The position numbers and the translations under genes are program-made. Under the pieces are notes generated by a model. The model made no database searches, was not told the DNA's origin, and worked only from the letters and a program-made list of their open reading frames with translations. This document shows, in pieces, positions 1-64,000 of a DNA stretch of 64,000 bases. The DNA is from Cryobacterium roopkundense (lineage in GTDB: Bacteria > Actinomycetota > Actinomycetes > Actinomycetales > Microbacteriaceae): NCBI RefSeq assembly GCF_014200405.1, contig NZ_JACHBQ010000001.1, forward strand, positions 3,038,001-3,102,000. The letters run 5' to 3'. The first letter of the stretch is position 1; the number at the start of each line of letters is the position of its first letter.

Positions 1-585
1 TCCGGCACGCCGACCGCGGGTGCCTCGCCGCTCACCGTGGAGTTCTCGAGCGAAGGCACCATCGACCCCGAGGGCGACGCGCTCAGCTACGCCTGGGATT
101 TCAACTCCGACGGGATCGTCGACTCCCGTGAGCTGAACCCGACGTACACCTACGAGACGGATGGCGCTTTCACGGCGTCCCTGCAGGTAACGGATGCCGG
201 TGGTAAGGACCGCGGGCGCTACGCCTCGGCAGAGGTTGAGATCGAGGTGGGCAATCAGGCCCCGGTCGTGACCTTCATCACCCCCGTGGTCGGTCAGGAC
301 TTCCAGTTCGGCGACACCGTGGCCTACGAGGTTCTCGTGACGGATGACCAGGCAGTCGACTGCTCTCTCGTGACCGTGACCTACATTCTGGGCCACGACT
401 CGCACGGTCACCCGATCACCACGTCGGGCGGCTGCACGGGAACCATCACCACCACGGTTCCCTCGGGCCACAACCCGGAGACCGACGACCTGTCGGGCGT
501 CTTCAATGCCTCGTACACGGATGCCGGCGGCGACTCCTCTGGGCCCCTCACCGGCAGCGCCGAAGTCGTTCTGCGCTCCAACTAG
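1..585 (+). CDS. Secreted PKD-domain protein, C-terminal part (5' end outside window)
   Basis: The reading frame is open from the first base, so the start lies upstream. The first ~70 visible residues form a PKD (Ig-like) domain, with the family pattern around 'DPEGDALSYAWDFNSDG' and 'NPTYTYETDGAFTASLQV'. A second beta-rich segment follows (GNQAPVVTFITP) with two cysteines that could pair. PKD domains are extracellular adhesion or spacer modules often attached to secreted hydrolases or sugar dehydrogenases; the catalytic part, if any, is not visible. The next gene starts 35 bases downstream on the same strand and is Tat-exported, so the two may work together outside the membrane. The exact function of the whole protein cannot be judged from this fragment. 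Confidence 0.85.
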   Translation, partial: SGTPTAGASPLTVEFSSEGTIDPEGDALSYAWDFNSDGIVDSRELNPTYTYETDGAFTASLQVTDAGGKDRGRYASAEVEIEVGNQAPVVTFITPVVGQDFQFGDTVAYEVLVTDDQAVDCSLVTVTYILGHDSHGHPITTSGGCTGTITTTVPSGHNPETDDLSGVFNASYTDAGGDSSGPLTGSAEVVLRSN

Positions 586-620
586 TTTCTGCCTCACACA
601 CACTCACGAAAGGGATTGAC

Positions 621-1601
621 ATGTGTTTCGGATTTGACGGAGCGAGTGAACTGAACAAGTCGCTCGAAGGCACGAAGAACCTCAACCGCCGCAACTTTCT
701 GCGCGGCGCCCTGGCGGTCGGCGCGGGCGCAGGACTGGCCGTGGCCGGAGCCGGCTCGGCGATGGCGGCGCCGGGCGGAGGGCCTGCGCACGGCCCCGGC
801 GGCAAGCCCGGCAAGCCGGGGAAAGGCCGCAAGGTGCCACCGGGGCTGATCAGCATCCAGCTGTACACCCTGCGCTCGATCATGCGCGGCGACGGAGTGG
901 ACGCCACGTTCGAGGCGCTCGCCGACTACGGCTACACGAAGGTGGAGCTTGCCGGGCTGTACGGGCGTACCCCGGAGGCGATGCGCGCCTACCTCGACGA
1001 GCTGGGCATCACGCCGAGCTCGAGCCACGACGGCATCAGCGGCTCGCCCGCTGCGCTGCAGGCGAAAATCGCCGGGGCGGTGACGCTCGGCCAGACGTAC
1101 ATGAACGTGCCGTACCTGGCGTCGAGCGTGGCCGACGACTGGCGCCAGTGGGCGGACCAGATGAACGCAGAGGCATCCGTTGCCCAGCAGTCGGGCATCA
1201 AGTACGGTTACCACAACCACGCGCACGAGTTCACGACCGACCTCGGTGGCGGGCTCACGCCGTGGGAGGTCTTCACGAGCCGGCTGGACCCGAAGCTCGT
1301 GCACCTCGAGGTGGACCTGTATTGGGCCGTCACGGGCGGCGTGGGCGTCGGGGCGTCAGACCCTGTGCAGTTCGCCATCGACGTGATCCACGAGGCGCCG
1401 CAGAAGACGCTCGAGTACCACGTGAAGGACCGCGATGCGGCCGGCGGCTTTGCCGACCTCGGCACCGGCGAGATCGACTTCGCGCGCATCTTTGATGCGC
1501 ACCCCGTGAAGCTCTACGCGGTGGAGAACGACCAGCCCGACGTGACCCCGCTGCAGACCGCGGAGGTGGGCTACAACTACCTGCGCGAGCTGCGCTTCTA
1601 G
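621..1601 (+). CDS. Tat-exported sugar phosphate isomerase/epimerase-like TIM-barrel protein
   Basis: A 326-residue protein. The ATG is preceded by a purine-rich ribosome site (GAAAGGG). Residues ~24-50 are a twin-arginine signal (NRRNFLRGALAVGAG, then a hydrophobic run and AMAAP cleavage site), followed by a Gly/Pro/Lys-rich linker to ~residue 73. The rest matches the xylose-isomerase-like/AP-endonuclease-2 barrel: 'ISIQLYTLRSIM' at the start, 'YGYHNHAHEF' (metal ligands), 'LEVDLYWAVTGG', 'EYHVKDRD' and a late 'YAVENDQP'. These barrels isomerise or epimerise sugars or cyclitols, usually in the cytosol, so export by Tat is notable and suggests a metal-loaded enzyme acting outside. Substrate unknown. 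Confidence 0.85.
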   Translation: MCFGFDGASELNKSLEGTKNLNRRNFLRGALAVGAGAGLAVAGAGSAMAAPGGGPAHGPGGKPGKPGKGRKVPPGLISIQLYTLRSIMRGDGVDATFEALADYGYTKVELAGLYGRTPEAMRAYLDELGITPSSSHDGISGSPAALQAKIAGAVTLGQTYMNVPYLASSVADDWRQWADQMNAEASVAQQSGIKYGYHNHAHEFTTDLGGGLTPWEVFTSRLDPKLVHLEVDLYWAVTGGVGVGASDPVQFAIDVIHEAPQKTLEYHVKDRDAAGGFADLGTGEIDFARIFDAHPVKLYAVENDQPDVTPLQTAEVGYNYLRELRF

Positions 1602-1620
1602 GTTCACGCGAGTCACACCG

Positions 1621-1646
1621 GCGGCGCCCCCACGCAGGGGCGCCGC
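1621..1646 (+). terminator. GC-rich hairpin after the exported isomerase gene
   Basis: A perfect 10-bp inverted repeat (GCGGCGCCCC, 6-base loop, GGGGCGCCGC) begins 20 bases after the stop codon. There is no long T-run, as is usual for actinobacterial terminators, so this is a probable rather than proven terminator. Confidence 0.6.
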
Positions 1647-1689
1647 TGTCGTGCGCCCAGCATGCCGTGCCCGGCCCTCGCCCAGCGAG

Positions 1690-1870
1690 GCGCGAGCGCC
1701 TATGAGGGAAGAGGCTGAACTTCCGCGGGTCGAAGCCACGAAGAAGCGATCAAGACCACGCCAGCCAACTCTCAGACACGGCTCACGGGGTCTCGATCGC
1801 TCGTGCCTCGCGCCTCGACCAGCGGGTTCCCGCATCCCCACGAGGGAAGAGGCTGAACTTCCGCTAGTCC
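1690..1870. repeat. Intergenic repeat block with 'ctcgaccagcgg' palindromic unit
   Basis: Between two convergent genes lie two copies of a ~23-base direct repeat (GAGGGAAGAGGCTGAACTTC, then CGC) beginning near 1704 and 1840. Between them sits one copy of a family repeat (GGGTCTCGATCGCTCGTG followed by CCTCGCGCCTCGACCAGCGG, about 1788-1826). The same family unit recurs near 29264, 29370 and 57128. No coding potential is seen. Confidence 0.7.
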
Positions 1871-1873
1871 AAG

Positions 1874-3271
1874 CTAGACGGGGGCGGGCTGCGTGAGGCC
1901 GGCGAGCTGCAGCAGCAGGTCGCGCACCTCGGTGGCGGCGATGGCGGCGATGGCGGCGCGGGCGGCGGACGGGTCGGAGCAGAGCAGCACGGGGCCGTCG
2001 GCAGCGTTCTCCGGCAAGCGCCCGTGCGAGCCGCGCACGCAGGAGGGGTCGAGCGGCACGACGTCCATCGCGTAGCGCAGGCCCACCTTCTTCTTCGCGA
2101 GGTTGCGGGCGGCGCGCAGCTTCACGAAGCGGTCGTCGGGGTCGAAGAACAGCTCGGCCGGGTCATAGCCCGGCTTCTTGTGGATCTCCACGCCGCGCGC
2201 GAAGTCCGGCGCCTGCGCGTCGTCAAGCCAGTAGTAGTAGGTGAACCAGGCGTTCTTCTCGGCCACAGCCACGAGCTCACCGCTGCGCGCGTGGTCGAGG
2301 CCGTACCGGGCCTGGCCCGCGGCGTCGAGAACCTCGGCGACGCCCGGGAGCGCCTCGAGCAGCGCGCGCACCCGGGGAATGTCGGCGGGATCCTGCACAT
2401 AGACGTGCGCGAGCTGGTGGTCGGCGACCGCGAAGGCACGCGAGGTCCAGGGGTCGAGCAGCTCGCCGCTCGCGTTGGTGTGCACCTCGAGCAGGCCCTC
2501 GCGCCGCAGCATCCGGTTCACGTGAACGGGCTGGTCGACGTTCGTGATGCCGTATTCGCTCAGCACCACGATGGTCGTGCCCAGCCGCGCCGCGTCGTCC
2601 AGAAGCGGCGCGAGCACCTGGTCGAGCTCGCGGGCGGCCTCGAAGGAGCGCGGGTCGTCGGGGCCGAAGCGCTGCAGGTCGTAGTCGAGGTGCGGCACGT
2701 ACACGAGGGTGAGGTCGTGGTCCGGCAGCACGTGCCGGGCCGCGCCCACGATCCAGCGCGAGGACGCCATGCCGGCCGTGGGGCCCCAGTAGGTGAACAG
2801 CGGGAAGTCGCCGAGCTTGGCCACGAGTTCGTCGTGCAGCTCGGGCGGTCGGACATAGGCATCCGGTGATTTGCGCCCGTCGGCGTGATACACCGGCCGC
2901 GGGGTGATGGTGACGTCGGTCGTAGCGCCCATGGCGTACCACCAGCACACGTTCGCCACCCTGTAGCCCGGGTTCGTGCGCCGCGCTGTCTCCCAGACCT
3001 TCTCCCCGCCCACGAGGCGGTTGTGCTGGCGCCACAGGTTGACCTCGCCGATGTCGCGCAGGTACCAGCCGTTGCCCACGATGCCGTGCTCGGCCGGCGT
3101 GAGCCCGGTGAGGAAGGTGGACTGCGCCGAGCACGTGACGGCGGGCAGCACGGTGCCGAGCTCGGCGGAGAAACCGCGGGCAGCGATGGTCTGCAGGCGC
3201 GGCATCACCGCGAGTAGCCGCGGGGTAAGGCCGGCCACGTCGATCACGAGCAGGGGCGTGGGCACGCTCAT
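1874..3271 (-). CDS. Type I phosphodiesterase / nucleotide pyrophosphatase (alkaline phosphatase superfamily), ebo-cluster member
   Basis: A 465-residue protein. I chose the ATG at 3271 because it overlaps the stop of the upstream TatD-like gene (ATGA) and begins directly at the family core 'LLVIDVAGLTPRLL'; a 41-residue upstream extension has no family character. Family features: first metal Asp (VIDVAG), nucleophile region 'PAVTCSAQSTFLTGL', 'EHGIVGNGWY', then 'VYVPHLDYDLQRFGP' and 'VLSEYGI' in place of the usual SDHG. The family cleaves phosphodiester or pyrophosphate bonds. In actinobacterial ebo clusters a protein of this type normally closes the cluster (listed as EboF), so here it is probably the last gene of the transcript. 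The physiological substrate is unknown. Confidence 0.85.
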   Translation of the reverse strand: MSVPTPLLVIDVAGLTPRLLAVMPRLQTIAARGFSAELGTVLPAVTCSAQSTFLTGLTPAEHGIVGNGWYLRDIGEVNLWRQHNRLVGGEKVWETARRTNPGYRVANVCWWYAMGATTDVTITPRPVYHADGRKSPDAYVRPPELHDELVAKLGDFPLFTYWGPTAGMASSRWIVGAARHVLPDHDLTLVYVPHLDYDLQRFGPDDPRSFEAARELDQVLAPLLDDAARLGTTIVVLSEYGITNVDQPVHVNRMLRREGLLEVHTNASGELLDPWTSRAFAVADHQLAHVYVQDPADIPRVRALLEALPGVAEVLDAAGQARYGLDHARSGELVAVAEKNAWFTYYYWLDDAQAPDFARGVEIHKKPGYDPAELFFDPDDRFVKLRAARNLAKKKVGLRYAMDVVPLDPSCVRGSHGRLPENAADGPVLLCSDPSAARAAIAAIAATEVRDLLLQLAGLTQPAPV

Positions 3272-4134
3272 GCTCGGGCACCGCGCATGATGGAGTTGCC
3301 GGCGAATTCGGCCGGAACCGCGGCATCCGCTGTCTCGGTCGTATCGAGGTCGAGTCGGCCGCTCTGGCCGAAGAACTCCACGGGGTTGCGCCACAGGATG
3401 CGGTCCACATCGTCGTCGTCGAAACCGGCGGCGAGCATGGCCTCACCGGTGCGCCGGGTGGTGAGCGGGTCACTGCGGCCCCAGTCGGCAGCGGAGTTGA
3501 CGAGAACACGGTCGAGGCCCACGTCTTTCAGCACGGCGACCATGCGCGCGGGGTCCATCTTGGTGTCGGGGTAGATGCTGAAACCCATCCAGCAGCCGGA
3601 ATCGACGACCTCGTGCACGGTGACCTCGTTGAGGTGGTCGACCACCACCATGCCGGGCGCAATGCCGCTTTCGCTCACCACATCGAGGGTGCGGCGGGTG
3701 CCGGCCACCTTGTCGCGGTGCGGCGTGTGCACGAGTGCCGGCAACTCGTGAGCGAGGGCGAGGGCGAGTTGCGCGGCGAAAGCATGGTCCTCCTGCGGGG
3801 TCATCGAGTCGTAGCCGAGCTCGCCCACGGCCACGACGCCGTCTTTCTCGAGGTAGCGCGGCAGAATGTCGAGCACTCCGGCGAGGCGTGGGTCGCCGGC
3901 CTCCTTGGGGTTGAGGCCGATCGTGCAGAAGTGCCGGATGCCGAATTGGCTCGCCCGAAACGGCTCCCAGCCTACGAGGGCGTCGAAGTAGTCGATGAAG
4001 GATTCGACGCTCGTTCGCGGCTGACCGAGCCAGAACGCGGGCTCCACGACGGCGCGCACCCCGGCTGCATACATGGCCTCGTAGTCGGTAGTCGTGCGGG
4101 AACTCATATGAATGTGCGGGTCCATGATGCGCAT
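3268..4134 (-). CDS. eboB: TatD-like metal-dependent hydrolase (EboB type)
   Basis: A 288-residue amidohydrolase-fold protein. Visible metal-site residues are the N-terminal HxH (MDPHIHMSS), Glu in 'VGELGYDSM', His in 'LVHTPHRDK', His in 'VVDHLNEV' and a late Asp in 'AADWGRSDP'. It starts 2 bases after the EboA stop, with AAGGA seven bases before the ATG, and its stop overlaps the next start. TatD relatives are DNases or hydrolases, but the members inside ebo clusters form their own group of unproven activity. Neighbours (EboA, UbiA-like EboC, phosphodiesterase) support the EboB assignment; the cluster has been linked to transport of a metabolite precursor to the periplasm in cyanobacteria. 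Confidence 0.85.
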   Translation of the reverse strand: MRIMDPHIHMSSRTTTDYEAMYAAGVRAVVEPAFWLGQPRTSVESFIDYFDALVGWEPFRASQFGIRHFCTIGLNPKEAGDPRLAGVLDILPRYLEKDGVVAVGELGYDSMTPQEDHAFAAQLALALAHELPALVHTPHRDKVAGTRRTLDVVSESGIAPGMVVVDHLNEVTVHEVVDSGCWMGFSIYPDTKMDPARMVAVLKDVGLDRVLVNSAADWGRSDPLTTRRTGEAMLAAGFDDDDVDRILWRNPVEFFGQSGRLDLDTTETADAAVPAEFAGNSIMRGARA

Positions 4135-4136
4135 GT

Positions 4137-4871
4137 CTATTCCTTATATACGTGGGTCGCGGGCAGCAGTGCGGAAAGCAGGTCAACGGAGAGGTCGGGA
4201 CGGTCGAGGGCCTGGGGGAAGGCCCCGACCACGGCGTGAATGTCGGTCGGAATATCTCGGCCGGCGGCGGTTCTTTCGTGGGCGAGGTCCACGAGCATTC
4301 GGGCGAGCTCGGCGTCCTGGCGGTCGGCCAGATTCGCGATGGCCCCCAGCGGAATGCCCGTGAAGACACACTTGACGACCGCGTGGCGGTAGGCCTCCTG
4401 GCCGAGGTAGCGGGCACCGTACCCCTGCACTGCGGCAGCCACCAGGCGCACGTCGTTGGTGCGCAGGGCGTCTTCGACGATGGGGAGCAGGGCCGCGCCG
4501 ATGCCGCCGGGTTCGCCGGGTGTGTCTCGCTCGCCGGGTTTCCCGGGTTCGTCGAGCCGGCGCAAGCCGCGCAGCACGCCGCGTTTCTCGCCGGCGTCGC
4601 CGTGACGATACAGGTCGTCGAGGAGATTGGCGCGGTCGGCGCCGCGCAGGGCGAGCGCGCCCATCAACAGGGAGCGAGCCGCGTCGTCGATGCAGCCGTG
4701 GCGCAGTCCCTGCGGGTCGTCGTCGCTGAGGGGGTCTCGGCCGCACCGACGCGACACCGCCGAGAAGTGCTGGGCCAGGGCGTCGGGGCGGCGCTCCACA
4801 TCGGCCAGAGCGGCTTCGAGCCAGGTCGCCCCCGCCTCGGCCAGTCGGGGTTGCAGAGAACGGATGCTCAC
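4137..4871 (-). CDS. eboA: EboA-like protein
   Basis: A 244-residue helical protein without signal peptide or membrane segment. The GTG at 4871 is chosen as start because AAGGAG lies seven bases before it; an ATG 18 bases upstream would put that ribosome site inside the gene and has none of its own. The sequence has the repeat-like helical character of EboA ('DDAARSLLMGALALRG', 'VAAAVQGYGARYLGQEAYRHAVVK', shown here as fragments). It lies between the UbiA-like gene and the TatD-like gene, the usual order in actinobacterial ebo clusters. No enzymatic activity is known for the family. The middle (residues ~125-140) is Gly/Glu/Pro-rich (GEPGGIG) and probably a flexible loop. Confidence 0.8.
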   Translation of the reverse strand: MSIRSLQPRLAEAGATWLEAALADVERRPDALAQHFSAVSRRCGRDPLSDDDPQGLRHGCIDDAARSLLMGALALRGADRANLLDDLYRHGDAGEKRGVLRGLRRLDEPGKPGERDTPGEPGGIGAALLPIVEDALRTNDVRLVAAAVQGYGARYLGQEAYRHAVVKCVFTGIPLGAIANLADRQDAELARMLVDLAHERTAAGRDIPTDIHAVVGAFPQALDRPDLSVDLLSALLPATHVYKE

Positions 4872-4878
4872 GGGTTCG

Positions 4879-4884
4879 CTCCTT
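4879..4884 (-). promoter_or_regulatory. Ribosome binding site that fixes the eboA start
   Basis: AAGGAG on the minus strand with a 7-base spacer to GTG at 4871-4869. It decides between this GTG and the upstream in-frame ATG at 4889. Confidence 0.75.
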
Positions 4885-4917
4885 CGCATTCGGTCGGCCG
4901 GGTGCGCGGTACGGACA

Positions 4918-5796
4918 TCATGTGGCGGACACCCGCCGCGTGAGGCGGCGGCCCAGTGGAAGCAAGGCAGCCAGGGCGAGGCCGGTTCCGACGGCGCCCG
5001 ACCGGGCGATGAGCGCTGCCTGCAGGCCGGTGGTGCCCATGACGGATGCGCCCACCGCGCGGCGAATGTCCGGCGCCGCTCTCGTCCGGCGCGCCACCAC
5101 CTGCGCGGGGGCCACGGCCGCGAGGTAGGCGAGAGCGAGGGCTGCCCCGGCGACGCGAGGGAGCCATCCGTTGGCGGGATTGAGAGTCGGTCCTGCCGCG
5201 GCGGCCACGGCGGCGCACGCCGTGCCCGTGACGGCGAGGGTGCCCACGACCGCGCTCCGGGAACCGTGCACCTCGTCGCGGCTGAGGGTGGTGGTGCCGA
5301 GGGTATGGGTGAAGACAGTCAGGGCGGCCGGCAGAGCGCGTCGCCAGGACCCGGCGCCCGCGCCGAGCAGCACGTCGAGCAGCCGGGTGGTCGCCATCGA
5401 CACCGGGCCGAGCGCGGTGGGCTTGAACACGACGTCGTACGCCCAGACGCTCGCGGCGAGCGGGAGCGCCACGGCCAGGCCGCGGCGTCCCCCGGCGAGC
5501 GTGGCGATGCCCACGCCGGCGGAGGTGAGAACGATCGCCACCGCGAGCGCCTCTACCGGGGTCACGTCCCCGGCCGGAATGGGTCGTTCGGGGCGCTCGA
5601 TGGCGTCGAGGTCACGGTCCGCGTAGTCATTGAGGGCCATGCCGGCCCAATAGATGAGGGTCGACGAGAGCGGGAGGAGAGCCGTGCGGGCGCCGAACGG
5701 CCAGCCGGCTGCGGCGGCTCCGGCGAGGGTGTCGCCGGGGGCGGTCAGCGCGGCGGGGAGGCGCACGAGGCGGGCGAAGGCGGACGCTGTCATCAT
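4918..5796 (-). CDS. eboC: UbiA-family prenyltransferase-like membrane protein (EboC type)
   Basis: A 292-residue polytopic membrane protein. The UbiA signature is clear: 'MALNDYADRDLDAIERPERP' (NDxxDxxxD and the following RP), with hydrophobic segments before and after it. A second acidic site is weak ('TLSRDEVHG'), so the substrate range may differ from quinone-making UbiA enzymes. Actinobacterial relatives are known as the SCO3242 family and as EboC in ebo clusters. It is the first gene of a minus-strand set (eboC, eboA, eboB, phosphodiesterase); 46 bases separate it from eboA. Two ATG codons follow each other at the start; the first is used. A prenyl donor or acceptor cannot be named. Confidence 0.85.
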   Translation of the reverse strand: MMTASAFARLVRLPAALTAPGDTLAGAAAAGWPFGARTALLPLSSTLIYWAGMALNDYADRDLDAIERPERPIPAGDVTPVEALAVAIVLTSAGVGIATLAGGRRGLAVALPLAASVWAYDVVFKPTALGPVSMATTRLLDVLLGAGAGSWRRALPAALTVFTHTLGTTTLSRDEVHGSRSAVVGTLAVTGTACAAVAAAAGPTLNPANGWLPRVAGAALALAYLAAVAPAQVVARRTRAAPDIRRAVGASVMGTTGLQAALIARSGAVGTGLALAALLPLGRRLTRRVSAT

Positions 5797-6011
5797 GGCG
5801 CGGGCGGCCTCGGCGTCTCGCTGTGGACTGTGGTCACGGATCCCCCTCGGTTTACCGACCGGTCCGCGCTAAATCGCGCCCGTGGGGCGCGAATTTCTCA
5901 TCGTCACTGATCAGACTCTCGGATTCGAGTCTACGGACCGCATTTGTTGCCTGTCAAAACGAATACAGTGAATGTTCCGCGCGGCGCTCCTGAGCCGGTC
6001 GAATACCTCGA
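5797..6011. other. Intergenic region upstream of the ebo-type genes
   Basis: Must contain the promoter for the minus-strand ebo genes and the end of the next minus-strand gene. It is somewhat richer in A+T around 5890-5985. I see no convincing -35/-10 pair or hairpin. Confidence 0.4.
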
Positions 6012-6680
6012 TCATCGTCCCCCTTGTGGGCGAACCTTGGCCGGTGGCGAGAGGCCTGGACGTTCGGTGTTGCCCTGGCGCTCGCCCTCGAATCGGTACT
6101 CGCCCCAGCGGATCATGCGCGACTGCTCGTATTCGACCGCGGCCCACTCCCACCCGGTAAGAGTTGGGGAGTCGGCGCCGCATTGGGGCGGGTAAGACTC
6201 CATGATTGTCGTACAGAACACCGGTCCGTCTCCGTCATCGAGCACCATGCCGGCGAACGATTCCTCCGCGGGACCGCTCAACGCGATCAGCAGGGCGAGG
6301 ATCGCAAGCGCGAGGGCAACCGGTGTCATCGCATACCGCTCCGGTGTGGACCGGGAGATCGCATTCATCACCACACCGAGGGTGAGGTAGGCACAGACCA
6401 CCCAGATCCCCACCTGCGAGAACGCGTTCGGAAACACATCAGCGACACCCGCCCGGTCGAGGACGAGCAGGGCGATAAACCCGTAGATCAGGATGGAGAC
6501 GCCGGAGGCGATCCGATACCCGAGCGGCAGCACGCCCGGATGCTGCCCGCCCCACGCGAATCGTCCCCACGGCGCGCCGAACGCGAGAAAGAGCTGGAAG
6601 AGAACCAGCAGGCCGATCAGAGTGACGAACGCGATGGTGGCGATCACGGATGCAAGCATACGGGGCGCAGGTAAACCCAC
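6012..6680 (-). CDS. Small membrane protein, unrecognised
   Basis: Up to 222 residues, with about four hydrophobic segments (starting 'ASVIATIAFVTLIGLLVL', then two around residues 60-110 and one around 128-140). A C-terminal hydrophilic tail of ~80 residues contains two cysteines within 'VFCTTIMESYPPQCGAD'. That Cys/PPQC pattern is common in small actinobacterial exported domains, so the tail may face outside with a disulfide. The start is uncertain: GTG at 6680 or ATG at 6659, neither with a good ribosome site. It begins 30 bases after the stop of the monooxygenase on the same strand and may be co-transcribed. No function can be assigned. Confidence 0.65.
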   Translation of the reverse strand: MGLPAPRMLASVIATIAFVTLIGLLVLFQLFLAFGAPWGRFAWGGQHPGVLPLGYRIASGVSILIYGFIALLVLDRAGVADVFPNAFSQVGIWVVCAYLTLGVVMNAISRSTPERYAMTPVALALAILALLIALSGPAEESFAGMVLDDGDGPVFCTTIMESYPPQCGADSPTLTGWEWAAVEYEQSRMIRWGEYRFEGERQGNTERPGLSPPAKVRPQGGR

Positions 6681-6710
6681 CCTTGTCGGCCGGGAGCGAC
6701 CCCGATCTCC

Positions 6711-8534
6711 TCAGGCGGGCTGGCCCACAAGCACCGACGCCTCGACGCGACTGAGCAACGCGGCCATCGCCTCGAACAGGGCGGCCTCAGGGTCGTCGGC
6801 CAGCCGGCACGCTCGCCAGCCGATGTGCTTGTCCGGGCGAACGAGCACGGCCCCATCTTCGGCCACCTCGCGCAGCTTCGCCCAGTCGAAGTACAGGTCG
6901 GTCACCGGCTGCCCCGGGCCGATGATCACAGTTTCGAGTCTGACCCCCAGCCGCTCGCCCACGAGCGCCGCGGCGTCCGCCCAGGCCGCGCCCGTGATGC
7001 CGGTGAACAGCGTGAACTGAGTGACGGGCGCGAGGTCGTGGGTGGAGAACTTGTGGGCACTGTCGCCCACCCAGGCGTGCGGCAAGCGCGAACCCGGCAC
7101 CGTCGAGGCCTCGTAGTAGAGCTCCGGATCGCGGCGAGGGGCGGGGCGCACACTGCCGTCGGAGACAATCGCCGAGGAGTCGTAGAACTGCCCGATTTCC
7201 ACCCCGTGCGCGTTGAACTCGTAGTTTTTCACCTCCATGGCCGCCTGGATGGCATGGCGCTTGGCCGCGCCGGCCGGCGTGTTCGCCTTTCGCTCCTCGA
7301 TCGCCTCGATCATCTCGGCCTCCGTACGGGCATCCGTCACGCCGAGGGCATCGAACAGCTGGCCGAATTCCCGCGCCGATTTGTTGGCCCGCAACACGAT
7401 CTGCCGGGCCACCGGCGCGCGCTCGGCGGAATAGGTCTCGAGCAGCTCGGGCCCGGACTGCCCGGCGATTACGGCGGCGAGCTTCCATGCGAGGTTGTAG
7501 GAGTCCTGGATTGACGTGTTCGAGCCGAGCCCATTGCTCGGCGGATGCTTGTGCACGGCGTCTCCCACGCAGAAAACCCGTCCACGCTGCAGCCGGGTGG
7601 CGTACTGGGCGTTGTTGCCCCACAACGAGGTTCCGGTGATTTCCACCTCGAGGTCGGGCATCCCGAGCAGGTTCCGCACGATTTGCGTGGCCGCCGCCTC
7701 GTCGATCACCGGCGCCTCCTCCGCGATGTCGTAGCCCCACACCACCAGCCACTTGTTCCACGGTCGAATCATGCGCACGAGGCCCGTACCGATCCCGCCG
7801 ATGTTCGAACCAGGCTGCACCACCCAGTACAGCACCGACGGTCGATGCCCGACGAACGGGGAGATGTCGGCCGTGAAGGTGATGTTCATCGAACCCGCGA
7901 TGTCCATCTTTCCCTCCATCGGCAGGTCAATATCGGCCGCCACCTGCGACCGGGCACCGTCACCGCCGATCAAGTACTTCGCACGGATGCCGAACTCGGC
8001 TCCCGTGAGCCGGTCGAGAACGCGCACGCTTACCCCCTCCTCGTCTTGAACGTGCGAGAGGTATTCGGTGGAGAACCGGGTCTGGGTGCCCCGCATGGTG
8101 GCGTTCTTCACCAGGATGGGCTCGAGGTAGGTCTGCGGAATGTCGCAGGTGAGCGATGGGGAGGCCAGTTCGTAGTCGGCGTGCCGGGCCGGGTGGGTGC
8201 CGAACGTGAGGATCCGCCCCAGCTCCTCGCCGGCGATCGACGTGCAGAAGACAGTGTCGCCCATCAACTCGTTCGGCGTGGACTCGGCACGCACTAGATC
8301 CTCGATGCCGATGTCGCGGAAGATCTCCATGGTGCGTTGGTTGGTGATGTGCGCCCGCGGGGTGTTGGCCGTCCATCGATACTTGGTGATCATGATGTTG
8401 CTCACGCCGAGCGTGGAGAGGAACAGCGCCGCGGACGCGCCGGCCGGCCCCGACCCCACGATGAGCACATCCGTCTGGATCAGCGCGAGCTCCGGAAGCG
8501 CGGTCTCTGCAATACCGTCGTTGAAAATCGCCAT
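6711..8534 (-). CDS. FAD-dependent aromatic-ring monooxygenase (PheA/TfdB family)
   Basis: A 607-residue class A flavoprotein hydroxylase. Visible motifs are the N-terminal FAD dinucleotide fold 'VLIVGSGPAGASAALFLSTL', the DG motif 'YLIGGDGARSQVA' and the second FAD motif 'GDAVHKHPPSNGLGSNTS'. A C-terminal thioredoxin-like domain is expected in phenol hydroxylase relatives and fits the length (last ~170 residues). The family hydroxylates phenols, chlorophenols, hydroxybenzoates or related rings using NAD(P)H and O2. ATG at 8534 has AAGGA six bases upstream. It is divergent from a ROK-family gene with ~230 bases between them; no other ring-cleavage gene is nearby, so the substrate is open. Confidence 0.88.
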   Translation of the reverse strand: MAIFNDGIAETALPELALIQTDVLIVGSGPAGASAALFLSTLGVSNIMITKYRWTANTPRAHITNQRTMEIFRDIGIEDLVRAESTPNELMGDTVFCTSIAGEELGRILTFGTHPARHADYELASPSLTCDIPQTYLEPILVKNATMRGTQTRFSTEYLSHVQDEEGVSVRVLDRLTGAEFGIRAKYLIGGDGARSQVAADIDLPMEGKMDIAGSMNITFTADISPFVGHRPSVLYWVVQPGSNIGGIGTGLVRMIRPWNKWLVVWGYDIAEEAPVIDEAAATQIVRNLLGMPDLEVEITGTSLWGNNAQYATRLQRGRVFCVGDAVHKHPPSNGLGSNTSIQDSYNLAWKLAAVIAGQSGPELLETYSAERAPVARQIVLRANKSAREFGQLFDALGVTDARTEAEMIEAIEERKANTPAGAAKRHAIQAAMEVKNYEFNAHGVEIGQFYDSSAIVSDGSVRPAPRRDPELYYEASTVPGSRLPHAWVGDSAHKFSTHDLAPVTQFTLFTGITGAAWADAAALVGERLGVRLETVIIGPGQPVTDLYFDWAKLREVAEDGAVLVRPDKHIGWRACRLADDPEAALFEAMAALLSRVEASVLVGQPA

Positions 8535-8765
8535 TGGTTTCCTTTTGTTGCGGCCGAGAACTTGTGCAGAAGCGTACCGCAGGCCGGAACGAGCGCATCT
8601 TGCGAGTTGCCCCCGTCAGAAACCAACCCATAGAATGTTTAGTGCCTGAATGTACACAACAAACCGCATCGAATGCTTTGGGGACCTAAGCTGGTCTCTG
8701 AACTCATCGCTAATTGGCTCGCAGAGCCCAATCGACACTTAAACACAGAGAAGTTCGAGGATCCT
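8535..8765. promoter_or_regulatory. Divergent intergenic region between monooxygenase and first ROK gene
   Basis: Probably holds promoters for both directions. TGTACA occurs at 8651-8656, and the same hexamer lies upstream of the second ROK gene at 9812-9817, so it could be a shared operator half. GAGG a few bases before GTG 8766 is the likely ribosome site for the ROK gene. Confidence 0.4.
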
Positions 8766-9734
8766 GTGAACCACCCAGACACGCCGGTCGGTGTGCAGCC
8801 CTGGCCCCTCGGGCCCGGTGCGGCGGTACTCACCTTCGACGTTCGCAGCACCCAGACAAAAGCGGCGCTGTTTGACACCGAGGGCGTCATGCTCGGCCTG
8901 AGCCGAACGATGATTCCCGCACCGACCGCGGCCCACGACGCCACGGAAGCACTGATGGCGCACGTGGAAGACCTCACGACGCAGTTCGCCCGCGATTTTC
9001 CGCTCGTCACCCCGTCAGCCACCGGCCTCATCGCCCAGGGGATCGTGGATGACAAGGAGGGCATCGCCATTCTCTCCGCAGGTCTCCGCTGGGCCAACGT
9101 TCCGTACAAGAGGCTTGCCGAGCACCGGCTTCGCCTACCGTCCTCCTTCTCGAACGTGGCCCGTGCCGTGGGCGAGGCAGAGTTCACCCTCGGCGCCGGG
9201 CGCACGCACCATAACGCCATGGTCATCAAACTGGGCAGTCGGATCGCCGCGTCCCTTTTTGTCGACGGACGCTCGCACGATGCGGGCGGCTTCGCCGGCG
9301 GTCTCGGGCATACGATCGTGAACCCCCAGGGCGACCGCTGTGTCTGCGGGTCACGCGGTTGCCTGCAGACCGTGGCTTCCAGCGGTGCCCTCCTGAGCCG
9401 GTACACCGACCTCACCGGCGAAACGCTCGCCGCCTGGGAAGACGTGCTCACCCTGTCCCGAAAGGGTGACGCCGCGGCGGAACGCGTCTGGAACGACGCC
9501 CTCGACGCCCTCGCGTTGGCCATTTCGCATGTCGCCGCCATACTCGCTCCCGAAGCCGTAGTGATCAGCGGCGGACTCGCGACCATCGGCGACGAATTCT
9601 TTGTGCCCCTGCGCCAGCGGGTGGACGCTCTCTTGAGCTTCCACCGCCGTCCCCTTCTCGTACCGGCCATGTTCGGGCAGAACGCGGGCCTCATCGGCGC
9701 CGCGCTGCGCGCCCGAGCCGCAACGACCGCCTAA
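8766..9734 (+). CDS. ROK-family protein, degenerate kinase, first of a tandem pair
   Basis: 322 residues from GTG 8766 (GAGG five bases upstream); an in-frame ATG at 8673 would add 31 residues without family character. The ROK zinc site is intact: His in 'GGLGHTIVNP' and 'CVCGSRGC'. Kinase motifs are damaged: the phosphate loop reads 'FDVRSTQTKAALFD' instead of DxGGTK, the usual catalytic N-D-A is 'SNVARA', and the second nucleotide loop is 'KLGSRIAASLF' instead of GTGIG. There is no N-terminal helix-turn-helix, so it is not a classical NagC/Mlc repressor either. It may be a sugar sensor acting through another protein. The next gene is a close paralogue. Confidence 0.8.
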   Translation: MNHPDTPVGVQPWPLGPGAAVLTFDVRSTQTKAALFDTEGVMLGLSRTMIPAPTAAHDATEALMAHVEDLTTQFARDFPLVTPSATGLIAQGIVDDKEGIAILSAGLRWANVPYKRLAEHRLRLPSSFSNVARAVGEAEFTLGAGRTHHNAMVIKLGSRIAASLFVDGRSHDAGGFAGGLGHTIVNPQGDRCVCGSRGCLQTVASSGALLSRYTDLTGETLAAWEDVLTLSRKGDAAAERVWNDALDALALAISHVAAILAPEAVVISGGLATIGDEFFVPLRQRVDALLSFHRRPLLVPAMFGQNAGLIGAALRARAATTA

Positions 9735-9864
9735 CCGACGAGACCCGTCGGTCTCACGTTCACTGGGTTCGGCACTGGCTTTGGGCGGCAGAATCGGTAA
9801 AGACGATACAGTGTACAGTCCGGCACGCTCAGCTAAACCGAACTCCGTCTGGCACGTGATTCTC

Positions 9865-10842
9865 GTGATTTCCGTCAAGAGTCCCCTCGACCCTGTGGTG
9901 TCGGAGGTGCTCGCCCTCGGGCCAGGACCCGCCGTCCTCACCTTCGAAATGCAGCCCACAGAGACGAGGGCCGCTCTGTTCGACTCGGACGGCGTAATGC
10001 TCGGCCTCACTCGCAGCCCTGCCCCGAACCCCGAAGGTGATGTCGGCGAGGTCATCATGGCCCACGTCGAGGACCTGACGACGCGGCTCGCCCGGGACTT
10101 TCCCCAGGTAACTCCGTCTGCAGTCGGCTTGATCGCGCCCGGCATCGTCGACGACCGCGAGGGGATCGCGATCCTCTCCGGTGACCTGCGTTGGGTCAAT
10201 GTCCCGTACCGGGCACTCGCCGAAAGCCGCCTTCGTCTTCCCTCGTCCTTCTCCCACGACGCACGAGCAGAGGGACAGGCCGAGTTCCAGCTCGGTGCCG
10301 CCCGCCCGTTCTCCAACGTCGTCGTTCTACGCCTGGGAGCGCGCATCGCGGCAACCATCTACCTCGACGGCCGCCTCCATGACGGCGGCGGATTTGCTGG
10401 TGGCTTGGGGCACTCCATCGTGAACCCCGGCGGCTCCCCCTGCGCGTGCGGGTCCCGTGGCTGCCTGCAGACTGTCGCCTCAACTGGGGGCCTGGCGGAT
10501 CGCTACGCCGAGCTCAACCCCGGCACGCTGGCAACGGGCGATGAGGTGCTCGAGCTAGCGCGCCGCGGCGATGTTGCCGCCAATTTGGTGTTGAGCAATG
10601 CCCTCGACGCCGTGGCCCTCGTAGTCTCCCAAATTTCGGCAGTACTGGCCCCCGAGGCAATCATCCTGAGCGGCGGCCTGGCCCTCACCGGCAGCCAGTG
10701 TTTTCTGCCGCTTCGCCATCGACTGAACTCGCTGCTGAGTTACCACCGTCGTCCCCTCCTGCTGCCAGCCGCCTTTGGCCGGGACGGCGGCCTCATGGGC
10801 GCCGCATTGCGCGCTCGCGCTGCCGCTGCCGCTGCCGCGTAG
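9865..10842 (+). CDS. ROK-family protein, degenerate kinase, second of a tandem pair
   Basis: About 325 residues; the start is uncertain. GTG 9865 is chosen because the paralogy with the preceding gene begins just after it ('LGPGPAVLTFEM' against 'LGPGAAVLTFDV'); GTG 9856, GTG 9811 or TTG 9781 are alternatives. The zinc site is kept (GGLGHSIVNP, CACGSRGC). The phosphate loop is even less canonical (FEMQPTETRAALFD), the catalytic region reads 'SHDARAEGQAEF', and no helix-turn-helix is present. The two genes clearly arose by tandem duplication. The location just before an amino-sugar importer operon suggests a sensing or regulatory role there. Kinase activity is doubtful. Confidence 0.78.
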   Translation: MISVKSPLDPVVSEVLALGPGPAVLTFEMQPTETRAALFDSDGVMLGLTRSPAPNPEGDVGEVIMAHVEDLTTRLARDFPQVTPSAVGLIAPGIVDDREGIAILSGDLRWVNVPYRALAESRLRLPSSFSHDARAEGQAEFQLGAARPFSNVVVLRLGARIAATIYLDGRLHDGGGFAGGLGHSIVNPGGSPCACGSRGCLQTVASTGGLADRYAELNPGTLATGDEVLELARRGDVAANLVLSNALDAVALVVSQISAVLAPEAIILSGGLALTGSQCFLPLRHRLNSLLSYHRRPLLLPAAFGRDGGLMGAALRARAAAAAAA

Positions 10843-10936
10843 CTGAAGCGGCGCGCGGCGCGCGGCCGGAGTCGCCCCTCGGGTGCCGCGTTGGCCTCGC
10901 CCGCAGTCACGAAACGGCAACGCTAAGGAAAATAGT

Positions 10937-10967
10937 TTGTGTTTTATGAGACATAAGGCAATAATAA
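10937..10967 (+). promoter_or_regulatory. Probable promoter with internal palindromic operator for the amino-sugar operon
   Basis: An A+T-rich island in otherwise GC-rich DNA. TTGTGT (10937-10942) and TAATAA (10962-10967) are separated by 19 bases. Between them lies TTATGAGACATAA (10944-10956), a 5-3-5 palindrome well placed to be a repressor site. The solute-binding protein gene starts 47 bases further on. Candidate binders are the RpiR- or DeoR-family regulators encoded in the same operon. Confidence 0.5.
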
Positions 10968-11014
10968 TTTTCAGAGGCCGAGTCGCCTCGCATCCGTTTC
11001 ATTGAGGAGACCGA

Positions 11015-12295
11015 ATGAAGAAGCGCTATTTGTCCATCGCCATGCTCGCGGTGGCCGCGATGGGCCTCACGGCCTGCTCAAGCGGGGGCGGCGGTACCGA
11101 CGACGCGAGCGGCGATACCCTCAACGTGTGGATCATGCAGGGCACGAACCCCGACACCGAGGCCTTCTTCGACACCGTCGGCGACGCGTTCACCGCGAAG
11201 ACCGGCGCGACCCTCGACGTGGAATACGTGCAGTGGGCGGATGCCCACGACAGGTTCGTCACCTCGATCGCCGGCAACACGACCCCCGACGTGGCCGAGA
11301 CCGGAACCACCTGGACCGCCAAATTCGCCGACTCCGGCGCCCTCGCCCCGCTCGATGGCTACGTGTCGGAGGCCGGAATCGATGACGACCTCGTGCAGGG
11401 CCTCGTTGACGCCGGCACCTACGACGACGAGCTTTACGGCATGCCCTGGTACGCCGGGGTGCGCTCGATCATCTTCCGCTCCGACGTGCTCGCCGAGCTC
11501 GGTCTCACCGCGCCGACCACCTGGCAGGAAATCGTGGACGTGGCCACCGTCATCAAGGCGCAGCGCCCCGAGCTGATCCCGTTCCCCGTTCCCGGCGACG
11601 CCGAAATGCTCGCCTACCCCTGGGTGTGGGGCGCCGGCGGCGAGGTGTCTGTGCAGGACGGCGACCAGTGGGTCTCCGGCCTCGCCGACGCCGAAGCGCG
11701 CGCGGGCATCCAGTTCTACACCGACCTCGCCACCGTGCACGGCTTCTCTTCGGCCGGCGCCACCACGTGGAAAGAGACCGACGTGCTCGACAACTTCGCG
11801 CAGGGCAACGTGGCCATGGCGATCAGCGGATCGTGGACCCCGGCCACCGTGCTCGAAAAGGCACCCGACCTCGCCGGCAAGATCGGCGCCGTGCCGATCC
11901 CCGGCCAGACGGCGGGCATCAGTCCCTCAGTGCTCGGCGGCTCTCACCTGAGCATGTTCAACACCGCTGAGAACAAGGACCTCGCCTGGGAGTTCATGCA
12001 GCTCATGACGACCGGCGAGTTCGCCCAGCAGTGGGCAGACCAGACCGGCTACTTCCCCGGCACCGAGTCGCTGCTGCAGACCACGATGGAGTCCGACGAC
12101 CCGCTCGTGAAGCCCTTCGCCGAGCAGATGGTCGACGCCGGAGCCTCGCTCCCCGTCACCCCGAAGTTCGGTGCCGTGCAGGCCAAGAAGACCACAAACG
12201 CCATGATGCAGGCCATTCTCTCCGGCCAGAAGACGGTCGATGAGGCCACAGCGGATGCCGCGAAAGAGATGAACGACACCATGAACGGCAACTAG
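11015..12295 (+). CDS. Sugar ABC transporter, solute-binding lipoprotein
   Basis: 426 residues. Lipoprotein signal peptide with lipobox 'LTAC' at about residues 18-21, followed by a Ser/Gly-rich linker (SSGGGG). The remainder has the family 1 extracellular solute-binding fold ('TLNVWIMQGTNPDTEAFF', 'TTWTAKFADSGALAPL', 'MPWYAGVRSIIFRSDVL'). ATG has a good ribosome site (GAGGAG). It is the first gene of the operon; two permeases follow at once. Given the downstream hexosaminidase, AnmK, MurQ and NagA, the ligand is probably a peptidoglycan fragment such as a GlcNAc-containing disaccharide. Ligand identity is inferred from context only. Confidence 0.92.
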   Translation: MKKRYLSIAMLAVAAMGLTACSSGGGGTDDASGDTLNVWIMQGTNPDTEAFFDTVGDAFTAKTGATLDVEYVQWADAHDRFVTSIAGNTTPDVAETGTTWTAKFADSGALAPLDGYVSEAGIDDDLVQGLVDAGTYDDELYGMPWYAGVRSIIFRSDVLAELGLTAPTTWQEIVDVATVIKAQRPELIPFPVPGDAEMLAYPWVWGAGGEVSVQDGDQWVSGLADAEARAGIQFYTDLATVHGFSSAGATTWKETDVLDNFAQGNVAMAISGSWTPATVLEKAPDLAGKIGAVPIPGQTAGISPSVLGGSHLSMFNTAENKDLAWEFMQLMTTGEFAQQWADQTGYFPGTESLLQTTMESDDPLVKPFAEQMVDAGASLPVTPKFGAVQAKKTTNAMMQAILSGQKTVDEATADAAKEMNDTMNGN

Positions 12296-12300
12296 AACCC

Positions 12301-13278
12301 GTGGCCACCCTCCTCGAACGCTCGGCGAACGACGCACGCCCCCGTGCGTCGCAAGCCGGCGGCCGCGCGCCGCGCCGCAGGCGTCTGATCACCCTCGCGA
12401 AGGCACGCCCCTGGCTGCTGCTCACCCCGGCCCTCGTGTTGCTGGGCGCGCTGCTGCTGTGGCCGCTCGTGCGGGTGTTCCTGTTCTCGCTTCAGGACTA
12501 CGGCCTGCGCGAGATCGTGAGCGGGGAGAGCAACTACATAGGTTTCGCCAACTACGCGGAGATCTTCGGCAACTCCACCCTCTGGACCGTGGTGCTGCCC
12601 AACACAGTGGGCTTCGCGGTGATCGCGGTGACGGCCACGGTGGTCTTCGGCACCCTGGTGGCGCTGCTGATGGCGTCGCTCGGCATGTTCTGGCGCACCA
12701 TCGTAGGCAGCGCCATCATGGTGGCCTGGGCCATGCCGGCGGTCACCGGCACCTACGTGTGGATCTGGATCTTCGACGCCGACCAGGGTCTCGTGAATGA
12801 GACCCTCAAAGGCCTCGGCCTGATGGACGAGTCGTTCAACTGGTTCACCAACCCCTTCACGTTCTACGGCATCGTGGCGCTCAACATTGTGCACCACGGC
12901 TTCCCCTTCGTGGCCATCACGGTGCTCGCCGCACTGCTCGGTGTGCCCAAGGAGATGCTCGAGGCAGCCCAAATGGATGGCGCCGGGCCGATCCGACGCT
13001 TCTTCCAGATCATCTTCCCCACGCTCAAACCCGTGTTCGCCGTGGTCGTGATCCTCTCCACCATCTGGGACTTCAAGGTTTTCGCGCAGATCTACCTGAT
13101 GCCGGGCGGTGCGGGGTCCAACCGCGAGGTGCTCAACCTCGGCGTGTGGTCGTACGTCGAGTCCTTCGGCCAAAACCGCTACGGCTTCGGAGCCGCGATC
13201 GCGGTGCTGCTCACTGTGCTGCTGCTCATCATCACCGTCGTGTACGTGCGCACCCTGTTCAAGGAGGAGAAGGCGTGA
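12301..13278 (+). CDS. Sugar ABC transporter permease (MalF type)
   Basis: 325 residues, GTG start 5 bases after the lipoprotein stop. Six hydrophobic segments, preceded by a ~35-residue Arg-rich cytoplasmic N-terminus. The EAA loop that contacts the ATPase is at about residues 218-242 (EMLEAAQMDGAGPIRRFF). Its stop overlaps the GTG start of the second permease. No ATP-binding subunit gene is present in the operon, so a shared MsiK-type ATPase encoded elsewhere must energise the transporter. Confidence 0.92.
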   Translation: MATLLERSANDARPRASQAGGRAPRRRRLITLAKARPWLLLTPALVLLGALLLWPLVRVFLFSLQDYGLREIVSGESNYIGFANYAEIFGNSTLWTVVLPNTVGFAVIAVTATVVFGTLVALLMASLGMFWRTIVGSAIMVAWAMPAVTGTYVWIWIFDADQGLVNETLKGLGLMDESFNWFTNPFTFYGIVALNIVHHGFPFVAITVLAALLGVPKEMLEAAQMDGAGPIRRFFQIIFPTLKPVFAVVVILSTIWDFKVFAQIYLMPGGAGSNREVLNLGVWSYVESFGQNRYGFGAAIAVLLTVLLLIITVVYVRTLFKEEKA

Positions 13279-14099
13279 GGCGGCGCAAGGGCAACGTCAC
13301 CAAGGGTGTGCTGATCGCCCTGCTGTTGGTGTTCACCCTCTTCCCCGCGTACTGGATGGTGGCAAGTTCCTTCGACGCGCAGGCGTCGAGCGGCGGGCAG
13401 TCGCTGCTGCCGAAGGAGTTCACCCTCGACAACTATCGCTTCGTGCTGAGCGAGGGCGGCTTCGGCACGTTCCTGCGCAACTCGGTAATCGTGGCGTTCT
13501 TCACCGTCGTGGTGTCCGGGACCGTCGCGCTGCTGGCATCCGTTGCCGTGGCCAGGTTCAAGTTCAAATTTCGTACGACCATCCTAATTCTGATCCTCAC
13601 AGTGCAGATGGTGCCGCTCGAGGCCCTCGTGATTCCGTTGTTCGTACAGGTGCGCGATCTGCAGATGCTCAACACCCTGCTCGGCCTCGTGGTCGTGTAC
13701 CTCGCATTCTCACTGCCGTTCGCCATCTGGATGCTGCGCGGCTTCGTGGCCGCCGTGCCCGTGGAACTCGAGGAGGCCGCGTACCTCGACGGCGCGAGCT
13801 GGTGGCGCATGTTCCGCTCGGTGCTGCTGCCGCTCGTGGCGCCCGGGCTCGTGGCCACGAGCGTGTTCTCGTTCATCGTGGCGTGGAACGAGTTCATCTT
13901 CGCCATGACCCTGCTCGGCGGCGCCACCGAGAATTACACGGTGGCCATCGGCCTCAAACAGTTCTTCGGCGTGAACTCCAACGACTGGGGCTCCGTGATG
14001 GCGGCATCGACCATCATCACGATCCCGGTGATGATCTTCTTCATCATCGTGCAGCGCAAGCTCAGCGGCGGGCTCGTGGCCGGGGCGGTCAAGGGATGA
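13275..14099 (+). CDS. Sugar ABC transporter permease (MalG type)
   Basis: 274 residues from GTG 13275, which overlaps the upstream stop (GTGA) and has AAGGAGGAG just before it; a longer frame upstream is an artefact. It has the MalG-type architecture: first membrane segment 'VLIALLLVFTLFPAYWMV', five more segments, and the EAA loop near residue 164 (ELEEAAYLDGASWWRMF). It pairs with the preceding permease to form the channel. Its stop overlaps the ATG of the glycosidase gene (ATGA), showing translational coupling. Confidence 0.92.
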   Translation: MRRRKGNVTKGVLIALLLVFTLFPAYWMVASSFDAQASSGGQSLLPKEFTLDNYRFVLSEGGFGTFLRNSVIVAFFTVVVSGTVALLASVAVARFKFKFRTTILILILTVQMVPLEALVIPLFVQVRDLQMLNTLLGLVVVYLAFSLPFAIWMLRGFVAAVPVELEEAAYLDGASWWRMFRSVLLPLVAPGLVATSVFSFIVAWNEFIFAMTLLGGATENYTVAIGLKQFFGVNSNDWGSVMAASTIITIPVMIFFIIVQRKLSGGLVAGAVKG

Positions 14100-15637
14100 C
14101 CCGCGACCCCGCCGCGCTGCGCCTCGTGAACGGCGTGCTGTGGCCCGGTTTCACCGGCCGCACGGTGCCCGACTGGCTCGCGCGCGCCCTCGACCGGGGC
14201 CTGGCCGGCGTCGTGTACTTCGGGCATAACATCGACGAAGCGGATGCCCACCAGCCGGCCCGCCTCTCGGCCGCGATTCGCGGCATCCGCCCGAACGCCC
14301 TGATCGGCATCGACGAGGAGGGCGGCACGGTGACGCGGTTGGAGGCGCTGCGCGGCTCGCGGTTCGCCTCGCACGCCCAGCTCGGCCGCCTCGACGATCT
14401 CGGCGCGACGCGACGCACCGGCCGGATGATCGGGGCGCAGGCCGCCACGGCCGGCGCCACGGTGGTGCTCGCGCCGGTCGCCGATGTGAACACGAACCCG
14501 GCCAACCCTGTGATCGGCGTGCGCTCCTTCGGCGCGGACACCGCCCTCGTGAGCAGACACGTGGCCGCCATGGTGCACGGCCTCGCCGACGCCGGCATTG
14601 CCGCGTGCGTGAAGCATTTTCCGGGCCACGGCGACACCCACACCGACTCCCACCTCGCGCTGCCGCGGCTCAACCTCAGCTGGGCCGAGGTGCAGCGCGA
14701 CCATCTGCCGCCGTTTGTCGCCGCGGTCGAGGCCGGCGTGCGGGCCGTGATGACGGCGCACATCGTGCTGCCGCACTTCGGCGAGCTGCCGGCCACCCTC
14801 AACCCGCGCGTGCTCGGCCTGCTGCGCGAGGTCGGCTTCGAGGGCGCCATCGTGACGGACGCCCTCGACATGGCCGCGATCCGCTCCACGTTCGGCGCGG
14901 GCCCCGGCGCCGTGCGGGCCCTGCTGGCCGGCGCCGATCTGCTCTGCATCGGCAATCCCTCCAACCTCGGCCCTAACCAGGGCCGCACGACCGACCAGCA
15001 GGACTACCTCGCGGTGCGCGACGCCCTGCTCGCCGCCCTCGACGACGGCACAATCACCGTCGCCGCGCTCGAGGCCGCCGGCGCACGGAACGCCGAGCTG
15101 GCCCGGCCCGGGCCCGGGCCCGGCAGCGACAGCGACAGCGACACAGCGGATGCTCCGGCGACCGCCGAGCTGACCACCGCCGCCTTGGCTGCCCAGGACG
15201 CCAACAGCCGTCGCATCGTCCGCGCCGCGATCGAGGTGCGCGGCGAGCTGGCCCCCCTCCCCCGCGCCCTCACCGTGATCGACGTGCGCGACCGCCCGAA
15301 CTTCGCCGAGGGGCCGCGGCCCGACGTGTTCTGCACCGAGCTGGCGAGCGCCTTCGACCTCACCCGAGTGGTCACCGGTTCGGCGCCCGGCGCCGCCACC
15401 GACACGGCACTGACCGTGCCAGCCTCGAGCGCCCTCGTGGTGCTCGCCGACAGGCTCGCCGTGCCGGGACCGCAGCGCGATGCCGTGTACGCGCTTGCAG
15501 CGCTGCGCCCCGACCTGGTGACGGTGAATTCAGGCCTCGCCGCGCCCGCCGGCGGCACCGCACTGATCGACTGCCTCGGAGCGTCCGCCGTCACCGCCCG
15601 CGTGGTTCGCGACCTGCTCGTGGGGGTGTCGGCGTGA
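14096..15637 (+). CDS. Glycoside hydrolase family 3 beta-N-acetylhexosaminidase (NagZ-like)
   Basis: 513 residues, ATG overlapping the upstream stop. The NagZ signature is present at ~residues 173-186, 'KHFPGHGDTHTDSH' (the loop supplies the His/Asp general acid), and the nucleophile Asp lies in 'VTDALDMAAI' near residue 255. There is no signal peptide, so it acts in the cytosol on imported substrate, releasing GlcNAc from a GlcNAc-(anhydro)MurNAc unit. The protein is longer than single-domain NagZ (~340): residues ~345-513 form an extra C-terminal domain after an Asp/Ser-rich linker near residue 342 (GSDSDSDTAD), as in two-domain GH3 enzymes of Gram-positive bacteria. The stop overlaps the anmK GTG. 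Confidence 0.9.
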   Translation: MTRDPAALRLVNGVLWPGFTGRTVPDWLARALDRGLAGVVYFGHNIDEADAHQPARLSAAIRGIRPNALIGIDEEGGTVTRLEALRGSRFASHAQLGRLDDLGATRRTGRMIGAQAATAGATVVLAPVADVNTNPANPVIGVRSFGADTALVSRHVAAMVHGLADAGIAACVKHFPGHGDTHTDSHLALPRLNLSWAEVQRDHLPPFVAAVEAGVRAVMTAHIVLPHFGELPATLNPRVLGLLREVGFEGAIVTDALDMAAIRSTFGAGPGAVRALLAGADLLCIGNPSNLGPNQGRTTDQQDYLAVRDALLAALDDGTITVAALEAAGARNAELARPGPGPGSDSDSDTADAPATAELTTAALAAQDANSRRIVRAAIEVRGELAPLPRALTVIDVRDRPNFAEGPRPDVFCTELASAFDLTRVVTGSAPGAATDTALTVPASSALVVLADRLAVPGPQRDAVYALAALRPDLVTVNSGLAAPAGGTALIDCLGASAVTARVVRDLLVGVSA

Positions 15638-16893
15638 GAATCCTCTCCCTGCAATCCGGCACCTCCGTGGACGGCATCGACGCGGCCATCGTCGACATCG
15701 ACGCCGACGACGACTCACCCACGCCGTCGCTCACGTTGACCCCGCTGCACGCACGCACCTCCGCGTGGCCGCCGGCGCTGCGCGCCCGAGTGCTCTCGCT
15801 GGCCGAGGGCGCGCTCGTCGACGCCCGCGAGCTGTGCGTGCTCAACACCCTCGTTGGGCAGCAGTTCGCCCGCGCCGCCGCCGAAGCCCTCGCCGAGGCG
15901 GGCACCGCGGTGCACCTCGTGGTCTCCCACGGCCAGACCGCGTACCACTGGGTCGACGAGGGACGCGCCCGCGGCACCCTGCAGCTCGGCGAAGCGAGCT
16001 GGATCGCCGAGGCCGCCGGCGCCCCAGTGCTCTGCAACCTGCGCGCCGCCGACGTGGCGGCCGGCGGCGAGGGGGCCCCGTTGATGGGAGTGTTCGATCG
16101 CGCCTGGCTCGCGGCAACCGATCTCGGCAGCACGGCCACCCTCAATCTCGGCGGCATCGCCAACCTGTCCCTCGTGGCCGAAGGCCGCGTTCTCGCCTGG
16201 GACACCGGCCCCGGCAACGCCCTCATCGACGCCGCGATCGCCCGCGCCACCGCCGCCACCACGACAGAGGCCTACGACCGAAACGGACGCCGCGCCGCGG
16301 CCGGCCGGGTGCAGCAGAGCCTGCTCGACGCGCTGCTCACGCATCCGTTTCTGGCGCGCAGCGCGCCGAAGTCAACCGGCCGCGAGACGTTCGACCTCGG
16401 GTTCGTCGACGCGGCCGCCGAGCGGCTCGACCTCCAGCCGAGCCTCAACGACCTCGTGGCCACGCTCACCCGTTACACCGCACGCACGGTGGCGAACTCC
16501 CTCGCGGCCGAGGCTCCTGCCCTCCCCGCCCGGGTGATCGCTTCCGGCGGCGGGGTGCACAATCCGGTGCTGCTGAAAGACCTGCGCGACGAACTCGCCC
16601 GTCTCGGGGTGGCCCTCGACTCGAGCGCCCTGCACGGCATCGATCCCAATTTCAAGGAGTCCCTCATGTTCGCGCTACTCGGCTTTCTGAGCTGGCACGG
16701 TGTTCCGTGCGAGCTGCCGGGCACCCGGCCGGGCACGGCCCGGCTCGCCGGCCAGCTCGTGTTCGGGCCGAACGGGCTGGCGCGCCCGGGCGACCTGGGC
16801 GCGGGCCGGCTCACCGGCATCCGCTCCCTCCGAGTTCTGCAGGTCGCGGCGGCCAGGGCGAGCCCCGCGCACGCGCCGGTGGACGCCCGATGA
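15634..16893 (+). CDS. anmK: 1,6-anhydro-N-acetylmuramic acid kinase
   Basis: 419 residues, GTG start overlapping the upstream stop. The phosphate-binding motif is near the N-terminus (LQSGTSVDGIDAAIVDID). Further AnmK features are 'VVSHGQTAYHW', 'GGEGAPLMGVFDRAWL', 'TLNLGGIANLSLV', 'WDTGPGNALIDAAI' and 'IASGGGVHNPVLL'. AnmK opens the anhydro ring and phosphorylates MurNAc to MurNAc-6-phosphate, the substrate of MurQ encoded two genes downstream. Anhydro-muropeptides are made by lytic transglycosylases, so the operon handles cell-wall turnover products from itself or from other bacteria. The C-terminal ~25 residues are not conserved. Confidence 0.93.
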   Translation: MRILSLQSGTSVDGIDAAIVDIDADDDSPTPSLTLTPLHARTSAWPPALRARVLSLAEGALVDARELCVLNTLVGQQFARAAAEALAEAGTAVHLVVSHGQTAYHWVDEGRARGTLQLGEASWIAEAAGAPVLCNLRAADVAAGGEGAPLMGVFDRAWLAATDLGSTATLNLGGIANLSLVAEGRVLAWDTGPGNALIDAAIARATAATTTEAYDRNGRRAAAGRVQQSLLDALLTHPFLARSAPKSTGRETFDLGFVDAAAERLDLQPSLNDLVATLTRYTARTVANSLAAEAPALPARVIASGGGVHNPVLLKDLRDELARLGVALDSSALHGIDPNFKESLMFALLGFLSWHGVPCELPGTRPGTARLAGQLVFGPNGLARPGDLGAGRLTGIRSLRVLQVAAARASPAHAPVDAR

Positions 16894-17804
16894 GCGCGCC
16901 GGTGCTCCTGGCCATCGACCTCGGCAAGACGAGCTGTCGCGCCCGCCTCACCCGCGGGCCGCTTCTGCGCGGCCAGGCGAGCGGCCCAGGGTCCCCCGGC
17001 CTCGCCGACACCGACGGCGCCGCCCGCGCGCACCGCGCCATCGTCGAGGCCGTCGCCGGAATCGACCCCAGGCACCTCGTGGACCTGGCCGGGGTGGGTG
17101 TGGGGGCCGCCGGCGCGGAAGCCTCCCCTCTCGCCGCGCGCGAGCTCGTCGACCTGCTGCGCCGCAGCTTCGGCGTGCCCGTCGCGCTGCTCAACGACGC
17201 CCTCGCCGCCCACGTCGGCGCCTTCGCGGGTGCTCCGGGCACCGTGTTGATCGCGGGAACCGGAGCGGTGGCGTTCAGGGTTGACTCGACGGGCGGCATC
17301 CGCCAGGTCGATGGCCTCGGACCCTGGCTCGGCGACGACGGCAGCGGATGCTGGATCGGCCGGAAAGGCCTACAGGCCGCGCTGCGCTCCGCCGACGGCC
17401 GCGCCCCCGACACCCTGCTGCGCGCCGACGCCGAGGCACTCGCCGGCGGGCTCGACCGGCTGCCGCAGTGGGTGGGGGCGAGCGGTACGCCGGCCCGCAC
17501 CCTCGCGAGCTTCGCCCCGCGGGTGCTCGACCGCGCCGCCGAGGGTGACCCCACGGCCGTCGGCGTTGTCGATGCCGCCTGCGCGCTCCTCTCCCGCACG
17601 GCCGGAGCGGCAGCAGCCACCGACACCACGGTGGCCGTCACCGGCGGCTTGATGTCACACCCCTACTTCTCCACCCGCCTCGACATCGCCCTCGCGGCGA
17701 TGCATCTGTCCAGGGTTTCCGCCCTCGGCGACGCGCTCTCCGGCGCGGCGCTCGTGGCCGGCGACAGCGGGCTGCCCCACGAAAGGAAGGTCATCCGTGG
17801 CTGA
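16890..17804 (+). CDS. BadF/BadG-family N-acetylhexosamine kinase (N-acetylglucosamine kinase-like)
   Basis: 304 residues, ATG overlapping the anmK stop (ATGA). It is an ASKHA-fold kinase: first phosphate motif 'LLAIDLGKTSCRARL' and later 'VLIAGTGAVAFRV', 'GLGPWLGDDGSGCWIG' and 'VAVTGGLMSHPYF'. This set matches the BadF/BcrA ATPase family that includes eukaryotic-type GlcNAc kinases and MurNAc/GlcNAc kinases of Gram-positive bacteria. It probably makes GlcNAc-6-phosphate from the GlcNAc released by the GH3 enzyme, for NagA. Phosphorylation of plain MurNAc is an alternative, since AnmK would serve only the anhydro form. The end overlaps the murQ start by 8 bases. Confidence 0.85.
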   Translation: MSAPVLLAIDLGKTSCRARLTRGPLLRGQASGPGSPGLADTDGAARAHRAIVEAVAGIDPRHLVDLAGVGVGAAGAEASPLAARELVDLLRRSFGVPVALLNDALAAHVGAFAGAPGTVLIAGTGAVAFRVDSTGGIRQVDGLGPWLGDDGSGCWIGRKGLQAALRSADGRAPDTLLRADAEALAGGLDRLPQWVGASGTPARTLASFAPRVLDRAAEGDPTAVGVVDAACALLSRTAGAAAATDTTVAVTGGLMSHPYFSTRLDIALAAMHLSRVSALGDALSGAALVAGDSGLPHERKVIRG

Positions 17805-18762
17805 CGAACGCCCCAACCACGCCGCCCTGCGCGACTCCCTCGCCCTGCTCGCCACGGAGCAGGTGAACGAGCGCTACCCCGACCTCGACCGGCTCTCCAC
17901 CGCCGAACTCGTGCAGGCCATGAACGAACAGGACGCCGGGGTCGCCGCGGCCGTGGCCGCGGTCACTCCTCAGATCACCGCAGCCGTGGACGGCATCGCC
18001 GCCCGCATGGGCAGCGGCGGCCGGCTGATCTACATCGGCGCTGGCACGGCCGGGCGTATGGGAATCCTCGACGCGAGCGAAACGCCGCCCACGTTCGGCA
18101 CAGACCCCTCGCTCGTTGTCGGCGTGATCGCCGGCGGCCCTGGCGCCGTGCACACCGCGGTGGAGAACGCCGAAGACAGCGCGAGCGCCGGCGCGAACGA
18201 CCTGCGCGCGCTCGGCCTCGGCGCCGGCGACGCCGTGGTGGGCATCTCGGCCTCCGGCCGCACGCCCTACGCGGTGGGCGCCCTCGAATACGCCTCGTCG
18301 GTGGGAGCGTTCACGGCCGGGGTCTCGTGCAACGCCGGGTCGGCGCTCGGCCGGGCGGCATCCGTTGCCATCGACGTGGTCGTCGGACCCGAAATTCTCA
18401 CCGGGTCTACCCGGCTGAAGGCTGGCACGGCGCAGAAGATGGTGCTCAACATGCTCAGCACCATCACCATGGTGCGGCTCGGCAAGACCTACGGCAACCT
18501 GATGGTGGACATGCGGGCCACGAACGAGAAGCTGCGGGCGCGCGCCGAACGCACCGTGATGCTCGCCACCGAAGCGGATGCCGCCGCCGCGTCCCAGGCG
18601 CTGGCCGACACCGAGGGCTCGGTGAAGGCCGCCATCCTCGTGCTGAGCACCGGTGTGACGCCGCTCGCCGCTACGCTTCTCTTGGCCGGTCATCACGGTT
18701 TTCTCCGCGAGGCCATCGCGGACGCACCCTCGATCGGCGGAAGGACAGCCCGTGTCGCCTAA
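17797..18762 (+). CDS. murQ: N-acetylmuramic acid 6-phosphate etherase
   Basis: 321 residues, GTG start with GAAAGGAAGG upstream, overlapping the previous gene. SIS-domain etherase: 'YIGAGTAGRMGILDASETPP' near residues 79-98 (catalytic Glu in ASE), 'IAGGPGAVHTAVENAED', 'VVGISASGRTPY' and 'TGSTRLKAGTAQKMVLNML'. MurQ removes the lactyl ether of MurNAc-6-P, giving GlcNAc-6-P and D-lactate. With AnmK, the kinase and NagA it completes conversion of muropeptide sugars to glucosamine-6-P. The stop overlaps the regulator start by 11 bases. Confidence 0.95.
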   Translation: MADERPNHAALRDSLALLATEQVNERYPDLDRLSTAELVQAMNEQDAGVAAAVAAVTPQITAAVDGIAARMGSGGRLIYIGAGTAGRMGILDASETPPTFGTDPSLVVGVIAGGPGAVHTAVENAEDSASAGANDLRALGLGAGDAVVGISASGRTPYAVGALEYASSVGAFTAGVSCNAGSALGRAASVAIDVVVGPEILTGSTRLKAGTAQKMVLNMLSTITMVRLGKTYGNLMVDMRATNEKLRARAERTVMLATEADAAAASQALADTEGSVKAAILVLSTGVTPLAATLLLAGHHGFLREAIADAPSIGGRTARVA

Positions 18763-19633
18763 CGCCCTGCTCACCCTGCGCCAGGCGCTGCCCGGGCTCA
18801 GCGCCACCGAGACCCGCATCGCCCAGGCCGTGATCGAGAGCCCCGCGCTCGTGGTGAACCGCACCATCACGCAGCTCGCCACCGACTGCGGCACGTCGCC
18901 GGGCACCGTGGCGCGCTTCTGCCAGAAGCTCGGCTTCTCCGGCTACCGCGAATTCCGCATCGCCGTGGCAGCGGATGCCAGCCGGGAGCAGGCACAACGC
19001 GACCGATTCGAGGTGGCCGACGGCGAGATCAACCGCACAGACAGCGCCGAAGAGGTGGTGGCCAAGATCGCCTACCAGGAGGTGCTCGCCATCGAGGAGA
19101 CCGCGAAGGCTCTCGACCTGGCGACCCTCGACCTGGTGTCGGCGGCGATCGCCGCCTCCGGCCGCATCGACGTGTACGGCTTCGGTTCGAGCGGCCTCAC
19201 CGCGCAGGACCTGCAGCAGAAGCTGTACCGCATCGGTCTCGCGGCCACCTGCTTCTCGGACATGCACCTCGCACTGTCGTCGGCCGCGCTGCAGCGGCCC
19301 GGTGGAGTGGCCGTGGGCATCTCGCACTCGGGCCTCACGATCGAGACCATCCACGCCCTGCAGACCGCCAGGGCGGCCGGCGCCACGACGGTGGGCATCA
19401 CCAACTTCCCGGATTCTCCGCTCGCCGAACACTGCGACTTCGTGCTCACCACCCAGGCCAGGGAAAACCGCTACCGGTCCGGGGCCATGTCGAGCCGCAT
19501 CGCGCAGCTCGCCCTCGTGGACATCCTGTTCGTGCGCATCGCGCAGTCGATGTACGACGACATGTCCGAGTCGCTGCGGCTCACCTACGAGGCCGTGCAG
19601 CGCCATCGGCTGCCATCGCCGCACGACGACTGA
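18752..19633 (+). CDS. RpiR/MurR-family transcriptional regulator
   Basis: 293 residues, GTG start with GGAAGG nearby. The N-terminal helix-turn-helix (residues ~1-75: 'TITQLATDCGTSPGTVARFC', 'KLGFSGYREFRIAV') is followed by a SIS sugar-phosphate domain ('IDVYGFGSSGLTAQDLQQK', 'VGISHSGLTIETIHALQTA'). In many bacteria MurR-type regulators next to murQ sense MurNAc-6-P. Being the eighth gene of the operon, it would be autoregulated. The palindrome at 10944-10956 is a candidate binding site. Confidence 0.9.
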   Translation: MSPNALLTLRQALPGLSATETRIAQAVIESPALVVNRTITQLATDCGTSPGTVARFCQKLGFSGYREFRIAVAADASREQAQRDRFEVADGEINRTDSAEEVVAKIAYQEVLAIEETAKALDLATLDLVSAAIAASGRIDVYGFGSSGLTAQDLQQKLYRIGLAATCFSDMHLALSSAALQRPGGVAVGISHSGLTIETIHALQTARAAGATTVGITNFPDSPLAEHCDFVLTTQARENRYRSGAMSSRIAQLALVDILFVRIAQSMYDDMSESLRLTYEAVQRHRLPSPHDD

Positions 19634-19679
19634 CCCGATCCGGATAGGTTGGAGAACACCAGATCAGGAACGGGTACTC

Positions 19680-20465
19680 ATGAATCGCGCCGACCGCCTC
19701 ACGGCAGTGCTCGACCTGCTCGCCGAATCCGGCCAGCTCGAGGTCGACGACATCATCGAGAAGCTCGGCGTCTCGGCGGCGACGGCGCGCCGTGATCTCG
19801 ACGCCCTCGCCAGCCGGCAGCTACTCACGCGAACGCGCGGCGGGGCGATCGGGCAGGCCGTGGCGTACGACCTGCCGGTGCGCTACAAGAACGAGGCCCG
19901 CGGACCGGAGAAACGCCGCATCGCGGCAGCGTCGAGCGCGCTCGTGACCCGCGGCGACGTGGTGGGGCTCTGCGGCGGCACCACGAGCACGGCCATCGCG
20001 AGCGCCCTCGGCGCCCGTGCCGACATCATGCAGGCCGCCCCGCACCCCAACCTCACCGTGGTGACGAACGCCATCAACATCGCCGCCCAGCTCGCCATGC
20101 GCCCGCAGATCAAGACCGTCGTCACGGGCGGCGTCGTGCACTCCAGGTCGTACGAGCTCGTCGGCCCCTACGTGAACGAGGTGCTCATGCAGGTGACCCT
20201 CGACCTCGCGTTTATCGGCGTCACCGGGATCGACCCGCTGATGGGCGCCACAGTTCACGACGAGCGGGAGGCAGCCATCAACTCGCTGATGGCCCGCCGA
20301 GCCACTCGGGCCATGCTCGTGGCCGACTCGAGCAAGATCGGCCAGACCGCATTCGCGAGCCTCGGCGATCTGGCCCAGTTCGATGCGCTCATCACGGACG
20401 AGGGCATCACCACCGAGCAGGTGGCCGCGTTCGCCGCCGCCGGCCTCGACGTGATCGTGGCATGA
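19680..20465 (+). CDS. DeoR-family transcriptional regulator
   Basis: 261 residues. The ATG at 19680 is chosen because it starts directly at the DeoR helix-turn-helix (MNRADRLTAVLDLLAESG; 'LGVSAATARRDLDALASRQL'); AGGA precedes it. The C-terminal DeoR sensor domain shows 'RIAAASSALVTRGDVVGLCG', 'LTVVTNAINIAAQL', 'VTGGVVHSRSYELVGP', 'LAFIGVTGID' and 'DSSKIGQTAFASLG'. DeoR members respond to sugar phosphates. The stop overlaps the nagA start, so it is coupled to NagA and probably responds to an amino-sugar phosphate. A 46-base gap from the RpiR gene could hold an internal promoter, but none is obvious. Confidence 0.9.
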   Translation: MNRADRLTAVLDLLAESGQLEVDDIIEKLGVSAATARRDLDALASRQLLTRTRGGAIGQAVAYDLPVRYKNEARGPEKRRIAAASSALVTRGDVVGLCGGTTSTAIASALGARADIMQAAPHPNLTVVTNAINIAAQLAMRPQIKTVVTGGVVHSRSYELVGPYVNEVLMQVTLDLAFIGVTGIDPLMGATVHDEREAAINSLMARRATRAMLVADSSKIGQTAFASLGDLAQFDALITDEGITTEQVAAFAAAGLDVIVA

Positions 20466-21649
20466 GCCTCCCGGCCCGCGCGCTCATCCACTCGGCACGG
20501 CTCGTCTCCGGCGGCACGCTGACACCCGAGGCCTGGGTCACCTTCGAGAACGGCGCCGTGGCCGCGGTGGGCACTGGATCGTCCTGGCGCGCGCTCGGCA
20601 TCGACGAGGTTCAGACAACGGATGCCGCGGGTCGGCTGCTCACCCCCGGCTTTATCGACATCCACTGCCACGGCGCGGGCGGTGCCGCGTTCGACGACGG
20701 CACCGAGGCCATCCGGACCGCACTCGCCGTGCACCACCGGCACGGCACCACCCGCGCGGTGCTCTCGCTCGTGACCGCGGGCCAGGCCGATCTCGAGGGC
20801 CGGCTCGCCGTGGTCTCGGCGGAGGCGGAGCGCAACCCGCTCGTGCTCGGCGCCCACCTCGAGGGCCCCTTCCTCGACGCCACCTTCCGCGGCGCCCACG
20901 ACCCGGCGCTGCTGCGCTCGCCCGATCCGGAGGGCGTCGAGCGGCTGCTCGCGGTGGGGCGCGGCCAGATCCGGCAGGTGACGCTCGCCCCCGAGCTGCC
21001 GGGCGCCGCCGACGCGCTCGCCCGCTTCGTGGCCGCCGGGGTGAGCGTGGCGGTCGGCCACAGCGCCGCCGACTACGACACCGCACGTGCCGCCTTCGAT
21101 GCCGGCGCCACCATTCTCACCCATGCCTTCAACGGCATGAAGGGCATCCACCACCGGGCTCCCGGGCCGGTAGCCGCTGCGATGGACTCCCCCGGCGTCA
21201 CGCTCGAGGTGATCAACGACGGCGTGCACGTGCACCCGTCCGTCGTGAGGCTCGCCTTCGCCGGTTCACCCGGCCGCATCGCCCTCGTGACCGACGCGAT
21301 GGCCGCCACCGGCGCATCCGATGGCTGCTACGTGCTCGGGTCCCTCGCCGTGCAGGTGACCGACGGGGTGGCCCGGCTCGTGGACGGCGGGGCGATCGCC
21401 GGCTCGACCCTCACCCTCGACGCGGCCCTGCGGAATGCTGTCGCCGCCGGCGTCGCCCTGCCGGATGCCGTGACCGCCCTCACCGAGACCCCCGCGCGAG
21501 CGATCGGCCGCGGCCACGACCTCGGCCGGCTCTCCGTGGGTTACGCCGCCGACGCCGTGCTGCTCGGCCCCGACCTCACTGTCGACGCCGTCTTCGCCGC
21601 CGGGCGCCCGCTGCCCCGCTCGCCCTCCACCGCACTCCCCGAGGCATAA
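20462..21649 (+). CDS. nagA: N-acetylglucosamine-6-phosphate deacetylase
   Basis: 395 residues, ATG overlapping the upstream stop. Amidohydrolase-fold metal ligands and family motifs are present: 'GFIDIHCHGAGG', 'GAHLEGPFLD' (Glu), 'VAVGHSAADYD' (His), 'ILTHAFNGMKG' (His) and the catalytic Asp in 'LVTDAMAATG'. It converts GlcNAc-6-P to glucosamine-6-P and acetate, the last salvage step before NagB (not seen here). It is the final gene of the operon; its TAA stop codon lies inside the left arm of a 17-bp inverted repeat. Confidence 0.95.
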   Translation: MSLPARALIHSARLVSGGTLTPEAWVTFENGAVAAVGTGSSWRALGIDEVQTTDAAGRLLTPGFIDIHCHGAGGAAFDDGTEAIRTALAVHHRHGTTRAVLSLVTAGQADLEGRLAVVSAEAERNPLVLGAHLEGPFLDATFRGAHDPALLRSPDPEGVERLLAVGRGQIRQVTLAPELPGAADALARFVAAGVSVAVGHSAADYDTARAAFDAGATILTHAFNGMKGIHHRAPGPVAAAMDSPGVTLEVINDGVHVHPSVVRLAFAGSPGRIALVTDAMAATGASDGCYVLGSLAVQVTDGVARLVDGGAIAGSTLTLDAALRNAVAAGVALPDAVTALTETPARAIGRGHDLGRLSVGYAADAVLLGPDLTVDAVFAAGRPLPRSPSTALPEA

Positions 21650-21738
21650 CTCCTGCAGATTCCGGGCCGGGCAGAATTCGGCCGCGGAATCACGCGGGAG
21701 TGCTGCCGGACCGCCAGGATTTGCAGGAGTTATGCCTC
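21641..21738. repeat. Palindromic ~98-bp element, copy A
   Basis: The ends are a perfect 17-bp inverted repeat (GAGGCATAACTCCTGCA at 21641-21657 and its complement at 21722-21738). The interior has nested arms GATTCCG/CGGAATC and GGCCG/CGGCC, plus a stretch AGAATTCGGCCGCGGAATCA that is shared with copy B. It lies exactly between two convergent stop codons and could act as a two-way terminator, or be a mobile palindromic element. Confidence 0.85.
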
Positions 21739-22688
21739 AGGGAGCGGATGTCGCGGGGCTGCTGCCGCCGTATTCGAGGGTGCCGTCGGCGTGCCACACG
21801 GCGTACATCTCCATGGGCTGCAGGATTGCCTCTTCGTCTGGCGCACCGATATCCATAGTTCCGGACCAGTACAGACGCAGGCCGGAAGCCGGAAATCGCG
21901 CGGGTTCGGTGCAGCTCGCCAGGTAGCCGGCCGTGCCGCCCAACGCCACCAAACAGGTCAGGTTGGTCAGAGTTCGGGCGGCGTAGAGCGTGGCCGTTCC
22001 TGACGCCTTCGCTTCACCGGGCCGTTGCCCCAGGAGGCGATACGAATCGTCTTCGAAGGAGTCCGGGATGGCGTAGAGGGGAATATCCAGCGGCGTCTGG
22101 GGGCGATCAAGGATCTGCTCTGCGCCGGCGGCCGGTGTGGCCACGGCGGTCGCCACCGGCACCTGAGCCTCAACCGATCGGCGCTCGGTGAGCTGGCTGC
22201 CCGCGACTCCCCCCCACGGCCAGCGCCGCGACGAGCCCGGCAGCAACGAACCAGCGCACGCGCCGAGGAGCGGGCCGCTCTGCTGCGGGAGTCCCGGGGA
22301 GCGGGCTCGCGGCCTGCGCAGCGCCGTCGGCTACGGATGCCACGGCGAACGCCGCCGAATCGGGCTCGGCGGCCGGCCGCTCTCCGGTTCTGGCCTTCAG
22401 CAGCGCCGCCCGTTCGGCGCGAATCTCGTCGTCGAGCTGCCTCAGCAGTGTGCGGCTGGCAGTGTCATGCGCCGCGTCACCATCGGCCGCGAAGATCCGC
22501 CGCTGCAGCTCCTTCTGCCGGGCCAGCGGCGACGGGATACCGGCCGGGGACGTTTCTTCGGGTTGCGCTTCCCACCACAGGGCATCGAGCACGTCCCAGG
22601 ATCCGACGTAGGCGGTGCGCATCCGCTCACGAAAAATCGGATCGACCTGAGCGCGTTCGTAGTCGTTGTCGTATGACACATCCGCCAT
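21737..22688 (-). pseudogene. Membrane-anchored protein gene with a one-base frameshift in a G7 run
   Basis: Two minus-strand frames together make one sensible protein. Residues 1-~160 are a hydrophilic cytoplasmic part (MADVSYDNDYERAQVD..., Ala/Pro-rich linker) plus a membrane segment 'WFVAAGLVAALAVGG'. After the break an outside domain follows (QLTERRSVEAQVPVATAV... to a C-terminal 'YGGSSPATSAP'). The join falls in a run of seven G on the minus strand (22209-22215); six G would give the uninterrupted reading V-G-G-V-A-G-S-Q. So this is a one-base insertion, either real (pseudogene or phase variation) or a sequencing error. No family is recognised. ATG 22688 is chosen over an upstream start. 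Confidence 0.75.
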
Positions 22689-22749
22689 TGAGACCCCCCG
22701 ATCATCGTCTGAACAGCTTGGCACACACCCCACACGCCACCCTCCGGGG

Positions 22750-22841
22750 GGCTAACTCCTGCAATCTGCGGGCCGGCCAGAATTCGGCCGCGGAATCACG
22801 CGGGAGTGCGGCCGAGGCGTCTCGATGTGCAGGAGTTAGCC
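22750..22841. repeat. Palindromic ~92-bp element, copy B
   Basis: A perfect 14-bp terminal inverted repeat (GGCTAACTCCTGCA at 22750-22763 and complement at 22828-22841) shares its core AACTCCTGCA with copy A. The interior also shares the run AGAATTCGGCCGCGGAATCA and the following CGCGGGAGTG. It sits just upstream of the frameshifted gene, so the two copies bracket that gene. Confidence 0.85.
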
Positions 22842-22869
22842 ACATAAGCACGGGGAGACGGAGAAGGCA

Positions 22870-22920
22870 TTGCCATTGGGTGAACTTCGTGTTTTACTAG
22901 ATGCAATTCAGCAGGCATCT
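22870..22920 (+). promoter_or_regulatory. Probable promoter and operator upstream of the IclR gene
   Basis: TTGCCA (22870-22875) with TTACTA about 18 bases downstream is a plausible promoter. Overlapping or just after it, AGATGC (22899-22904) and GCATCT (22915-22920) form a 6-bp inverted repeat with a 10-base spacer, a reasonable IclR-type autoregulatory site, 14 bases before the start codon. Confidence 0.4.
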
Positions 22921-22934
22921 CGTCAGGACAGATC

Positions 22935-23588
22935 ATGACCGAAACCGCACCCAAAGCGGACACCACCACCCGCACGGCCGAGCGGGCCCTCACGCTGCTG
23001 AGCGTGGTGTGCGAAAAGGGATCGGTGACGCTCGGCGAGGCGGCCAAGGCGGCCGATCTCTCGGCGAGCACGGCGCTGCGGTTGCTGCGCACCCTCGAGT
23101 CCACGAACTTCGTGCGCCGAGACGACGACGGCAGCTACCGCCCCGGGGCCACCGTCGTGCAGCTCGGCGTGCTCGCACTCAGCCAGGAATCCCTCGTGGC
23201 GCTGTGCCGCGACCCGATGACCCGCATCGTGGAGCAGACCGGCGAGTCGGCCTACCTCAGCGTTCCGGCGCCGGGGCGGCAGGGGCTCTACATCGCCATC
23301 GTGGAGGGCACCCACTCGGTGCGCCACGCCAACTGGGTGGGCCGCAAGTTTCCCGTGGAATCCAGCGCCTCCGGCTCCGCACTGCAGGGCGAGGTCGGCG
23401 ACCACGGCTACTGCGTGGTGAGCGACGGCGTGGAACGCGACGTCACCGCGATCGCCACGCCCATTCGCGTGGGCGAACGCATCGTCGGGGCGCTCAGCGT
23501 GGTGGTGCCGAGCTACCGCATCACCCCGCAGAACATCGACAGCATCGGCCGCCTGCTGCTCATCGAAACCCATTCCCTCTACAACTGA
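22935..23588 (+). CDS. IclR-family transcriptional regulator of the histidine-degradation genes
   Basis: 217 residues, shorter than the usual ~250. The N-terminal winged helix-turn-helix (residues ~17-75: 'RALTLLSVVCEKGSVTLGEA', 'STALRLLRTLESTNFVRRD') is followed by a trimmed effector domain ('VEQTGESAYLSVPAPGRQGL', 'CVVSDGVERDVTAIATPIRV', 'GALSVVVPSYRI'). The effector domain lacks some of the segment between the two halves, which may alter ligand choice. AGGA precedes the ATG. It lies 27 bases before hutU in the same direction and is the obvious regulator of the hut genes; in actinobacteria IclR proteins commonly precede hut operons. Confidence 0.88.
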   Translation: MTETAPKADTTTRTAERALTLLSVVCEKGSVTLGEAAKAADLSASTALRLLRTLESTNFVRRDDDGSYRPGATVVQLGVLALSQESLVALCRDPMTRIVEQTGESAYLSVPAPGRQGLYIAIVEGTHSVRHANWVGRKFPVESSASGSALQGEVGDHGYCVVSDGVERDVTAIATPIRVGERIVGALSVVVPSYRITPQNIDSIGRLLLIETHSLYN

Positions 23589-23615
23589 CCCGCCCACTTT
23601 CGCAAAGGACTCACA

Positions 23616-25316
23616 ATGACGGATTCCACCACCACCACCACCACCACCACCCACACCGCCCACACCACCCGGCCGGTGCGCGCCGCCCGCGGCACCACCC
23701 TCACCGCGAAGAGCTGGCAGACCGAGGGGCCGCTGCGCATGCTCATGAACAACCTCGACCCTGAGGTCGCCGAGCGCCCCGACGACCTCGTGGTCTACGG
23801 CGGCACGGGCAAGGCCGCCCGCACCTGGGAATGCTACGACGCCATCGTGCGCACCCTCGAGACGCTCGAGAAAGACGAGACTCTGCTCGTGCAGTCCGGC
23901 AAGCCCGTTGGCGTCTTCCGCACCCACGAGTGGGCGCCCCGCGTGCTGATCGCCAACTCCAACCTTGTGGGCGACTGGGCCACCTGGCCCGAGTTCCGCC
24001 GCCTGGAGCAGCTCGGCCTCACGATGTACGGCCAGATGACCGCCGGATCCTGGATCTACATCGGCACCCAGGGCATCCTGCAGGGAACCTACGAAACCTT
24101 CGCCGCCGTGGCCGAGAAGAGGTTCGAAGGCACCCTCGCCGGCACCCTCACCCTCACCGGCGGCGCGGGCGGCATGGGCGGCGCGCAGCCGCTCGCCGTC
24201 ACCATGAACGACGGCGTCATGCTCATCGTCGACGTGGACCCCTCCCGCCTGCAGCGCCGCGTGGACCACGGCTACCTCGACGAGATGACCGATGACCTCG
24301 ACGACGCGATCGCCCGCGTTCTCGCCGCGAAGGCCGAGCGTCGACCGCTTTCGGTGGGCCTCGTGGGCAACGCCGCCACGGTGTTCGCCGAGCTGCTCGA
24401 GCGGAAGGTGCCGATCGATGTGGTGACCGACCAGACCAGCGCGCACGATCCGCTGTCGTACCTGCCCGAAGGCATCCGCTTGGAGGACTGGCACACCGAG
24501 GCCGCCGCGCACCCCGAGGAGTTCACGCTGCGGGCGCGGGCGTCGATGGCCAAGCAGGTCGAGGCGATGGTGCGCTTCCAAGACGCCGGAGCCGAGGTGT
24601 TCGACTACGGCAACTCGATTCGCGCGGAGGCCCAGCTTGGCGGCTACGAGCGCGCGTTCGACTTTCCAGGCTTCGTGCCGGCCTACATTCGCCCGTTGTT
24701 CGAGGAGGGCAAGGGACCGTTCCGCTGGGTGGCGCTCTCGGGCGACCCGGCCGACATCGCGGCCACCGACAAGGCCATCGTGGAGCTGTTCCCCGAAGAC
24801 GAGCATCTGCGCCGCTGGATCACCAAGGCTCAAGACAAGGTGCACTTCGAGGGCCTGCCGGCTCGCATTTGCTGGCTCGGCTACCAGGAACGCCACCTCG
24901 CGGGCCTCAAATTCAACGAGATGGTGGCATCGGGCGAGCTCAGCGCGCCGATCGTGATCGGCCGCGACCACCTCGACTCCGGTTCGGTCGCCTCGCCGTA
25001 CCGCGAGACAGAGGGCATGAAGGACGGCTCCGACGCGATCGCCGACTGGCCGCTGCTCAACGCGCTGCTGAACACGTCGTCCGGGGCCACCTGGGTGTCG
25101 ATCCACCACGGCGGCGGCGTGGGAATCGGCCGCAGCATCCACTCGGGCCAGGTGATCGTGGCCGACGGCACCCCGCTCGCCGCCGAGAAGATCGCGCGCG
25201 TGCTCACGAACGACCCCGGCACCGGCGTGATGCGCCACGTGGACGCCGGCTACGAGCACGCGGCAGACGTGGCCCGCGAGCGCGGCCTGCGCGTGCCCAT
25301 GTGGGAAGCCGAATGA
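23616..25316 (+). CDS. hutU: Urocanate hydratase
   Basis: 566 residues, matching the family length. NAD-binding region '[17 protein letters not shown]' near residue 183; the catalytic region '[14 protein letters not shown]' has Cys near residue 419; also '[10 protein letters not shown]', '[16 protein letters not shown]' and '[16 protein letters not shown]'. It converts urocanate to imidazolonepropionate. The N-terminus carries eight Thr encoded by eight perfect ACC codons (23628-23651) followed by more Thr/His; this tail precedes the conserved core at ~residue 25 and is probably disordered. The start codon has AAAGGA upstream. The stop overlaps the next start (ATGA). Confidence 0.96.
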
Positions 25317-26575
25317 GCGCCGGGCAAGCGGATGCCGCGAGCCAGGCCGCGCCGGCCGCGGGCGCTGTGAGTCTCGCCCACGGGCTACTCGCCGGCCTCG
25401 ACGAGATCGCCGAGGTGGGCCGCGACGCGGCGCGCGGCGGCTACTCCCGGCATCTCTGGCAGGGCGCCGACCTCGAGCTACGCGAGTGGTTCACCGCGCG
25501 CGCCACCAGCCTCGGCCTCGACGTGGAGACCGACCGCAACGGCAACCTCTGGGCCTGGTGGGGCCTGCCCGGAACGGATGCCGTGGTGACGGGCAGCCAC
25601 CTCGACTCGGTACCGGGGGGTGGCGCCTACGACGGCCCGCTCGGCGTGGTCTCCGCGCTCGACGCCGTCGCCCGGCTGAAGACGACAGGGTTCGTCCCCA
25701 CCCGCCCGTTCGCGGTGCTCGTGTTCGCCGAGGAGGAGGGCTCCCGCTTCGGCGTGGCCTGCCTCGGGTCGAGACTGATCAGCGGCGCCATCGACGCCGA
25801 CGCCGCGCGCGCACTCACCGACCGTGACGGGGTGACGCTGGCCGAGGCATCCGTTCGGGCGGGACTCGACCCGGCGCGCCTCGGCGCCGACCCCGCCGCG
25901 CTCAGCCGCGTTGGCCTGTTCATCGAGCTGCACGTGGAGCAGGGGCGCGGCCTGATCGACCTCGGGTCGCCCGTGGCCGTGGCCTCGTCGATCCTCGCCC
26001 ACGGACGCTGGCGGCTGAGCTTCTCCGGCCAGGGCAACCACGCCGGCGCCACCACCATGGGCGCCAGGCGCGACCCGATGGTCGCCGCGGCGCGCGCCAT
26101 CGTGGCCGTGCAGGACGCCGCCGTGGCCCAGCCCGGCAGCCGCGCCACCGTGGGCCGGTTCGAGGTGATTCCCGGCGGCACGAACGTGATCGCAAGCACC
26201 GTGCACGCCTGGCTCGACGCCCGCGCCGAGACCGACGCCGAGACCCGCGCGCTCGTGGCCGAGATCACCGCGCGCACTGCGGCCGAGGCTGCCCACAACG
26301 GATGCTCCGCTACGGTCACCGAGGAATCCTGGGCCCCGCGAGTGGCCTTCGACCCGGCGTTGCGCGAACGGTTCGCGCTCGCCCTCGGCGACGTGCCGCG
26401 CCTGTCGAGCGGGGCCGGCCACGATGCCGGCGTGCTCGCGAGCCGGGTTCCCAGCGCGATGCTGTTCGTGCGCAACCCCACCGGCATCAGCCACGCCCCC
26501 GAGGAATTCGCCGAGCCGGGCGACTGCGTGGCCGGGGTTGAGGCCCTCGAGCAGCTGCTGCGGAACGTGCTGTGA
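25313..26575 (+). CDS. M20-family amidohydrolase (allantoate amidohydrolase/carbamoylase type), probably the N-formylglutamate step
   Basis: 420 residues from ATG 25313, which overlaps the hutU stop. Di-metal M20 ligands are visible: His and Asp in '[20 protein letters not shown]', the Glu pair in '[16 protein letters not shown]', His in '[10 protein letters not shown]' and a late His in '[10 protein letters not shown]'. The lid-domain motif is '[16 protein letters not shown]'. The family hydrolyses N-carbamoyl or N-acyl amino acids and allantoate. Located between hutU and hutF, and with no hutG in the cluster, it most likely deformylates N-formyl-L-glutamate made by HutF. That assignment is contextual; the sequence alone says only M20 carbamoylase-type. 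Confidence 0.85.
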
Positions 26576-27990
26576 CCGGGGCGTCGGGGACGACCGGCCC
26601 GAACGCCTCGTACTGGTGCGAGACTCTCGTGATCGACGGGGTTCCCGTGGCCGGTGTGCGGCTTGAGGTGGAGGCCGGCCGGCTCGCGCGGGTGTTGCGC
26701 GGGTGCCTCCCGGAACCGTTCGACGTGCAGCTCGGCACCGTGCTTCCAGGCTTCGCCAACGCGCACTCGCACGCCTTTCACCGGGCGCTTCGCGGCCACA
26801 CCCACGCCGACGGCGGGGACTTCTGGCGCTGGCGGGAGCGCATGTACGGCGTGGCCGGGCGGCTCGACCCCGACACGTACTTCGACCTGGCCCGCGCGGT
26901 CTTCGCCGAGATGCTCGTGAGCGGTTTCACCGCGGTCGGCGAGTTCCACTACGTGCACCATCGCGGCGACGGTTCCGCGTACGATCCGCCGCACGCCATG
27001 GAACTCGCGCTGGTGGCGGCGGCGCGCGAGGTGGGCATGCGCTTGGTGCTGCTCGACACTGCCTACCTGCAGGGCGGGATCGGACGGGGCCTGGGCCCCG
27101 AACAGCTCGCGTTCGGCGACGGCTCGGCCACGGGCTGGCTCGCGCGCTGGCACGGGCTGCGCCACCGGCTCGGTGCCGCTCCCGACGGTGACGTCCTGCC
27201 GCCCGCCTCGGCGTGCGGCGACGGGCTGGTCACCCTCGGGGCGGCGCTGCACTCGGTGCGGGCAGTGTCCCCCGAGGCGATGCGCGAGATTCTCGACGGA
27301 GTGCCCTCCCACATCCCCCTGCACGTGCATCTGTCGGAGCAGCCGCAGGAGAACGCGGACTGCGTGGCGGCGTTCGGGCTCACGCCCACCGCCGTGCTGC
27401 ACTCGCTCGGCGCCCTTGCCCCGCGGCTGAGCGTCGTGCATGCCACTCACCTCACCGATGCCGACAGGGCGCTGCTCGGCGCGGCCGCGGTCACGGTGGT
27501 GATGTGCCCCACGACAGAGGCAGACCTCGGAGACGGCATCGGCCCGGCCCGCGAACTCGCCGATGCCGGCGCCCCCATCGCGCTCGGTTCCGACCAGAAC
27601 GCCGTGATCGACCCGTTCCTCGAGATGCGCGCACTCGAGATGGGCGAACGACTGGCGTCCGGAACACGTGGGCGCTTCACGCCCGCCGAGCTGCTCGCGG
27701 CCGCCTCCGCGCAGGGTTATGCCTCGCTCGGCCTGGGCGGCTCGGCGCTGCACCCGGGGGACCCGTGCGACCTAGTGGAGGTGGCGACCGCCAGCATCCG
27801 TAGCGTCGGTTCGAGCGCCGGCCAGCTGCCGCTCACCGCGACGGCCTCCGACGTGCTGCGGGTGATCGTGGCCGGCCGGATCGTGGCCGACGGCGGCCGG
27901 CTCGTGGGCACCGACGGCACCGCCGCGCGCCCCGAAGCCATGATGGCCGCCGCCCTCGCCCGACTCGACCTGCCGGGAGGCACTCGATGA
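26572..27990 (+). CDS. hutF: Formimidoylglutamate deiminase
   Basis: 472 residues, GTG start overlapping the previous stop. Amidohydrolase superfamily with HutF-specific features: 'GFANAHSHAFHRALRGHTHA' with 'DFWRWRERMY', 'VGEFHYVHH', 'HVHLSEQPQENADCV', 'VHATHLTDAD', 'MCPTTEADLGDG' and 'LGSDQNAVIDPFLEMRALEM'. It deiminates N-formimino-L-glutamate to N-formyl-L-glutamate and ammonia, so this organism uses the two-step route rather than HutG-type formiminoglutamase. Coupled to hutI by ATGA overlap. Confidence 0.95.
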   Translation: MTGASGTTGPNASYWCETLVIDGVPVAGVRLEVEAGRLARVLRGCLPEPFDVQLGTVLPGFANAHSHAFHRALRGHTHADGGDFWRWRERMYGVAGRLDPDTYFDLARAVFAEMLVSGFTAVGEFHYVHHRGDGSAYDPPHAMELALVAAAREVGMRLVLLDTAYLQGGIGRGLGPEQLAFGDGSATGWLARWHGLRHRLGAAPDGDVLPPASACGDGLVTLGAALHSVRAVSPEAMREILDGVPSHIPLHVHLSEQPQENADCVAAFGLTPTAVLHSLGALAPRLSVVHATHLTDADRALLGAAAVTVVMCPTTEADLGDGIGPARELADAGAPIALGSDQNAVIDPFLEMRALEMGERLASGTRGRFTPAELLAAASAQGYASLGLGGSALHPGDPCDLVEVATASIRSVGSSAGQLPLTATASDVLRVIVAGRIVADGGRLVGTDGTAARPEAMMAAALARLDLPGGTR

Positions 27991-29159
27991 CCACCGAACT
28001 CGTGACCAACATCGGCGAGCTCACCACGCAGAACGACGACCGCAACCGCTTGCACAACGCGGCCCTCGTGATCGGCGACGGACGCGTGCTCTGGATCGGC
28101 CTCGCCGCCGAGGCCCCGGCCGCCGACACGAAAACGGATGCCGGTGGCCGCGCCGCCCTGCCCGGCTGGGTGGACACGCACAGTCACGTGGTTTTCGCGG
28201 GCGATCGCTCGGCGGAATTCGAGGCGCGCATGGCCGGCCAGGCGTATGCCGCCGGCGGCATCAATGTGACCGTCGAGGCGACGCGCGCGGCCACCGAGGA
28301 GCAACTCGCGGCGACCGCGCAGGGCTTACGTGACGAGGCCGAGGCCCAGGGCACCACCTTCCTCGAGACCAAGACCGGCTACGGTCTCGATCTGGCGAGC
28401 GAGGTGCGTAGTGCTCGCGCCGCCGCATCCGTTGCCGATGTGGTGACCTACCTCGGCGCGCACATCGTGCCGGCGGGGGTGGACCGCCGCGACTACCTCG
28501 ACCTCGTGACAGGCCCGATGCTCGAGGCGGTGCGGCCGTATGTGCACTTTATCGACGCCTTCTGCGAGGCGGGGGCCTTCGACGTGGAGGAGACCCGCGA
28601 GGTGCTGCTCGCCGGGCGCGCGGCGGGCCTCGGCCTGCGCGTGCACGGCAACCAGCTCGGCTTCAGCGGCGGCGTGCGGCTCGCGACGGAACTCGGCTGC
28701 CTCAGCGTGGACCACTGCAACCACCTGGAACCTGCGGACGTGGATGCCCTAGCCGGGTGCGGCACTGTGGCCACGCTGCTGCCGGCCTGCGATCTGTCCA
28801 CCCGGCAGCCGTTCCCGCCGGCGCGGCGGCTGCTCGACGCGGGGGCGTCGATCGCGCTCGCGTCCAACTGCAACCCGGGGAGTTCGTACACCACGTCGAT
28901 GCCGTTCTGCGTGGCCACGGCGGTGCTCCAGATGGGCCTCACCCTCGACGAAGCGGTGTGGGCCGCCACCCGAGGAGCGGCGAAGGCGGTGGGCCGGGAA
29001 CACGGAGCGGATGCCGTGGGCTCACTCCACGTGGGCGGCCTCGCCGACCTGCAGCTACTGAACGCACCCACGGTGGCGCACCTCGCGTACCGCCCCGGGG
29101 TGCCGCTCACGCACGCGGTCTGGCGCCGCGGTATCCGTCGCTGGGCCCCGGCCGCGTAG
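27987..29159 (+). CDS. hutI: Imidazolonepropionase
   Basis: 390 residues, ATG overlapping the hutF stop. Metal and substrate motifs: 'LPGWVDTHSHVVFAGDR', 'TFLETKTGYGLDLASE', 'THV'-like third region replaced by 'VVTYLGAHIVPAG', 'VHGNQLGFSGGV', 'VDHCNHLEPAD' and 'LASNCNPGSSYTTSM'. It hydrolyses imidazolonepropionate to formiminoglutamate, the HutF substrate. It is the last gene of the hut transcript; histidine ammonia-lyase (hutH) is not in the window and must lie elsewhere. Confidence 0.95.
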   Translation: MTTELVTNIGELTTQNDDRNRLHNAALVIGDGRVLWIGLAAEAPAADTKTDAGGRAALPGWVDTHSHVVFAGDRSAEFEARMAGQAYAAGGINVTVEATRAATEEQLAATAQGLRDEAEAQGTTFLETKTGYGLDLASEVRSARAAASVADVVTYLGAHIVPAGVDRRDYLDLVTGPMLEAVRPYVHFIDAFCEAGAFDVEETREVLLAGRAAGLGLRVHGNQLGFSGGVRLATELGCLSVDHCNHLEPADVDALAGCGTVATLLPACDLSTRQPFPPARRLLDAGASIALASNCNPGSSYTTSMPFCVATAVLQMGLTLDEAVWAATRGAAKAVGREHGADAVGSLHVGGLADLQLLNAPTVAHLAYRPGVPLTHAVWRRGIRRWAPAA

Positions 29160-29203
29160 CGGCCGGGAGCGACGCTGGTGGTGCCCCGCTGATCGAGGCA
29201 CGA

Positions 29204-29420
29204 CGAAGAAGCGATCGCGACCCGACCCTCGGACCGCACTCAGGCCTGAGGAACGACTCGCCGGGTCTCGATCGCTCGTGCCTCGCGCCTCGACCAGCGG
29301 GTGGGAAGAAGCGATCGAGCACTCGCGACCCGACCCTCGGACCGCACTCAGGCCTGAGGATCGACTCGCCGGGTCTCGATCGCTCGTGCCTCGCGCCTCG
29401 CGCCTCGACCAGCGGGTGGG
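29204..29420. repeat. Two tandem ~100-115-bp intergenic repeat units
   Basis: Two consecutive units, each beginning GAAGAAGCGATCG and ending CTCGACCAGCGGGTG. Both contain GACCCGACCCTCGGACCG, the palindrome CTCAGGCCTGAG, and GGGTCTCGATCGCTCGTG. The second unit has an extra GCGCCTC step. The 3' half is the same family as the unit near 1788. They lie between convergent genes (hutI and the small LPXTG protein), where such palindromes may help end transcription. Confidence 0.8.
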
Positions 29421-29435
29421 GCGGGGCGCGCTTGG

Positions 29436-29690
29436 TTAGGCGCGGGCGCGGCGGCGGATGATGGGGACCGAGACGAGACCGAGACCGAGGGCCAGGGCGC
29501 CGACGGCCGGCCACATGAGCAGCGTGGCGGCATCCGTTCCCGTGGAGGGCAGCGTGCTCGTGCCCGTACCCGTGCTGGTGCTGTTGCTCGCCGGCCCCGA
29601 GGGCACGTACGTCGCGGCGTTGGCAACTGACGGCACAGCAAAGAATACGAGACCCGCTAACGCAACTGCCGCGAAAGTCTTTCGAACCAT
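29436..29690 (-). CDS. Very small sortase-substrate-like surface peptide (LPSTG), module 1
   Basis: 84 residues. ATG preceded by AAGGAG with an 8-base spacer. Signal peptide (MVRKTFAAVALAGLVFF..., cleavage near ANAA), then only ~25 mature residues, rich in Ser, Thr and Gly (SNSTSTGTGTST), then the sorting signal: LPSTG, a hydrophobic segment and a final RRRAR tail. After sorting, almost nothing but a Ser/Thr-rich peptide would remain on the wall. It lies 78 bases downstream of a DUF4012 gene; two paralogous pairs occur later in the window, where the small protein carries an extra Ig-like domain. No sortase gene is in the window. Confidence 0.85.
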   Translation of the reverse strand: MVRKTFAAVALAGLVFFAVPSVANAATYVPSGPASNSTSTGTGTSTLPSTGTDAATLLMWPAVGALALGLGLVSVPIIRRRARA

Positions 29691-29768
29691 GATGACAACT
29701 CCTTACCCGAATTGAAGAGCCCAATTGACGTGCAGTTTATGCCGATTGAGCGTGTCTCACTATAGGGG

Positions 29769-31568
29769 TCAGCGACAGATATTTTCGAGCACTTTCGGGG
29801 TCTGGCTCGTGACGACGGGGGTGCCGACGGCCGCCAGGTCACCGTCGAACGGCAGCTGCCCCAGCCAGTCGAAGCGCAGTACCGTGCTCTCCCCAGGTGC
29901 GAGGAGCACCTCCACCGTGCTCACCGGATACCCGCTGTCGGTCGCCTCGTTGTGCGGCACAGCCGCGTCATCACGCGTGAGTCCGACGTTTTTCATACCG
30001 GGCGCCCCGTACACCGAAATGATCGTCTGCACGTTTCCCGGCGTCACGCCGTAGATTCCGCCGCCGGTGGCCCGCGACGACAGGGTGGTGCCGGCGTCGG
30101 CCGGCGCCGTGTTCGTCAGCGTCACGCTGACCCCATAACTGGGGCGACCATTTGTGCGACATTCCTGCTGGCCTAACCCCATTTTTACGTCGAGGTAGGT
30201 GTCCATCTTGCCGCCGGTAGAGTCGTTGAGATACACCCCGAACCTGGTGATCTGGGCGTCGCTCACCGGCCGCGCCCCAGCCAGGGTGGTGTCAGCCAGA
30301 ATCTGCTGTTCGGCCTCGTGCGCACTCCACACCAGCATGCGTCCCTCCGAACCGGCGCGCGCGAACGCTTCGATGAGCTTCACGGGATCGGCGTGCCCGG
30401 CCGAGACCTCGGTGAAAACGGATGCCGCGGCGGAGGCGAAGAAGACGTCCTGCTGCGTCTTATCGGCGTAGGTGGCGTACACGTCGCGCACGAGCAGCTG
30501 CACGGCGTTCTCGGCGGTGAGAGTCTCCCCTGTCGTCAGAACCATCGGGCCGGTGGCCTTCAACAGGTAGCCGAGGGTGGCCGGGTCGACCGTGAGCACG
30601 CCGTCGACCTCCAGCCCGAACTTGAGCCGCCACATCTCCCGGGTGAGTGCCCCGGTGAGTGAGAAGTCGGGCGTGAGGTTGGCGCTTTGCACGAACCGGC
30701 CGGTGGTGTCCCCAAAAATCGCCTCGGTGTCGGCCGGCAGCTCGAGCACGGGCTCCGCGGTGCTCTTGAAGTCTTCGCTGGAGGCCTGCTCCGCGAGGGT
30801 GATCCTGCCGTTCTCGGTGTGGATGATCGCCATCGCTCCCGAGACGCCGCCGGTGGCGCGCAGCTCTCCAGGGTTCTGCACCAGAAGGAGGTAGTTGCGC
30901 GCACCGTCCGCTCCGAGCATGTCGGGCAGCAGGCGCACGGCGCGGTCCAGGGTGTCCACGCTCGCCGCGGCGGCGGTGACCACCCTCTCAAGCTCGGCAA
31001 CGGCATCCGTTACAGGGGCGAACGTGTGCGTGGAGTCGATGAGCTGCACATCGTCGCGGGCCTGCGCGAGGGCCACGTTCGCGGCGCTGATCTGCGGCTG
31101 CACGGCCACGAGGGGCTGCACGTCGAGGGCGCCGTCCACGGGTTTGAAATCGGCGATCTTCACGTCGCCCACGATCTGGGTGAGCGGCTCCGCGGCGTTC
31201 TGGGCGAGCTCATCGACGATGCCCGCGACCTGTCGCACTGAGGTGAGGTTGCTGCCGATGAACGGCACGTACTCGAAGGTGCGCCACACCGGGTCGCTCG
31301 TGAGCATGGCGGCGCGGGCGGCATGCGGGGCGAGCTCGGCGAATGTCTCGCCGGCGGCCTCGCCATCGCCCGCCACGACCTCGCTGCGTATCTGGGCGGC
31401 CAACGGAATGGCGCTCAGCAGCTCGTCCTTGGCCATCACAGCCCGAACCCCCACCCAGGCCGTGGCGGAGACCACCACGATCATGCCGGCCAGGACGATT
31501 CGCAGGACGACTTTATGCCCCGCAGATCGGCCTTTCCCGTGCGGTGTGAGTACCGAGATTGGTTCCAT
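29769..31568 (-). CDS. DUF4012 membrane-anchored protein, module 1
   Basis: 599 residues. Short cytoplasmic N-terminus, one membrane segment (~residues 22-44), then a long extracellular part. DUF4012 hallmarks: 'NYLLLVQNPGELRATGGVSG', 'LKATGPMVLTTGETLTAENA', 'VLVWSAHEAEQQIL'-like segment, 'GVYLNDSTGGKMDTYL' and 'CRTNGRPSYGVSVTLTNTAP'. Cysteines occur at that point and at the very end (ENICR), a pair kept in all three paralogues here. The ATG at 31568 has no ribosome site but is preceded by TTGAATATTTGA, similar to the module 3 leader. The family function is unknown; it is often found near exopolysaccharide genes. It starts next to the divergent glycan operon. Confidence 0.88.
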   Translation of the reverse strand: MEPISVLTPHGKGRSAGHKVVLRIVLAGMIVVVSATAWVGVRAVMAKDELLSAIPLAAQIRSEVVAGDGEAAGETFAELAPHAARAAMLTSDPVWRTFEYVPFIGSNLTSVRQVAGIVDELAQNAAEPLTQIVGDVKIADFKPVDGALDVQPLVAVQPQISAANVALAQARDDVQLIDSTHTFAPVTDAVAELERVVTAAAASVDTLDRAVRLLPDMLGADGARNYLLLVQNPGELRATGGVSGAMAIIHTENGRITLAEQASSEDFKSTAEPVLELPADTEAIFGDTTGRFVQSANLTPDFSLTGALTREMWRLKFGLEVDGVLTVDPATLGYLLKATGPMVLTTGETLTAENAVQLLVRDVYATYADKTQQDVFFASAAASVFTEVSAGHADPVKLIEAFARAGSEGRMLVWSAHEAEQQILADTTLAGARPVSDAQITRFGVYLNDSTGGKMDTYLDVKMGLGQQECRTNGRPSYGVSVTLTNTAPADAGTTLSSRATGGGIYGVTPGNVQTIISVYGAPGMKNVGLTRDDAAVPHNEATDSGYPVSTVEVLLAPGESTVLRFDWLGQLPFDGDLAAVGTPVVTSQTPKVLENICR

Positions 31569-31742
31569 TCAAATATTCAACCAGAGCAAATGTCGCTATC
31601 GTGCGGGCCGATAACCCAGTTCGAGGGACATCTGGACGGCCAAGTTTATGATCTTGGCGGCCCCGTTTTCGCACTCCGCGAGTAAAATAACGCTGCTGAG
31701 CCGCCGAGCCGATCCACGACCACTAGCAAAGGACTGTGGCCC
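31569..31742. promoter_or_regulatory. Divergent promoter region at the left edge of the glycan locus
   Basis: Relatively A+T-rich. It contains an imperfect palindrome CCAAG-8-CTTGG (31640-31657) that could be an operator for one or both directions, and TAAAAT at 31683-31688 as a possible -10 for the rightward operon. A TTGAATATTTGA motif directly abuts the DUF4012 start codon. Confidence 0.4.
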
Positions 31743-33011
31743 ATGACACAACGCAAACTGGTCATTGTGGGGCAGGGCTACGTGGGCCTGCCGGTCACGA
31801 TGCGGGCCATCGAGGTGGGCTACACCGTGGTGGGCATCGACCTCGACGCGGCCCGCATCGCCAATCTGCGCGGCGGCATCTCCTACGTCGACGACGTGTC
31901 CCACGATCAGCTGCGTGCCGCGCTCGCGACCGGCCGCTACCTGCCCACCACCGACTACGCCGACGTGGCCAACTTCGACGTCGCCGTGATCACGGTTCCC
32001 ACTCCCCTGCGCGACACCCTGCCCGACCTGTCCTTCATCGAAGCGTCGAGCGCCTCCCTGTCGGAACACCTCACCCTCGGCGCCACGGTCATCCTCGAAT
32101 CCACGACCTACCCTGGCACCACCGAAGAGATGCTGGTTCCCATCCTCGAGAAGGGGTCCGGCCTGCAGGCCGGGCGCGACTTCCACGTGGGTTACAGCCC
32201 TGAGCGCATCGACCCCGGCAACACGCAGTGGGGCTTCGTGGAGACTCCGAAGGTGGTGTCGGGGGTGAACGCCGCGTCGCTCGCCCAGGTGAAGGCCTTC
32301 TACGACGAACTCGTGAACGAGACGGTTCCGGTGAGTTCCCCGAAGGAGGCCGAGCTCACCAAGCTGCTCGAGAACACATTCCGTCACGTGAATATTGCCC
32401 TGGTGAATGAGCTCGCCATCTTCGCGCACCAGCTCGGGGTGAACGTGTGGGAGTCCATCGAGGCCGCCGGCACGAAGCCGTTCGGCTTCATGAAATTCAC
32501 GCCGGGCCCCGGCGTGGGCGGCCACTGCCTGCCGGTCGATCCGAGCTACCTGTCCTGGCAGGTTAAACGCAAGCTCGGGCAGAACTTTCGTTTCGTCGAG
32601 CTCGCCAACGACGTGAACGACCACATGCCGCAGTACGTCGTGCAGCGGATGCTGGAACTTCTCAACGAAGACGGTAAGGCCATGAAGAACTCGCGTGTGC
32701 TCATGCTCGGACTGGCATACAAGAAGAACACCGGCGACATCCGCGAGGCTCCCTCCGTGCACCTCGCCGACCTGCTGCGCGGCTACGGGGCCACCGTGAG
32801 CGCCGTTGACACGCACGTGGAGAGCCATCGCTGGCCGGCTGGCATCGACTGCAGCGAGCTCACCCGGGAGACTGTCGCCGCCGCCGACATTGTGGTGCTG
32901 CTCACCGAACACGACGAATTCGACCTCGGCCTGCTCGGCGAAGGCAGCACGCTCGTGCTCGACACCAAGAACTGCGTGCCCGCCACCTCGACCCGCGTGC
33001 ACCGGCTCTGA
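31743..33011 (+). CDS. UDP-N-acetylhexosamine 6-dehydrogenase (WbpA/TviB/WecC type)
   Basis: 422 residues. N-terminal NAD fold 'LVIVGQGYVGLPVTMRAI'. Middle: 'VGYSPERIDPGNTQWGF', typical of UDP-GlcNAc/ManNAc dehydrogenases rather than UDP-Glc dehydrogenase. The catalytic Cys is in 'GPGVGGHCLPVDPSYLSW'. C-terminal UDP-binding domain 'MLGLAYKKNTGDIREAPS'. It makes a UDP-HexNAc uronic acid. The following gene is a sugar epimerase, so UDP-GalNAcA via WbpA/WbpP-like steps is plausible; UDP-ManNAcA is the alternative. AAAGGA lies ~11 bases before the ATG. First gene of the rightward glycan operon. Confidence 0.9.
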   Translation: MTQRKLVIVGQGYVGLPVTMRAIEVGYTVVGIDLDAARIANLRGGISYVDDVSHDQLRAALATGRYLPTTDYADVANFDVAVITVPTPLRDTLPDLSFIEASSASLSEHLTLGATVILESTTYPGTTEEMLVPILEKGSGLQAGRDFHVGYSPERIDPGNTQWGFVETPKVVSGVNAASLAQVKAFYDELVNETVPVSSPKEAELTKLLENTFRHVNIALVNELAIFAHQLGVNVWESIEAAGTKPFGFMKFTPGPGVGGHCLPVDPSYLSWQVKRKLGQNFRFVELANDVNDHMPQYVVQRMLELLNEDGKAMKNSRVLMLGLAYKKNTGDIREAPSVHLADLLRGYGATVSAVDTHVESHRWPAGIDCSELTRETVAAADIVVLLTEHDEFDLGLLGEGSTLVLDTKNCVPATSTRVHRL

Positions 33012-33026
33012 GGGGTGGCGGCGGCG

Positions 33027-33956
33027 ATGGAGGTTCTGATCACCGGTGGGTGCGGGTTCATCGGCACGAATCTGGTGGACAGACTGTTGCGTGAGCCGGG
33101 GATCGACCGGGTGCGCACCCTCGACAACTACGCCACGGGCATCCGTCGTGTCGTGGCGGATGCGCGCGTGTGGGAGATCGAAGGAGACCTGCGCGACTAC
33201 GACGCCGTGCTGCGCGCGAGCGCCGGCGTGCAGGCGATCGTGCATCTGGGCGCGCTGCCGTCGGTGCCGCGGTCGCTGCACGATCCGATGAGCACCAATA
33301 ACGTGAACGTGACGGGCACCCTGCACGTGCTCGAGGCTGCGCGCGCCAGTGGGGTGAACCACGTGAGTGTGGCGTCCTCGTCGAGCGTCTACGGGGCCAA
33401 CCCGGCCCTGCCGAAGATCGAGACGCTCGCCACGCTGCCACTGAGTCCCTATGCAGTGAGCAAACTCGCCACCGAGTCCTACGCCAACGCCTACGCCACA
33501 AGTTTCGGGCTGCACACGCTTGCACTGCGGTTCTTCAACGTGTTCGGACCGCTGCAGCGCGCCGACCACGTGTACGCCGCGGTGATTCCCCGGTTTCTCG
33601 CGGCGCTCAAGAACGACGAACCGCTCACGGTGTTCGGCGACGGCGAGCAGTCCCGCGATTTCACGTCGGTGCATGCCGTCACCGACGCCCTCACCAAGGC
33701 GCTGCTGCGCACGGTGACGAGCCCCACCCCGGTGAACCTCGCCTTCGGCACCCGCACCTCGTTGAACACGGTGATCGGGTTGTTGCAGCAGCTGCATCCG
33801 CGCCCGATCCAGGTGACCTACGCGCCGGGCCGGGCGGGCGACGTGGCGCACTCGCAGGCGAGTTCTGCTCTGCTCGGATCGCTGATCCCCGACGTGGAGC
33901 GGCCGGAGTTCGCGCTCGCGCTGCGGCAGGTCTACGACTGGTACATGGGGCTGTGA
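33027..33956 (+). CDS. NAD-dependent UDP-sugar 4-epimerase
   Basis: 309 residues from ATG 33027 (AGGGG upstream); an in-frame GTG 12 bases earlier is less likely. Short-chain dehydrogenase fold with GxxGxxG 'VLITGGCGFIGTNLVDRLL', active site 'SVASSSSVYGANPALPKIE' and YxxxK in 'SPYAVSKLATESYA', plus 'LRFFNVFGPLQRADHVYAAV' and 'FGDGEQSRDFTSV'. Similar to UDP-GlcNAc/GlcNAcA 4-epimerases of WbpP/TviC type. Acts with the preceding dehydrogenase on the same nucleotide sugar. Four bases separate it from the flippase gene. Confidence 0.88.
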   Translation: MEVLITGGCGFIGTNLVDRLLREPGIDRVRTLDNYATGIRRVVADARVWEIEGDLRDYDAVLRASAGVQAIVHLGALPSVPRSLHDPMSTNNVNVTGTLHVLEAARASGVNHVSVASSSSVYGANPALPKIETLATLPLSPYAVSKLATESYANAYATSFGLHTLALRFFNVFGPLQRADHVYAAVIPRFLAALKNDEPLTVFGDGEQSRDFTSVHAVTDALTKALLRTVTSPTPVNLAFGTRTSLNTVIGLLQQLHPRPIQVTYAPGRAGDVAHSQASSALLGSLIPDVERPEFALALRQVYDWYMGL

Positions 33957-33960
33957 ACGG

Positions 33961-35307
33961 ATGACGTTGCCCGAGTCCACGCGCAGCGCGAGCGGGGCAG
34001 CCCTGCGCACCAGGGCGCTGCTGCTCGGGATCGCCACCGGCCTCGGCTCCCGGGTGCTCACCCTCGCGGCGCCGTTGCTCACGATCCCGGTGACGCTGCG
34101 CTACCTCGGCGCCGACCTGTTCGGCTTCTGGATGATCATCACGTCGATCACCGCGATCGGCATGTTCGCCGACCTCGGCCTCGGCAACGGGCTGCTCACC
34201 CGGCTGGTGTGGGCGGTCGCCGAGCGCGACGGCGCCAGGGCCAGGACCCTCGTGAGCACGGCCTACCTCAGCCTCGGCGGCATCGCCCTGCTGCTGCTCG
34301 CCGCGATCTGGCTCGTCGTGCCGAGCATCGACTGGCAGCGCATCGAGGCGCAGAGCGCCACACTCGCCCCGGCGACCGCGCAGGTCGTGGCTGGCCTGGC
34401 CCTCTCCGCCTTCGCCATCACCATCCCGCTGGCGCTCGTGCAGCGGGTGCAGTACGCCCTGCAGGAGGCCTGGAAGAGCAACATCTGGCAGGTTGCCGGC
34501 GCGATCGCCACGATAGCCGCCGTCTACGCCGCCGCTTGGCTCGACCTGGGCGTCGTGGCGGTGATCGCCGCGGCCGTCTTCGCCGGCCCGTTCGTGATTC
34601 TGCTGAACAACGTGTTCTACTACGCGGTCAGCCACCGCGAGCTCGCCCCCACCCTGCGCACGGCGTCGGCATCCGCTGCCGGGTCGCTGCTGCGCGTGGG
34701 GCTGGCGTTCTTCCTGCTGTCCATCCTCACGTCGGTTTCCCTCAACGTGGACAACCTGATCGTGGCCAGGGTCGCCGATCTGCCCACGGTTAGCCAGTTC
34801 GCGATCACCACCAAGCTCTTCGCGCTGCTCGCCCTCACCGTGACTCTCGTGGCGCTGCCGCTCTGGCCGGCCAACGGCGAGGCGTTGGCCCGCGGGGATC
34901 TGGACTGGGTGCGCAAGACCACCCGGGCCATGGTGCTGTTCTCGGTCGGCGCCGTGGCAGTGGGCGGCCTCGTGCTCGTGCTCGCCCGCAACCTGATCGC
35001 CCAGCTCTGGCTCGGCGACGGCCACGCCATCTCCCTCGGCCTCGCCCTCAGCCTCACCGTGTGGTCGATCGTGATCGCGTTCTGCTCACCGTTTTTCAGC
35101 GTGCAGAACAGCGTGGGCAACCTGGGGTACCAGTACGTGGGCTGGGGCCTCTTCGCCCTCGCGTCGATCCCGCTCAAGTTCGTGTTCTACCCGCTGTTCG
35201 GTCTCGCCGGCATTCCGCTCGCCGGCGCCGCTGCCTACGCCGTGTTCCTGGTTCCCACCGCCCTGCTCGGGTACCGGGCCACCCTCGGCCGGGTGGTGGT
35301 CCCGTGA
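33961..35307 (+). CDS. Polysaccharide flippase, Wzx-like (MOP superfamily)
   Basis: 448 residues, about 12-14 hydrophobic segments and no large soluble domain. Start region 'GLGSRVLTLAAPLLTIPVTL', then 'RYLGADLFGFWMIITSITAI' and 'FADLGLGNGLLTRLV', the usual opening of oligosaccharide flippases. It is expected to turn undecaprenyl-diphosphate-linked repeat units across the membrane. It is the only flippase candidate in the locus and so probably serves the bacillosamine/FucNAc unit. The stop overlaps the GTG of the next glycosyltransferase. Confidence 0.88.
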   Translation: MTLPESTRSASGAALRTRALLLGIATGLGSRVLTLAAPLLTIPVTLRYLGADLFGFWMIITSITAIGMFADLGLGNGLLTRLVWAVAERDGARARTLVSTAYLSLGGIALLLLAAIWLVVPSIDWQRIEAQSATLAPATAQVVAGLALSAFAITIPLALVQRVQYALQEAWKSNIWQVAGAIATIAAVYAAAWLDLGVVAVIAAAVFAGPFVILLNNVFYYAVSHRELAPTLRTASASAAGSLLRVGLAFFLLSILTSVSLNVDNLIVARVADLPTVSQFAITTKLFALLALTVTLVALPLWPANGEALARGDLDWVRKTTRAMVLFSVGAVAVGGLVLVLARNLIAQLWLGDGHAISLGLALSLTVWSIVIAFCSPFFSVQNSVGNLGYQYVGWGLFALASIPLKFVFYPLFGLAGIPLAGAAAYAVFLVPTALLGYRATLGRVVVP

Positions 35308-36557
35308 CTGAGCTGCACGTGGTCTATGTGGGCCCGGTCGACTTCGGCACGTCTTCGGCCGATGCCCAGCGCATGCTCGGCATCGCCCAGGCTCTGCTGG
35401 CCGCCGGCGACAGGGTGAGCGTGGGTTCCGCGGCCTGGACCACCGAAGCGCGTGCGCCGGGCGATGACCCGCGACTCACTGTCACCCCGCTCGGCGAGCT
35501 GCCGCTGCCCGGCTGGCGGAAGCTGCGCCGGGTCTGGCGCGGCATCAGCTGGGGCCGCGCCACCCGCGACTGGATCGAAGGAATGCAGCCCGCCCCCGAC
35601 GCGATAGTGCTTTACGGCACCTCGATCGGCTACCTGCTGCGCCTGCTGCCGCTGGCCCGGCGGCGCCGGATTCCGCTCGTCATCGACGCTGTCGAGTGGT
35701 ACCAGGCCTCGCACCTTCCCGGCGGGCGGTTCGGCCCGTTCGCCCTCGCCAACACCCTGTCCATGCGGCTCCTCGCCCCACGTTCCACCGGCGCTCTCGT
35801 GATCAGTCGCTTCCTCGCCGAGCACTTCGAGGGCCGGGGCGTGCCGGTGCTGCGCCTGCCGCCGTTGTTCCAGATCGACGCGGGAGCGCCCGTGCAGCCG
35901 GCACCGCAGCATCCGCTCACGCTCTCGTATCTCGGGTCCGTGGGCAAGAAAGACAGCCCCACCATCCGCAGCCTCGTGCTGTTGCCGGGAGCTCTCGGAG
36001 CGGATGCCGACCGGCTGAGCGTGAACATTGTGGGCCTCACAGCGGATGCCGCGGCGCGGCTACTCGGCCACGAAGCCCCGGTCGGCCACGCGTGCCTGCA
36101 CTTTCATGGCCGGTTGCCGGCCGCCGAAGCCCGCCGGGTGATGGCCACGAGCCACTTCTCGGTGCTGCAGCGCGGCGAGGAACGGTTTGCGCGGGCGGGG
36201 TTTCCGTCGAAGGTGCCCGAGAGTCTCGTGTTGGGCGTTCCGGTGCTCGCCAACCTCACGAGCGATCTCGCCGAACACCTCGTGGAGGGGGTGAACGCCC
36301 GGGTGCTCACCGATGCTCGGCCGGAGTCTCTCGCGGCGGCAGTGATCGCGGCGCTTACCGAGCCGTACGTGTTCGACAGGGCCGCGATCGCCCAGTCGGC
36401 CCGGGAGGCTTTCTCCCCAGCCCGGTGCGCGCGGCCGCTGCACTATTTCCTGGTGCGCCTGGCCGGTGTCGCGGCCCGCCGCGAGCGGGAGACGCCCACG
36501 GAAACGCCGGAGCACCCGGAGCGTTTCGACCGGCGGGGCGGCTCCCGTGCCCACTGA
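35304..36557 (+). CDS. Glycosyltransferase, GT-B fold (GT4-like)
   Basis: 417 residues from GTG 35304, which overlaps the flippase stop. N-terminal region 'ELHVVYVGPVDFGTSSADAQ', acceptor domain with 'PLVIDAVEWYQASHLPGG', C-terminal donor domain with 'LSYLGSVGKKDSPTIRSL', 'LHFHGRLPAAEARRVMATSH', 'FPSKVPESLVLGVPVLANLT' and 'DLAEHLVEGVN'. The arrangement is that of GT4-type retaining transferases using a nucleotide sugar. Donor sugar unknown. Overlaps the following acyltransferase by 11 bases. Confidence 0.85.
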   Translation: MTELHVVYVGPVDFGTSSADAQRMLGIAQALLAAGDRVSVGSAAWTTEARAPGDDPRLTVTPLGELPLPGWRKLRRVWRGISWGRATRDWIEGMQPAPDAIVLYGTSIGYLLRLLPLARRRRIPLVIDAVEWYQASHLPGGRFGPFALANTLSMRLLAPRSTGALVISRFLAEHFEGRGVPVLRLPPLFQIDAGAPVQPAPQHPLTLSYLGSVGKKDSPTIRSLVLLPGALGADADRLSVNIVGLTADAAARLLGHEAPVGHACLHFHGRLPAAEARRVMATSHFSVLQRGEERFARAGFPSKVPESLVLGVPVLANLTSDLAEHLVEGVNARVLTDARPESLAAAVIAALTEPYVFDRAAIAQSAREAFSPARCARPLHYFLVRLAGVAARRERETPTETPEHPERFDRRGGSRAH

Positions 36558-38580
36558 CGCGCCCCGGCCGGCGCCCGCCGCCCCCGTGGTGAAGCTGCAT
36601 TTTCGCGCTGACATCAACGGGCTGCGCGCGCTCGCGATAGTTCCAGTGGTGCTGTTCCACGCCGGACTGCCCGGCTTTAGCGGCGGGTTCACCGGCGTTG
36701 ACGTGTTCTTCGTGATCTCGGGATACCTGATCACCTCGAACCTGCTGCGCGAGGTGGATCGTACCGGCCGGTTGCGCCTCGGCGCCTTCTGGGCCGCTCG
36801 GTTACGTCGCCTCGGCCCCGCCCTGGCGGTGATGATCGTGGTCACCGTGCTCGCGAGCCTCGTGGTGCTCTCGCCGCTGGAATGGGCGGCGCTGGCGCAG
36901 CAGGCCGCGGCCGCGGCGCTCTACGTGTCGAACGTGCTCTTCGCGGCGCAATCATCGAACTACTTCGCGGAGGGCCTCGACCAGAGCGTGCTGCTGCACA
37001 CCTGGACTCTGGGAGTGGAGGAGCAGTTCTACCTGCTGTGGCCGCTGCTGATTCTGGGCGCGTGCCGACTCGCGCGCTCCCGCCGCGGCGGCCTGCGTCG
37101 CACGCTTGTGGCGGCTTTCGCCATCACCCTGCTCGCTTCGTTCGCGTTGTCGGTCTGGCAAACGGATGCCCACCCCGCGTGGGCGTTCTACCTGCTGCCG
37201 AGCCGGGCGTGGGAGTTTGCGGCGGCGGGGCTGCTCGCCGCCATCCCCCTCGGCGCCCGGATTCGGCGTCGGCGCAGCCGCGTGCTGCTCGCCGCGGCCG
37301 GTCTGGCCCTCGTGCTCGCCGGGGTGTTTCTGCTCAGCGATGCCACCCCATTCCCGGGCGTCGCGGCCGTGGTGCCGGTGCTCGGCACTCTCCTGCTCAT
37401 CGTGGCCGGCACCCCTCGCGGCGACGCAGTGCCCGAGCGCCCCGCCGGTGTCACCCGGCTGCTCGGCACCGCCGGGCTGCAGTGGATCGGGTCGCGGTCG
37501 TACTCCTGGTACCTGTGGCACTGGCCGGTGATCATCCTGGTGATGGCGGCGCTGCGCACCCAGTCGCCGGTCGTCGGCAGCATCGCGGCGCTCGTGAGCC
37601 TGGGCATCGCCGCGCTCAGTTACCGCTACGTGGAGCAGAAGGCACGGGTGAACGCCCGGCTCGTGCGGTCGGCTCCACTCACCTTCGGGGTAATGGGCAC
37701 GAGCGTCGCGCTCGTGCTGCTGCTCTCGGGCGGGGTCTCTGCCGGCGCGGGCATAGCCACCGCGAGCGAGGCGCTCGCCCCGTACCAGGCCGCTGTCGCG
37801 GCGCGGGGGCAGGCCACCTGCAGCGAGCGGACGACCGCCGACAGCGGCATCCACTACTGCGTGGCCGGCGATGAGACTGCAGAGCGCACCGTGATGCTGG
37901 TGGGAGATTCCCACGCCGGTATGTGGCAGGAAGCCCTCTCAACGGCGGCGCAGGCGGAGGGATACCGGCTGGTGGCCAGGTGGTTGTCGGCGTGCCCGGC
38001 CATTCCGGTGGCGGTGGTGAACGCGGAGGGCGTGAACGATGCCGAGTGCACCCAGTTTCGCGCCGGCACCGTGCGGCTGATCGGCGAGGAGCGGCCGGCG
38101 GCCGTGCTGATCGTGAACGCAAACAGCTACCTGGGCCGGGTGATCGGCGACACCGGCGGCGCACTCTCTCCCGCGGCGCAGGGCGAGCGGTGGGCCGCGG
38201 CGTATGCCCAGTTCGTGTCGCAGGTGCGTGGTTTCGGTGCGGTGGCGGCGTCGATCGAAGACAACCCGCAGTTCAGTTTCGACCCAGTGATGTGCCTCAC
38301 CCGGGTCTTCGGTTCGGCGGCGGCCTGCTCGCCGCCGCTCGAGTCTGCGCTCGCGACCACCGAGGCGCTGCGGCGGGCCGAGGCGGCGGCCGTGGAGGCG
38401 CTGCACGTGGCGCCGCGCCTTCTCACCGTGGAGCGCATGTGCGACGGCCGCTCCTGCCGGGTGCTCGTGGGCCGCGACCCGATTCTCGCCGACCAGGGCC
38501 ACCTGTCCGCCGCGTTCACCGCGCTGCAGGCGCCCGACCTGCGCCGCTTCCTGTCACAAGCGGTCGCGGGCCGGGGTTAG
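36547..38580 (+). CDS. Membrane O-acyltransferase with C-terminal SGNH domain (OatA-like)
   Basis: 677 residues from GTG 36547. N-terminal acyltransferase-3 domain of ~10 membrane segments: 'RADINGLRALAIVPVVLFHA' with 'GGFTGVDVFFVISGYLIT' and 'HTWTLGVEEQFYLLWPLL'. C-terminal extracellular SGNH domain: nucleophile block 'MLVGDSHAGMWQEAL' near residue 450 and the late Asp-x-x-His in 'LADQGHLSAAF'. This two-domain design moves acetyl groups through the membrane and onto cell-surface sugars (peptidoglycan or polysaccharide O-acetylation). Inside a glycan locus, acetylation of the polymer is the likely role. The end overlaps a convergent gene by 4 bases. Confidence 0.92.
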   Translation: MPTDAPRPAPAAPVVKLHFRADINGLRALAIVPVVLFHAGLPGFSGGFTGVDVFFVISGYLITSNLLREVDRTGRLRLGAFWAARLRRLGPALAVMIVVTVLASLVVLSPLEWAALAQQAAAAALYVSNVLFAAQSSNYFAEGLDQSVLLHTWTLGVEEQFYLLWPLLILGACRLARSRRGGLRRTLVAAFAITLLASFALSVWQTDAHPAWAFYLLPSRAWEFAAAGLLAAIPLGARIRRRRSRVLLAAAGLALVLAGVFLLSDATPFPGVAAVVPVLGTLLLIVAGTPRGDAVPERPAGVTRLLGTAGLQWIGSRSYSWYLWHWPVIILVMAALRTQSPVVGSIAALVSLGIAALSYRYVEQKARVNARLVRSAPLTFGVMGTSVALVLLLSGGVSAGAGIATASEALAPYQAAVAARGQATCSERTTADSGIHYCVAGDETAERTVMLVGDSHAGMWQEALSTAAQAEGYRLVARWLSACPAIPVAVVNAEGVNDAECTQFRAGTVRLIGEERPAAVLIVNANSYLGRVIGDTGGALSPAAQGERWAAAYAQFVSQVRGFGAVAASIEDNPQFSFDPVMCLTRVFGSAAACSPPLESALATTEALRRAEAAAVEALHVAPRLLTVERMCDGRSCRVLVGRDPILADQGHLSAAFTALQAPDLRRFLSQAVAGRG

Positions 38581-39209
38581 TCGGCGAGGTGGGCGAGGTC
38601 GTGCGCGCCGAGCCGCTGGGCCAGCGGGTACAGCGCGCGCTCGTGCGCAAGCGCTTGCGTGAGCGTGAACCGGCCGCGAACCGGCCGCGCGGGATTGCCA
38701 GCCACCACGCTGTATGGGGGAACGCTGCGCGACACCACCGCTCCCGCACCCACGACGCATCCGCGGGAGATCACCACGCCGTGCAGAATCGTGGCGCCGC
38801 CGCCCACCCACACATCGTCCTCTATCCGCACGCCGCGGTCGTCGCTGTCCCGTTTCATTGAGTCGTCCACATTCACGATGAACTCCCCCACCACGTCGAA
38901 CCGGTGGTTGCCGCCGCGCACTGTGACGCCGGGCCCGAACACCACGTTGTTGCCGATGTGGATCTCGGCCCGCGTCGCCATCAGCGTGGGCCGCACGCCC
39001 AGGTTCACGTTGTTTCCCACAAAGATCGTCCGGTGCGTGTACGTACCCGCCGGGTCGAACACGAAGTTGCGCCCCCGCGCCCCGAATCGGTCGGCCTGCG
39101 CGTAGCCGCTTACCACCCACCCGGCGTGCCCTGCCGCATGCCCCACCGCCTCGAGCGCGCGCGCGACGACCGCACCAGCGCGAGACGGATGCCCCGGCTC
39201 AATTCGCAT
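38577..39209 (-). CDS. Hexapeptide-repeat O-acetyltransferase (LbH fold)
   Basis: 210 residues from ATG 39209, overlapping the preceding gene by 11 bases with GAGG upstream; longer starts would only add Arg/Pro-rich sequence. The left-handed beta-helix repeats are clear: 'IFVGNNVNLGVRPTLMAT', 'IHIGNNVVFGPGVTVRG', 'VRIEDDVWVGGGATILHG' and 'VISRGCVVGAGAVVSR', then 'VPPYSVVAGNPARPVR'. His in 'GGNHRFDV' fits the catalytic position. Probably acetylates a sugar of the glycan in the cytosol. Co-transcribed with the double glycosyltransferase. Confidence 0.88.
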   Translation of the reverse strand: MRIEPGHPSRAGAVVARALEAVGHAAGHAGWVVSGYAQADRFGARGRNFVFDPAGTYTHRTIFVGNNVNLGVRPTLMATRAEIHIGNNVVFGPGVTVRGGNHRFDVVGEFIVNVDDSMKRDSDDRGVRIEDDVWVGGGATILHGVVISRGCVVGAGAVVSRSVPPYSVVAGNPARPVRGRFTLTQALAHERALYPLAQRLGAHDLAHLAD

Positions 39210-41598
39210 CGTCGGCCGCCTCGCGACTCTTCCGCGCCCGTTCGTCGATCCGAAGCCGGGCCGAGCGCCGCGCCGCCGACCGGCGGGCCGACGCCGTAGC
39301 ATCCGCGGACCGTCCGAGGCCCGCGACGAAACCGGCGATGCGCTGCCCCTCGACCCCGGTGGACTTCGCCTCGAACACGTAGCGACGCGCCCGGGCCGCC
39401 CGGGCCTGGGCACCCTCGGGGTCGGCGAGCGAGGCGGCGATCGCCGCTGCAAGCGCTGCCACGGAGTCGTCGGCGGTGAACTGCAGGTAGGGCCTGTAGT
39501 CGTCGGGGATGCCGGCCAGGCGGGTCGTGACCACGGGAACCCCGAGCGCGAGGTACTCGAGCAGCTTCGACGGGAAGGAGTATTTCACGAAGTCCTGCCC
39601 GGCGGGGCGGGGGTTCACGAGCAGCTGAGCGCCCCGGAGGGCGGGCAGCAGGTCTCGGTGGGCGAGCACTCCATGGTGGGTGATGCGCGCATCCGCTTCG
39701 CTGCACGCGCGCACCCAGGCATCGAGGGTGCCGCGCCCGTAGAGGTCGAGGCGCAGCCGCGGGTCGGGCAGTGCGCGGAAGGCGTTCACGAGGTTTGCCA
39801 CTCCGTAGTCGGCGGTGATGCCCCCGGCATACGCCACGTGAATCTGCTCGGGGTGCTCGCTCGGCGCCGCCCGCACGGCGGCGAGCCCGGGGTCGACGAA
39901 GCCCTCCACCACGAGCCGGGGCACACCGGCGGCGAAGTCCTCGGCGAGCGCGGGCGTGAGCGCCACCACGCCGTCGAAACCGTGGGCCAGCCGGCGCACG
40001 AGCCGCCGGTCGAAGCCCTTGAGCAGGCGGGCGAGCGGCCCGTCGACCTGCCGCACCAGGCCGGGCGGGTCTGTCATCACGAGGCAGATGCGCACGCCGC
40101 GGGTGCGTCGCAGCAGCCGCGCGAAGAGGAGGAACGGCGTGTGGATGCCGTGCACGACTACGACGCCGGGGGCCCTCCGGCGCATGAAACGGGTTCCGCG
40201 CACGAGGCACGAGTACAGGCGCGTCACGTGCTTGAACACGAGCAGGTTGACGAAGCCGATGGTTTCCCCGGTCGCCCCGTGCGCGCCGATGCGGCGGGAG
40301 CGCACCAGTATCTGCGGGTACTCCGGGTAGTCGGGAACCGGCAGCGCCGACAGCAGCGACACCGTGGTGCCGGCCGATTGCAGCGCGCGCACGAGATTCC
40401 ACGCGAAGTTGTGGGTCTGCGTGGGCAGCACGGTGCTGCGCCCGGCGATCTCGTTGAGCAGCCTGTCGTCGATGGTGAAGCCCAGCAGAACGACCTCGTT
40501 GCCGGTGGTCGGCGATACCCGCCCCAGGATCGCCGTGTAGACCGCCTTCAGCCGGGCCGTCATGCGGGCCGTCGTGTACCTGGCAGCGATCACCCCGCAG
40601 GCCTCGGCGCCGAGCCGGGCCCGCAAGGCCGGGTCATCGAGCAGCCGCTGCAGGCCGGCCGCGAGGGCCGCCGGGTCGCCGGGCGGCACGAGCAGGCCGC
40701 CGCCGCGCGACACGACCTCGGTGTTTCCCCCTACCCGGGTGGCCACCACGGGCAGCCCCGCGGCCATCGCCTCGAGCAGCGCGTTCGACAAGTTCTCGTG
40801 CAGGCTCGGCAGCACGAACACGTCGCACGCTCCCAGCAGCGCGGGCACATCGAGTCGACGACCCAGCAGGTGCACACGAACCGGTGAGACGGACGCCGCC
40901 CGCCGAGCGATCAGCGCCGCGTCGGGACCGTCGCCCACCACGAGAACATGCACCACGGCCGCAGGGGGCAGCAGCCGATCGAGCGCCGCGAGCAGATCGA
41001 GGTGCCCCTTACCGATCACCAGGCGGCCCACCACGATGAGCACGAGGTCGTCGGCGCCGATGCCGAGCGCGTGTCGCACGGCGCCCCGCGACGCCGCGCC
41101 CGCGGCATCCGCTGGAAGGTCGACGCTGTTGGGCACGACGCCCACAATCTTGCGGCGCACGGGCCGCAGGATGGGTTTGCTCAGGGCATCGTCGCAGACC
41201 ACCACGACATGGGTGGCAAGGCGCAGCGTGAGGGGCTCGAGGATCCCGCCCACGATGAGACTCCGCGGGCCCCGTGGCCGCGGCACGAGGTCGCGCACCG
41301 AGCCATGCACCGACACCAGGATCTTCGGAACCCCGGCGAGCCGCGCGGCGAGCACCCCGTGGAAGCCCTCGTTTCCGAGACCGCGAATGTGAGCCAGGTC
41401 AGGGGTGAAATCACGCATCTGCCGAGCCAGGCTGCGCACGAGGCGCAGGTTGATGCCGCCGGCGGGGCCGGGCTGGGGCACGTGGCGAAACTCAAAGCTC
41501 TCGCTGAGGTCGGAGGACAGCACCCGGGTGAGGGCGCCGATCGGGCCGCCGGAGCCGAGCGAGCCGAATGAATGCTGCACGATGCGCGGTCTGGCCAC
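39199..41598 (-). CDS. Fused double glycosyltransferase (two GT-B domains)
   Basis: 799 residues, GTG start with an excellent GGAGG. Residues ~1-365 are a complete GT4-type enzyme: 'GSLGSGGPIGALTRVLSS', 'LILIVVGRLVIGKGHLDLL'-like block, and 'LPSLHENLSNALLEAMAAG' with the EX7E pattern. Residues ~368-770 form a second GT-B enzyme: 'ICLVMTDPPGLVRQVDGPL', 'IHVAYAGGITADYGVANLV', 'GQDFVKYSFPSKLLEYLALG'. The Arg-rich tail is not conserved. Such fusions can add two successive sugars. It is divergent from the Wzy-like gene and followed by an acetyltransferase. Donors are unknown. Confidence 0.88.
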   Translation of the reverse strand: MARPRIVQHSFGSLGSGGPIGALTRVLSSDLSESFEFRHVPQPGPAGGINLRLVRSLARQMRDFTPDLAHIRGLGNEGFHGVLAARLAGVPKILVSVHGSVRDLVPRPRGPRSLIVGGILEPLTLRLATHVVVVCDDALSKPILRPVRRKIVGVVPNSVDLPADAAGAASRGAVRHALGIGADDLVLIVVGRLVIGKGHLDLLAALDRLLPPAAVVHVLVVGDGPDAALIARRAASVSPVRVHLLGRRLDVPALLGACDVFVLPSLHENLSNALLEAMAAGLPVVATRVGGNTEVVSRGGGLLVPPGDPAALAAGLQRLLDDPALRARLGAEACGVIAARYTTARMTARLKAVYTAILGRVSPTTGNEVVLLGFTIDDRLLNEIAGRSTVLPTQTHNFAWNLVRALQSAGTTVSLLSALPVPDYPEYPQILVRSRRIGAHGATGETIGFVNLLVFKHVTRLYSCLVRGTRFMRRRAPGVVVVHGIHTPFLLFARLLRRTRGVRICLVMTDPPGLVRQVDGPLARLLKGFDRRLVRRLAHGFDGVVALTPALAEDFAAGVPRLVVEGFVDPGLAAVRAAPSEHPEQIHVAYAGGITADYGVANLVNAFRALPDPRLRLDLYGRGTLDAWVRACSEADARITHHGVLAHRDLLPALRGAQLLVNPRPAGQDFVKYSFPSKLLEYLALGVPVVTTRLAGIPDDYRPYLQFTADDSVAALAAAIAASLADPEGAQARAARARRYVFEAKSTGVEGQRIAGFVAGLGRSADATASARRSAARRSARLRIDERARKSREAADDAN

Positions 41599-41798
41599 GG
41601 GCGTTCCTCCAACCGGGCTGGGACCGAGCCTGTCGAGAGCACAACAAACACGGGCGTGCGATTCTGGTCACTGAGATGCTGCCACGAAAGGGCCAATCCC
41701 GGCAGGGCCAATTGTGCGCCACACCTTACATGCCCCGCCGGAGAGACGTATGGTGCTTCAAAGCCCTGCCGATTGTGAAGAGGGGTCGGGCATCTGTT
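41599..41798. other. Divergent intergenic region
   Basis: Separates the double glycosyltransferase (left) from a Wzy-like gene (right). A short direct repeat GGGCCAAT occurs twice near 41690-41715. GAAGAGGGG near 41777 could be a ribosome site for the rightward gene. No clear promoter hexamers are seen. Confidence 0.35.
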
Positions 41799-43019
41799 GT
41801 GACGAAGATGAGTGCGCGAGCTGACCCACGAGTGCGCAGCCACGCCAGGGGCGCACACCGCACAGGCCTGTTCGCGGAGTGGCGTGCCCTTGCGGTCGCC
41901 GGCGTGGCATTCTTCGCGGCCGGCAGCCCCGACGTTGTCTTTCGCACCGGCGCGTTCGTGTGCGTGGTCGTGCTGGTCACCCGCCTGCTACACATCAGGA
42001 TGGACGCCGCCAACCTCCTCGCGATTGCGCTCACGCTCTGGTACGTGCTCTCACAGGCATGGGCTGCCGACCGTGCGACGACAGGCCTGTCCATTCAGAA
42101 CCAGCTCGCCGTTCTCGCCGTGTTCCTCGCCGTGCGCACCACGGTGACCACTCGCCGAAGCCTGCAGATCGTGGGCTGGGGGTATGTGACGGGCTGCGTC
42201 TATGCTGCCCTGCTGATCTTTCGGCAAAACCCGTCGACCGGTTTTCGGTCGGAGCTGTCCTTCGATCGCATCGTGTACGCGGGCGTGAACATCAACTATG
42301 TGGCGTACGCACTGACCGCGGGGCTCGCCGTGATTGTGTTGCTGGGGGCGGCATCCACCCGCCGGTCCTACCGGGTCTGGCTCCTCGTGTGCACCGGGCT
42401 CCTCCTCGTCGCCGTGTGGTACAGCGAAACCCGCGGGGCACTGCTCGCGGTGGGCATGATGGCCGGCTGGATCGTGGTCTACCGCATCGCGCCGGCGCTC
42501 CTGGTGCGGGTGGTGTGGGGTGCCGTCGCGGTGTCGGCGGCCGCTATCGCCACCGGTGTTGCCGATGCACTGCTGCGCACAACGGATGCCGGCTCCGCGG
42601 CCCGTGCCACCGGCGATCTGGCCGGCCGGCTCACGATCTGGCCTGAGGCGCGGCAGATCTTCGGCGAACACCTGATCGAGGGGGTCGGGGCCGGTGGATT
42701 CCGTGCCATCAACACGTGGGGTGTCGGCGCGCACGATGTGATTCTCGAGCTGGGTACCGGACTCGGGATTGTGGGGATCGTGCTGTTCCTCGGCGTGGTC
42801 GTGTCCTCGCTCACCTCGACGCACTGGGCTCATTCAGTGCGGCTGCGCCCGCTGCTGGTCGGCACGTTCCTGCTCTCGTGCGCGCCGCTCTACCTCTCCG
42901 GCCACTGGGAGCTGTCCCCGGCCGGCTGGATCGTGCTCGCGCTGTTCTCGTGCATGGCGCTCCTCTTCGAGCCTCCGCCGGGGCCGCCCAGCACCGAAGC
43001 CCCCGGTCCCGCCGCCTGA
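41799..43019 (+). CDS. O-antigen polymerase/ligase-like membrane protein (Wzy_C family)
   Basis: About 406 residues; start GTG 41799 or ATG 41808, both before the first membrane segment. Around ten hydrophobic segments, with a hydrophilic outside loop late in the protein: 'GDLAGRLTIWPEARQIFGEH', then 'LIEGVGAGGFRAINTWG'. That 'W...A...F...P(I)xGxG' pattern is typical of the Wzy_C ligase/polymerase group (WaaL, Wzy, PglL). It may polymerise repeat units, ligate glycan to a carrier, or be an O-oligosaccharyltransferase; sequence alone cannot tell. It is monocistronic and convergent with a second polymerase-like gene, 8 bases apart. Confidence 0.8.
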   Translation: MTKMSARADPRVRSHARGAHRTGLFAEWRALAVAGVAFFAAGSPDVVFRTGAFVCVVVLVTRLLHIRMDAANLLAIALTLWYVLSQAWAADRATTGLSIQNQLAVLAVFLAVRTTVTTRRSLQIVGWGYVTGCVYAALLIFRQNPSTGFRSELSFDRIVYAGVNINYVAYALTAGLAVIVLLGAASTRRSYRVWLLVCTGLLLVAVWYSETRGALLAVGMMAGWIVVYRIAPALLVRVVWGAVAVSAAAIATGVADALLRTTDAGSAARATGDLAGRLTIWPEARQIFGEHLIEGVGAGGFRAINTWGVGAHDVILELGTGLGIVGIVLFLGVVVSSLTSTHWAHSVRLRPLLVGTFLLSCAPLYLSGHWELSPAGWIVLALFSCMALLFEPPPGPPSTEAPGPAA

Positions 43020-43027
43020 TCCCTCGG

Positions 43028-44536
43028 CTACAGGGTGTCAGGCTCGGCCGCGCCGCCGCTGTCACCGTCGGGACGAGCGAGGGCATCGGGGGACGCGTCG
43101 GCGGGCTCGACCACCCTCGGCGAACGCTCCCGCCAGGGGGCGTTCAGACGCGGACGCTCGCCACCCACCAGACTCCGGGCAACGTAGACCACGAGCAGGG
43201 TGATGAGCCCGACGGCCGTGTAGCGGGCCGTCATCAGCTGGTTGTTGGCCGGCACGTACGCGATGAAGATCGCGACCTGGCAGAACAACACCAGCGACAG
43301 CGGATCTCGCTCCACCCGAGCCCCGATCCACATGCGCGCCATGAACCAGCCGACCAGCGCCATGAACATCGCCGCCCCGGGAAAGGTGAGGTCGGAGGCC
43401 AGCCACGGATACACGGTGGCCCAGAGCTTGCCGGCCGGCCAACCGGTGACGGCCTCGGTACGGCTCGGATACGACAGCTCGAGGGGGTCTGCACCGCCGA
43501 GATACTGCGTCTTGTAGCTGGCGAGCGCCGGCATCCCTCCGAAACCCTCCGCCCATTCGAAGGGTACCTCCAGGTTCTTCGACAGGCCGATGTACCCGTG
43601 CGTCGGGTAGTACGTGGCCACAAGCAGGCCGCGCGCAAACTTCTCACCGAACACTGACGTGAGAACGGGGCCCGGCGTGAACTGCGCGGCGAAGCTGGTG
43701 CCTTGCACGCGGTCGCCCTGGTTGTTGGCCAGGTAGCCGAAGAACCCGACACCCAACACCACGACCGCCACCGCGATCCAGCGGCTCGAACGCCGCGAAT
43801 ACTTTGAGCTCGACGTCGACCGAGACCGAGAGTCGTCCCGGGCCCGGGCCCGGCGCCTCTTCTCCAGCGGCACCGCGCTCACGGCGAGCGCCGCGACAGC
43901 CATCACCAGCAGGTCGCCGACGCCCTTCTGCGTGCCGATGTAGACGAAATACCCCAGATACGAGAGCATGCCGAGCAGGGCCAGGATGCGGGTGGGCACC
44001 CCGATCCGCCGCCAGAAATACACCGTGAGCGGCACCAACACCCCGTACAGCGCACCCGTCAGCACGGCGATTTGAATGGGCAGGCTCACCCTGCCGGTCG
44101 ACTGCTGCTCGGCGTACACACTGAACTTGGCGTAATAGCTCGCCGACGGCGAGAACGCCGCCGAGAAGATGTCCCCCACCCCGGTGGCGCCGTATTCGGC
44201 GAGCGACGCGATGGAGAACAGCAGGAACCAGCCTGAGCTCAGCAGCAGAGCGGCCCTCACGGGCGGCGTCACGCGCCGGTCGGTGCTGCCGAACTGCCGA
44301 TACGGCCGCGACTGCACGATGCTCAGGCGATAACCCGCGGCGAAGAACGCGATGGTGCTCAGCACGAACACCGCGAGTCCCGGCACGTTGTCGGCCAGGG
44401 CACGGCTGGGCCCGACCAGAAAGATCACAGAGGTGCCGAGCAGGTAACCCACCGACACCTTCAGCGGCAGGTACGCCTGGTTCGTGCCGGCCGCCGACCA
44501 CGCGGCAACCGGGCCCCGCCGGGACAGATTACGCAT
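43028..44536 (-). CDS. Second polymerase-like polytopic membrane protein (Wzy candidate)
   Basis: 502 residues, ~11 hydrophobic segments. A long outside loop at ~residues 285-400 ('FAAQFTPGPVLTSVFGEKFA', 'YYPTHGYIGLSKNLEVPFEW', then 'YPWLASDLTFPGAAMFM') resembles O-antigen polymerase proteins that lack the Wzy_C motif. The cytoplasmic loop at ~235-262 is unusually Arg/Ser-rich (RDDSRSRSTSSSKYSRRSSR). It lies at the end of the minus-strand diNAcBac/FucNAc gene chain, 11 bases after capG, which makes it the most likely polymerase of that repeat unit. Confidence in the exact role is moderate. Confidence 0.72.
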   Translation of the reverse strand: MRNLSRRGPVAAWSAAGTNQAYLPLKVSVGYLLGTSVIFLVGPSRALADNVPGLAVFVLSTIAFFAAGYRLSIVQSRPYRQFGSTDRRVTPPVRAALLLSSGWFLLFSIASLAEYGATGVGDIFSAAFSPSASYYAKFSVYAEQQSTGRVSLPIQIAVLTGALYGVLVPLTVYFWRRIGVPTRILALLGMLSYLGYFVYIGTQKGVGDLLVMAVAALAVSAVPLEKRRRARARDDSRSRSTSSSKYSRRSSRWIAVAVVVLGVGFFGYLANNQGDRVQGTSFAAQFTPGPVLTSVFGEKFARGLLVATYYPTHGYIGLSKNLEVPFEWAEGFGGMPALASYKTQYLGGADPLELSYPSRTEAVTGWPAGKLWATVYPWLASDLTFPGAAMFMALVGWFMARMWIGARVERDPLSLVLFCQVAIFIAYVPANNQLMTARYTAVGLITLLVVYVARSLVGGERPRLNAPWRERSPRVVEPADASPDALARPDGDSGGAAEPDTL

Positions 44537-44547
44537 CGAGACCCGAC

Positions 44548-45693
44548 TCAGAGCGCGCGCGCCGACGGATGAATGCCGGCGCGGGCATGATGGCTGTGCA
44601 CTGTGGAGCGCAAAAAGGCGAGCACCCGCCTCGACGTGTCAGTCACGTCGTACTCGGCGGGCGCACGGGCCGGACCGTCGGCAGCGAATTCGGCGAGGGC
44701 GATGCGCACGCCGTCGACGATGGCATCCGCTGTCACTCCCACGGTGAGCATGCCGCCCACGTCGAGCGCCTCCGGGCGTTCAATCGCGTCGCGCAGCGTC
44801 ACGGCCGGAAAGCCGAGAATGAGGGACTCTTCGCTGATCGTGCCGCTGTCAGAGAGCACGAGCCGCGACATCTGCTGCAGCTTGACGTAGTCGTTGAAGC
44901 CGAACGGCGGGTGCAAGGCGAGGGCGTCAGCGGCGCCGGAGGGTTGACCGAGCAACCGGGCCCGGGTGCGCGGATGCGTCGACACCAGGATCGGCAGCGC
45001 GTAGGCCTCCGACAAACGGGTGAGCGCGGCGAGCGCCGCCGCGAGCCGTTCGGGGTCGTCCACGTTTTCCTCGCGGTGCAGGCTCACCACGAAATACCCG
45101 CCCGGCGCCAGGCCGAGCCGGTCGAGCACGTCGCTCGCCGCGATCTGCGCCGCGTTGCCGGCCAGCACCTCGCGCATGGGCGACCCGGTGAGCACAATCC
45201 GAGACGGATGCAGCCCCTCGGCCAGCAGGTTACGCCTCGCGTGCTCGGTGTACACGAGGTTGTAGTCGGCCACGTGGTCCACGAGCCGGCGGTTCACCTC
45301 TTCGGGCACGTTCTCGTCGAAACACCGGTTGCCGGCCTCCATGTGGAACACCGGAATCTTCATGCGCCGCGCCATCAGCGCCGCGATGCAGCTGTTGGTG
45401 TCGCCGAGCACGAGCACCGCGTCGGGCTTCTCGAGGGCCAGCACGGTCTCGACCTTGAGCAGGATCGAGCCGAGCACCGCGCCGAGGGAGCTCGTGTCGG
45501 CCTCGAGAAAATGGTCGGGCCGCCGCAGCCCCAGGTCGTCGAAGAACACCTCGTTGAGCTCGTAGTCGTAGTTCTGCCCGGTGTGCACGAGCACATGCCG
45601 GGTGTGCGCGTCGAGGCGTTTGATCACCGCCGACAAGCGGATGATTTCGGGTCGCGTTCCCACCACAGTCACGACCTTCAGCACCCCGGTCAC
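44548..45693 (-). CDS. capG: UDP-N-acetyl sugar 2-epimerase (CapG/WbjD, WecB family)
   Basis: 381 residues from GTG 45693, which overlaps the CapF stop (GTGA) and has GAGAAGG upstream. Non-hydrolysing UDP-GlcNAc 2-epimerase fold: 'VVTVVGTRPEIIRLSAVIKR', 'LVHTGQNYDYELNEVFF', 'VLGDTNSCIAALMARRMKIP', 'FHMEAGNRCFDENVPEEVNR' and 'DSGTISEESLILGFPAVTLR'. Because it directly follows CapE and CapF homologues, it should convert UDP-2-acetamido-2,6-dideoxy-L-talose to UDP-L-FucNAc. UDP-ManNAc formation (WecB) is the alternative reaction for the same fold. Confidence 0.9.
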   Translation of the reverse strand: MTGVLKVVTVVGTRPEIIRLSAVIKRLDAHTRHVLVHTGQNYDYELNEVFFDDLGLRRPDHFLEADTSSLGAVLGSILLKVETVLALEKPDAVLVLGDTNSCIAALMARRMKIPVFHMEAGNRCFDENVPEEVNRRLVDHVADYNLVYTEHARRNLLAEGLHPSRIVLTGSPMREVLAGNAAQIAASDVLDRLGLAPGGYFVVSLHREENVDDPERLAAALAALTRLSEAYALPILVSTHPRTRARLLGQPSGAADALALHPPFGFNDYVKLQQMSRLVLSDSGTISEESLILGFPAVTLRDAIERPEALDVGGMLTVGVTADAIVDGVRIALAEFAADGPARAPAEYDVTDTSRRVLAFLRSTVHSHHARAGIHPSARAL

Positions 45694-46802
45694 GGCTGCA
45701 CCTTCTCCGTGCTCGTGTCCGGTCTTTGGGGGTCGTAGGGTTCGTTGGTCCAGAACGACGTGAAGAGCAGGTCGCTGCCGGTGTTCCTGATGCTGTGCGC
45801 CCACATTGTGGGCATGTCGACGCTCACCGGGTCGTCGCCCGACACCGCGAACTCCACCACCTGCTCCGTGAACAACCGGCGCAGGGCGATCACGGCCTCG
45901 CCGTAGATCACGGTGAAGCGCTCCACCTTGCGGCGGTGAAAGTGGTCGCCGCGGCTCACGCCGGGAACCGTCGTGGAGACGGAGTACTGGCCGGGGCCCC
46001 CGTGGGTGCGCACGATCTCGGTGAAGGTGCCGCGGGCATCCGCTTGCCGGGTATGCGCCAGAGGTGTCTGGAGCCCCACAGTGTAGGAGCGGTAGGTGTT
46101 GAACAGGTCGCGGTGGAACGGGTCGGCGAGGTCGGGGATCTCGCCGGCCGCGTAGAGGGCGCTCATGTCCACGAGCTGGCTGAGCAACGTGCGCACACTC
46201 TCGTGCACCTGCCAGCCACGGGCTTCCTCGTGCGTGATGGAGCCGATGAGCACGTCGGCGGCGTGCTGGGCGTGCAGCAGCGTGAGCTCACGGTTGAATT
46301 GCACCGTGGGAGTGAGGCCGTGCACCAGCTGGTGGCAGAACGTGGCCGCCACCGAGTTGTAGTGGGGGCGGCCGTGCTCGCCGAACAGGTTGGGCAGGTG
46401 CAGGTTCTCGAACCGCGCCCCCACGTGCTCGGCCGCGAGGGTGAGCACCTCCGCGGCGCGGGCCTTGGCCTCGCCGTACACGCTGCCGGTGCCGGACTGG
46501 GTGGAGTTGGCGAACACCACCACCGGCGGGGGGTCGTCGGCGCGGAGCAGGGCGTCGGCCGCCTGCCGGGCGAAGAGCACGTTGCCCTCGGCCACGTCGT
46601 CTTCGGAGCCGCGGTTGATGCCGGCGAGGTGGATCAGCCGGGTGGCGCCGCTCACAGCAACGGATGCGGCGGGCAGCTCGAAACCTTCCCCCAGCGGCAC
46701 GGCACGAAACTGCGTGCCGAGCTCCTGCAGGGCGGCCCGGGTGTGCCAGCCGAGGAACCCGTGCGCGCCGGTGATCGCGACCCGGCTCGGAATACCGTTC
46801 AC
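45690..46802 (-). CDS. capF: Bifunctional reductase with cupin domain (CapF/WbjC)
   Basis: 370 residues, the family length. GTG start overlaps the CapE stop. N-terminal short-chain dehydrogenase domain with 'VAITGAHGFLGWHTRAALQE', 'SVYGEAKARAAEVL' (YxxxK) and 'LHLPNLFGEHGRPHYNS'. C-terminal metal-binding cupin from ~residue 250: 'VSRGDHFHRRKVERFTVIYG'. CapF reduces the 4-keto sugar made by CapE, and the cupin epimerises it, producing the talose-configured UDP sugar for CapG. The stop overlaps capG. Confidence 0.93.
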   Translation of the reverse strand: MNGIPSRVAITGAHGFLGWHTRAALQELGTQFRAVPLGEGFELPAASVAVSGATRLIHLAGINRGSEDDVAEGNVLFARQAADALLRADDPPPVVVFANSTQSGTGSVYGEAKARAAEVLTLAAEHVGARFENLHLPNLFGEHGRPHYNSVAATFCHQLVHGLTPTVQFNRELTLLHAQHAADVLIGSITHEEARGWQVHESVRTLLSQLVDMSALYAAGEIPDLADPFHRDLFNTYRSYTVGLQTPLAHTRQADARGTFTEIVRTHGGPGQYSVSTTVPGVSRGDHFHRRKVERFTVIYGEAVIALRRLFTEQVVEFAVSGDDPVSVDMPTMWAHSIRNTGSDLLFTSFWTNEPYDPQRPDTSTEKVQP

Positions 46803-47854
46803 AGTTCCACCTCTCCCAGCTCAACCGGCAGGCCGGCGGCGGCGAGCTCCGCCCGCACCTCCGGCAGCGTCAGCAGCAGTCTCTCGATGTCGGGCACTGT
46901 CATGCGCTCCACGCTGTGCGAGTCGTAGTCGTCGAATTGCCCCTGCGCGAGGTTGCCTTCTTCCACGTAGATGCCGTAGTTCAGGTCGCGATTGTCGGCG
47001 CGGATGCGAAAGTAGTCGCCGAGGTCTTCGGCGCGGGAGAGCTCCTCGCGGCTCGCGAGGGCCTCCGACACCTTCTCGGCGTGGCGGGTGCCGATCATGT
47101 CCACGCTGGCCGGGGAGCGAAACAGGGTGATCACAGCCTGGGCGAGGTCGCCCACGGTGCAGGCCCTGGCCTTGCGGATGAACAGGTCGCCCTGCCGCGC
47201 GTTGTGGAAGGCGAATTCCACTAGGTCGACGGAGTCGGCGAGGCTCATCATGAACCGGGTCATGCCCGGGTTGGTCACGGTGAGGTTGTGGCCGGACTGC
47301 AACTGGCGGATGAACAGGGGGATCACCGACCCGCGGGAGTACATCACGTTGCCGTAGCGCACGCACGACACTATCGTCTCGGCGTGGGGGTTGTTGAGGC
47401 CGTGGGAGCGAGCGACCTTCTCCATCATGGCCTTCGTCATGCCCATCGCGTTCACCGGGTACACCGCCTTGTCGGTGCTGAGACACACCAGCGACGTGAC
47501 GCCGCAGGCCTCCGCGGCGCGCACCACGTTCTCGCTGCCCACGATGTTGGTGCGCACCGCCTCCATCGGAAAGAACTCGCACGACGGCACCTGTTTGAGC
47601 GCCGCGGCGTGGAAGACGAAGTCAACGTCGGTGGTCGCCCGCTCCACGCTCGTGAAGTCGCGCACGTCGCCGAGGTAGAAGCGCACCCTGGAGTCCGCGA
47701 TCTCGCTGCGCATCAGGTCTTGCTTGGCCTCGTCGCGACTGAACACCCGCACCTCCGCCACGTCCCGCCGCAGCAGCTTGCTCGTGACGGTATGCCCGAA
47801 CGACCCCGTGCCGCCCGTGATCAGGATGCGCTTGCCGGCGTAGCTGTCAGGCAT
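46799..47854 (-). CDS. capE: UDP-GlcNAc 4,6-dehydratase/epimerase (CapE/WbjB)
   Basis: 351 residues from ATG 47854 (GGAG upstream). Rossmann fold 'ILITGGTGSFGHTVTSKLL'; 'FHAAALKQVPSCEFFPMEAV'. The active-site region 'LSTDKAVYPVNAMGMTKAMM' shows Met in place of the usual Tyr of YxxxK, which is characteristic of CapE/FlaA1-type inverting dehydratases. It catalyses the first step to UDP-L-FucNAc. It overlaps the WbuB gene end and the capF start, so the three sugar-synthesis genes and the transferase are translationally linked. Confidence 0.93.
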   Translation of the reverse strand: MPDSYAGKRILITGGTGSFGHTVTSKLLRRDVAEVRVFSRDEAKQDLMRSEIADSRVRFYLGDVRDFTSVERATTDVDFVFHAAALKQVPSCEFFPMEAVRTNIVGSENVVRAAEACGVTSLVCLSTDKAVYPVNAMGMTKAMMEKVARSHGLNNPHAETIVSCVRYGNVMYSRGSVIPLFIRQLQSGHNLTVTNPGMTRFMMSLADSVDLVEFAFHNARQGDLFIRKARACTVGDLAQAVITLFRSPASVDMIGTRHAEKVSEALASREELSRAEDLGDYFRIRADNRDLNYGIYVEEGNLAQGQFDDYDSHSVERMTVPDIERLLLTLPEVRAELAAAGLPVELGEVEL

Positions 47855-49115
47855 GGTGCACTCTCCGCTTCGGTCGGGTTCGGGTGGCGCGGCTGGCGTC
47901 CCGCAGCACCTCACTGAAGCGCCACGCGCCGCTGGCCAGCGACATGTTGTTGCGATAATAGGCCTGTCCGGCCAGTCCCATGCCGTGGCGTTCTCCGGCG
48001 GAGAGTGCCATCAGTGACCGCACCGCCCGATCGAGCTGCACGGCGTTCTGCGGCTCGAATACCAGCCCGGCGCCGGCGTCCGCCACGATGCGCGCCGCGT
48101 CGCCGCGCACCCCCATCAGGATGGGCCGCCCGGCCATCAGGTAGGCCTGGGTTTTCGACGGCACCGTGATCGAAAACAGCGGATCGTCGCTCAGGTGCAC
48201 GAGCAGCGCGTCGGAGAGCAGCAGAATCTCGCCGATCTCGGAGACCCGCCGACGTGGCATGAACACCACGTTGTCGAGCCCGCGCCGCCGGGCCTCCAGA
48301 CGCAGGCGTTCCACCTCCATGCCGCCGCCCACCAGTAGAAAACGCAGCGCCGCTTCGTCGCGCAGTGATTCCGCGGCCTGCAGCACGGTCTCGAGGGCCT
48401 GCACGGGCCCCATGGTGCCGGCGAACGTGATGGTGAACGTGTCGTCGAACCCGAGTTGGGCGGCGCGATCCCCGGCGCGTGGGCGCAGGTCGATCTGTTT
48501 CTCGTCGGCCCAGTTCGGGATCACCGCGATGCGCCGGGCCGGCACGTGGCGCGCAACGAGCACCTGGCGAAACCCTTCGGACAGCACCACGATGCGCGCG
48601 GCTCCCCGGTAGATGCGGTCCATCACCCGGGTGACGATGCGCAGCGCGCGGGGGCTGGTGAGCATGCCGGTGGCGGCGAGGGTGTCGGGCCACAGGTCCT
48701 GCACGTCGTACACGTACGGCACGCCCTTGAGCGCCTTGAGCATCAGAGCCGGCAGCCCCACGGTGGCCGGCGGGTGGTACACGTAAGCCACGTCGGGCCG
48801 CCGCGTGAGCAGCGCCCCCACCGTCGCCGACACCGCGAAGCTCACGTAGTTGAGCACCCGCCGCACCGCCGAATGGTCGTGGCTCGGGTACAGCGGCACG
48901 CGCAGCACGGGTATGCCGCCCATCACTTCGCGCTGAAACACGCGGATGCGATACCCCGGGTACACGCGACCGTCCGGGTAGTTGGGAAAACCTGTCAGCA
49001 CCCGCACCTCGTGTCCGAGCCGCTGCAGCTCCTGCGCAAACAGCAGTCCCTTGAACATGGGTTCCGGATCGAACCACTGCGTGATGATCAGGATACGTAA
49101 CCTGGGCTCCGTCAT
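47847..49115 (-). CDS. wbuB: Glycosyltransferase, WbuB-like (L-fucosamine transferase)
   Basis: 422 residues from ATG 49115, overlapping the pglD stop (ATGA). GT4 enzyme of WbuB type: 'ILIITQWFDPEPMFKGLLFA', 'RVLTGFPNYPDGRVYPGY', 'PYVYDVQDLWPDTLAATGM', 'AVIPNWADEKQIDL', 'ITFAGTMGPVQALETVL' and 'VPSKTQAYLMAGRPIL'. WbuB homologues in O-antigen loci transfer L-FucNAc to a lipid-linked first sugar. The position between PglC/PglD and CapEFG fits transfer of FucNAc onto undecaprenyl-PP-diNAcBac. Confidence 0.88.
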   Translation of the reverse strand: MTEPRLRILIITQWFDPEPMFKGLLFAQELQRLGHEVRVLTGFPNYPDGRVYPGYRIRVFQREVMGGIPVLRVPLYPSHDHSAVRRVLNYVSFAVSATVGALLTRRPDVAYVYHPPATVGLPALMLKALKGVPYVYDVQDLWPDTLAATGMLTSPRALRIVTRVMDRIYRGAARIVVLSEGFRQVLVARHVPARRIAVIPNWADEKQIDLRPRAGDRAAQLGFDDTFTITFAGTMGPVQALETVLQAAESLRDEAALRFLLVGGGMEVERLRLEARRRGLDNVVFMPRRRVSEIGEILLLSDALLVHLSDDPLFSITVPSKTQAYLMAGRPILMGVRGDAARIVADAGAGLVFEPQNAVQLDRAVRSLMALSAGERHGMGLAGQAYYRNNMSLASGAWRFSEVLRDASRATRTRPKRRVHHA

Positions 49116-49756
49116 CGGGCCGGAACCCCCTTCACGACGGTGTCGCCGAAGACGTGCCGCACCACGCAGGCGTTCGCGCCCACCACGGCGTCGGAGCCCA
49201 CGACGAGGCCCTGCAGAATGACCGCGCCGGCGCCGATCAGCACGCGCTCGCCCACCTCCACATCGCCAGACACGATGGCGCCCGGGTTCACCGAGACGAA
49301 GTCGTGCAGCACGGCGTCGTGCCCGATGGCCACGTTCGGGTTGAGGTGAACGTGCCGGCCGAGGCGCACGTTCGTGGAGACCTGGGTGCCGCCGCACACC
49401 ACGGTGCCGTCGCCGATCGCCGCCTGCGAGCCGATCGACGCCGCGGGATGCACCGCGGTGGCCGCCGCCATGCCGGCCGCGAGGAAGGAACGGTCGAGGC
49501 GCTGGCGGGCCACCGGGTCGCCGATGCCGATCAGGTACAGCGCGTGGTAGTCGAAGGCCAGCCACTCGGCCACCGTGCCGAGGTAGGCCACGCCGCGGTG
49601 CTCGAGGCGCTCCCGGTTGAGGTCGCTCGGGTTGGTGTCGACCACCCCGAGAACGTCGAAGACGGGCACATCGGCGGCCCGGTTGAGGGCCTGCACAACG
49701 TCGAGGGTCTGCCGCCCGAACCCGCCGGCCCCCACCACGATCAGCTCCGTACTCAT
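49112..49756 (-). CDS. pglD: UDP-4-amino-sugar N-acetyltransferase (PglD/NeuD family)
   Basis: 214 residues from ATG 49756 (GGAGG upstream). N-terminal nucleotide-sugar binding domain 'LIVVGAGGFGRQTLDVVQAL', then hexapeptide beta-helix: 'ASIGSQAAIGDGTVVCGGTQ', 'HLNPNVAIGHDAVLHDFVSV' (catalytic His) and 'VLIGAGAVILQGLVVGSDAV'. PglD uses acetyl-CoA to acetylate the 4-amino group made by PglE, giving UDP-di-N-acetylbacillosamine. The neighbours PglC, PglE and PglF complete the pathway, which is why PglD is preferred to NeuD-type sialic acid O-acetylation. Confidence 0.9.
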   Translation of the reverse strand: MSTELIVVGAGGFGRQTLDVVQALNRAADVPVFDVLGVVDTNPSDLNRERLEHRGVAYLGTVAEWLAFDYHALYLIGIGDPVARQRLDRSFLAAGMAAATAVHPAASIGSQAAIGDGTVVCGGTQVSTNVRLGRHVHLNPNVAIGHDAVLHDFVSVNPGAIVSGDVEVGERVLIGAGAVILQGLVVGSDAVVGANACVVRHVFGDTVVKGVPAR

Positions 49757-50376
49757 AGCGCACCCTCCGTCGATTCGGCCAGGAATTCGGGCGCGGTCGA
49801 GTGACCGGCCTGAGAGATGCCCTCCCGGAGCAGCACCGCGCGCACGGTGCGGGCGAGGATGCGCACGTCGAGGGCGAAGCTGCAGCGCGCCACGTACTCG
49901 GCGTCGAGGGCGAACTTCTCGTGCCACGACAACGCGTTGCGCCCGCTCACCTGCACGAGTCCCGTCACGCCCGGCCGCACCTCGTGCCGGCGGGCCTGCT
50001 CCGGCGTGTACCGCGGGAGGTAGCTCACCAGCAGGGGCCGCGGTCCCACGAGGCTCATGTCGCCGCGCAGCACGTTCACCAGGGTGGGCAGTTCGTCGAG
50101 GCTCGTGGAGCGCAGCGCCCGCCCGAACGGCGTGAGCCTGTCGTCGTCGCTGGCCGGCCCCTCGCCCGGGGTCATGGTGCGAAATTTGTACAGCCGAAAG
50201 ATGCGGCCGTGCAGGCCCGGACGGTTCTGCACGAAGAGCACCGGACGACCGAGGTTCACGGCCACCGCCACCGCCACGCCGAGCAGCACCGGGGACAGCA
50301 CGAGCAAGCCGAGACCCGAGGCGAGCACGTCGAGCATCCGCTTCACCGGAAGGTAGCCGCGCGGCGCCCCCGTCAT
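49753..50376 (-). CDS. pglC: Initiating phosphoglycosyltransferase (PglC family)
   Basis: 207 residues, the small monotopic size of PglC (no large membrane region as in WbaP). Re-entrant N-terminal hydrophobic helix 'MLDVLASGLGLLVLSPVLL', 'LYKFRTMTPG', the catalytic Asp-Glu in 'RSTSLDELPTLVNVLRGDMS', and 'LVGPRPLLVSYLPRY'. It transfers phospho-sugar from a UDP sugar, here most likely UDP-diNAcBac, to undecaprenyl phosphate, starting glycan assembly. The ATG overlaps the pglE stop; the end overlaps pglD. Confidence 0.92.
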   Translation of the reverse strand: MTGAPRGYLPVKRMLDVLASGLGLLVLSPVLLGVAVAVAVNLGRPVLFVQNRPGLHGRIFRLYKFRTMTPGEGPASDDDRLTPFGRALRSTSLDELPTLVNVLRGDMSLVGPRPLLVSYLPRYTPEQARRHEVRPGVTGLVQVSGRNALSWHEKFALDAEYVARCSFALDVRILARTVRAVLLREGISQAGHSTAPEFLAESTEGAL

Positions 50377-51506
50377 GAGTACACGGTGACGAAGTCGTGC
50401 ACGGCCGCGGCTACGCGCTCTACCTCGGCGGCCCGCAGCGCCGAGCCGCTCGGCAGGGCGAGCCCGGTCTCGAACAGGCGCTGCGCGTTGCCGTTGAGCA
50501 GGCGGCGCGCCCCGGCGTACACGGGCTGCAGGTGCATGGGCTTCCAGAGCGGCCGGGTCTCGATGTCGAGCGCCCGCAGCGACGCGCCGAGCTCCTCGGC
50601 CGACCAGCCGGCCGTGTCGGGGTGCACCAGCACCGCGGTGAGCCAGCAGTTGTCGTCGGCGTCGTTCTCGCCGCCGAAGATCCGCACGCCGGGAAGGCCG
50701 GCGAACAGGCGCCGGTAGGTCTCCCGTATGCGCCGCCGCCTGGCGAGCATGCCGTCGAGCCGGGTTAGTTGGCCCCGGCCGAGTGCCGCCAGCAGATTGC
50801 TCATGCGGTAGTTATACCCCACCTCGGCGTGTTCGTAGTGGGTCACCGGCAGCCGCGCCTGGGTCGAGAGCGAGCGGCTGCGCGCGGCGAGCGCGGCGTC
50901 GTCGGTGAGCAGCATGCCGCCGCCGGAGGTGGTCATCATCTTGTTGCCGTTGAACGAGACAATGGATGCCGCCCCGAGCGACCCGACGGCCCGCCCGCTG
51001 AAGTGCGCGCCCAGCGACTCGGCCGCGTCGGCGAGCACGGGCACGCCGTACTCGGCGGCCACCCGGTCGATCGCGGCGTAGTCGGCGGCTTTGCCGAGCA
51101 GGTCAACGGGCACGATCGCGGCCACCCGCTCGCCGGCGCCGGTGAGGCGGGCGAGCGCCTGGCGCAGCAGGCCGGGGTGCAGGTTGCCGGTGGTCGGGTC
51201 GCTGTCCACGAAGTACGGTTCGGCGCCGGTGTACACGATGGCGTTGGCCGTGGCCACGAACGTGAGGGTGGCCGTCACCACCACGGTGCCGGGGCCGGCG
51301 CCCAGCCCGAGCAGCCCGAGGTGCAGCGCGGCGGTGCCGGAGCTGAGCGCCACGCCGTGCGCCACGCCCACCCGTGCGGCGAGTTCGGCTTCGAAGGCGT
51401 CCACGTCGGGGCCGAGAGGGGCGATCCAGCCCGAGCGCATCGCGGCGAGCACGTAGCGCTGTTCCACCTCGCCCACGTCGGGTGCCGACAGGTAGATGCG
51501 TGTCAT
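50373..51506 (-). CDS. pglE: PLP-dependent UDP-4-keto-sugar aminotransferase (PglE, DegT/DnrJ family)
   Basis: 377 residues from ATG 51506, overlapping the pglF stop. Family motifs: 'RIYLSAPDVGEVEQRYVL', 'GVALSSGTAALHLGLLGLG', 'PVLADAAESLGAHFSGR', PLP-lysine near residue 189 in 'SFNGNKMMTTSGGGML' and 'VGYNYRMSNLLAALG'. It aminates the C4 keto group of the PglF product. 'RPLWKPMHLQPVY' near the C-terminus matches PglE/PseC-type substrate-site residues. Confidence 0.93.
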   Translation of the reverse strand: MTRIYLSAPDVGEVEQRYVLAAMRSGWIAPLGPDVDAFEAELAARVGVAHGVALSSGTAALHLGLLGLGAGPGTVVVTATLTFVATANAIVYTGAEPYFVDSDPTTGNLHPGLLRQALARLTGAGERVAAIVPVDLLGKAADYAAIDRVAAEYGVPVLADAAESLGAHFSGRAVGSLGAASIVSFNGNKMMTTSGGGMLLTDDAALAARSRSLSTQARLPVTHYEHAEVGYNYRMSNLLAALGRGQLTRLDGMLARRRRIRETYRRLFAGLPGVRIFGGENDADDNCWLTAVLVHPDTAGWSAEELGASLRALDIETRPLWKPMHLQPVYAGARRLLNGNAQRLFETGLALPSGSALRAAEVERVAAAVHDFVTVYS

Positions 51507-53344
51507 TGGGTGCCTGGCCGGCCGTCGGCGTACGCGGCGCCGTGCCGGTGCGACGACCAGCGCGCCTCCCACTCGCCCTTGTTCAGGCCGTCGGGGGGCA
51601 GCGGGGTGATCTTCGCGTGCGAGATCTTCGGGTGCAGCGGGCGATCGTCGCTCTCGCCGTCGTCCATCAGCTCCTCGTGCAGTTTCTCGCCCTGGCGCAG
51701 CCCGGTGTAGACGATCTCCACGTTCTGCCCCGACAGGTCGATCATGCGCCGGGCCACGTCGAGAATCTTCACCTGCTCCCCCATGTCGAGAATGAGCACC
51801 TCGGCCGGCCGGCCGATGCCGCCGGCCTGCACCACGAGCTGGCAGGCCTCCGGAATGGTCATGAAGAAGCGCGTCACCTCCGGGTCGGTGATGGTGAGCG
51901 GCCCGCCGGCCTCGATCAGGGCGGTGAAAGTGGGCAGCATCGAGCCGCGGCTGCCGATCACGTTGCCGAACCGCACCGAGAGATACGTCTCGCCCGTTGC
52001 CTCGGCGGCCCACGCCGTGAGGCGTTCGGCCAGCCGTTTGGAATGACCGAGCACGCTCGTGGGCCGGGCGGCCTTGTCGGTGGAGATGTTCACGAACGTC
52101 GTCACCCCGACGGCAGCGGATGCCTCCAGCACGTTGAGCGTGCCGATCACGTTGGTCTTCCACGCCTCGTCGGGGTACTGCTCGAGCATCGGCAGGTGTT
52201 TGAGGGCGGCCGCGTGGAACACCACCTGCGGCCGGCGCTCCTCGAAGACCGCGCACAGCGCCTCGGCGTCGCGGATGTCGGCGAGCACCACGTCGTTGGT
52301 GTCGAGCAGGCCGTGCCCGCGAATGGAGATCTGCGAGGTCTGCAGCCCGGTCTCGTCGCGGTCGAGCATGATCAGCTCGCTGGGGGCGAAGCGGTAGATC
52401 TGCCGGCAGAGCTCCGAACCGATGGAGCCGCCCGCGCCCGTGACGAGCACGCGCTTGCCGCGCAGGTACCCGGCCACCGATTCCACGTGGGTGTCGAGCG
52501 GAGGGCGTCCCATCAGGTCTTCGATCGAGATGTCGCGCAGGTCGGTCAGGCCGGACCTGCCTTCGAGCAGGTCTTCCCAGGGCGGCAGCACCAACACCCG
52601 CAGCCCCGCGACGCGGGCGGCGTCGGCGACGGCGCGCATGAGCGTGGCGTCGGGGTGGGCTATCGTCACCACGAGGGTCGTCGCTCCGGTGGTCGCGGCG
52701 ACGGCTGGCAGCGACTGCAGGGTGCCGAGCACGCGCACGCCGTCAAACCAGACGTTGCGTTTGAGGGGATCATCGTCGATCAGTCCCACCGGCCGGTACC
52801 CGGACTGCCGGTCAGTCTTCATGTGGCGCACGATTTCGGCGCCCAGGTACCCGGCGCCGAAGATGAGCGCGGGGCTTGCGTTCTCGTCGGGGGCGAGCGA
52901 ACGCTCAAGCAACAGCCGACGTACGTAGCGCACCCCACCCATCAGCACGAAGGCGATGGGCAGAGCGATGAACACTGTGCTGCGGGGAATCTGCAGGGCG
53001 GTGCCGAACAACGCCACGGGCACGCCCACGACCAGGGTGACCACGAGCACCACGCCGAGCAGGGCACGCACCTCGGCGAAGCTCCCGTAGCGGTGGCGGC
53101 CCTGGTAGAGGAAGAACGACCACCCCACCACGAGTTGCAGCAGGCACGCGACCGCGGCCATCAGCAGCAGCGGCAGCCAGGAGATCGAGGACAGGTCGAA
53201 CTCGTAGCGCAGGGCCTCCGCGGCGAACAGGGCCAGCACCCAGCAGGCGGCATCGAGCGCGAATTGCGTGACGAAGTGCAGCACCGCGGGGGCGGAACGA
53301 CGCCTCGGCACGCGGCTTCCCGTGCCGAACATACCTAGGGCCAT
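51503..53344 (-). CDS. pglF: Membrane UDP-GlcNAc 4,6-dehydratase (PglF/WbpM type)
   Basis: 613 residues from ATG 53344 (GGAGG upstream). Four N-terminal membrane segments (residues ~20-135), a CoA-binding-like Rossmann domain ('ALIFGAGYLGAEIVRHMKTD') and a C-terminal catalytic dehydratase domain: 'VLVTGAGGSIGSELCRQIYR', 'FHAAALKHLPMLEQYPDEA', 'ISTDKAARPTSVLGHSKRLA' (Asp-Lys active site; Tyr of YxxxK replaced) and 'RFGNVIGSRGSMLPTF'. It makes UDP-4-keto-6-deoxy-GlcNAc for PglE. The start overlaps the end of the upstream Asp-box gene by 10 bases. Confidence 0.93.
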   Translation of the reverse strand: MALGMFGTGSRVPRRRSAPAVLHFVTQFALDAACWVLALFAAEALRYEFDLSSISWLPLLLMAAVACLLQLVVGWSFFLYQGRHRYGSFAEVRALLGVVLVVTLVVGVPVALFGTALQIPRSTVFIALPIAFVLMGGVRYVRRLLLERSLAPDENASPALIFGAGYLGAEIVRHMKTDRQSGYRPVGLIDDDPLKRNVWFDGVRVLGTLQSLPAVAATTGATTLVVTIAHPDATLMRAVADAARVAGLRVLVLPPWEDLLEGRSGLTDLRDISIEDLMGRPPLDTHVESVAGYLRGKRVLVTGAGGSIGSELCRQIYRFAPSELIMLDRDETGLQTSQISIRGHGLLDTNDVVLADIRDAEALCAVFEERRPQVVFHAAALKHLPMLEQYPDEAWKTNVIGTLNVLEASAAVGVTTFVNISTDKAARPTSVLGHSKRLAERLTAWAAEATGETYLSVRFGNVIGSRGSMLPTFTALIEAGGPLTITDPEVTRFFMTIPEACQLVVQAGGIGRPAEVLILDMGEQVKILDVARRMIDLSGQNVEIVYTGLRQGEKLHEELMDDGESDDRPLHPKISHAKITPLPPDGLNKGEWEARWSSHRHGAAYADGRPGTQ

Positions 53345-54339
53345 GTTGCGCCTCCGTCGCTGGATGTGGACATGATAGCCCCGGCCCACAACCAGAGAAC
53401 CCCCGGCGAACTGGCAATGGCCACGTCGCCCGGTTCGAAGGCCGCCTCCCGGCAGCCGGCCACTGTCGGCGCCGCGTCGGCCGCGTCGGCCAGCGTGAGC
53501 ACCTGCACTCCCGCGCAGCCTGCCTGTCCGGCCGCGGCGATCACGTAGCCGCCGCCGGCGAGCCCGGCGAGGTTCACCGCGCCGGGCACCGCGACCCCCG
53601 GTGTCCAGCTGGAGCCACCGTCTGTCGTGCGCACGAGCATCGGAGCGGATGCCGCGGCATCCGCTGGCTGTACAGGCGGGCAGAGCACGGCGCCGCTCGC
53701 GTCGCTCTGCGCGGCGAGGGTGATCGGGGCCGGGCAGGGTGCCGCAAAGGCCCCGAGGGGACTGTGCACGGTGGCGGGTTCGGCGGGGTTCACGTACCAG
53801 TTTCCGGTCAGTCGCAGCGGGAAGTCGTCCCAGTCGGCGCCGGCCACATAGGTGGCCATCAGGTGCGGGGTGCAATCCGCGGCGAGAAGAGTGACAAAGG
53901 ATGCCTCGGAATCGCTCAGCGCCGTGATCACGAGCACCGCGGTGGCTCCCGTTTCACCGCCGGCGTCGAAGCCGGTCCAGGTGGCACCGGAGTCGGTGGA
54001 CCGCTCGGGCATGGCCCGGGCGTCGGGGCAGCTGCCCGTGGCCGCGCGCCACGCGGTGGTGGCGTTGAGGGACGACAACACTCGGCGCGGAGTGACAGGG
54101 GGAACCACCGGCGCCGCGCTCGGCACCGCGCTCGGCACCGGGGTGGGAGTGGGGGCGGCGCTGGCCAGGGCGTCGACGGTCTTGCTGGTCACGAGCGGGT
54201 CCGGCGGTGTGATCACCGTGAGCGCGTAGACCACGAGGGCGATGTCGACCAGAACAAAGAGCGCCAAGGCCCCGCCCCACCAACGACGCCACCGGACAGC
54301 CTGACCGGGTTTCCGATGACGTCGTGGCGAATGCGGCAA
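53335..54339 (-). CDS. Membrane-anchored extracellular protein with Asp-box (BNR) motifs
   Basis: 334 residues. Basic cytoplasmic start, one membrane segment (~residues 23-45), then a Pro/Ala/Val-rich linker (~60-85), then an outside domain. Three Asp-box motifs (S/T-x-D-x-G-x-x-W) are visible: 'STDSGATWTGF', 'TTDGGSSWTPG' and, at the very C-terminus, 'SSDGGATWP'. These mark beta-propeller blades as in sialidases and photosystem II assembly factors. Only three are seen, so the propeller is short or diverged. Six or more cysteines suggest disulfides outside the cell. It overlaps pglF and leads the operon; function unknown, possibly glycan binding. Confidence 0.75.
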   Translation of the reverse strand: MPHSPRRHRKPGQAVRWRRWWGGALALFVLVDIALVVYALTVITPPDPLVTSKTVDALASAAPTPTPVPSAVPSAAPVVPPVTPRRVLSSLNATTAWRAATGSCPDARAMPERSTDSGATWTGFDAGGETGATAVLVITALSDSEASFVTLLAADCTPHLMATYVAGADWDDFPLRLTGNWYVNPAEPATVHSPLGAFAAPCPAPITLAAQSDASGAVLCPPVQPADAAASAPMLVRTTDGGSSWTPGVAVPGAVNLAGLAGGGYVIAAAGQAGCAGVQVLTLADAADAAPTVAGCREAAFEPGDVAIASSPGVLWLWAGAIMSTSSDGGATWP

Positions 54340-54437
54340 CTTGGCTTCTTCGTTCGGGCACAGCGCGGCTGACCAAGGGTCGGTCGTGTCACGGCAACCG
54401 GTGCGGGCTAGCTAGGCGCTACAGCGTGATCGTGTGT

Positions 54438-54983
54438 TCAGGTGTCGGCGTGTGTGCCGCGCCGGCGAGCCATCACCAGCACCACGAGCAGTGCGATCCC
54501 GATCATCAGCGCACCCACCGCAGACCACAGCAGCACACTCGGCAGCTGGTAGCCCGTGGCCGGCAGGCCACCCGACTCGGATGCGGCTCCACCGCTGGCG
54601 GAGGACACCACGATGGTCCACGTCACGACGTTGCCGGAAGTGAGCCCGGTTGCGGTGCCGTTGTAGGTGCCCGTTGCGTTACTCGGAAGCCCGACCGTGA
54701 CGCTTGCGGCGCCCACCGGTGTGGCGTTCTTCGTGACGCTGGCGGTTGCTGCCTTCACGACCGCGATGGTCGGAGAACCTGAGCCGCTGATCGCGAACGC
54801 GACGGGTTCGTTCGGCAGGAACGAGTTCGCCGGGATACTCACGGTCACCGTGCCACCGGGTACGGCCGAGCCGGATACCGTAATGGCGCTGTCTGGAACG
54901 TAACCGGCGGCGAGAGCCGCAGCCGGAACCGAGAAGATTGCGAGGATTGCGAGCACGACGGCCGCAAGAACCTTTTTCACCAT
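54438..54983 (-). CDS. Secreted Ig-like domain protein with LPATG sorting signal, module 2
   Basis: 181 residues from ATG 54983 (AAGGAG, 8-base spacer); an upstream start is rejected because it precedes the signal peptide. Signal peptide 'MVKKVLAAVVLAILAIF' with cleavage near ALAA, then one beta-sandwich domain ('VPGGTVTVSIPANSFLPNEP', 'NATGTYNGTATGLTSGNVV'), a short Gly/Ser linker, LPATG, a hydrophobic helix and an RRRG tail. Paralogue of the proteins at 58752 (same Ig-like domain) and 29436 (no Ig domain). It follows a DUF4012 gene by 54 bases. Expected to be fixed to the wall by a sortase. Confidence 0.88.
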   Translation of the reverse strand: MVKKVLAAVVLAILAIFSVPAAALAAGYVPDSAITVSGSAVPGGTVTVSIPANSFLPNEPVAFAISGSGSPTIAVVKAATASVTKNATPVGAASVTVGLPSNATGTYNGTATGLTSGNVVTWTIVVSSASGGAASESGGLPATGYQLPSVLLWSAVGALMIGIALLVVLVMARRRGTHADT

Positions 54984-55038
54984 GATTGTCACTCCTTGTT
55001 TTTTTGGGTGGCCCCCCCTTTGGGCCGAATGAGAAGCA

Positions 55039-56862
55039 CTAACACAATACGGCAGATTCACAGAAGTTTCCTACTATTTTTTTGTTTTCTAGATGTATGG
55101 CTGGGGTAATTTCCGTCACGACAAGCTCGGGGGCCTCATCCACCCCGAGCCAGCCAAAACTCAACGCCGTGCTCTGCCCGGGCGCAAGTTCCACATCGAG
55201 CGAACTCACCGGGTACGTCGCCCCGGCGGGGTAGGCGGAATCCGTGGTCGGGTGGTAGCCCACAACCGCGCCGTCGCGGGCCACCCCCAGGTTCTGCAGA
55301 CCGGGGGCGCCGTAAACGGTCACGAGCGTCTTCACGTTGCCGCGGGGCACGCCGAACGACCCGTCACCCGTGATGCTCTCGGGAAGCGTGGCCGCGGCAT
55401 CCGCCGGAGCCGTATTGGTGAGCGTCACCTCCACGGCGTAGGTGGGCCGGCCGTCTTCCCGGCACACCCGCTTCGCGGCGCCCACCTGAACACGTAGAAA
55501 CGTGTCCATCTTGGCGCCGGTGGCGTCGTTGAGGTACACGCCGAACCGGGTGGTGTGTGCGTCGCTCACCGGCAGGCCGCCGCCGAGGCTAGTGGTGGAG
55601 AGCACAGCCTGCTCCTCGGGGTGCGCGCTCCACAGCAGCACGCGGTGTTCGGCGCCCGCACGCTGCAGCGCCGCGAGCATGCCGCCGGTGGAGAATCGGC
55701 CGGCCGAGACGACCTCGAAAACGGATGCCGCGGCGGCGGCGAAGAACGCGTCCTGCTGCAGGGGCACTGAGTAGCGCTCGTATACCCCGGTCAGCAGCAG
55801 CTGCACTGCGTTGTCGGCGGTGAGCACATCGCCGCTGGGAAGAGTGACGGGCCCGGTGGCCGCGAGCAGGTAGCTCAGCGCCACCGGATCGATCGCGAGC
55901 ACGCCGTCCACCTGCACGCCGAAGCGGCGGTTCCACATCTCCCGGGCGAGCTCGGCGGAGAGGGCGAAGTTGGGGGTGAGGTTCACGTCGCCGACGTAGC
56001 GTCCGGTGCGGTCGCGGTAAAGGGCCAGGGTCTCGGGCGGCAGCGGAAGCACCGGGGAGTCGAAGATCGGCAGCTCGGTGGCGCCGGCCTGCTGCGCGAG
56101 CTCGAGCCGACCGCTTTCGGCGTGCACCACGGCGAGCGCCCCGGAGAGCCCGCCGGTGGAGCGCAGCTCGGCCGGGTTCTGAAACAGCACGAGATAGTTG
56201 CGGGGGCCATCGGCGCCCACCATCGCGGGGAGTAACTGCACGGCACTGTTCACGGCGCTGAGGCTGTCGGCTGCCCGCGCCGCCATGCCCTGCACCTGGC
56301 CGAGCGCGTCCCGCACGGGTGGCAGCAGCCCGGCCCCCTCGATGCCGGCGAGCCGTTGCTCGGTGGCGAGCAGCGCGGAGGTCGCCGCCGCGACCGCCGG
56401 CTGCGCCTGCACGAGTGGCTCGACGTTCACGGCGCCGTCGACCGGGGCGAGGCTCGCGGGGGTCACCGACCCGGCCACCTCCGTGAGCGGCTGGATCGAC
56501 TGCCGGGCAACGTCGTCGACGCCCGCCGCGAGCTGCCGCACCACTGCGAGGTTGCGGCCGAACACCGGTACCGTCTCGGCGAGGCGCCAGACCGGATCGC
56601 TCGTGAGTTGTGCCGCCTCCGCCGCGTGGCCGGCGAGCCGGGTGTAGCTCACGCCGGCAGCAGTTTCATCGCCCGTCACGATCTCGTTCTGCAGTGTGGC
56701 CGCCACGGACTGTGCCTGGGCGAGCTCGCCGCGGGCCAGGAGCCCGCGCACGCCCACCCACAGCGCCGCCGCGAGTAGCACCGGGAGCAGGGTCAGTGCG
56801 CAGACGAGCACGATCCTGCGGGCGCGCGGCCGCGCGGGTGCCTCGTTCGCGGACGCCACCAT
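55039..56862 (-). CDS. DUF4012 membrane-anchored protein, module 2
   Basis: 607 residues from ATG 56862, chosen by alignment with the other two copies; an extra 20-residue upstream frame runs into repeat DNA. One membrane segment after an Arg-rich start (RARRIVLVCALTLLPVLL), then the extracellular family domain: 'NYLVLFQNPAELRSTGGLSG', 'LLAATGPVTLPSGDVLTADN', 'VLLWSAHPEEQAVLSTTSLG', 'GVYLNDATGAKMDTFL' and 'VCREDGRPTYAVEVTLTN'. Ends with two nearby cysteines (NFCESAVLC). Function unknown. The intergenic repeat block lies immediately upstream, so this module may have its own promoter at the start codon. Confidence 0.88.
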   Translation of the reverse strand: MVASANEAPARPRARRIVLVCALTLLPVLLAAALWVGVRGLLARGELAQAQSVAATLQNEIVTGDETAAGVSYTRLAGHAAEAAQLTSDPVWRLAETVPVFGRNLAVVRQLAAGVDDVARQSIQPLTEVAGSVTPASLAPVDGAVNVEPLVQAQPAVAAATSALLATEQRLAGIEGAGLLPPVRDALGQVQGMAARAADSLSAVNSAVQLLPAMVGADGPRNYLVLFQNPAELRSTGGLSGALAVVHAESGRLELAQQAGATELPIFDSPVLPLPPETLALYRDRTGRYVGDVNLTPNFALSAELAREMWNRRFGVQVDGVLAIDPVALSYLLAATGPVTLPSGDVLTADNAVQLLLTGVYERYSVPLQQDAFFAAAAASVFEVVSAGRFSTGGMLAALQRAGAEHRVLLWSAHPEEQAVLSTTSLGGGLPVSDAHTTRFGVYLNDATGAKMDTFLRVQVGAAKRVCREDGRPTYAVEVTLTNTAPADAAATLPESITGDGSFGVPRGNVKTLVTVYGAPGLQNLGVARDGAVVGYHPTTDSAYPAGATYPVSSLDVELAPGQSTALSFGWLGVDEAPELVVTEITPAIHLENKKIVGNFCESAVLC

Positions 56863-57217
56863 GCGCCCATTCAAGCCAGCCGGGCCCCGCCCGTCAAGCC
56901 CATCCCGTTGGTCGAATCGCAACGAAGGAGCGTCCTCCCCTTTCCGCTGGTCGAGGCGAGACGAACGAGCGCGATCCCCCCTCCGCTGGTCGAGGAACGC
57001 CGTCTACGGCGTGTCTCGAGACCGGGTGAGCCGAATCTGAGAGTCGGCTTGCGCGGTCGAGACGCTCGTGCCTCGCTCCTCGACCAACGGGATGGGGAAC
57101 ACGAGCCAAGTCCGAGGATCGGCCCACGGGGTCTCGATACGCGCGCCAGCGCGCACTACTCGACCAGCGGAATGGTCGGCACGCGGGCCCGGGCGGGCCC
57201 GGGGGCGGCGACAGGGG
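56863..57217. repeat. Intergenic block of 'ctcgaccagcgg'-type palindromic repeats
   Basis: At least five related units occur between about 56900 and 57175. CGCTGGTCGAGG appears in both orientations (as CCTCGACCA-CGG and CTCGACCAGCGG), with GGTCTCGATACGCGCGCC near 57132. This is the same family as the units near 1788 and 29264 but with different arm sequences. It lies between two minus-strand genes (ugd upstream, DUF4012 module 2 downstream). A GC-rich run around 57183-57205 could terminate ugd transcription. No coding potential. Confidence 0.8.
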
Positions 57218-58531
57218 TTAGGGGCGGCCGAGGGCTATGTAGTTCCAGCCGGCGGCGCGCCACGCGGCGGCGTCGAGGGTGTTGCGTCCGTCGATGATCG
57301 TGGCGGTGCGCACCAGGGTCTTCGCCCAGGCCGGGTCGATGTCCTTGAACGCGGGCCACTCTGTCACGAGCACCACGGCATCCGCTCCGGTGAGCGTCTC
57401 CTCGATACTCGTCGAATAGCTCAACTGCGGATGCCGCGCGCGGCTGTTTGCGATGGCCTGCGGGTCGGTGGCCATAACGTCGGCACCCAGGCCGCGCAAC
57501 TGCACGGCCACGTCGAGCGCCGGCGAGTCTCGCACGTCGTCGGAGTGCGGCTTGAAGCTGAGGCCGAGCACGGCGACCTTCTTGTTGTAGACCGAGCCGC
57601 CGAGAGTGGAGACGGCGAGGTCGATCACGCGCTTGCGACGGCGCAGGTTGATCGCGTCCACCTCTTTCAAGAACGCGACAGACTCGCCACGGCCGAGTTC
57701 TTCGGCGCGGGCGGTGAAGGCGCGGATGTCCTTGGGCAGGCAGCCGCCACCGAAGCCCACGCCGGCGTTCAGAAAGCGGCGGCCGATGCGGGCGTCGTAG
57801 CCGATGGCATCCGCGAGCTGGGTCACGTCGGCGCCCGAGACCTCGGCGATCTCGGCCATGGCGTTGATGAAGCTGATCTTGGTGGCCAGGAACGCGTTCG
57901 CGGCCACCTTCACGAGCTCGGCGGTGGCGTAGTCGGTGACCACGAGCGGGGTGTTGGCCACGAGCGCTGCGGCGTAGACCCGGCTCAGCAGGCCGATGGC
58001 GTGCTTGCCGGCCTCGCCCTCCGGCACCCCGTACACGAGGCGGTCGGGGCTGATGGTGTCATGCACGGCAAAGCCCTCGCGCAGAAACTCGGGGTTCCAG
58101 GCGAGGGAGGCGCCGCTCCCGGATGCCTCCACCACGGCGGCAAGGCGTGCTGCGGTGCCTACCGGCACGGTGCTCTTGCCCACCACGAGGTCGCCGGGGT
58201 TGAGATACGGGAGCAGGGAGTCGATCGCGCCGTCCACGTAGGTGAGGTCGGCGGCGTAGCTGCCGGGCTTCTGCGGGGTGCCCACGGCGATGAAATGCAC
58301 CTGTGAGCCGGCGGCATCCGCTATGTCGGAGCTGAACCGCAGCCGGCCTGAGGCCATCGCTGAGGTGAGCACCTCGGGCAGGCCGGGCTCGAAGAACGGC
58401 GGACGACCTTCGGCGAGGTGGGCGATCTTGGCGGCGTCCACGTCGATGCCGATCACCTCGTGGCCGAGTTCCGCCATGGCAGATGCGTGCACCGCACCCA
58501 GGTAGCCGCAGCCGATAACCGATATCTTCAT
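57218..58531 (-). CDS. ugd: UDP-glucose 6-dehydrogenase
   Basis: 437 residues from ATG 58531 (an ATG 15 bases upstream is possible). NAD fold at the very start 'MKISVIGCGYLGAVHASAMA', 'VGKSTVPVGTAARLA', 'NPEFLREGFAVHDTISPDRL', catalytic Cys in 'FGGGCLPKDIRAF' and C-terminal 'VAVLGLSFKPHSDDVRDSPA'. It oxidises UDP-glucose to UDP-glucuronate, a precursor for acidic polysaccharide or for pentose sugars. It lies between DUF4012 modules 2 and 3, separated from the upstream LPXTG gene by a strong hairpin. Confidence 0.93.
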   Translation of the reverse strand: MKISVIGCGYLGAVHASAMAELGHEVIGIDVDAAKIAHLAEGRPPFFEPGLPEVLTSAMASGRLRFSSDIADAAGSQVHFIAVGTPQKPGSYAADLTYVDGAIDSLLPYLNPGDLVVGKSTVPVGTAARLAAVVEASGSGASLAWNPEFLREGFAVHDTISPDRLVYGVPEGEAGKHAIGLLSRVYAAALVANTPLVVTDYATAELVKVAANAFLATKISFINAMAEIAEVSGADVTQLADAIGYDARIGRRFLNAGVGFGGGCLPKDIRAFTARAEELGRGESVAFLKEVDAINLRRRKRVIDLAVSTLGGSVYNKKVAVLGLSFKPHSDDVRDSPALDVAVQLRGLGADVMATDPQAIANSRARHPQLSYSTSIEETLTGADAVVLVTEWPAFKDIDPAWAKTLVRTATIIDGRNTLDAAAWRAAGWNYIALGRP

Positions 58532-58657
58532 GCTTTCAATCCCCATACGTTGAGCCTATCGGCGCGGAGTGCGCCACTTTCGCCGTGGTGCGTGCGGGGC
58601 CCGGTCAGCGGATGCCGCGGGCCGGGCCGGGATGACGGCCCGGGTGCCCGCACGCAC

Positions 58658-58694
58658 AAAACAGGGCCCCGGGCTGGTGCCCTGGGCCCTGTTT
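58658..58694 (-). terminator. Rho-independent-like hairpin after LPXTG module 3
   Basis: AAACAGGGCCCCGGGC and GCCCTGGGCCCTGTTT form a near-perfect 16-bp stem with a short loop. On the minus strand it is followed by a short T-run (TTTT). It lies 58 bases after the stop of the module 3 LPXTG gene, so that gene's transcript probably ends here. Confidence 0.8.
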
Positions 58695-58751
58695 CACGCT
58701 AGTGATCTCTCAGCGACCTCGACAGTGTCGGAAGAAGCCACCCGAAGAGTG

Positions 58752-59282
58752 CTACGCAGTTGCGCGCTGGCGGCGAACGATTGTGAGAACGACGACCAGC
58801 GAGATGCCGAGCAGCAGTGCGCCGGCTGCGCTCCAGATGAGAAGCACGGGTGCTTCGTATCCGGTGCTGGCCAGGCCGGTGTTGCTCACGCTGTCAGCAG
58901 CGATGGTGGTGATGGTTGCGGTACCCACGACACCGGAGGTGAGGCCGGTTGCGGTCACGTTGTACGAACCCGAAGCGTTCTTCGGAAGCGTGACCTGCAC
59001 GTTGGTTCCACCCTCGGTCGAAGCGACCTTGGTGGAGGAGACGTTCGCGGCCTGAACGCTGCCGAGAGTTGCGGTTCCGGCGCCGTTGACGCCGAAGGAG
59101 ACGGTCTCACCGGGGGTGAAGGATCCGATGTTGAAGATGATGTTGACAGTGCCACCAGCGGTGGCGTTTCCGACGATCGTGATGTTGATGACCGGAACGT
59201 AGCCGGCAGCGCTAGCTGCAGACGGCACTGCGAAAATAGCCAGGATCGCAAGAACGATCGCGGCGAAGGCCTTTTTTGCCAT
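58752..59282 (-). CDS. Secreted Ig-like domain protein with LASTG sorting signal, module 3
   Basis: 176 residues from ATG 59282 (AAGGGG upstream). Signal peptide 'MAKKAFAAIVLAILAIF' cleaved near ASAA; Ig-like domain closely similar to the module 2 protein ('TAGGTVNIIFNIGSFTPGET', 'NASGSYNVTATGLTSGVVG'); then LASTG, a hydrophobic helix and an RRQR tail. LAxTG is the motif preferred by class E sortases of high-GC Gram-positives, whereas modules 1 and 2 carry LPxTG. It lies 462 bases downstream of its DUF4012 partner, so it has its own promoter. A palindrome TCACTTCGAGTGA lies just upstream at about 59328-59340. Confidence 0.88.
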   Translation of the reverse strand: MAKKAFAAIVLAILAIFAVPSAASAAGYVPVINITIVGNATAGGTVNIIFNIGSFTPGETVSFGVNGAGTATLGSVQAANVSSTKVASTEGGTNVQVTLPKNASGSYNVTATGLTSGVVGTATITTIAADSVSNTGLASTGYEAPVLLIWSAAGALLLGISLVVVLTIVRRQRATA

Positions 59283-59744
59283 AGTGGTCCCCTTGGGATT
59301 GGATTGATGGTTTCGCCGACACTGGCTCACTTCGAGTGAAGCTGATCGTCAGCATAGGGACGTTCCCAGCGGTTATCCAGTCGCTTTGTGCATGCTGGGG
59401 CCACCCGAAATGCCGGATATTTCGCGTGGTTCCGGCGCACGGATAGCCACGTTTCGACCCCCCGTTTTGCGCGCCGTCTCCCGCCGTTCCGGGCGATTGA
59501 GCGAGCGGATGCCGTGGGGCTGGGCACGCAGTCGCGGGCTATGACCGGGACTGAGCTTGTCTCAAGTGTTGTTCGGCTCGCCTGGGGCGCCTGGCCAGCC
59601 GTGACCCCCATCACCGACCCCCGCGCTGCCGAGCGCGGCGTCATTTCAGAATGCGCGCCAGGCGCCCGGGCCGCTGCAACCACGCGTCTGCGCCCCGGAT
59701 TGGGGGGCGGAATTCCGCGCTCCCCGAACCGATCTGAGCGGGGT
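59283..59744. other. Long intergenic region between DUF4012 module 3 and its LPXTG gene
   Basis: No convincing gene. It contains the TCACTTCGAGTGA palindrome near 59328-59340 (possible operator for the LPXTG gene) and a perfect 7-bp stem hairpin CCGCGCT-GCCG-AGCGCGG at 59623-59640 that may end the DUF4012 transcript. In modules 1 and 2 this gap is only 78 and 55 bases. Confidence 0.5.
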
Positions 59745-61538
59745 TCAGCAGCGCGCGGCCAACTCCTGCGTCTCCGGCAGATTGATCAGCGGCGTGCTCT
59801 GCACGGTGAGGTCACCGTCGAACGGCTCGGCGCCGAGCCATTCGAAGCGCAGCACGGTGCTCTCCCCCGGCGCGAGCTCCACGTCGAGTGTGCTCACCGG
59901 GTATCCCCCGTCGGTGGCCGGGTGATACGGCACCACGGCGCCGTCGCGTGTCAGGCCGAGGTTGTCCATGTCGGGAGCGCCGTAGGCCGAGACCATCGTC
60001 TTGATGTTGCCCGGGGGCACGCCGAAGTCGCCTCCGCCCGTGACGTAGAGCGGCAGGGAGAGTGCGGCGTCGGCGGGCGCGCTGTTGGTGAGAGTGACGT
60101 CCACACCGAATGTGGGCCGCTTGTCCTGGCGACAGGTCTTCCGCCCCACGGCGTACTGCACGTCAAGGTAGAGATCCATTTTCGAACCCGTGCCATCGTT
60201 GAGGTACACACCAAAGGTCTTTTCGGCGGCAGTGCTCACCGGCAGCCCACCGGCGATGGTGGTGTCGGCGAGAACGGCTTGCTCGTCGGGGTGTGCGCTC
60301 CACACCAGCACGCGGTGTTCGCCGCCCGCTTCCCCGAGCGCCTCGATCAGGGCGACGGGGTCGACGTCGCCGCCCGACACCGCCGTGAAGACGGCCGCGG
60401 CGGCGCCGGCAAAGAAGTCATTCTGTTGGATGGGTTCGTACTTCTCATACGCGTCGCCCAGCAGCAGCTGCACGGCGTTGTCGGCGGTCAACACTTCGCC
60501 GGTGGGCAGCGTGATCGGACCGGTGGCTCGCAGCAGGTAGCTCAGCGTCACGGGGTCCACCGAAATCACACCGTCGGCCTGCAGCCCGAAGCGCAGGTTC
60601 CACATCTGCTGCGCGATCTGGCCGCTGAGCGCAAAGTTCGGGGTGAGGTTCACATTCTGAACGAACTGCCCCGTCACATCGCCGTAGATGCTCCGCGTGT
60701 CCGTGGGCAGGGTGATCACCGGGGCGTCATGGCGGGGGAAGTCGGTGCTCGAGGCCTGTTGCGCCAACTCGATCCGCCCGTTCTCGGTGTGGATGAGCGC
60801 CAGGGCCCCCGGGATGCCGCCGGTGGACCGCAGCTCGGCCGGGTTCTGGAACAGCAGCACGTAGTTGCGCGGGCCGGCGTGCCCCAGCATGGCGGGAACG
60901 ATCTCCACCGCGCGATTGAGCGCCCCCACACTCACGGCAGTGTCCGTCACCGTCGTGCTCAGCTGCTGCGCGGCGTCTCGCACCACGGAAAGCGTGCGGG
61001 TCGTGTCGATTGCGAGCGCATTGCTCTCCGCCCTCACGAGCGCCGTGTGCGCCGAGGCAATCCGGGGCTGCGCTGCCACGAGCGGATCCAGGTTGATTGC
61101 ACCGTCCACCGGCCGGAAGACCGTCGGGTCCAGGGCGCCCGCGATGGTCGCGAGCGGCCCGACCACGTTCTGCGACACGTCGTCGACGACGGCGGCGATT
61201 TCCCTGACCCCGGTGAGGTTGGTGCCCAGAAACGGCACCACTTCGAAGGCGCGCCAGATGGGATCGCTCGTCAGGGCCGCGGCACGCGAGGCGTGCTCGG
61301 CCAGTTGCTCCACCGATGCCTGCGCCGATTCGGGGTCGTCGCTGAGCACCTGCCCCTTGATCGCCGAGGCCAACGGGATGGCGCTTTCCAGCTCGGTCTT
61401 GGCCATGCTGCCGCGCACCCCCACCCACACGGCACCGGCAAACACCACGACGAGCACCCCCACCGCCCCGCGCACGATCATCTGTCGACGACGGGCGCGG
61501 CGGCGCGGGTCGGGGGCAGCGGGGTGGTGAGAGACCAT
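59745..61538 (-). CDS. DUF4012 membrane-anchored protein, module 3
   Basis: 597 residues from ATG 61538 (a TTG four codons earlier is possible). Arg-rich start (DPRRRARRRQMIV), one membrane segment, then the extracellular DUF4012 part: 'NYVLLFQNPAELRSTGGIPG', 'LLRATGPITLPTGEVLTADN', 'VLVWSAHPDEQAVLADTTIA', 'GVYLNDGTGSKMDLYL' and 'TCRQDKRPTFGVDVTLTN', with a terminal Cys (LAARC). No ribosome site; the leader TTGGATATTCGG before ATG resembles module 1. It lies 46 bases downstream of fcl on the same strand and may be transcribed with gmd-fcl. Confidence 0.88.
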   Translation of the reverse strand: MVSHHPAAPDPRRRARRRQMIVRGAVGVLVVVFAGAVWVGVRGSMAKTELESAIPLASAIKGQVLSDDPESAQASVEQLAEHASRAAALTSDPIWRAFEVVPFLGTNLTGVREIAAVVDDVSQNVVGPLATIAGALDPTVFRPVDGAINLDPLVAAQPRIASAHTALVRAESNALAIDTTRTLSVVRDAAQQLSTTVTDTAVSVGALNRAVEIVPAMLGHAGPRNYVLLFQNPAELRSTGGIPGALALIHTENGRIELAQQASSTDFPRHDAPVITLPTDTRSIYGDVTGQFVQNVNLTPNFALSGQIAQQMWNLRFGLQADGVISVDPVTLSYLLRATGPITLPTGEVLTADNAVQLLLGDAYEKYEPIQQNDFFAGAAAAVFTAVSGGDVDPVALIEALGEAGGEHRVLVWSAHPDEQAVLADTTIAGGLPVSTAAEKTFGVYLNDGTGSKMDLYLDVQYAVGRKTCRQDKRPTFGVDVTLTNSAPADAALSLPLYVTGGGDFGVPPGNIKTMVSAYGAPDMDNLGLTRDGAVVPYHPATDGGYPVSTLDVELAPGESTVLRFEWLGAEPFDGDLTVQSTPLINLPETQELAARC

Positions 61539-61584
61539 CCGAATATCCAATCAGGGCCGCCAGATCGGCGGCGGTAAGCTTCCG

Positions 61585-62586
61585 CTACTGGCGGATGGTG
61601 TCGGCGTGGTCGCGGTACCACTCAACTGTGGAGCGCAGGCCGGCCGTCAGGTCGATCTGGGCGGTCCAGCCGGCCTCGGCGAGCTTGGAGACATCGAGGA
61701 GCTTCTGCGGAGTGCCGTCGGGCTTGTCGGTGTCCCACTCGGTCGTGCCGGTGAACCCCACCACCTGGGCGATCGTGTCCGCAATCTCCCGAATGGTCAC
61801 GTCACGCCCGGTACCCACGTTCACCTGCTCGGGTCCGTCGTAGTGCTCCAGCAGGTGCAGGCACGCCTCGGCCATGTCGTCCACGTGCAAGAACTCCCGC
61901 CGCGGCGTGCCCGTGCCCCAGTTCGTCACCGAGCTCGCGCCATTCTTCGCGGCGTCGTCGTACCGGCGAATCAACGCTGGCAACACATGCGACCCGGCGG
62001 GCGAGAAGTTATCGCCCGGGCCGTAGAGGTTCGTGGGCATCGCCGAGATCCACGGCAACCCGTACTGACGCCTCACCGCCTGAATCTGCAAAATCCCGGC
62101 GATCTTCGCGATCGCATAGGCGTCGTTTGTGGGCTCGAGGTGCCCGGTGAGCAGGGAATCCTCCCGAATCGGCTGGGCCGCGAGCCGCGGATAAATGCAA
62201 CTCGACCCGAGGAACAACAGTCGCTCCACGCCGTACTTCAGGGCCGCGTCGAGCACGTTCACCTGAATGCGCAGGTTGTCGCTCAAGAAATCGACCGGAT
62301 AGGTGTCATTGGCGAGGATGCCGCCCACCTTCGCCGCCGCCAACACCACGTAGCGCGGCTTCGTCTCGGCGAAGAACGCGAACACCGCGTCACGGTCCTT
62401 CAAATCCAGGTCCGCCGATGACCGGCCGACCAGATCGGTGAACCCTTCGGCGTGCAGGCGCCGCCAAATAGCGGACCCCACCAGGCCACGGTGCCCGGCC
62501 ACGTAAAACGTGCCGGTGCGCTCAAGCGGGCCGGACGTGAAGTCCACCTGGTCGCGGGAATCGGAGGTCGGCGTCGTCAGCGTCAT
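61585..62586 (-). CDS. fcl: GDP-L-fucose synthase
   Basis: 333 residues from ATG 62586, overlapping the gmd stop (ATGA). NADPH fold '[18 protein letters not shown]', active-site Ser/Cys region '[18 protein letters not shown]', '[17 protein letters not shown]' with YxxxK, '[14 protein letters not shown]' and '[20 protein letters not shown]'. Bifunctional epimerase/reductase producing GDP-L-fucose from the Gmd product. About 20 extra N-terminal residues precede the core. Confidence 0.95.
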
Positions 62587-63653
62587 GAGACCAGCGCGCT
62601 GTCTCGCACCGCGGCGGCGGGTTCCTGGGTTCCCCAGCTTGCAAGCTTGACCTCGTCGATCCACCGACCACCGGCGTGACCGAGCGCGGTGATATCGGCG
62701 TCCACCATGATGCGCGCCAACTCCGCGGTGTCCACGGTGGCCTTCCAGCCGAGCTTCGCTTCGGCCTTCGACGCGTCACCGACGAGGGCATCCACCTCGG
62801 TGGGGCGCAGGTACCGCTCGTCAAACCGCACGTGCTCCTCCCACTCCAGGCCCGCATGTTCGAACGCCGTCTGCACGAAGTCCCGCACCGTGAAATTGCC
62901 GCCGGTGGCCAGCACGAAGTCCTCAGGCTCATCCACCTGCAGCATGCGCCACATACCCTCCACATACTCGGCGGCGTAACCCCAGTCACGAACCGAATCG
63001 AGGTTACCGAGGTACACATGGTCCTGTTTGCCGGCCTTGATCGCCGCGACAGCGCGGGTGATCTTCCGCGTCACAAACGTCTCGCCTCGACGCGGCGACT
63101 CGTGATTGAACAAAATACCGTTCACCGCGAACATCCCGTACGCCTCACGGTAGTTCTTCGTAATCCAGTAGCTGTACACCTTCGCGGCACCATACGGCGA
63201 GCGCGGGTAGAACGGGGTCTCCTCGTTCTGCGGCGGCGGCGTCGCCCCAAACATCTCCGAACTCGACGCCTGGTAGAACCGGCAGTGAATCCCCGACATC
63301 CGCACAGCCTCCAGCAGACGAATCGAGCCCATGCCCGTCGTGTCAGCGGTGTGCTCCGGCTCATCGAACGACACCCGCACGTGAGACTGCGCGGCCAGGT
63401 TGTAGACCTCGTCGGGCTTGATCTCCGCGAGCAGCGTCGACAGGCGCGAGCCATCGCTCAGGTCCCCGTAGTGCAGGAACAACTTCGCTGTCGTGTCATG
63501 CGGATCGACATACAGGTGATCGATACGCGACGTATTGAACGTCGACGCACGACGAATCAAACCGTGAACCTCGTAACCCTTACCGAGCAACAATTCGGCG
63601 AGGTACGAACCGTCCTGTCCGGTGATCCCGGTAATAAAAGCACGCTTGGCCAT
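62583..63653 (-). CDS. gmd: GDP-mannose 4,6-dehydratase
   Basis: 356 residues; ATG with GGAGA upstream. '[19 protein letters not shown]', '[20 protein letters not shown]' and '[18 protein letters not shown]' (YxxxK), then '[17 protein letters not shown]' and '[18 protein letters not shown]'. Converts GDP-mannose to GDP-4-keto-6-deoxymannose for Fcl. Genes for GDP-mannose synthesis are not in the window. It is the first gene of the leftmost-reading transcript of the locus. Confidence 0.96.
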
Positions 63654-63836
63654 GTGATGTTCTCCGATAGGTTCCGGTGGTGTCGTGCCGGGTTTTCGAC
63701 CGCACGTCGATACCGTCTGTTTCTGGTTTTGACCCTGAGCTTATGGACTCGGAGGGATGTCCGCAAAGTGACCTGAAATCGCCGCACGCACCGCGACAGG
63801 CCAGTCATAGCCTGATGTAACTCGTCTGGGGGGCAA
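63654..63836. other. Intergenic region upstream of gmd
   Basis: Should hold the gmd promoter (minus strand) and possibly one for the rightward frame at 63837. TTGACC occurs on the plus strand at 63729 without a clear -10. Nothing else is recognised. Confidence 0.35.
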
Positions 63837-64000
63837 ATGCGTCAGGCTGACACAGGCCTTCGCCAACGGATGCTGCGGGCCGGCCTCATGCCCCCAGAAC
63901 GGGCGAGAATCGTCATCGCCACAGCGCCTATGATTCTCCTCGTGGCCACGAGTGCGCCGGTGCGGCCGAACCAAAACGAACATCGAACGGAACTTGCTTG
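63837..64000 (+). CDS. Possible 5' end of a gene running off the window
   Basis: An open frame from ATG 63837, preceded by GGGGGG, stays open to the window edge (about 54 residues). It begins with a basic stretch (MRQADTGLRQRMLRAG) and then a short hydrophobic run (IVIATAPMILLVATSA). It could be a membrane-anchored or signal-bearing protein, but the fragment is too short to identify and could be chance. Confidence 0.3.
   Translation, partial: MRQADTGLRQRMLRAGLMPPERARIVIATAPMILLVATSAPVRPNQNEHRTELA

Follow-up and report, generated by a model that had tools for sequence, protein, structure and literature searches.

Genes of the locus

The window, i.e., the whole 64,000-nucleotide stretch of the Cryobacterium roopkundense genome analyzed here, contains three DUF4012 genes in a polysaccharide locus, and downstream of each, on the same strand, lies a gene for a small secreted protein with an LPXTG or LAXTG sorting signal (Table 1). 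This arrangement, put forward in the original prediction, was confirmed by translation of all six open reading frames at the coordinates in Table 1 and by matches to PF13196, for which the three large proteins score 152.8, 172.5 and 163.2 bits at a curated cut-off of 28. The DUF4012 stop codon and the start of the small gene are separated by 78, 55 and 462 bp in modules 1, 2 and 3, respectively. On reading their sequences, the small proteins P0004, P0005 and P0006 all display the hallmarks of sortase-anchored proteins, namely a signal-peptide-like start, an L[PA]xTG signal, a hydrophobic stretch and a basic, Arg-containing tail; none gave a Pfam match at E ≤ 0.01 or an NCBIfam match above the curated cut-off. 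The same locus continues beyond the window, where a fourth DUF4012 gene is located at genome position 3137593. Its product is 50% identical to P0003, and there is no small gene within 6 kb, a fourth small gene being found at 3152730, about 15 kb away.

The neighboring genes assign the modules to a polysaccharide-locus setting, which supports the surface-glycan role proposed for the locus. The original prediction also had the locus produce diNAcBac, FucNAc, uronate and fucose precursors. A UDP-FucNAc route is represented by the FnlA/WbjB-like, WbcJ-like and wecB genes, and a diNAcBac-type set, at the domain level, by domains of the PglD-type acetyltransferase, DegT aminotransferase, PF02719 dehydratase and PglC-type Bac_transf types. 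The exact sugars are not proven, because among the locus genes scanned only wecB, gmd and two NDP-sugar dehydrogenases pass a curated NCBIfam cut-off.

Table 1 Features of the DUF4012 modules and of the glycan genes between and beside them
Feature	Position	Strand	Remarks
Small sortase-signal protein 1 (P0004), 84 aa	29436..29690	-	Mini form without Ig-like domain; TYVP; LPSTG
DUF4012 protein 1 (P0001)	29769..31568	-	N-terminal hydrophobic segment; DUF4012 domain, residues 221-364
NDP-sugar dehydrogenase	31743..33011	+	TIGR03026, above cut-off
TviC-like epimerase	33015..33956	+	NCBIfam, below that model's cut-off
Polysacc_synt flippase-type protein	33961..35307	+	
AT3-SGNH acyltransferase	36466..38580	+	
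Glycosyltransferase ORF	39199..41598	-	Group 1 and family 4 matches
Wzy_C / O-antigen-ligase-type protein	41568..43019	+	
wecB, UDP-GlcNAc 2-epimerase	44548..45804	-	NCBIfam, above cut-off
WbcJ-like reductase (FucNAc route)	45690..46802	-	Below equivalog cut-off
FnlA/WbjB-like UDP-GlcNAc 4,6-dehydratase	46799..47914	-	Below equivalog cut-off
Glycosyltransferase ORF	47847..49763	-	
PglD-type hexapeptide acetyltransferase	49112..49927	-	
PglC-type Bac_transf priming transferase	49753..50376	-	
ORF with DegT aminotransferase domain	50373..52256	-	Domain, residues 261-619
ORF with PF02719 nucleotide-sugar 4,6-dehydratase domain	51503..53875	-	Domain, residues 476-754
Small protein 2 (P0005), 181 aa	54438..54983	-	GYVP; one Ig-like domain; LPATG
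DUF4012 protein 2 (P0002)	55039..56862	-	PF13196 match
UDP-glucose-dehydrogenase-type protein	57218..58546	-	Between modules 2 and 3
Small protein 3 (P0006), 176 aa	58752..59282	-	GYVP; one Ig-like domain; LASTG
DUF4012 protein 3 (P0003)	59745..61538	-	PF13196 match
Epimerase-family SDR adjoining gmd	61585..62664	-	Putative GDP-fucose synthase, from position
gmd, GDP-mannose 4,6-dehydratase	62583..63653	-	NCBIfam, above cut-off

Conservation of the gene pair

The pairing was surveyed in 249 Microbacteriaceae genomes with a proximity threshold of 6 kb. Outside Cryobacterium, 83 of 89 full-length-type small genes lie within this distance of a DUF4012 gene, 68 of them directly downstream, and the order and strand of the two genes are conserved across the family. 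A lack of conserved co-occurrence in other genomes had been named beforehand as grounds for refuting the original prediction, and these counts are strong evidence of the opposite. At the named loci, DUF4012 is directly upstream of the small gene in 16 of 21 cases, and the paired ones span Cryobacterium, Agreia, Leifsonia, Curtobacterium and Compostimonas. Of the 61 full-length small genes in Cryobacterium, 17 lack a DUF4012 gene within this distance, many of these being on contigs with no DUF4012 match. At 13 loci where the small gene stands alone, tblastn detected no DUF4012 remnant, although two of these loci are seemingly duplicates under different ids. Small genes without DUF4012 occur in polysaccharide loci or elsewhere, and some form tandem arrays. 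DUF4012 itself was found in 60 genomes of a 197-genome sample of the phylum, i.e., far more widely than the small partner, and in other lineages it does without it.

The DUF4012 tree comprises 110 proteins; four Cryobacterium matches are absent from it, i.e., two partial ones, one at a short locus (G032:C194) and the fourth DUF4012 of C. roopkundense. A group of 80 was read off the tree and then assigned by locus name. The small partner accompanies 74 of these 80 proteins (67 direct, 7 near; group support 99) and none of the 30 outside, the corresponding figures for Cryobacterium alone, whose loci were selected independently of the presence of a pair, being 35/41 and 0/28. Only four changes on the tree account for the presence or absence of the partner, and together with the counts from the 249 genomes this rules out chance adjacency of the two genes. 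The distances among DUF4012 proteins correlate with those among their small proteins (r = 0.79 for 56 pairs; maximum 0.31 in 999 permutations), for which shared ancestry alone could suffice.

The three modules had been regarded as a triplication. A recent event of this kind is ruled out, since the closest tree relative of each DUF4012 protein belongs to another genome (77%, 61% and 69% identity); as judged from the tree, the copies are three old lineages.

Features of the small protein

Of 105 distinct small-protein sequences, 102 have a tyrosine after the signal-peptide core and 84 retain [LPA]xTG. The remaining 21 lack xTG, ten of them being AG-for-TG forms encoded beside DUF4012, and an indispensable role of the sortase signal is not supported by these sequences. 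Nor is Ser/Thr richness, by which the proteins had been cast as glycan acceptors, a conserved trait: visual inspection of the mini forms from other species shows no consistent Ser/Thr richness, alignment A1 contains no invariant Ser or Thr, and T121, the sole 90%-conserved Thr outside the sorting signal, falls within the Ig-like domain that the mini forms lack. From the alignments, the conserved trait is instead the tyrosine just past the signal peptide.

Compared with solved structures, the small-protein profile gives numerous Ig-domain matches, with a best E of 2.5e-6 and the others shown above 0.01. This, along with the lone and tandem small genes, would fit independent surface proteins such as adhesins or spacers that share only an operon with DUF4012, but we consider such a role unlikely. 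It is difficult to reconcile with the pairing outside Cryobacterium and the few partner changes on the tree, and less so with the correlated distances, which common descent could produce; furthermore, the mini forms leave little protein for adhesin action.

A single class E sortase was found with PF04203 in C. roopkundense. Of the 67 genomes carrying a full-length-type small gene, 65 encode a sortase, the two exceptions being 66% and 88% complete assemblies; regardless of the small gene, so do 231 of the 249 family genomes. In Curtobacterium ammoniigenes (locus L237), the genes for DUF4012, the small protein and a class E sortase are directly consecutive, which is the single such case confirmed.

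Genes adjacent to DUF4012

In 12 Cryobacterium loci, DUF4012, the small gene and Wzz/BY-kinase follow one another on one strand, and a BY-kinase gene lies within 4 kb of 19/41 partner-group DUF4012 genes of the genus, but of only 1/28 others. The Wzz/BY-kinase loci of Cryobacterium often carry another Wzz/BY-kinase gene ahead of this series and an LMW-PTP gene behind it. These arrangements agree with a role of DUF4012 as a general extracytoplasmic factor in polysaccharide assembly or export, acting with Wzz/BY-kinase and phosphatase, and of the small protein as an accessory subunit or scaffold to which no glycan is ever attached. We regard this as a serious possibility, second in our ranking. 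The wide distribution of DUF4012 beyond its partner is in line with it, as is the exopolysaccharide cluster of Bifidobacterium longum 105-A (PMC5412050), and the LAxAG forms would be expected to remain in the membrane. An accessory subunit, however, needs no sortase signal, yet most of the small proteins keep xTG, and in C. ammoniigenes the sortase gene is next in line.

UDP-sugar dehydrogenase genes are equally common near both groups (34/80 partner-group, 13/30 other DUF4012), and priming-transferase genes are scarcer near the partner group (13/80 versus 12/30). Genes for LytR-CpsA-Psr (LCP) proteins, whose label was verified in 19 of 19 cases, occur within 4 kb of 3/80 partner-group and 9/30 other DUF4012 genes (p = 0.0004 with tree-group labels, the cases not being phylogenetically independent; p = 0.076 with uncorrected labels at 7 kb).

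Comparison of DUF4012 with LCP proteins

LCP ligases are extracytoplasmic. DUF4012 resembles LCP (PF03816) in this predicted placement, in its occurrence in polysaccharide loci and in a weak profile match that is collinear over 99-157 columns. The hhalign probability of this match is 4-20%, and its hhalign scores of 23.8/26.2 compare with maxima of 15.15 for shuffled-column and 21.0 for block-shuffled controls (50 each) and with 13.25 on reversal. With a larger set the scores are 22.5/24.9; of 38 other real families, one exceeded them with 28.2 across 20 columns and another roughly matched them with 22.4 across 11. An initial comparison with narrow alignments yielded no domain-level match, and the DUF4012 proteins of the window have no Pfam match to PF03816 at E ≤ 0.01. 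Two further differences from LCP are an additional helical region and a C-terminal portion in which two Cys residues are invariant across alignment A2. Among solved structures nothing convincingly similar was found, except coiled-coil designs that match the N-terminal helical part (E 8.7e-9).

The broad DUF4012 alignment of 30 diverse sequences contains no Arg conserved at 90%. In the narrower alignment A2, R112 is invariant and R224 and R366 are conserved at 90%, their placement relative to LCP not being established. Counterparts of the catalytic arginines R149 and R266, which Actinomyces oris LcpA requires (PMC6381275), were not recognized in DUF4012. That DUF4012 is a divergent LCP-type ligase joining polysaccharide to peptidoglycan, with the small protein merely recruiting it to the wall, is therefore very unlikely in our estimation, for all that the collinear match and the scarcity of LCP genes beside the partner group point in this direction. 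At several loci, an out-of-group DUF4012 gene and an LCP gene occur together, and hence DUF4012 does not replace LCP there.

A possible wall tether for polysaccharide

The explanation we tentatively place first is that the DUF4012 subfamily and its small sortase-signal partner could constitute a conserved module that fixes surface polysaccharide to the wall, with A. oris LcpA-GspA as the analogue; the pair may thereby represent an undescribed route of wall attachment for the sugar coat. One N-terminal hydrophobic segment would hold DUF4012 in the membrane with its body outside, where it would receive or transfer polyprenyl-pyrophosphate-linked polysaccharide. The small protein would be exported and then bind, or covalently join, the glycan near its mature N-terminus, while sortase E would cut LPXTG/LAXTG and link the protein to peptidoglycan. 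Polysaccharide would in this way be tethered via a short protein rather than through LCP-catalyzed ligation to muramic acid. In favor of this reading are the family-wide pairing and its restriction to a single tree group, the sortases, the conserved Tyr and xTG of the small protein, the scarcity of LCP genes beside the partner group and the A. oris precedent. The weak LCP match of DUF4012, its missing 90%-conserved Arg, the small proteins lacking xTG, the lone small genes and the unpaired fourth DUF4012 weigh against it. A more specific version, in which the conserved Tyr a few residues past the signal-peptide cut is the covalent polysaccharide site of a new type of DUF4012 transferase and the opposite end of the protein is fixed to peptidoglycan by sortase E, in parallel to LCP ligation, strikes us as doubtful. 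The original proposal of glycan handling by DUF4012 with small-protein acceptors is thus upheld as regards the conserved pairing, but glycan transfer by DUF4012 and the acceptor role stay putative in view of the weak LCP resemblance, the missing 90%-conserved Arg and the unconserved Ser/Thr.

If the tether reading is true, LCP ligation is not the sole means of attaching polysaccharide to the actinobacterial wall. The sortase-signal partner also offers a concrete handle on DUF4012, a widespread family with no assigned function. The passages found on DUF4012 in the one open-access library searched make no mention of a sortase substrate, and nothing was found there on Microbacteriaceae and sortase with capsular or exopolysaccharide.

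LcpA of A. oris is an LCP enzyme that glycosylates GspA, a sortase-anchored glycoprotein with which it is in genetic linkage (PMC6381275). The DUF4012/small pair displays the same type of genetic linkage, and the two systems have in common a membrane-anchored glycan-handling protein (predicted for DUF4012), a sortase-anchored surface protein and an actinobacterial host. In contrast, LcpA belongs to the true LCP enzymes and has catalytic Arg, and DUF4012 is not detectably LCP; glycosylation of GspA was established by experiment, whereas the small proteins of Cryobacterium are known from sequence alone. In the exopolysaccharide locus of B. longum 105-A, a DUF4012 (PF13196) gene is situated between those for a priming transferase and Wzz (PMC5412050), i.e., within a polysaccharide locus as in Cryobacterium, but the passage describing it mentions no sortase substrate, and the comparison is by description. 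The LAXTG sorting signals and the actinobacterial class E sortase are shared with known class E substrates (PMC5148588). Of these, ChpA-C of Streptomyces serve aerial-hypha formation, whereas the small proteins of Cryobacterium, set apart here by description, are tied to polysaccharide genes.

Composition of the locus

The three DUF4012 proteins of the window (P0001, P0002 and P0003; 599, 607 and 597 aa) and their small secreted partners (P0004, P0005 and P0006; 84, 181 and 176 aa) are encoded exactly where the original prediction had placed them. Identity to P0003 is 55% for P0001 and 54% for P0002. P0005 and P0006 are members of one family (52% identity) and consist of a signal peptide, GYVP, one Ig-like domain, LPATG or LASTG, a hydrophobic stretch and an Arg-containing tail. 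P0004 is a mini form, a type that lacks the Ig-like domain (signal peptide, TYVP, about 20 residues, LPSTG and tail), and both its ends are matched by the small-protein family model. The glycan genes that the prediction had named around these pairs are present at the level of domains, but most score below the cut-offs of exact-function models. Since an AT3-SGNH acyltransferase gene lies inside the locus, the polymer may be acylated.

The genome comprises 4.5 Mb in two contigs, and among named organisms its proteins have their nearest relatives in Cryobacterium. To the right of the window the locus goes on with a fourth DUF4012, a set of Wzz/BY-kinase, LMW-PTP and the unnamed 323-aa protein c6, and a fourth small gene. 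For c6 there is no Pfam match. Between the third DUF4012 copy and its small gene, a 462-bp gap, wider than at most loci, holds an ORF of 118 aa, likewise with no Pfam match.

Coordinates of features discussed in the text (L numbers denote individual loci compared)
Feature	Position	Remark
AT3-SGNH acyltransferase	window 36466-38580	inside locus
118-aa ORF	window 59327-59683
Fourth DUF4012 region	genome C1:3129316-3138018 (loci L006 and L007)	Wzz/BY-kinase, LMW-PTP and c6 a few kb downstream
Small protein with LASAG	L087:9422-9946	adjoins DUF4012
Second copy with LASTG	L087:3913-4449
Other AG-form small proteins	L042, L080, L083, L086, L091, L093, L096, L098, L102	adjoin DUF4012
Class E sortase gene after the DUF4012–small gene pair	L237:5795-7495	Curtobacterium ammoniigenes

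Pairing of DUF4012 with the small gene

DUF4012 is present in 51 of 57 Cryobacterium genomes, and 44 of the 61 full-length small genes of the genus lie within 6 kb of a same-strand DUF4012 (28 downstream, 16 upstream). Across 249 Microbacteriaceae genomes DUF4012 occurs in 123 (48/85 genera) and the small-protein model matches 86 (42/85 genera). Sixty-seven of these 86 carry a full-length-type small gene (63 genomes of 30 other genera and 4 Cryobacterium); the rest have only partial matches within longer proteins. Among the 89 full-length-type small genes outside Cryobacterium, DUF4012 is no more than 6 kb away in 83 cases, and 68 start directly downstream of it (59 of 63 genomes); for 3–4 Mb genomes carrying one or two DUF4012 genes each, we estimate that a random gene would lie this close well under 1% of the time. 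In the 21 named loci that a separate scan turned up, DUF4012 lies directly upstream in 16 and downstream in 2, and is missing from 3. Genome G064, from a different family of the order, has the pair too, but a class-wide draw matched the small family in only 19 of 344 genomes.

Other arrangements were seen as well. Four polysaccharide loci (L287, L288, L289 and L290) share the order GT, SDR, SDR, small gene, UDP-sugar dehydrogenase; DUF4012 is absent from them, and tblastn found no remnant. Five small paralogues surround one DUF4012 in L244, and four are arrayed in L291, where DUF4012 was not found; some in these arrays have two Ig-like repeats. Mini proteins with TYVP and LAxTG occupy a separate conserved site in L273–L278, L280 and L281, near genes of 313, 362 and 259 aa.

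In a FastTree phylogeny of 110 DUF4012 proteins, one group of 80 (support 99) takes in every protein then labelled paired. A stop-to-stop recheck of this partner group gave a small gene directly downstream in 67, nearby in 7 and none in 6; the same recheck of the 30 proteins outside gave 0/30. Partner presence requires 4 changes on the tree. Because loci from outside Cryobacterium were chosen for having the pair, the unbiased figure is that for Cryobacterium only, 35/41 inside the group and 0/28 outside; the tree omits this genome's fourth DUF4012 (50% identical to P0003, with no small gene within 6 kb), whose inclusion in the group would make the former 35/42. The window's three copies belong to separate lineages, and that of P0001 has a mini protein alongside in all 3 genomes where it was seen (window, L043 and L049).

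Conserved features and proposed anchoring of the small protein

The motif count covered 107 entries, two of them duplicated window proteins, leaving 105 distinct small proteins. A Tyr close to where the signal-peptide core ends is found in 102 (62 as YxP), and [LPA]xTG is kept in 84. The three Tyr-less entries comprise a fragment, a remote match and a frame that is too long, whose actual small protein has TYVP. In ten Cryobacterium small proteins adjoining DUF4012, AG replaces TG (LAxAG or LPSAG), and these may stay in the membrane; some of the loci carry a second copy with xTG. The conservation pattern shifts the question from the Ser/Thr-rich acceptors originally proposed to the N-terminal Tyr. 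Tyr-linked glycans are described for bacterial S-layers in PMC2943079. The conservation of the Tyr would be explained equally by a binding or structural role.

Of the 67 genomes that carry a full-length-type small gene, 65 have a sortase, which alone says little because 231 of the 249 family genomes have one anyway. More telling is the gene order, confirmed in C. ammoniigenes only, in which a class E sortase gene comes immediately after the pair; class E sortases prefer LAXTG, according to PMC5148588.

Genes within 4 kb of the partner-group DUF4012 include nucleotide-sugar dehydrogenases (34/80, equally common outside the group at 13/30), BY-kinase/Wzz (26), SDR-type sugar enzymes (24), c6 (19) and priming transferases (13). 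LytR-CpsA-Psr (LCP) ligase genes, all 19 so labelled matching the LCP profile, are near 3/80 inside the group versus 9/30 outside (p = 0.0004; Cryobacterium only, 1/41 versus 9/28, p = 0.0009). This scarcity is a lead and not proof, since priming transferases are also rarer in the group (13/80 versus 12/30, p = 0.01) and related loci are non-independent. It fits a split in which the polymer is anchored by LCP in some loci and by a sortase substrate in others.

The closest tested system known to us is that of A. oris, where the LCP phosphotransferase LcpA, genetically linked to the sortase substrate GspA, glycosylates GspA before sortase anchoring, as PMC6381275 describes. The logic is alike, whereas enzyme family and substrate differ. 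By this analogy we tentatively propose that the DUF4012–small protein module acts as a tether; nearly as likely is an accessory, non-covalent role of the small protein.

Comparison of DUF4012 with LCP ligases

DUF4012 and LCP profiles give a collinear match above shuffled columns, but with low hhalign probability; among 38 other families, one scored above LCP (20 columns) and one about equal (11 columns). We read the match as at most a hint at a common fold and do not place DUF4012 among the LCP proteins. The roles of the LCP Arg are taken from PMC6381275. DUF4012 proteins comprise a single N-terminal hydrophobic segment, read from the sequence, a helical region resembling coiled-coil designs, the DUF4012 domain itself and a C-terminal part, in which Cys469 and Cys597 are invariant in the narrower alignment A2. 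In 30 diverse members, the polar positions that are invariant or conserved at 90% are Y226, Q231, E235, D322, D328, Y364 and K453.
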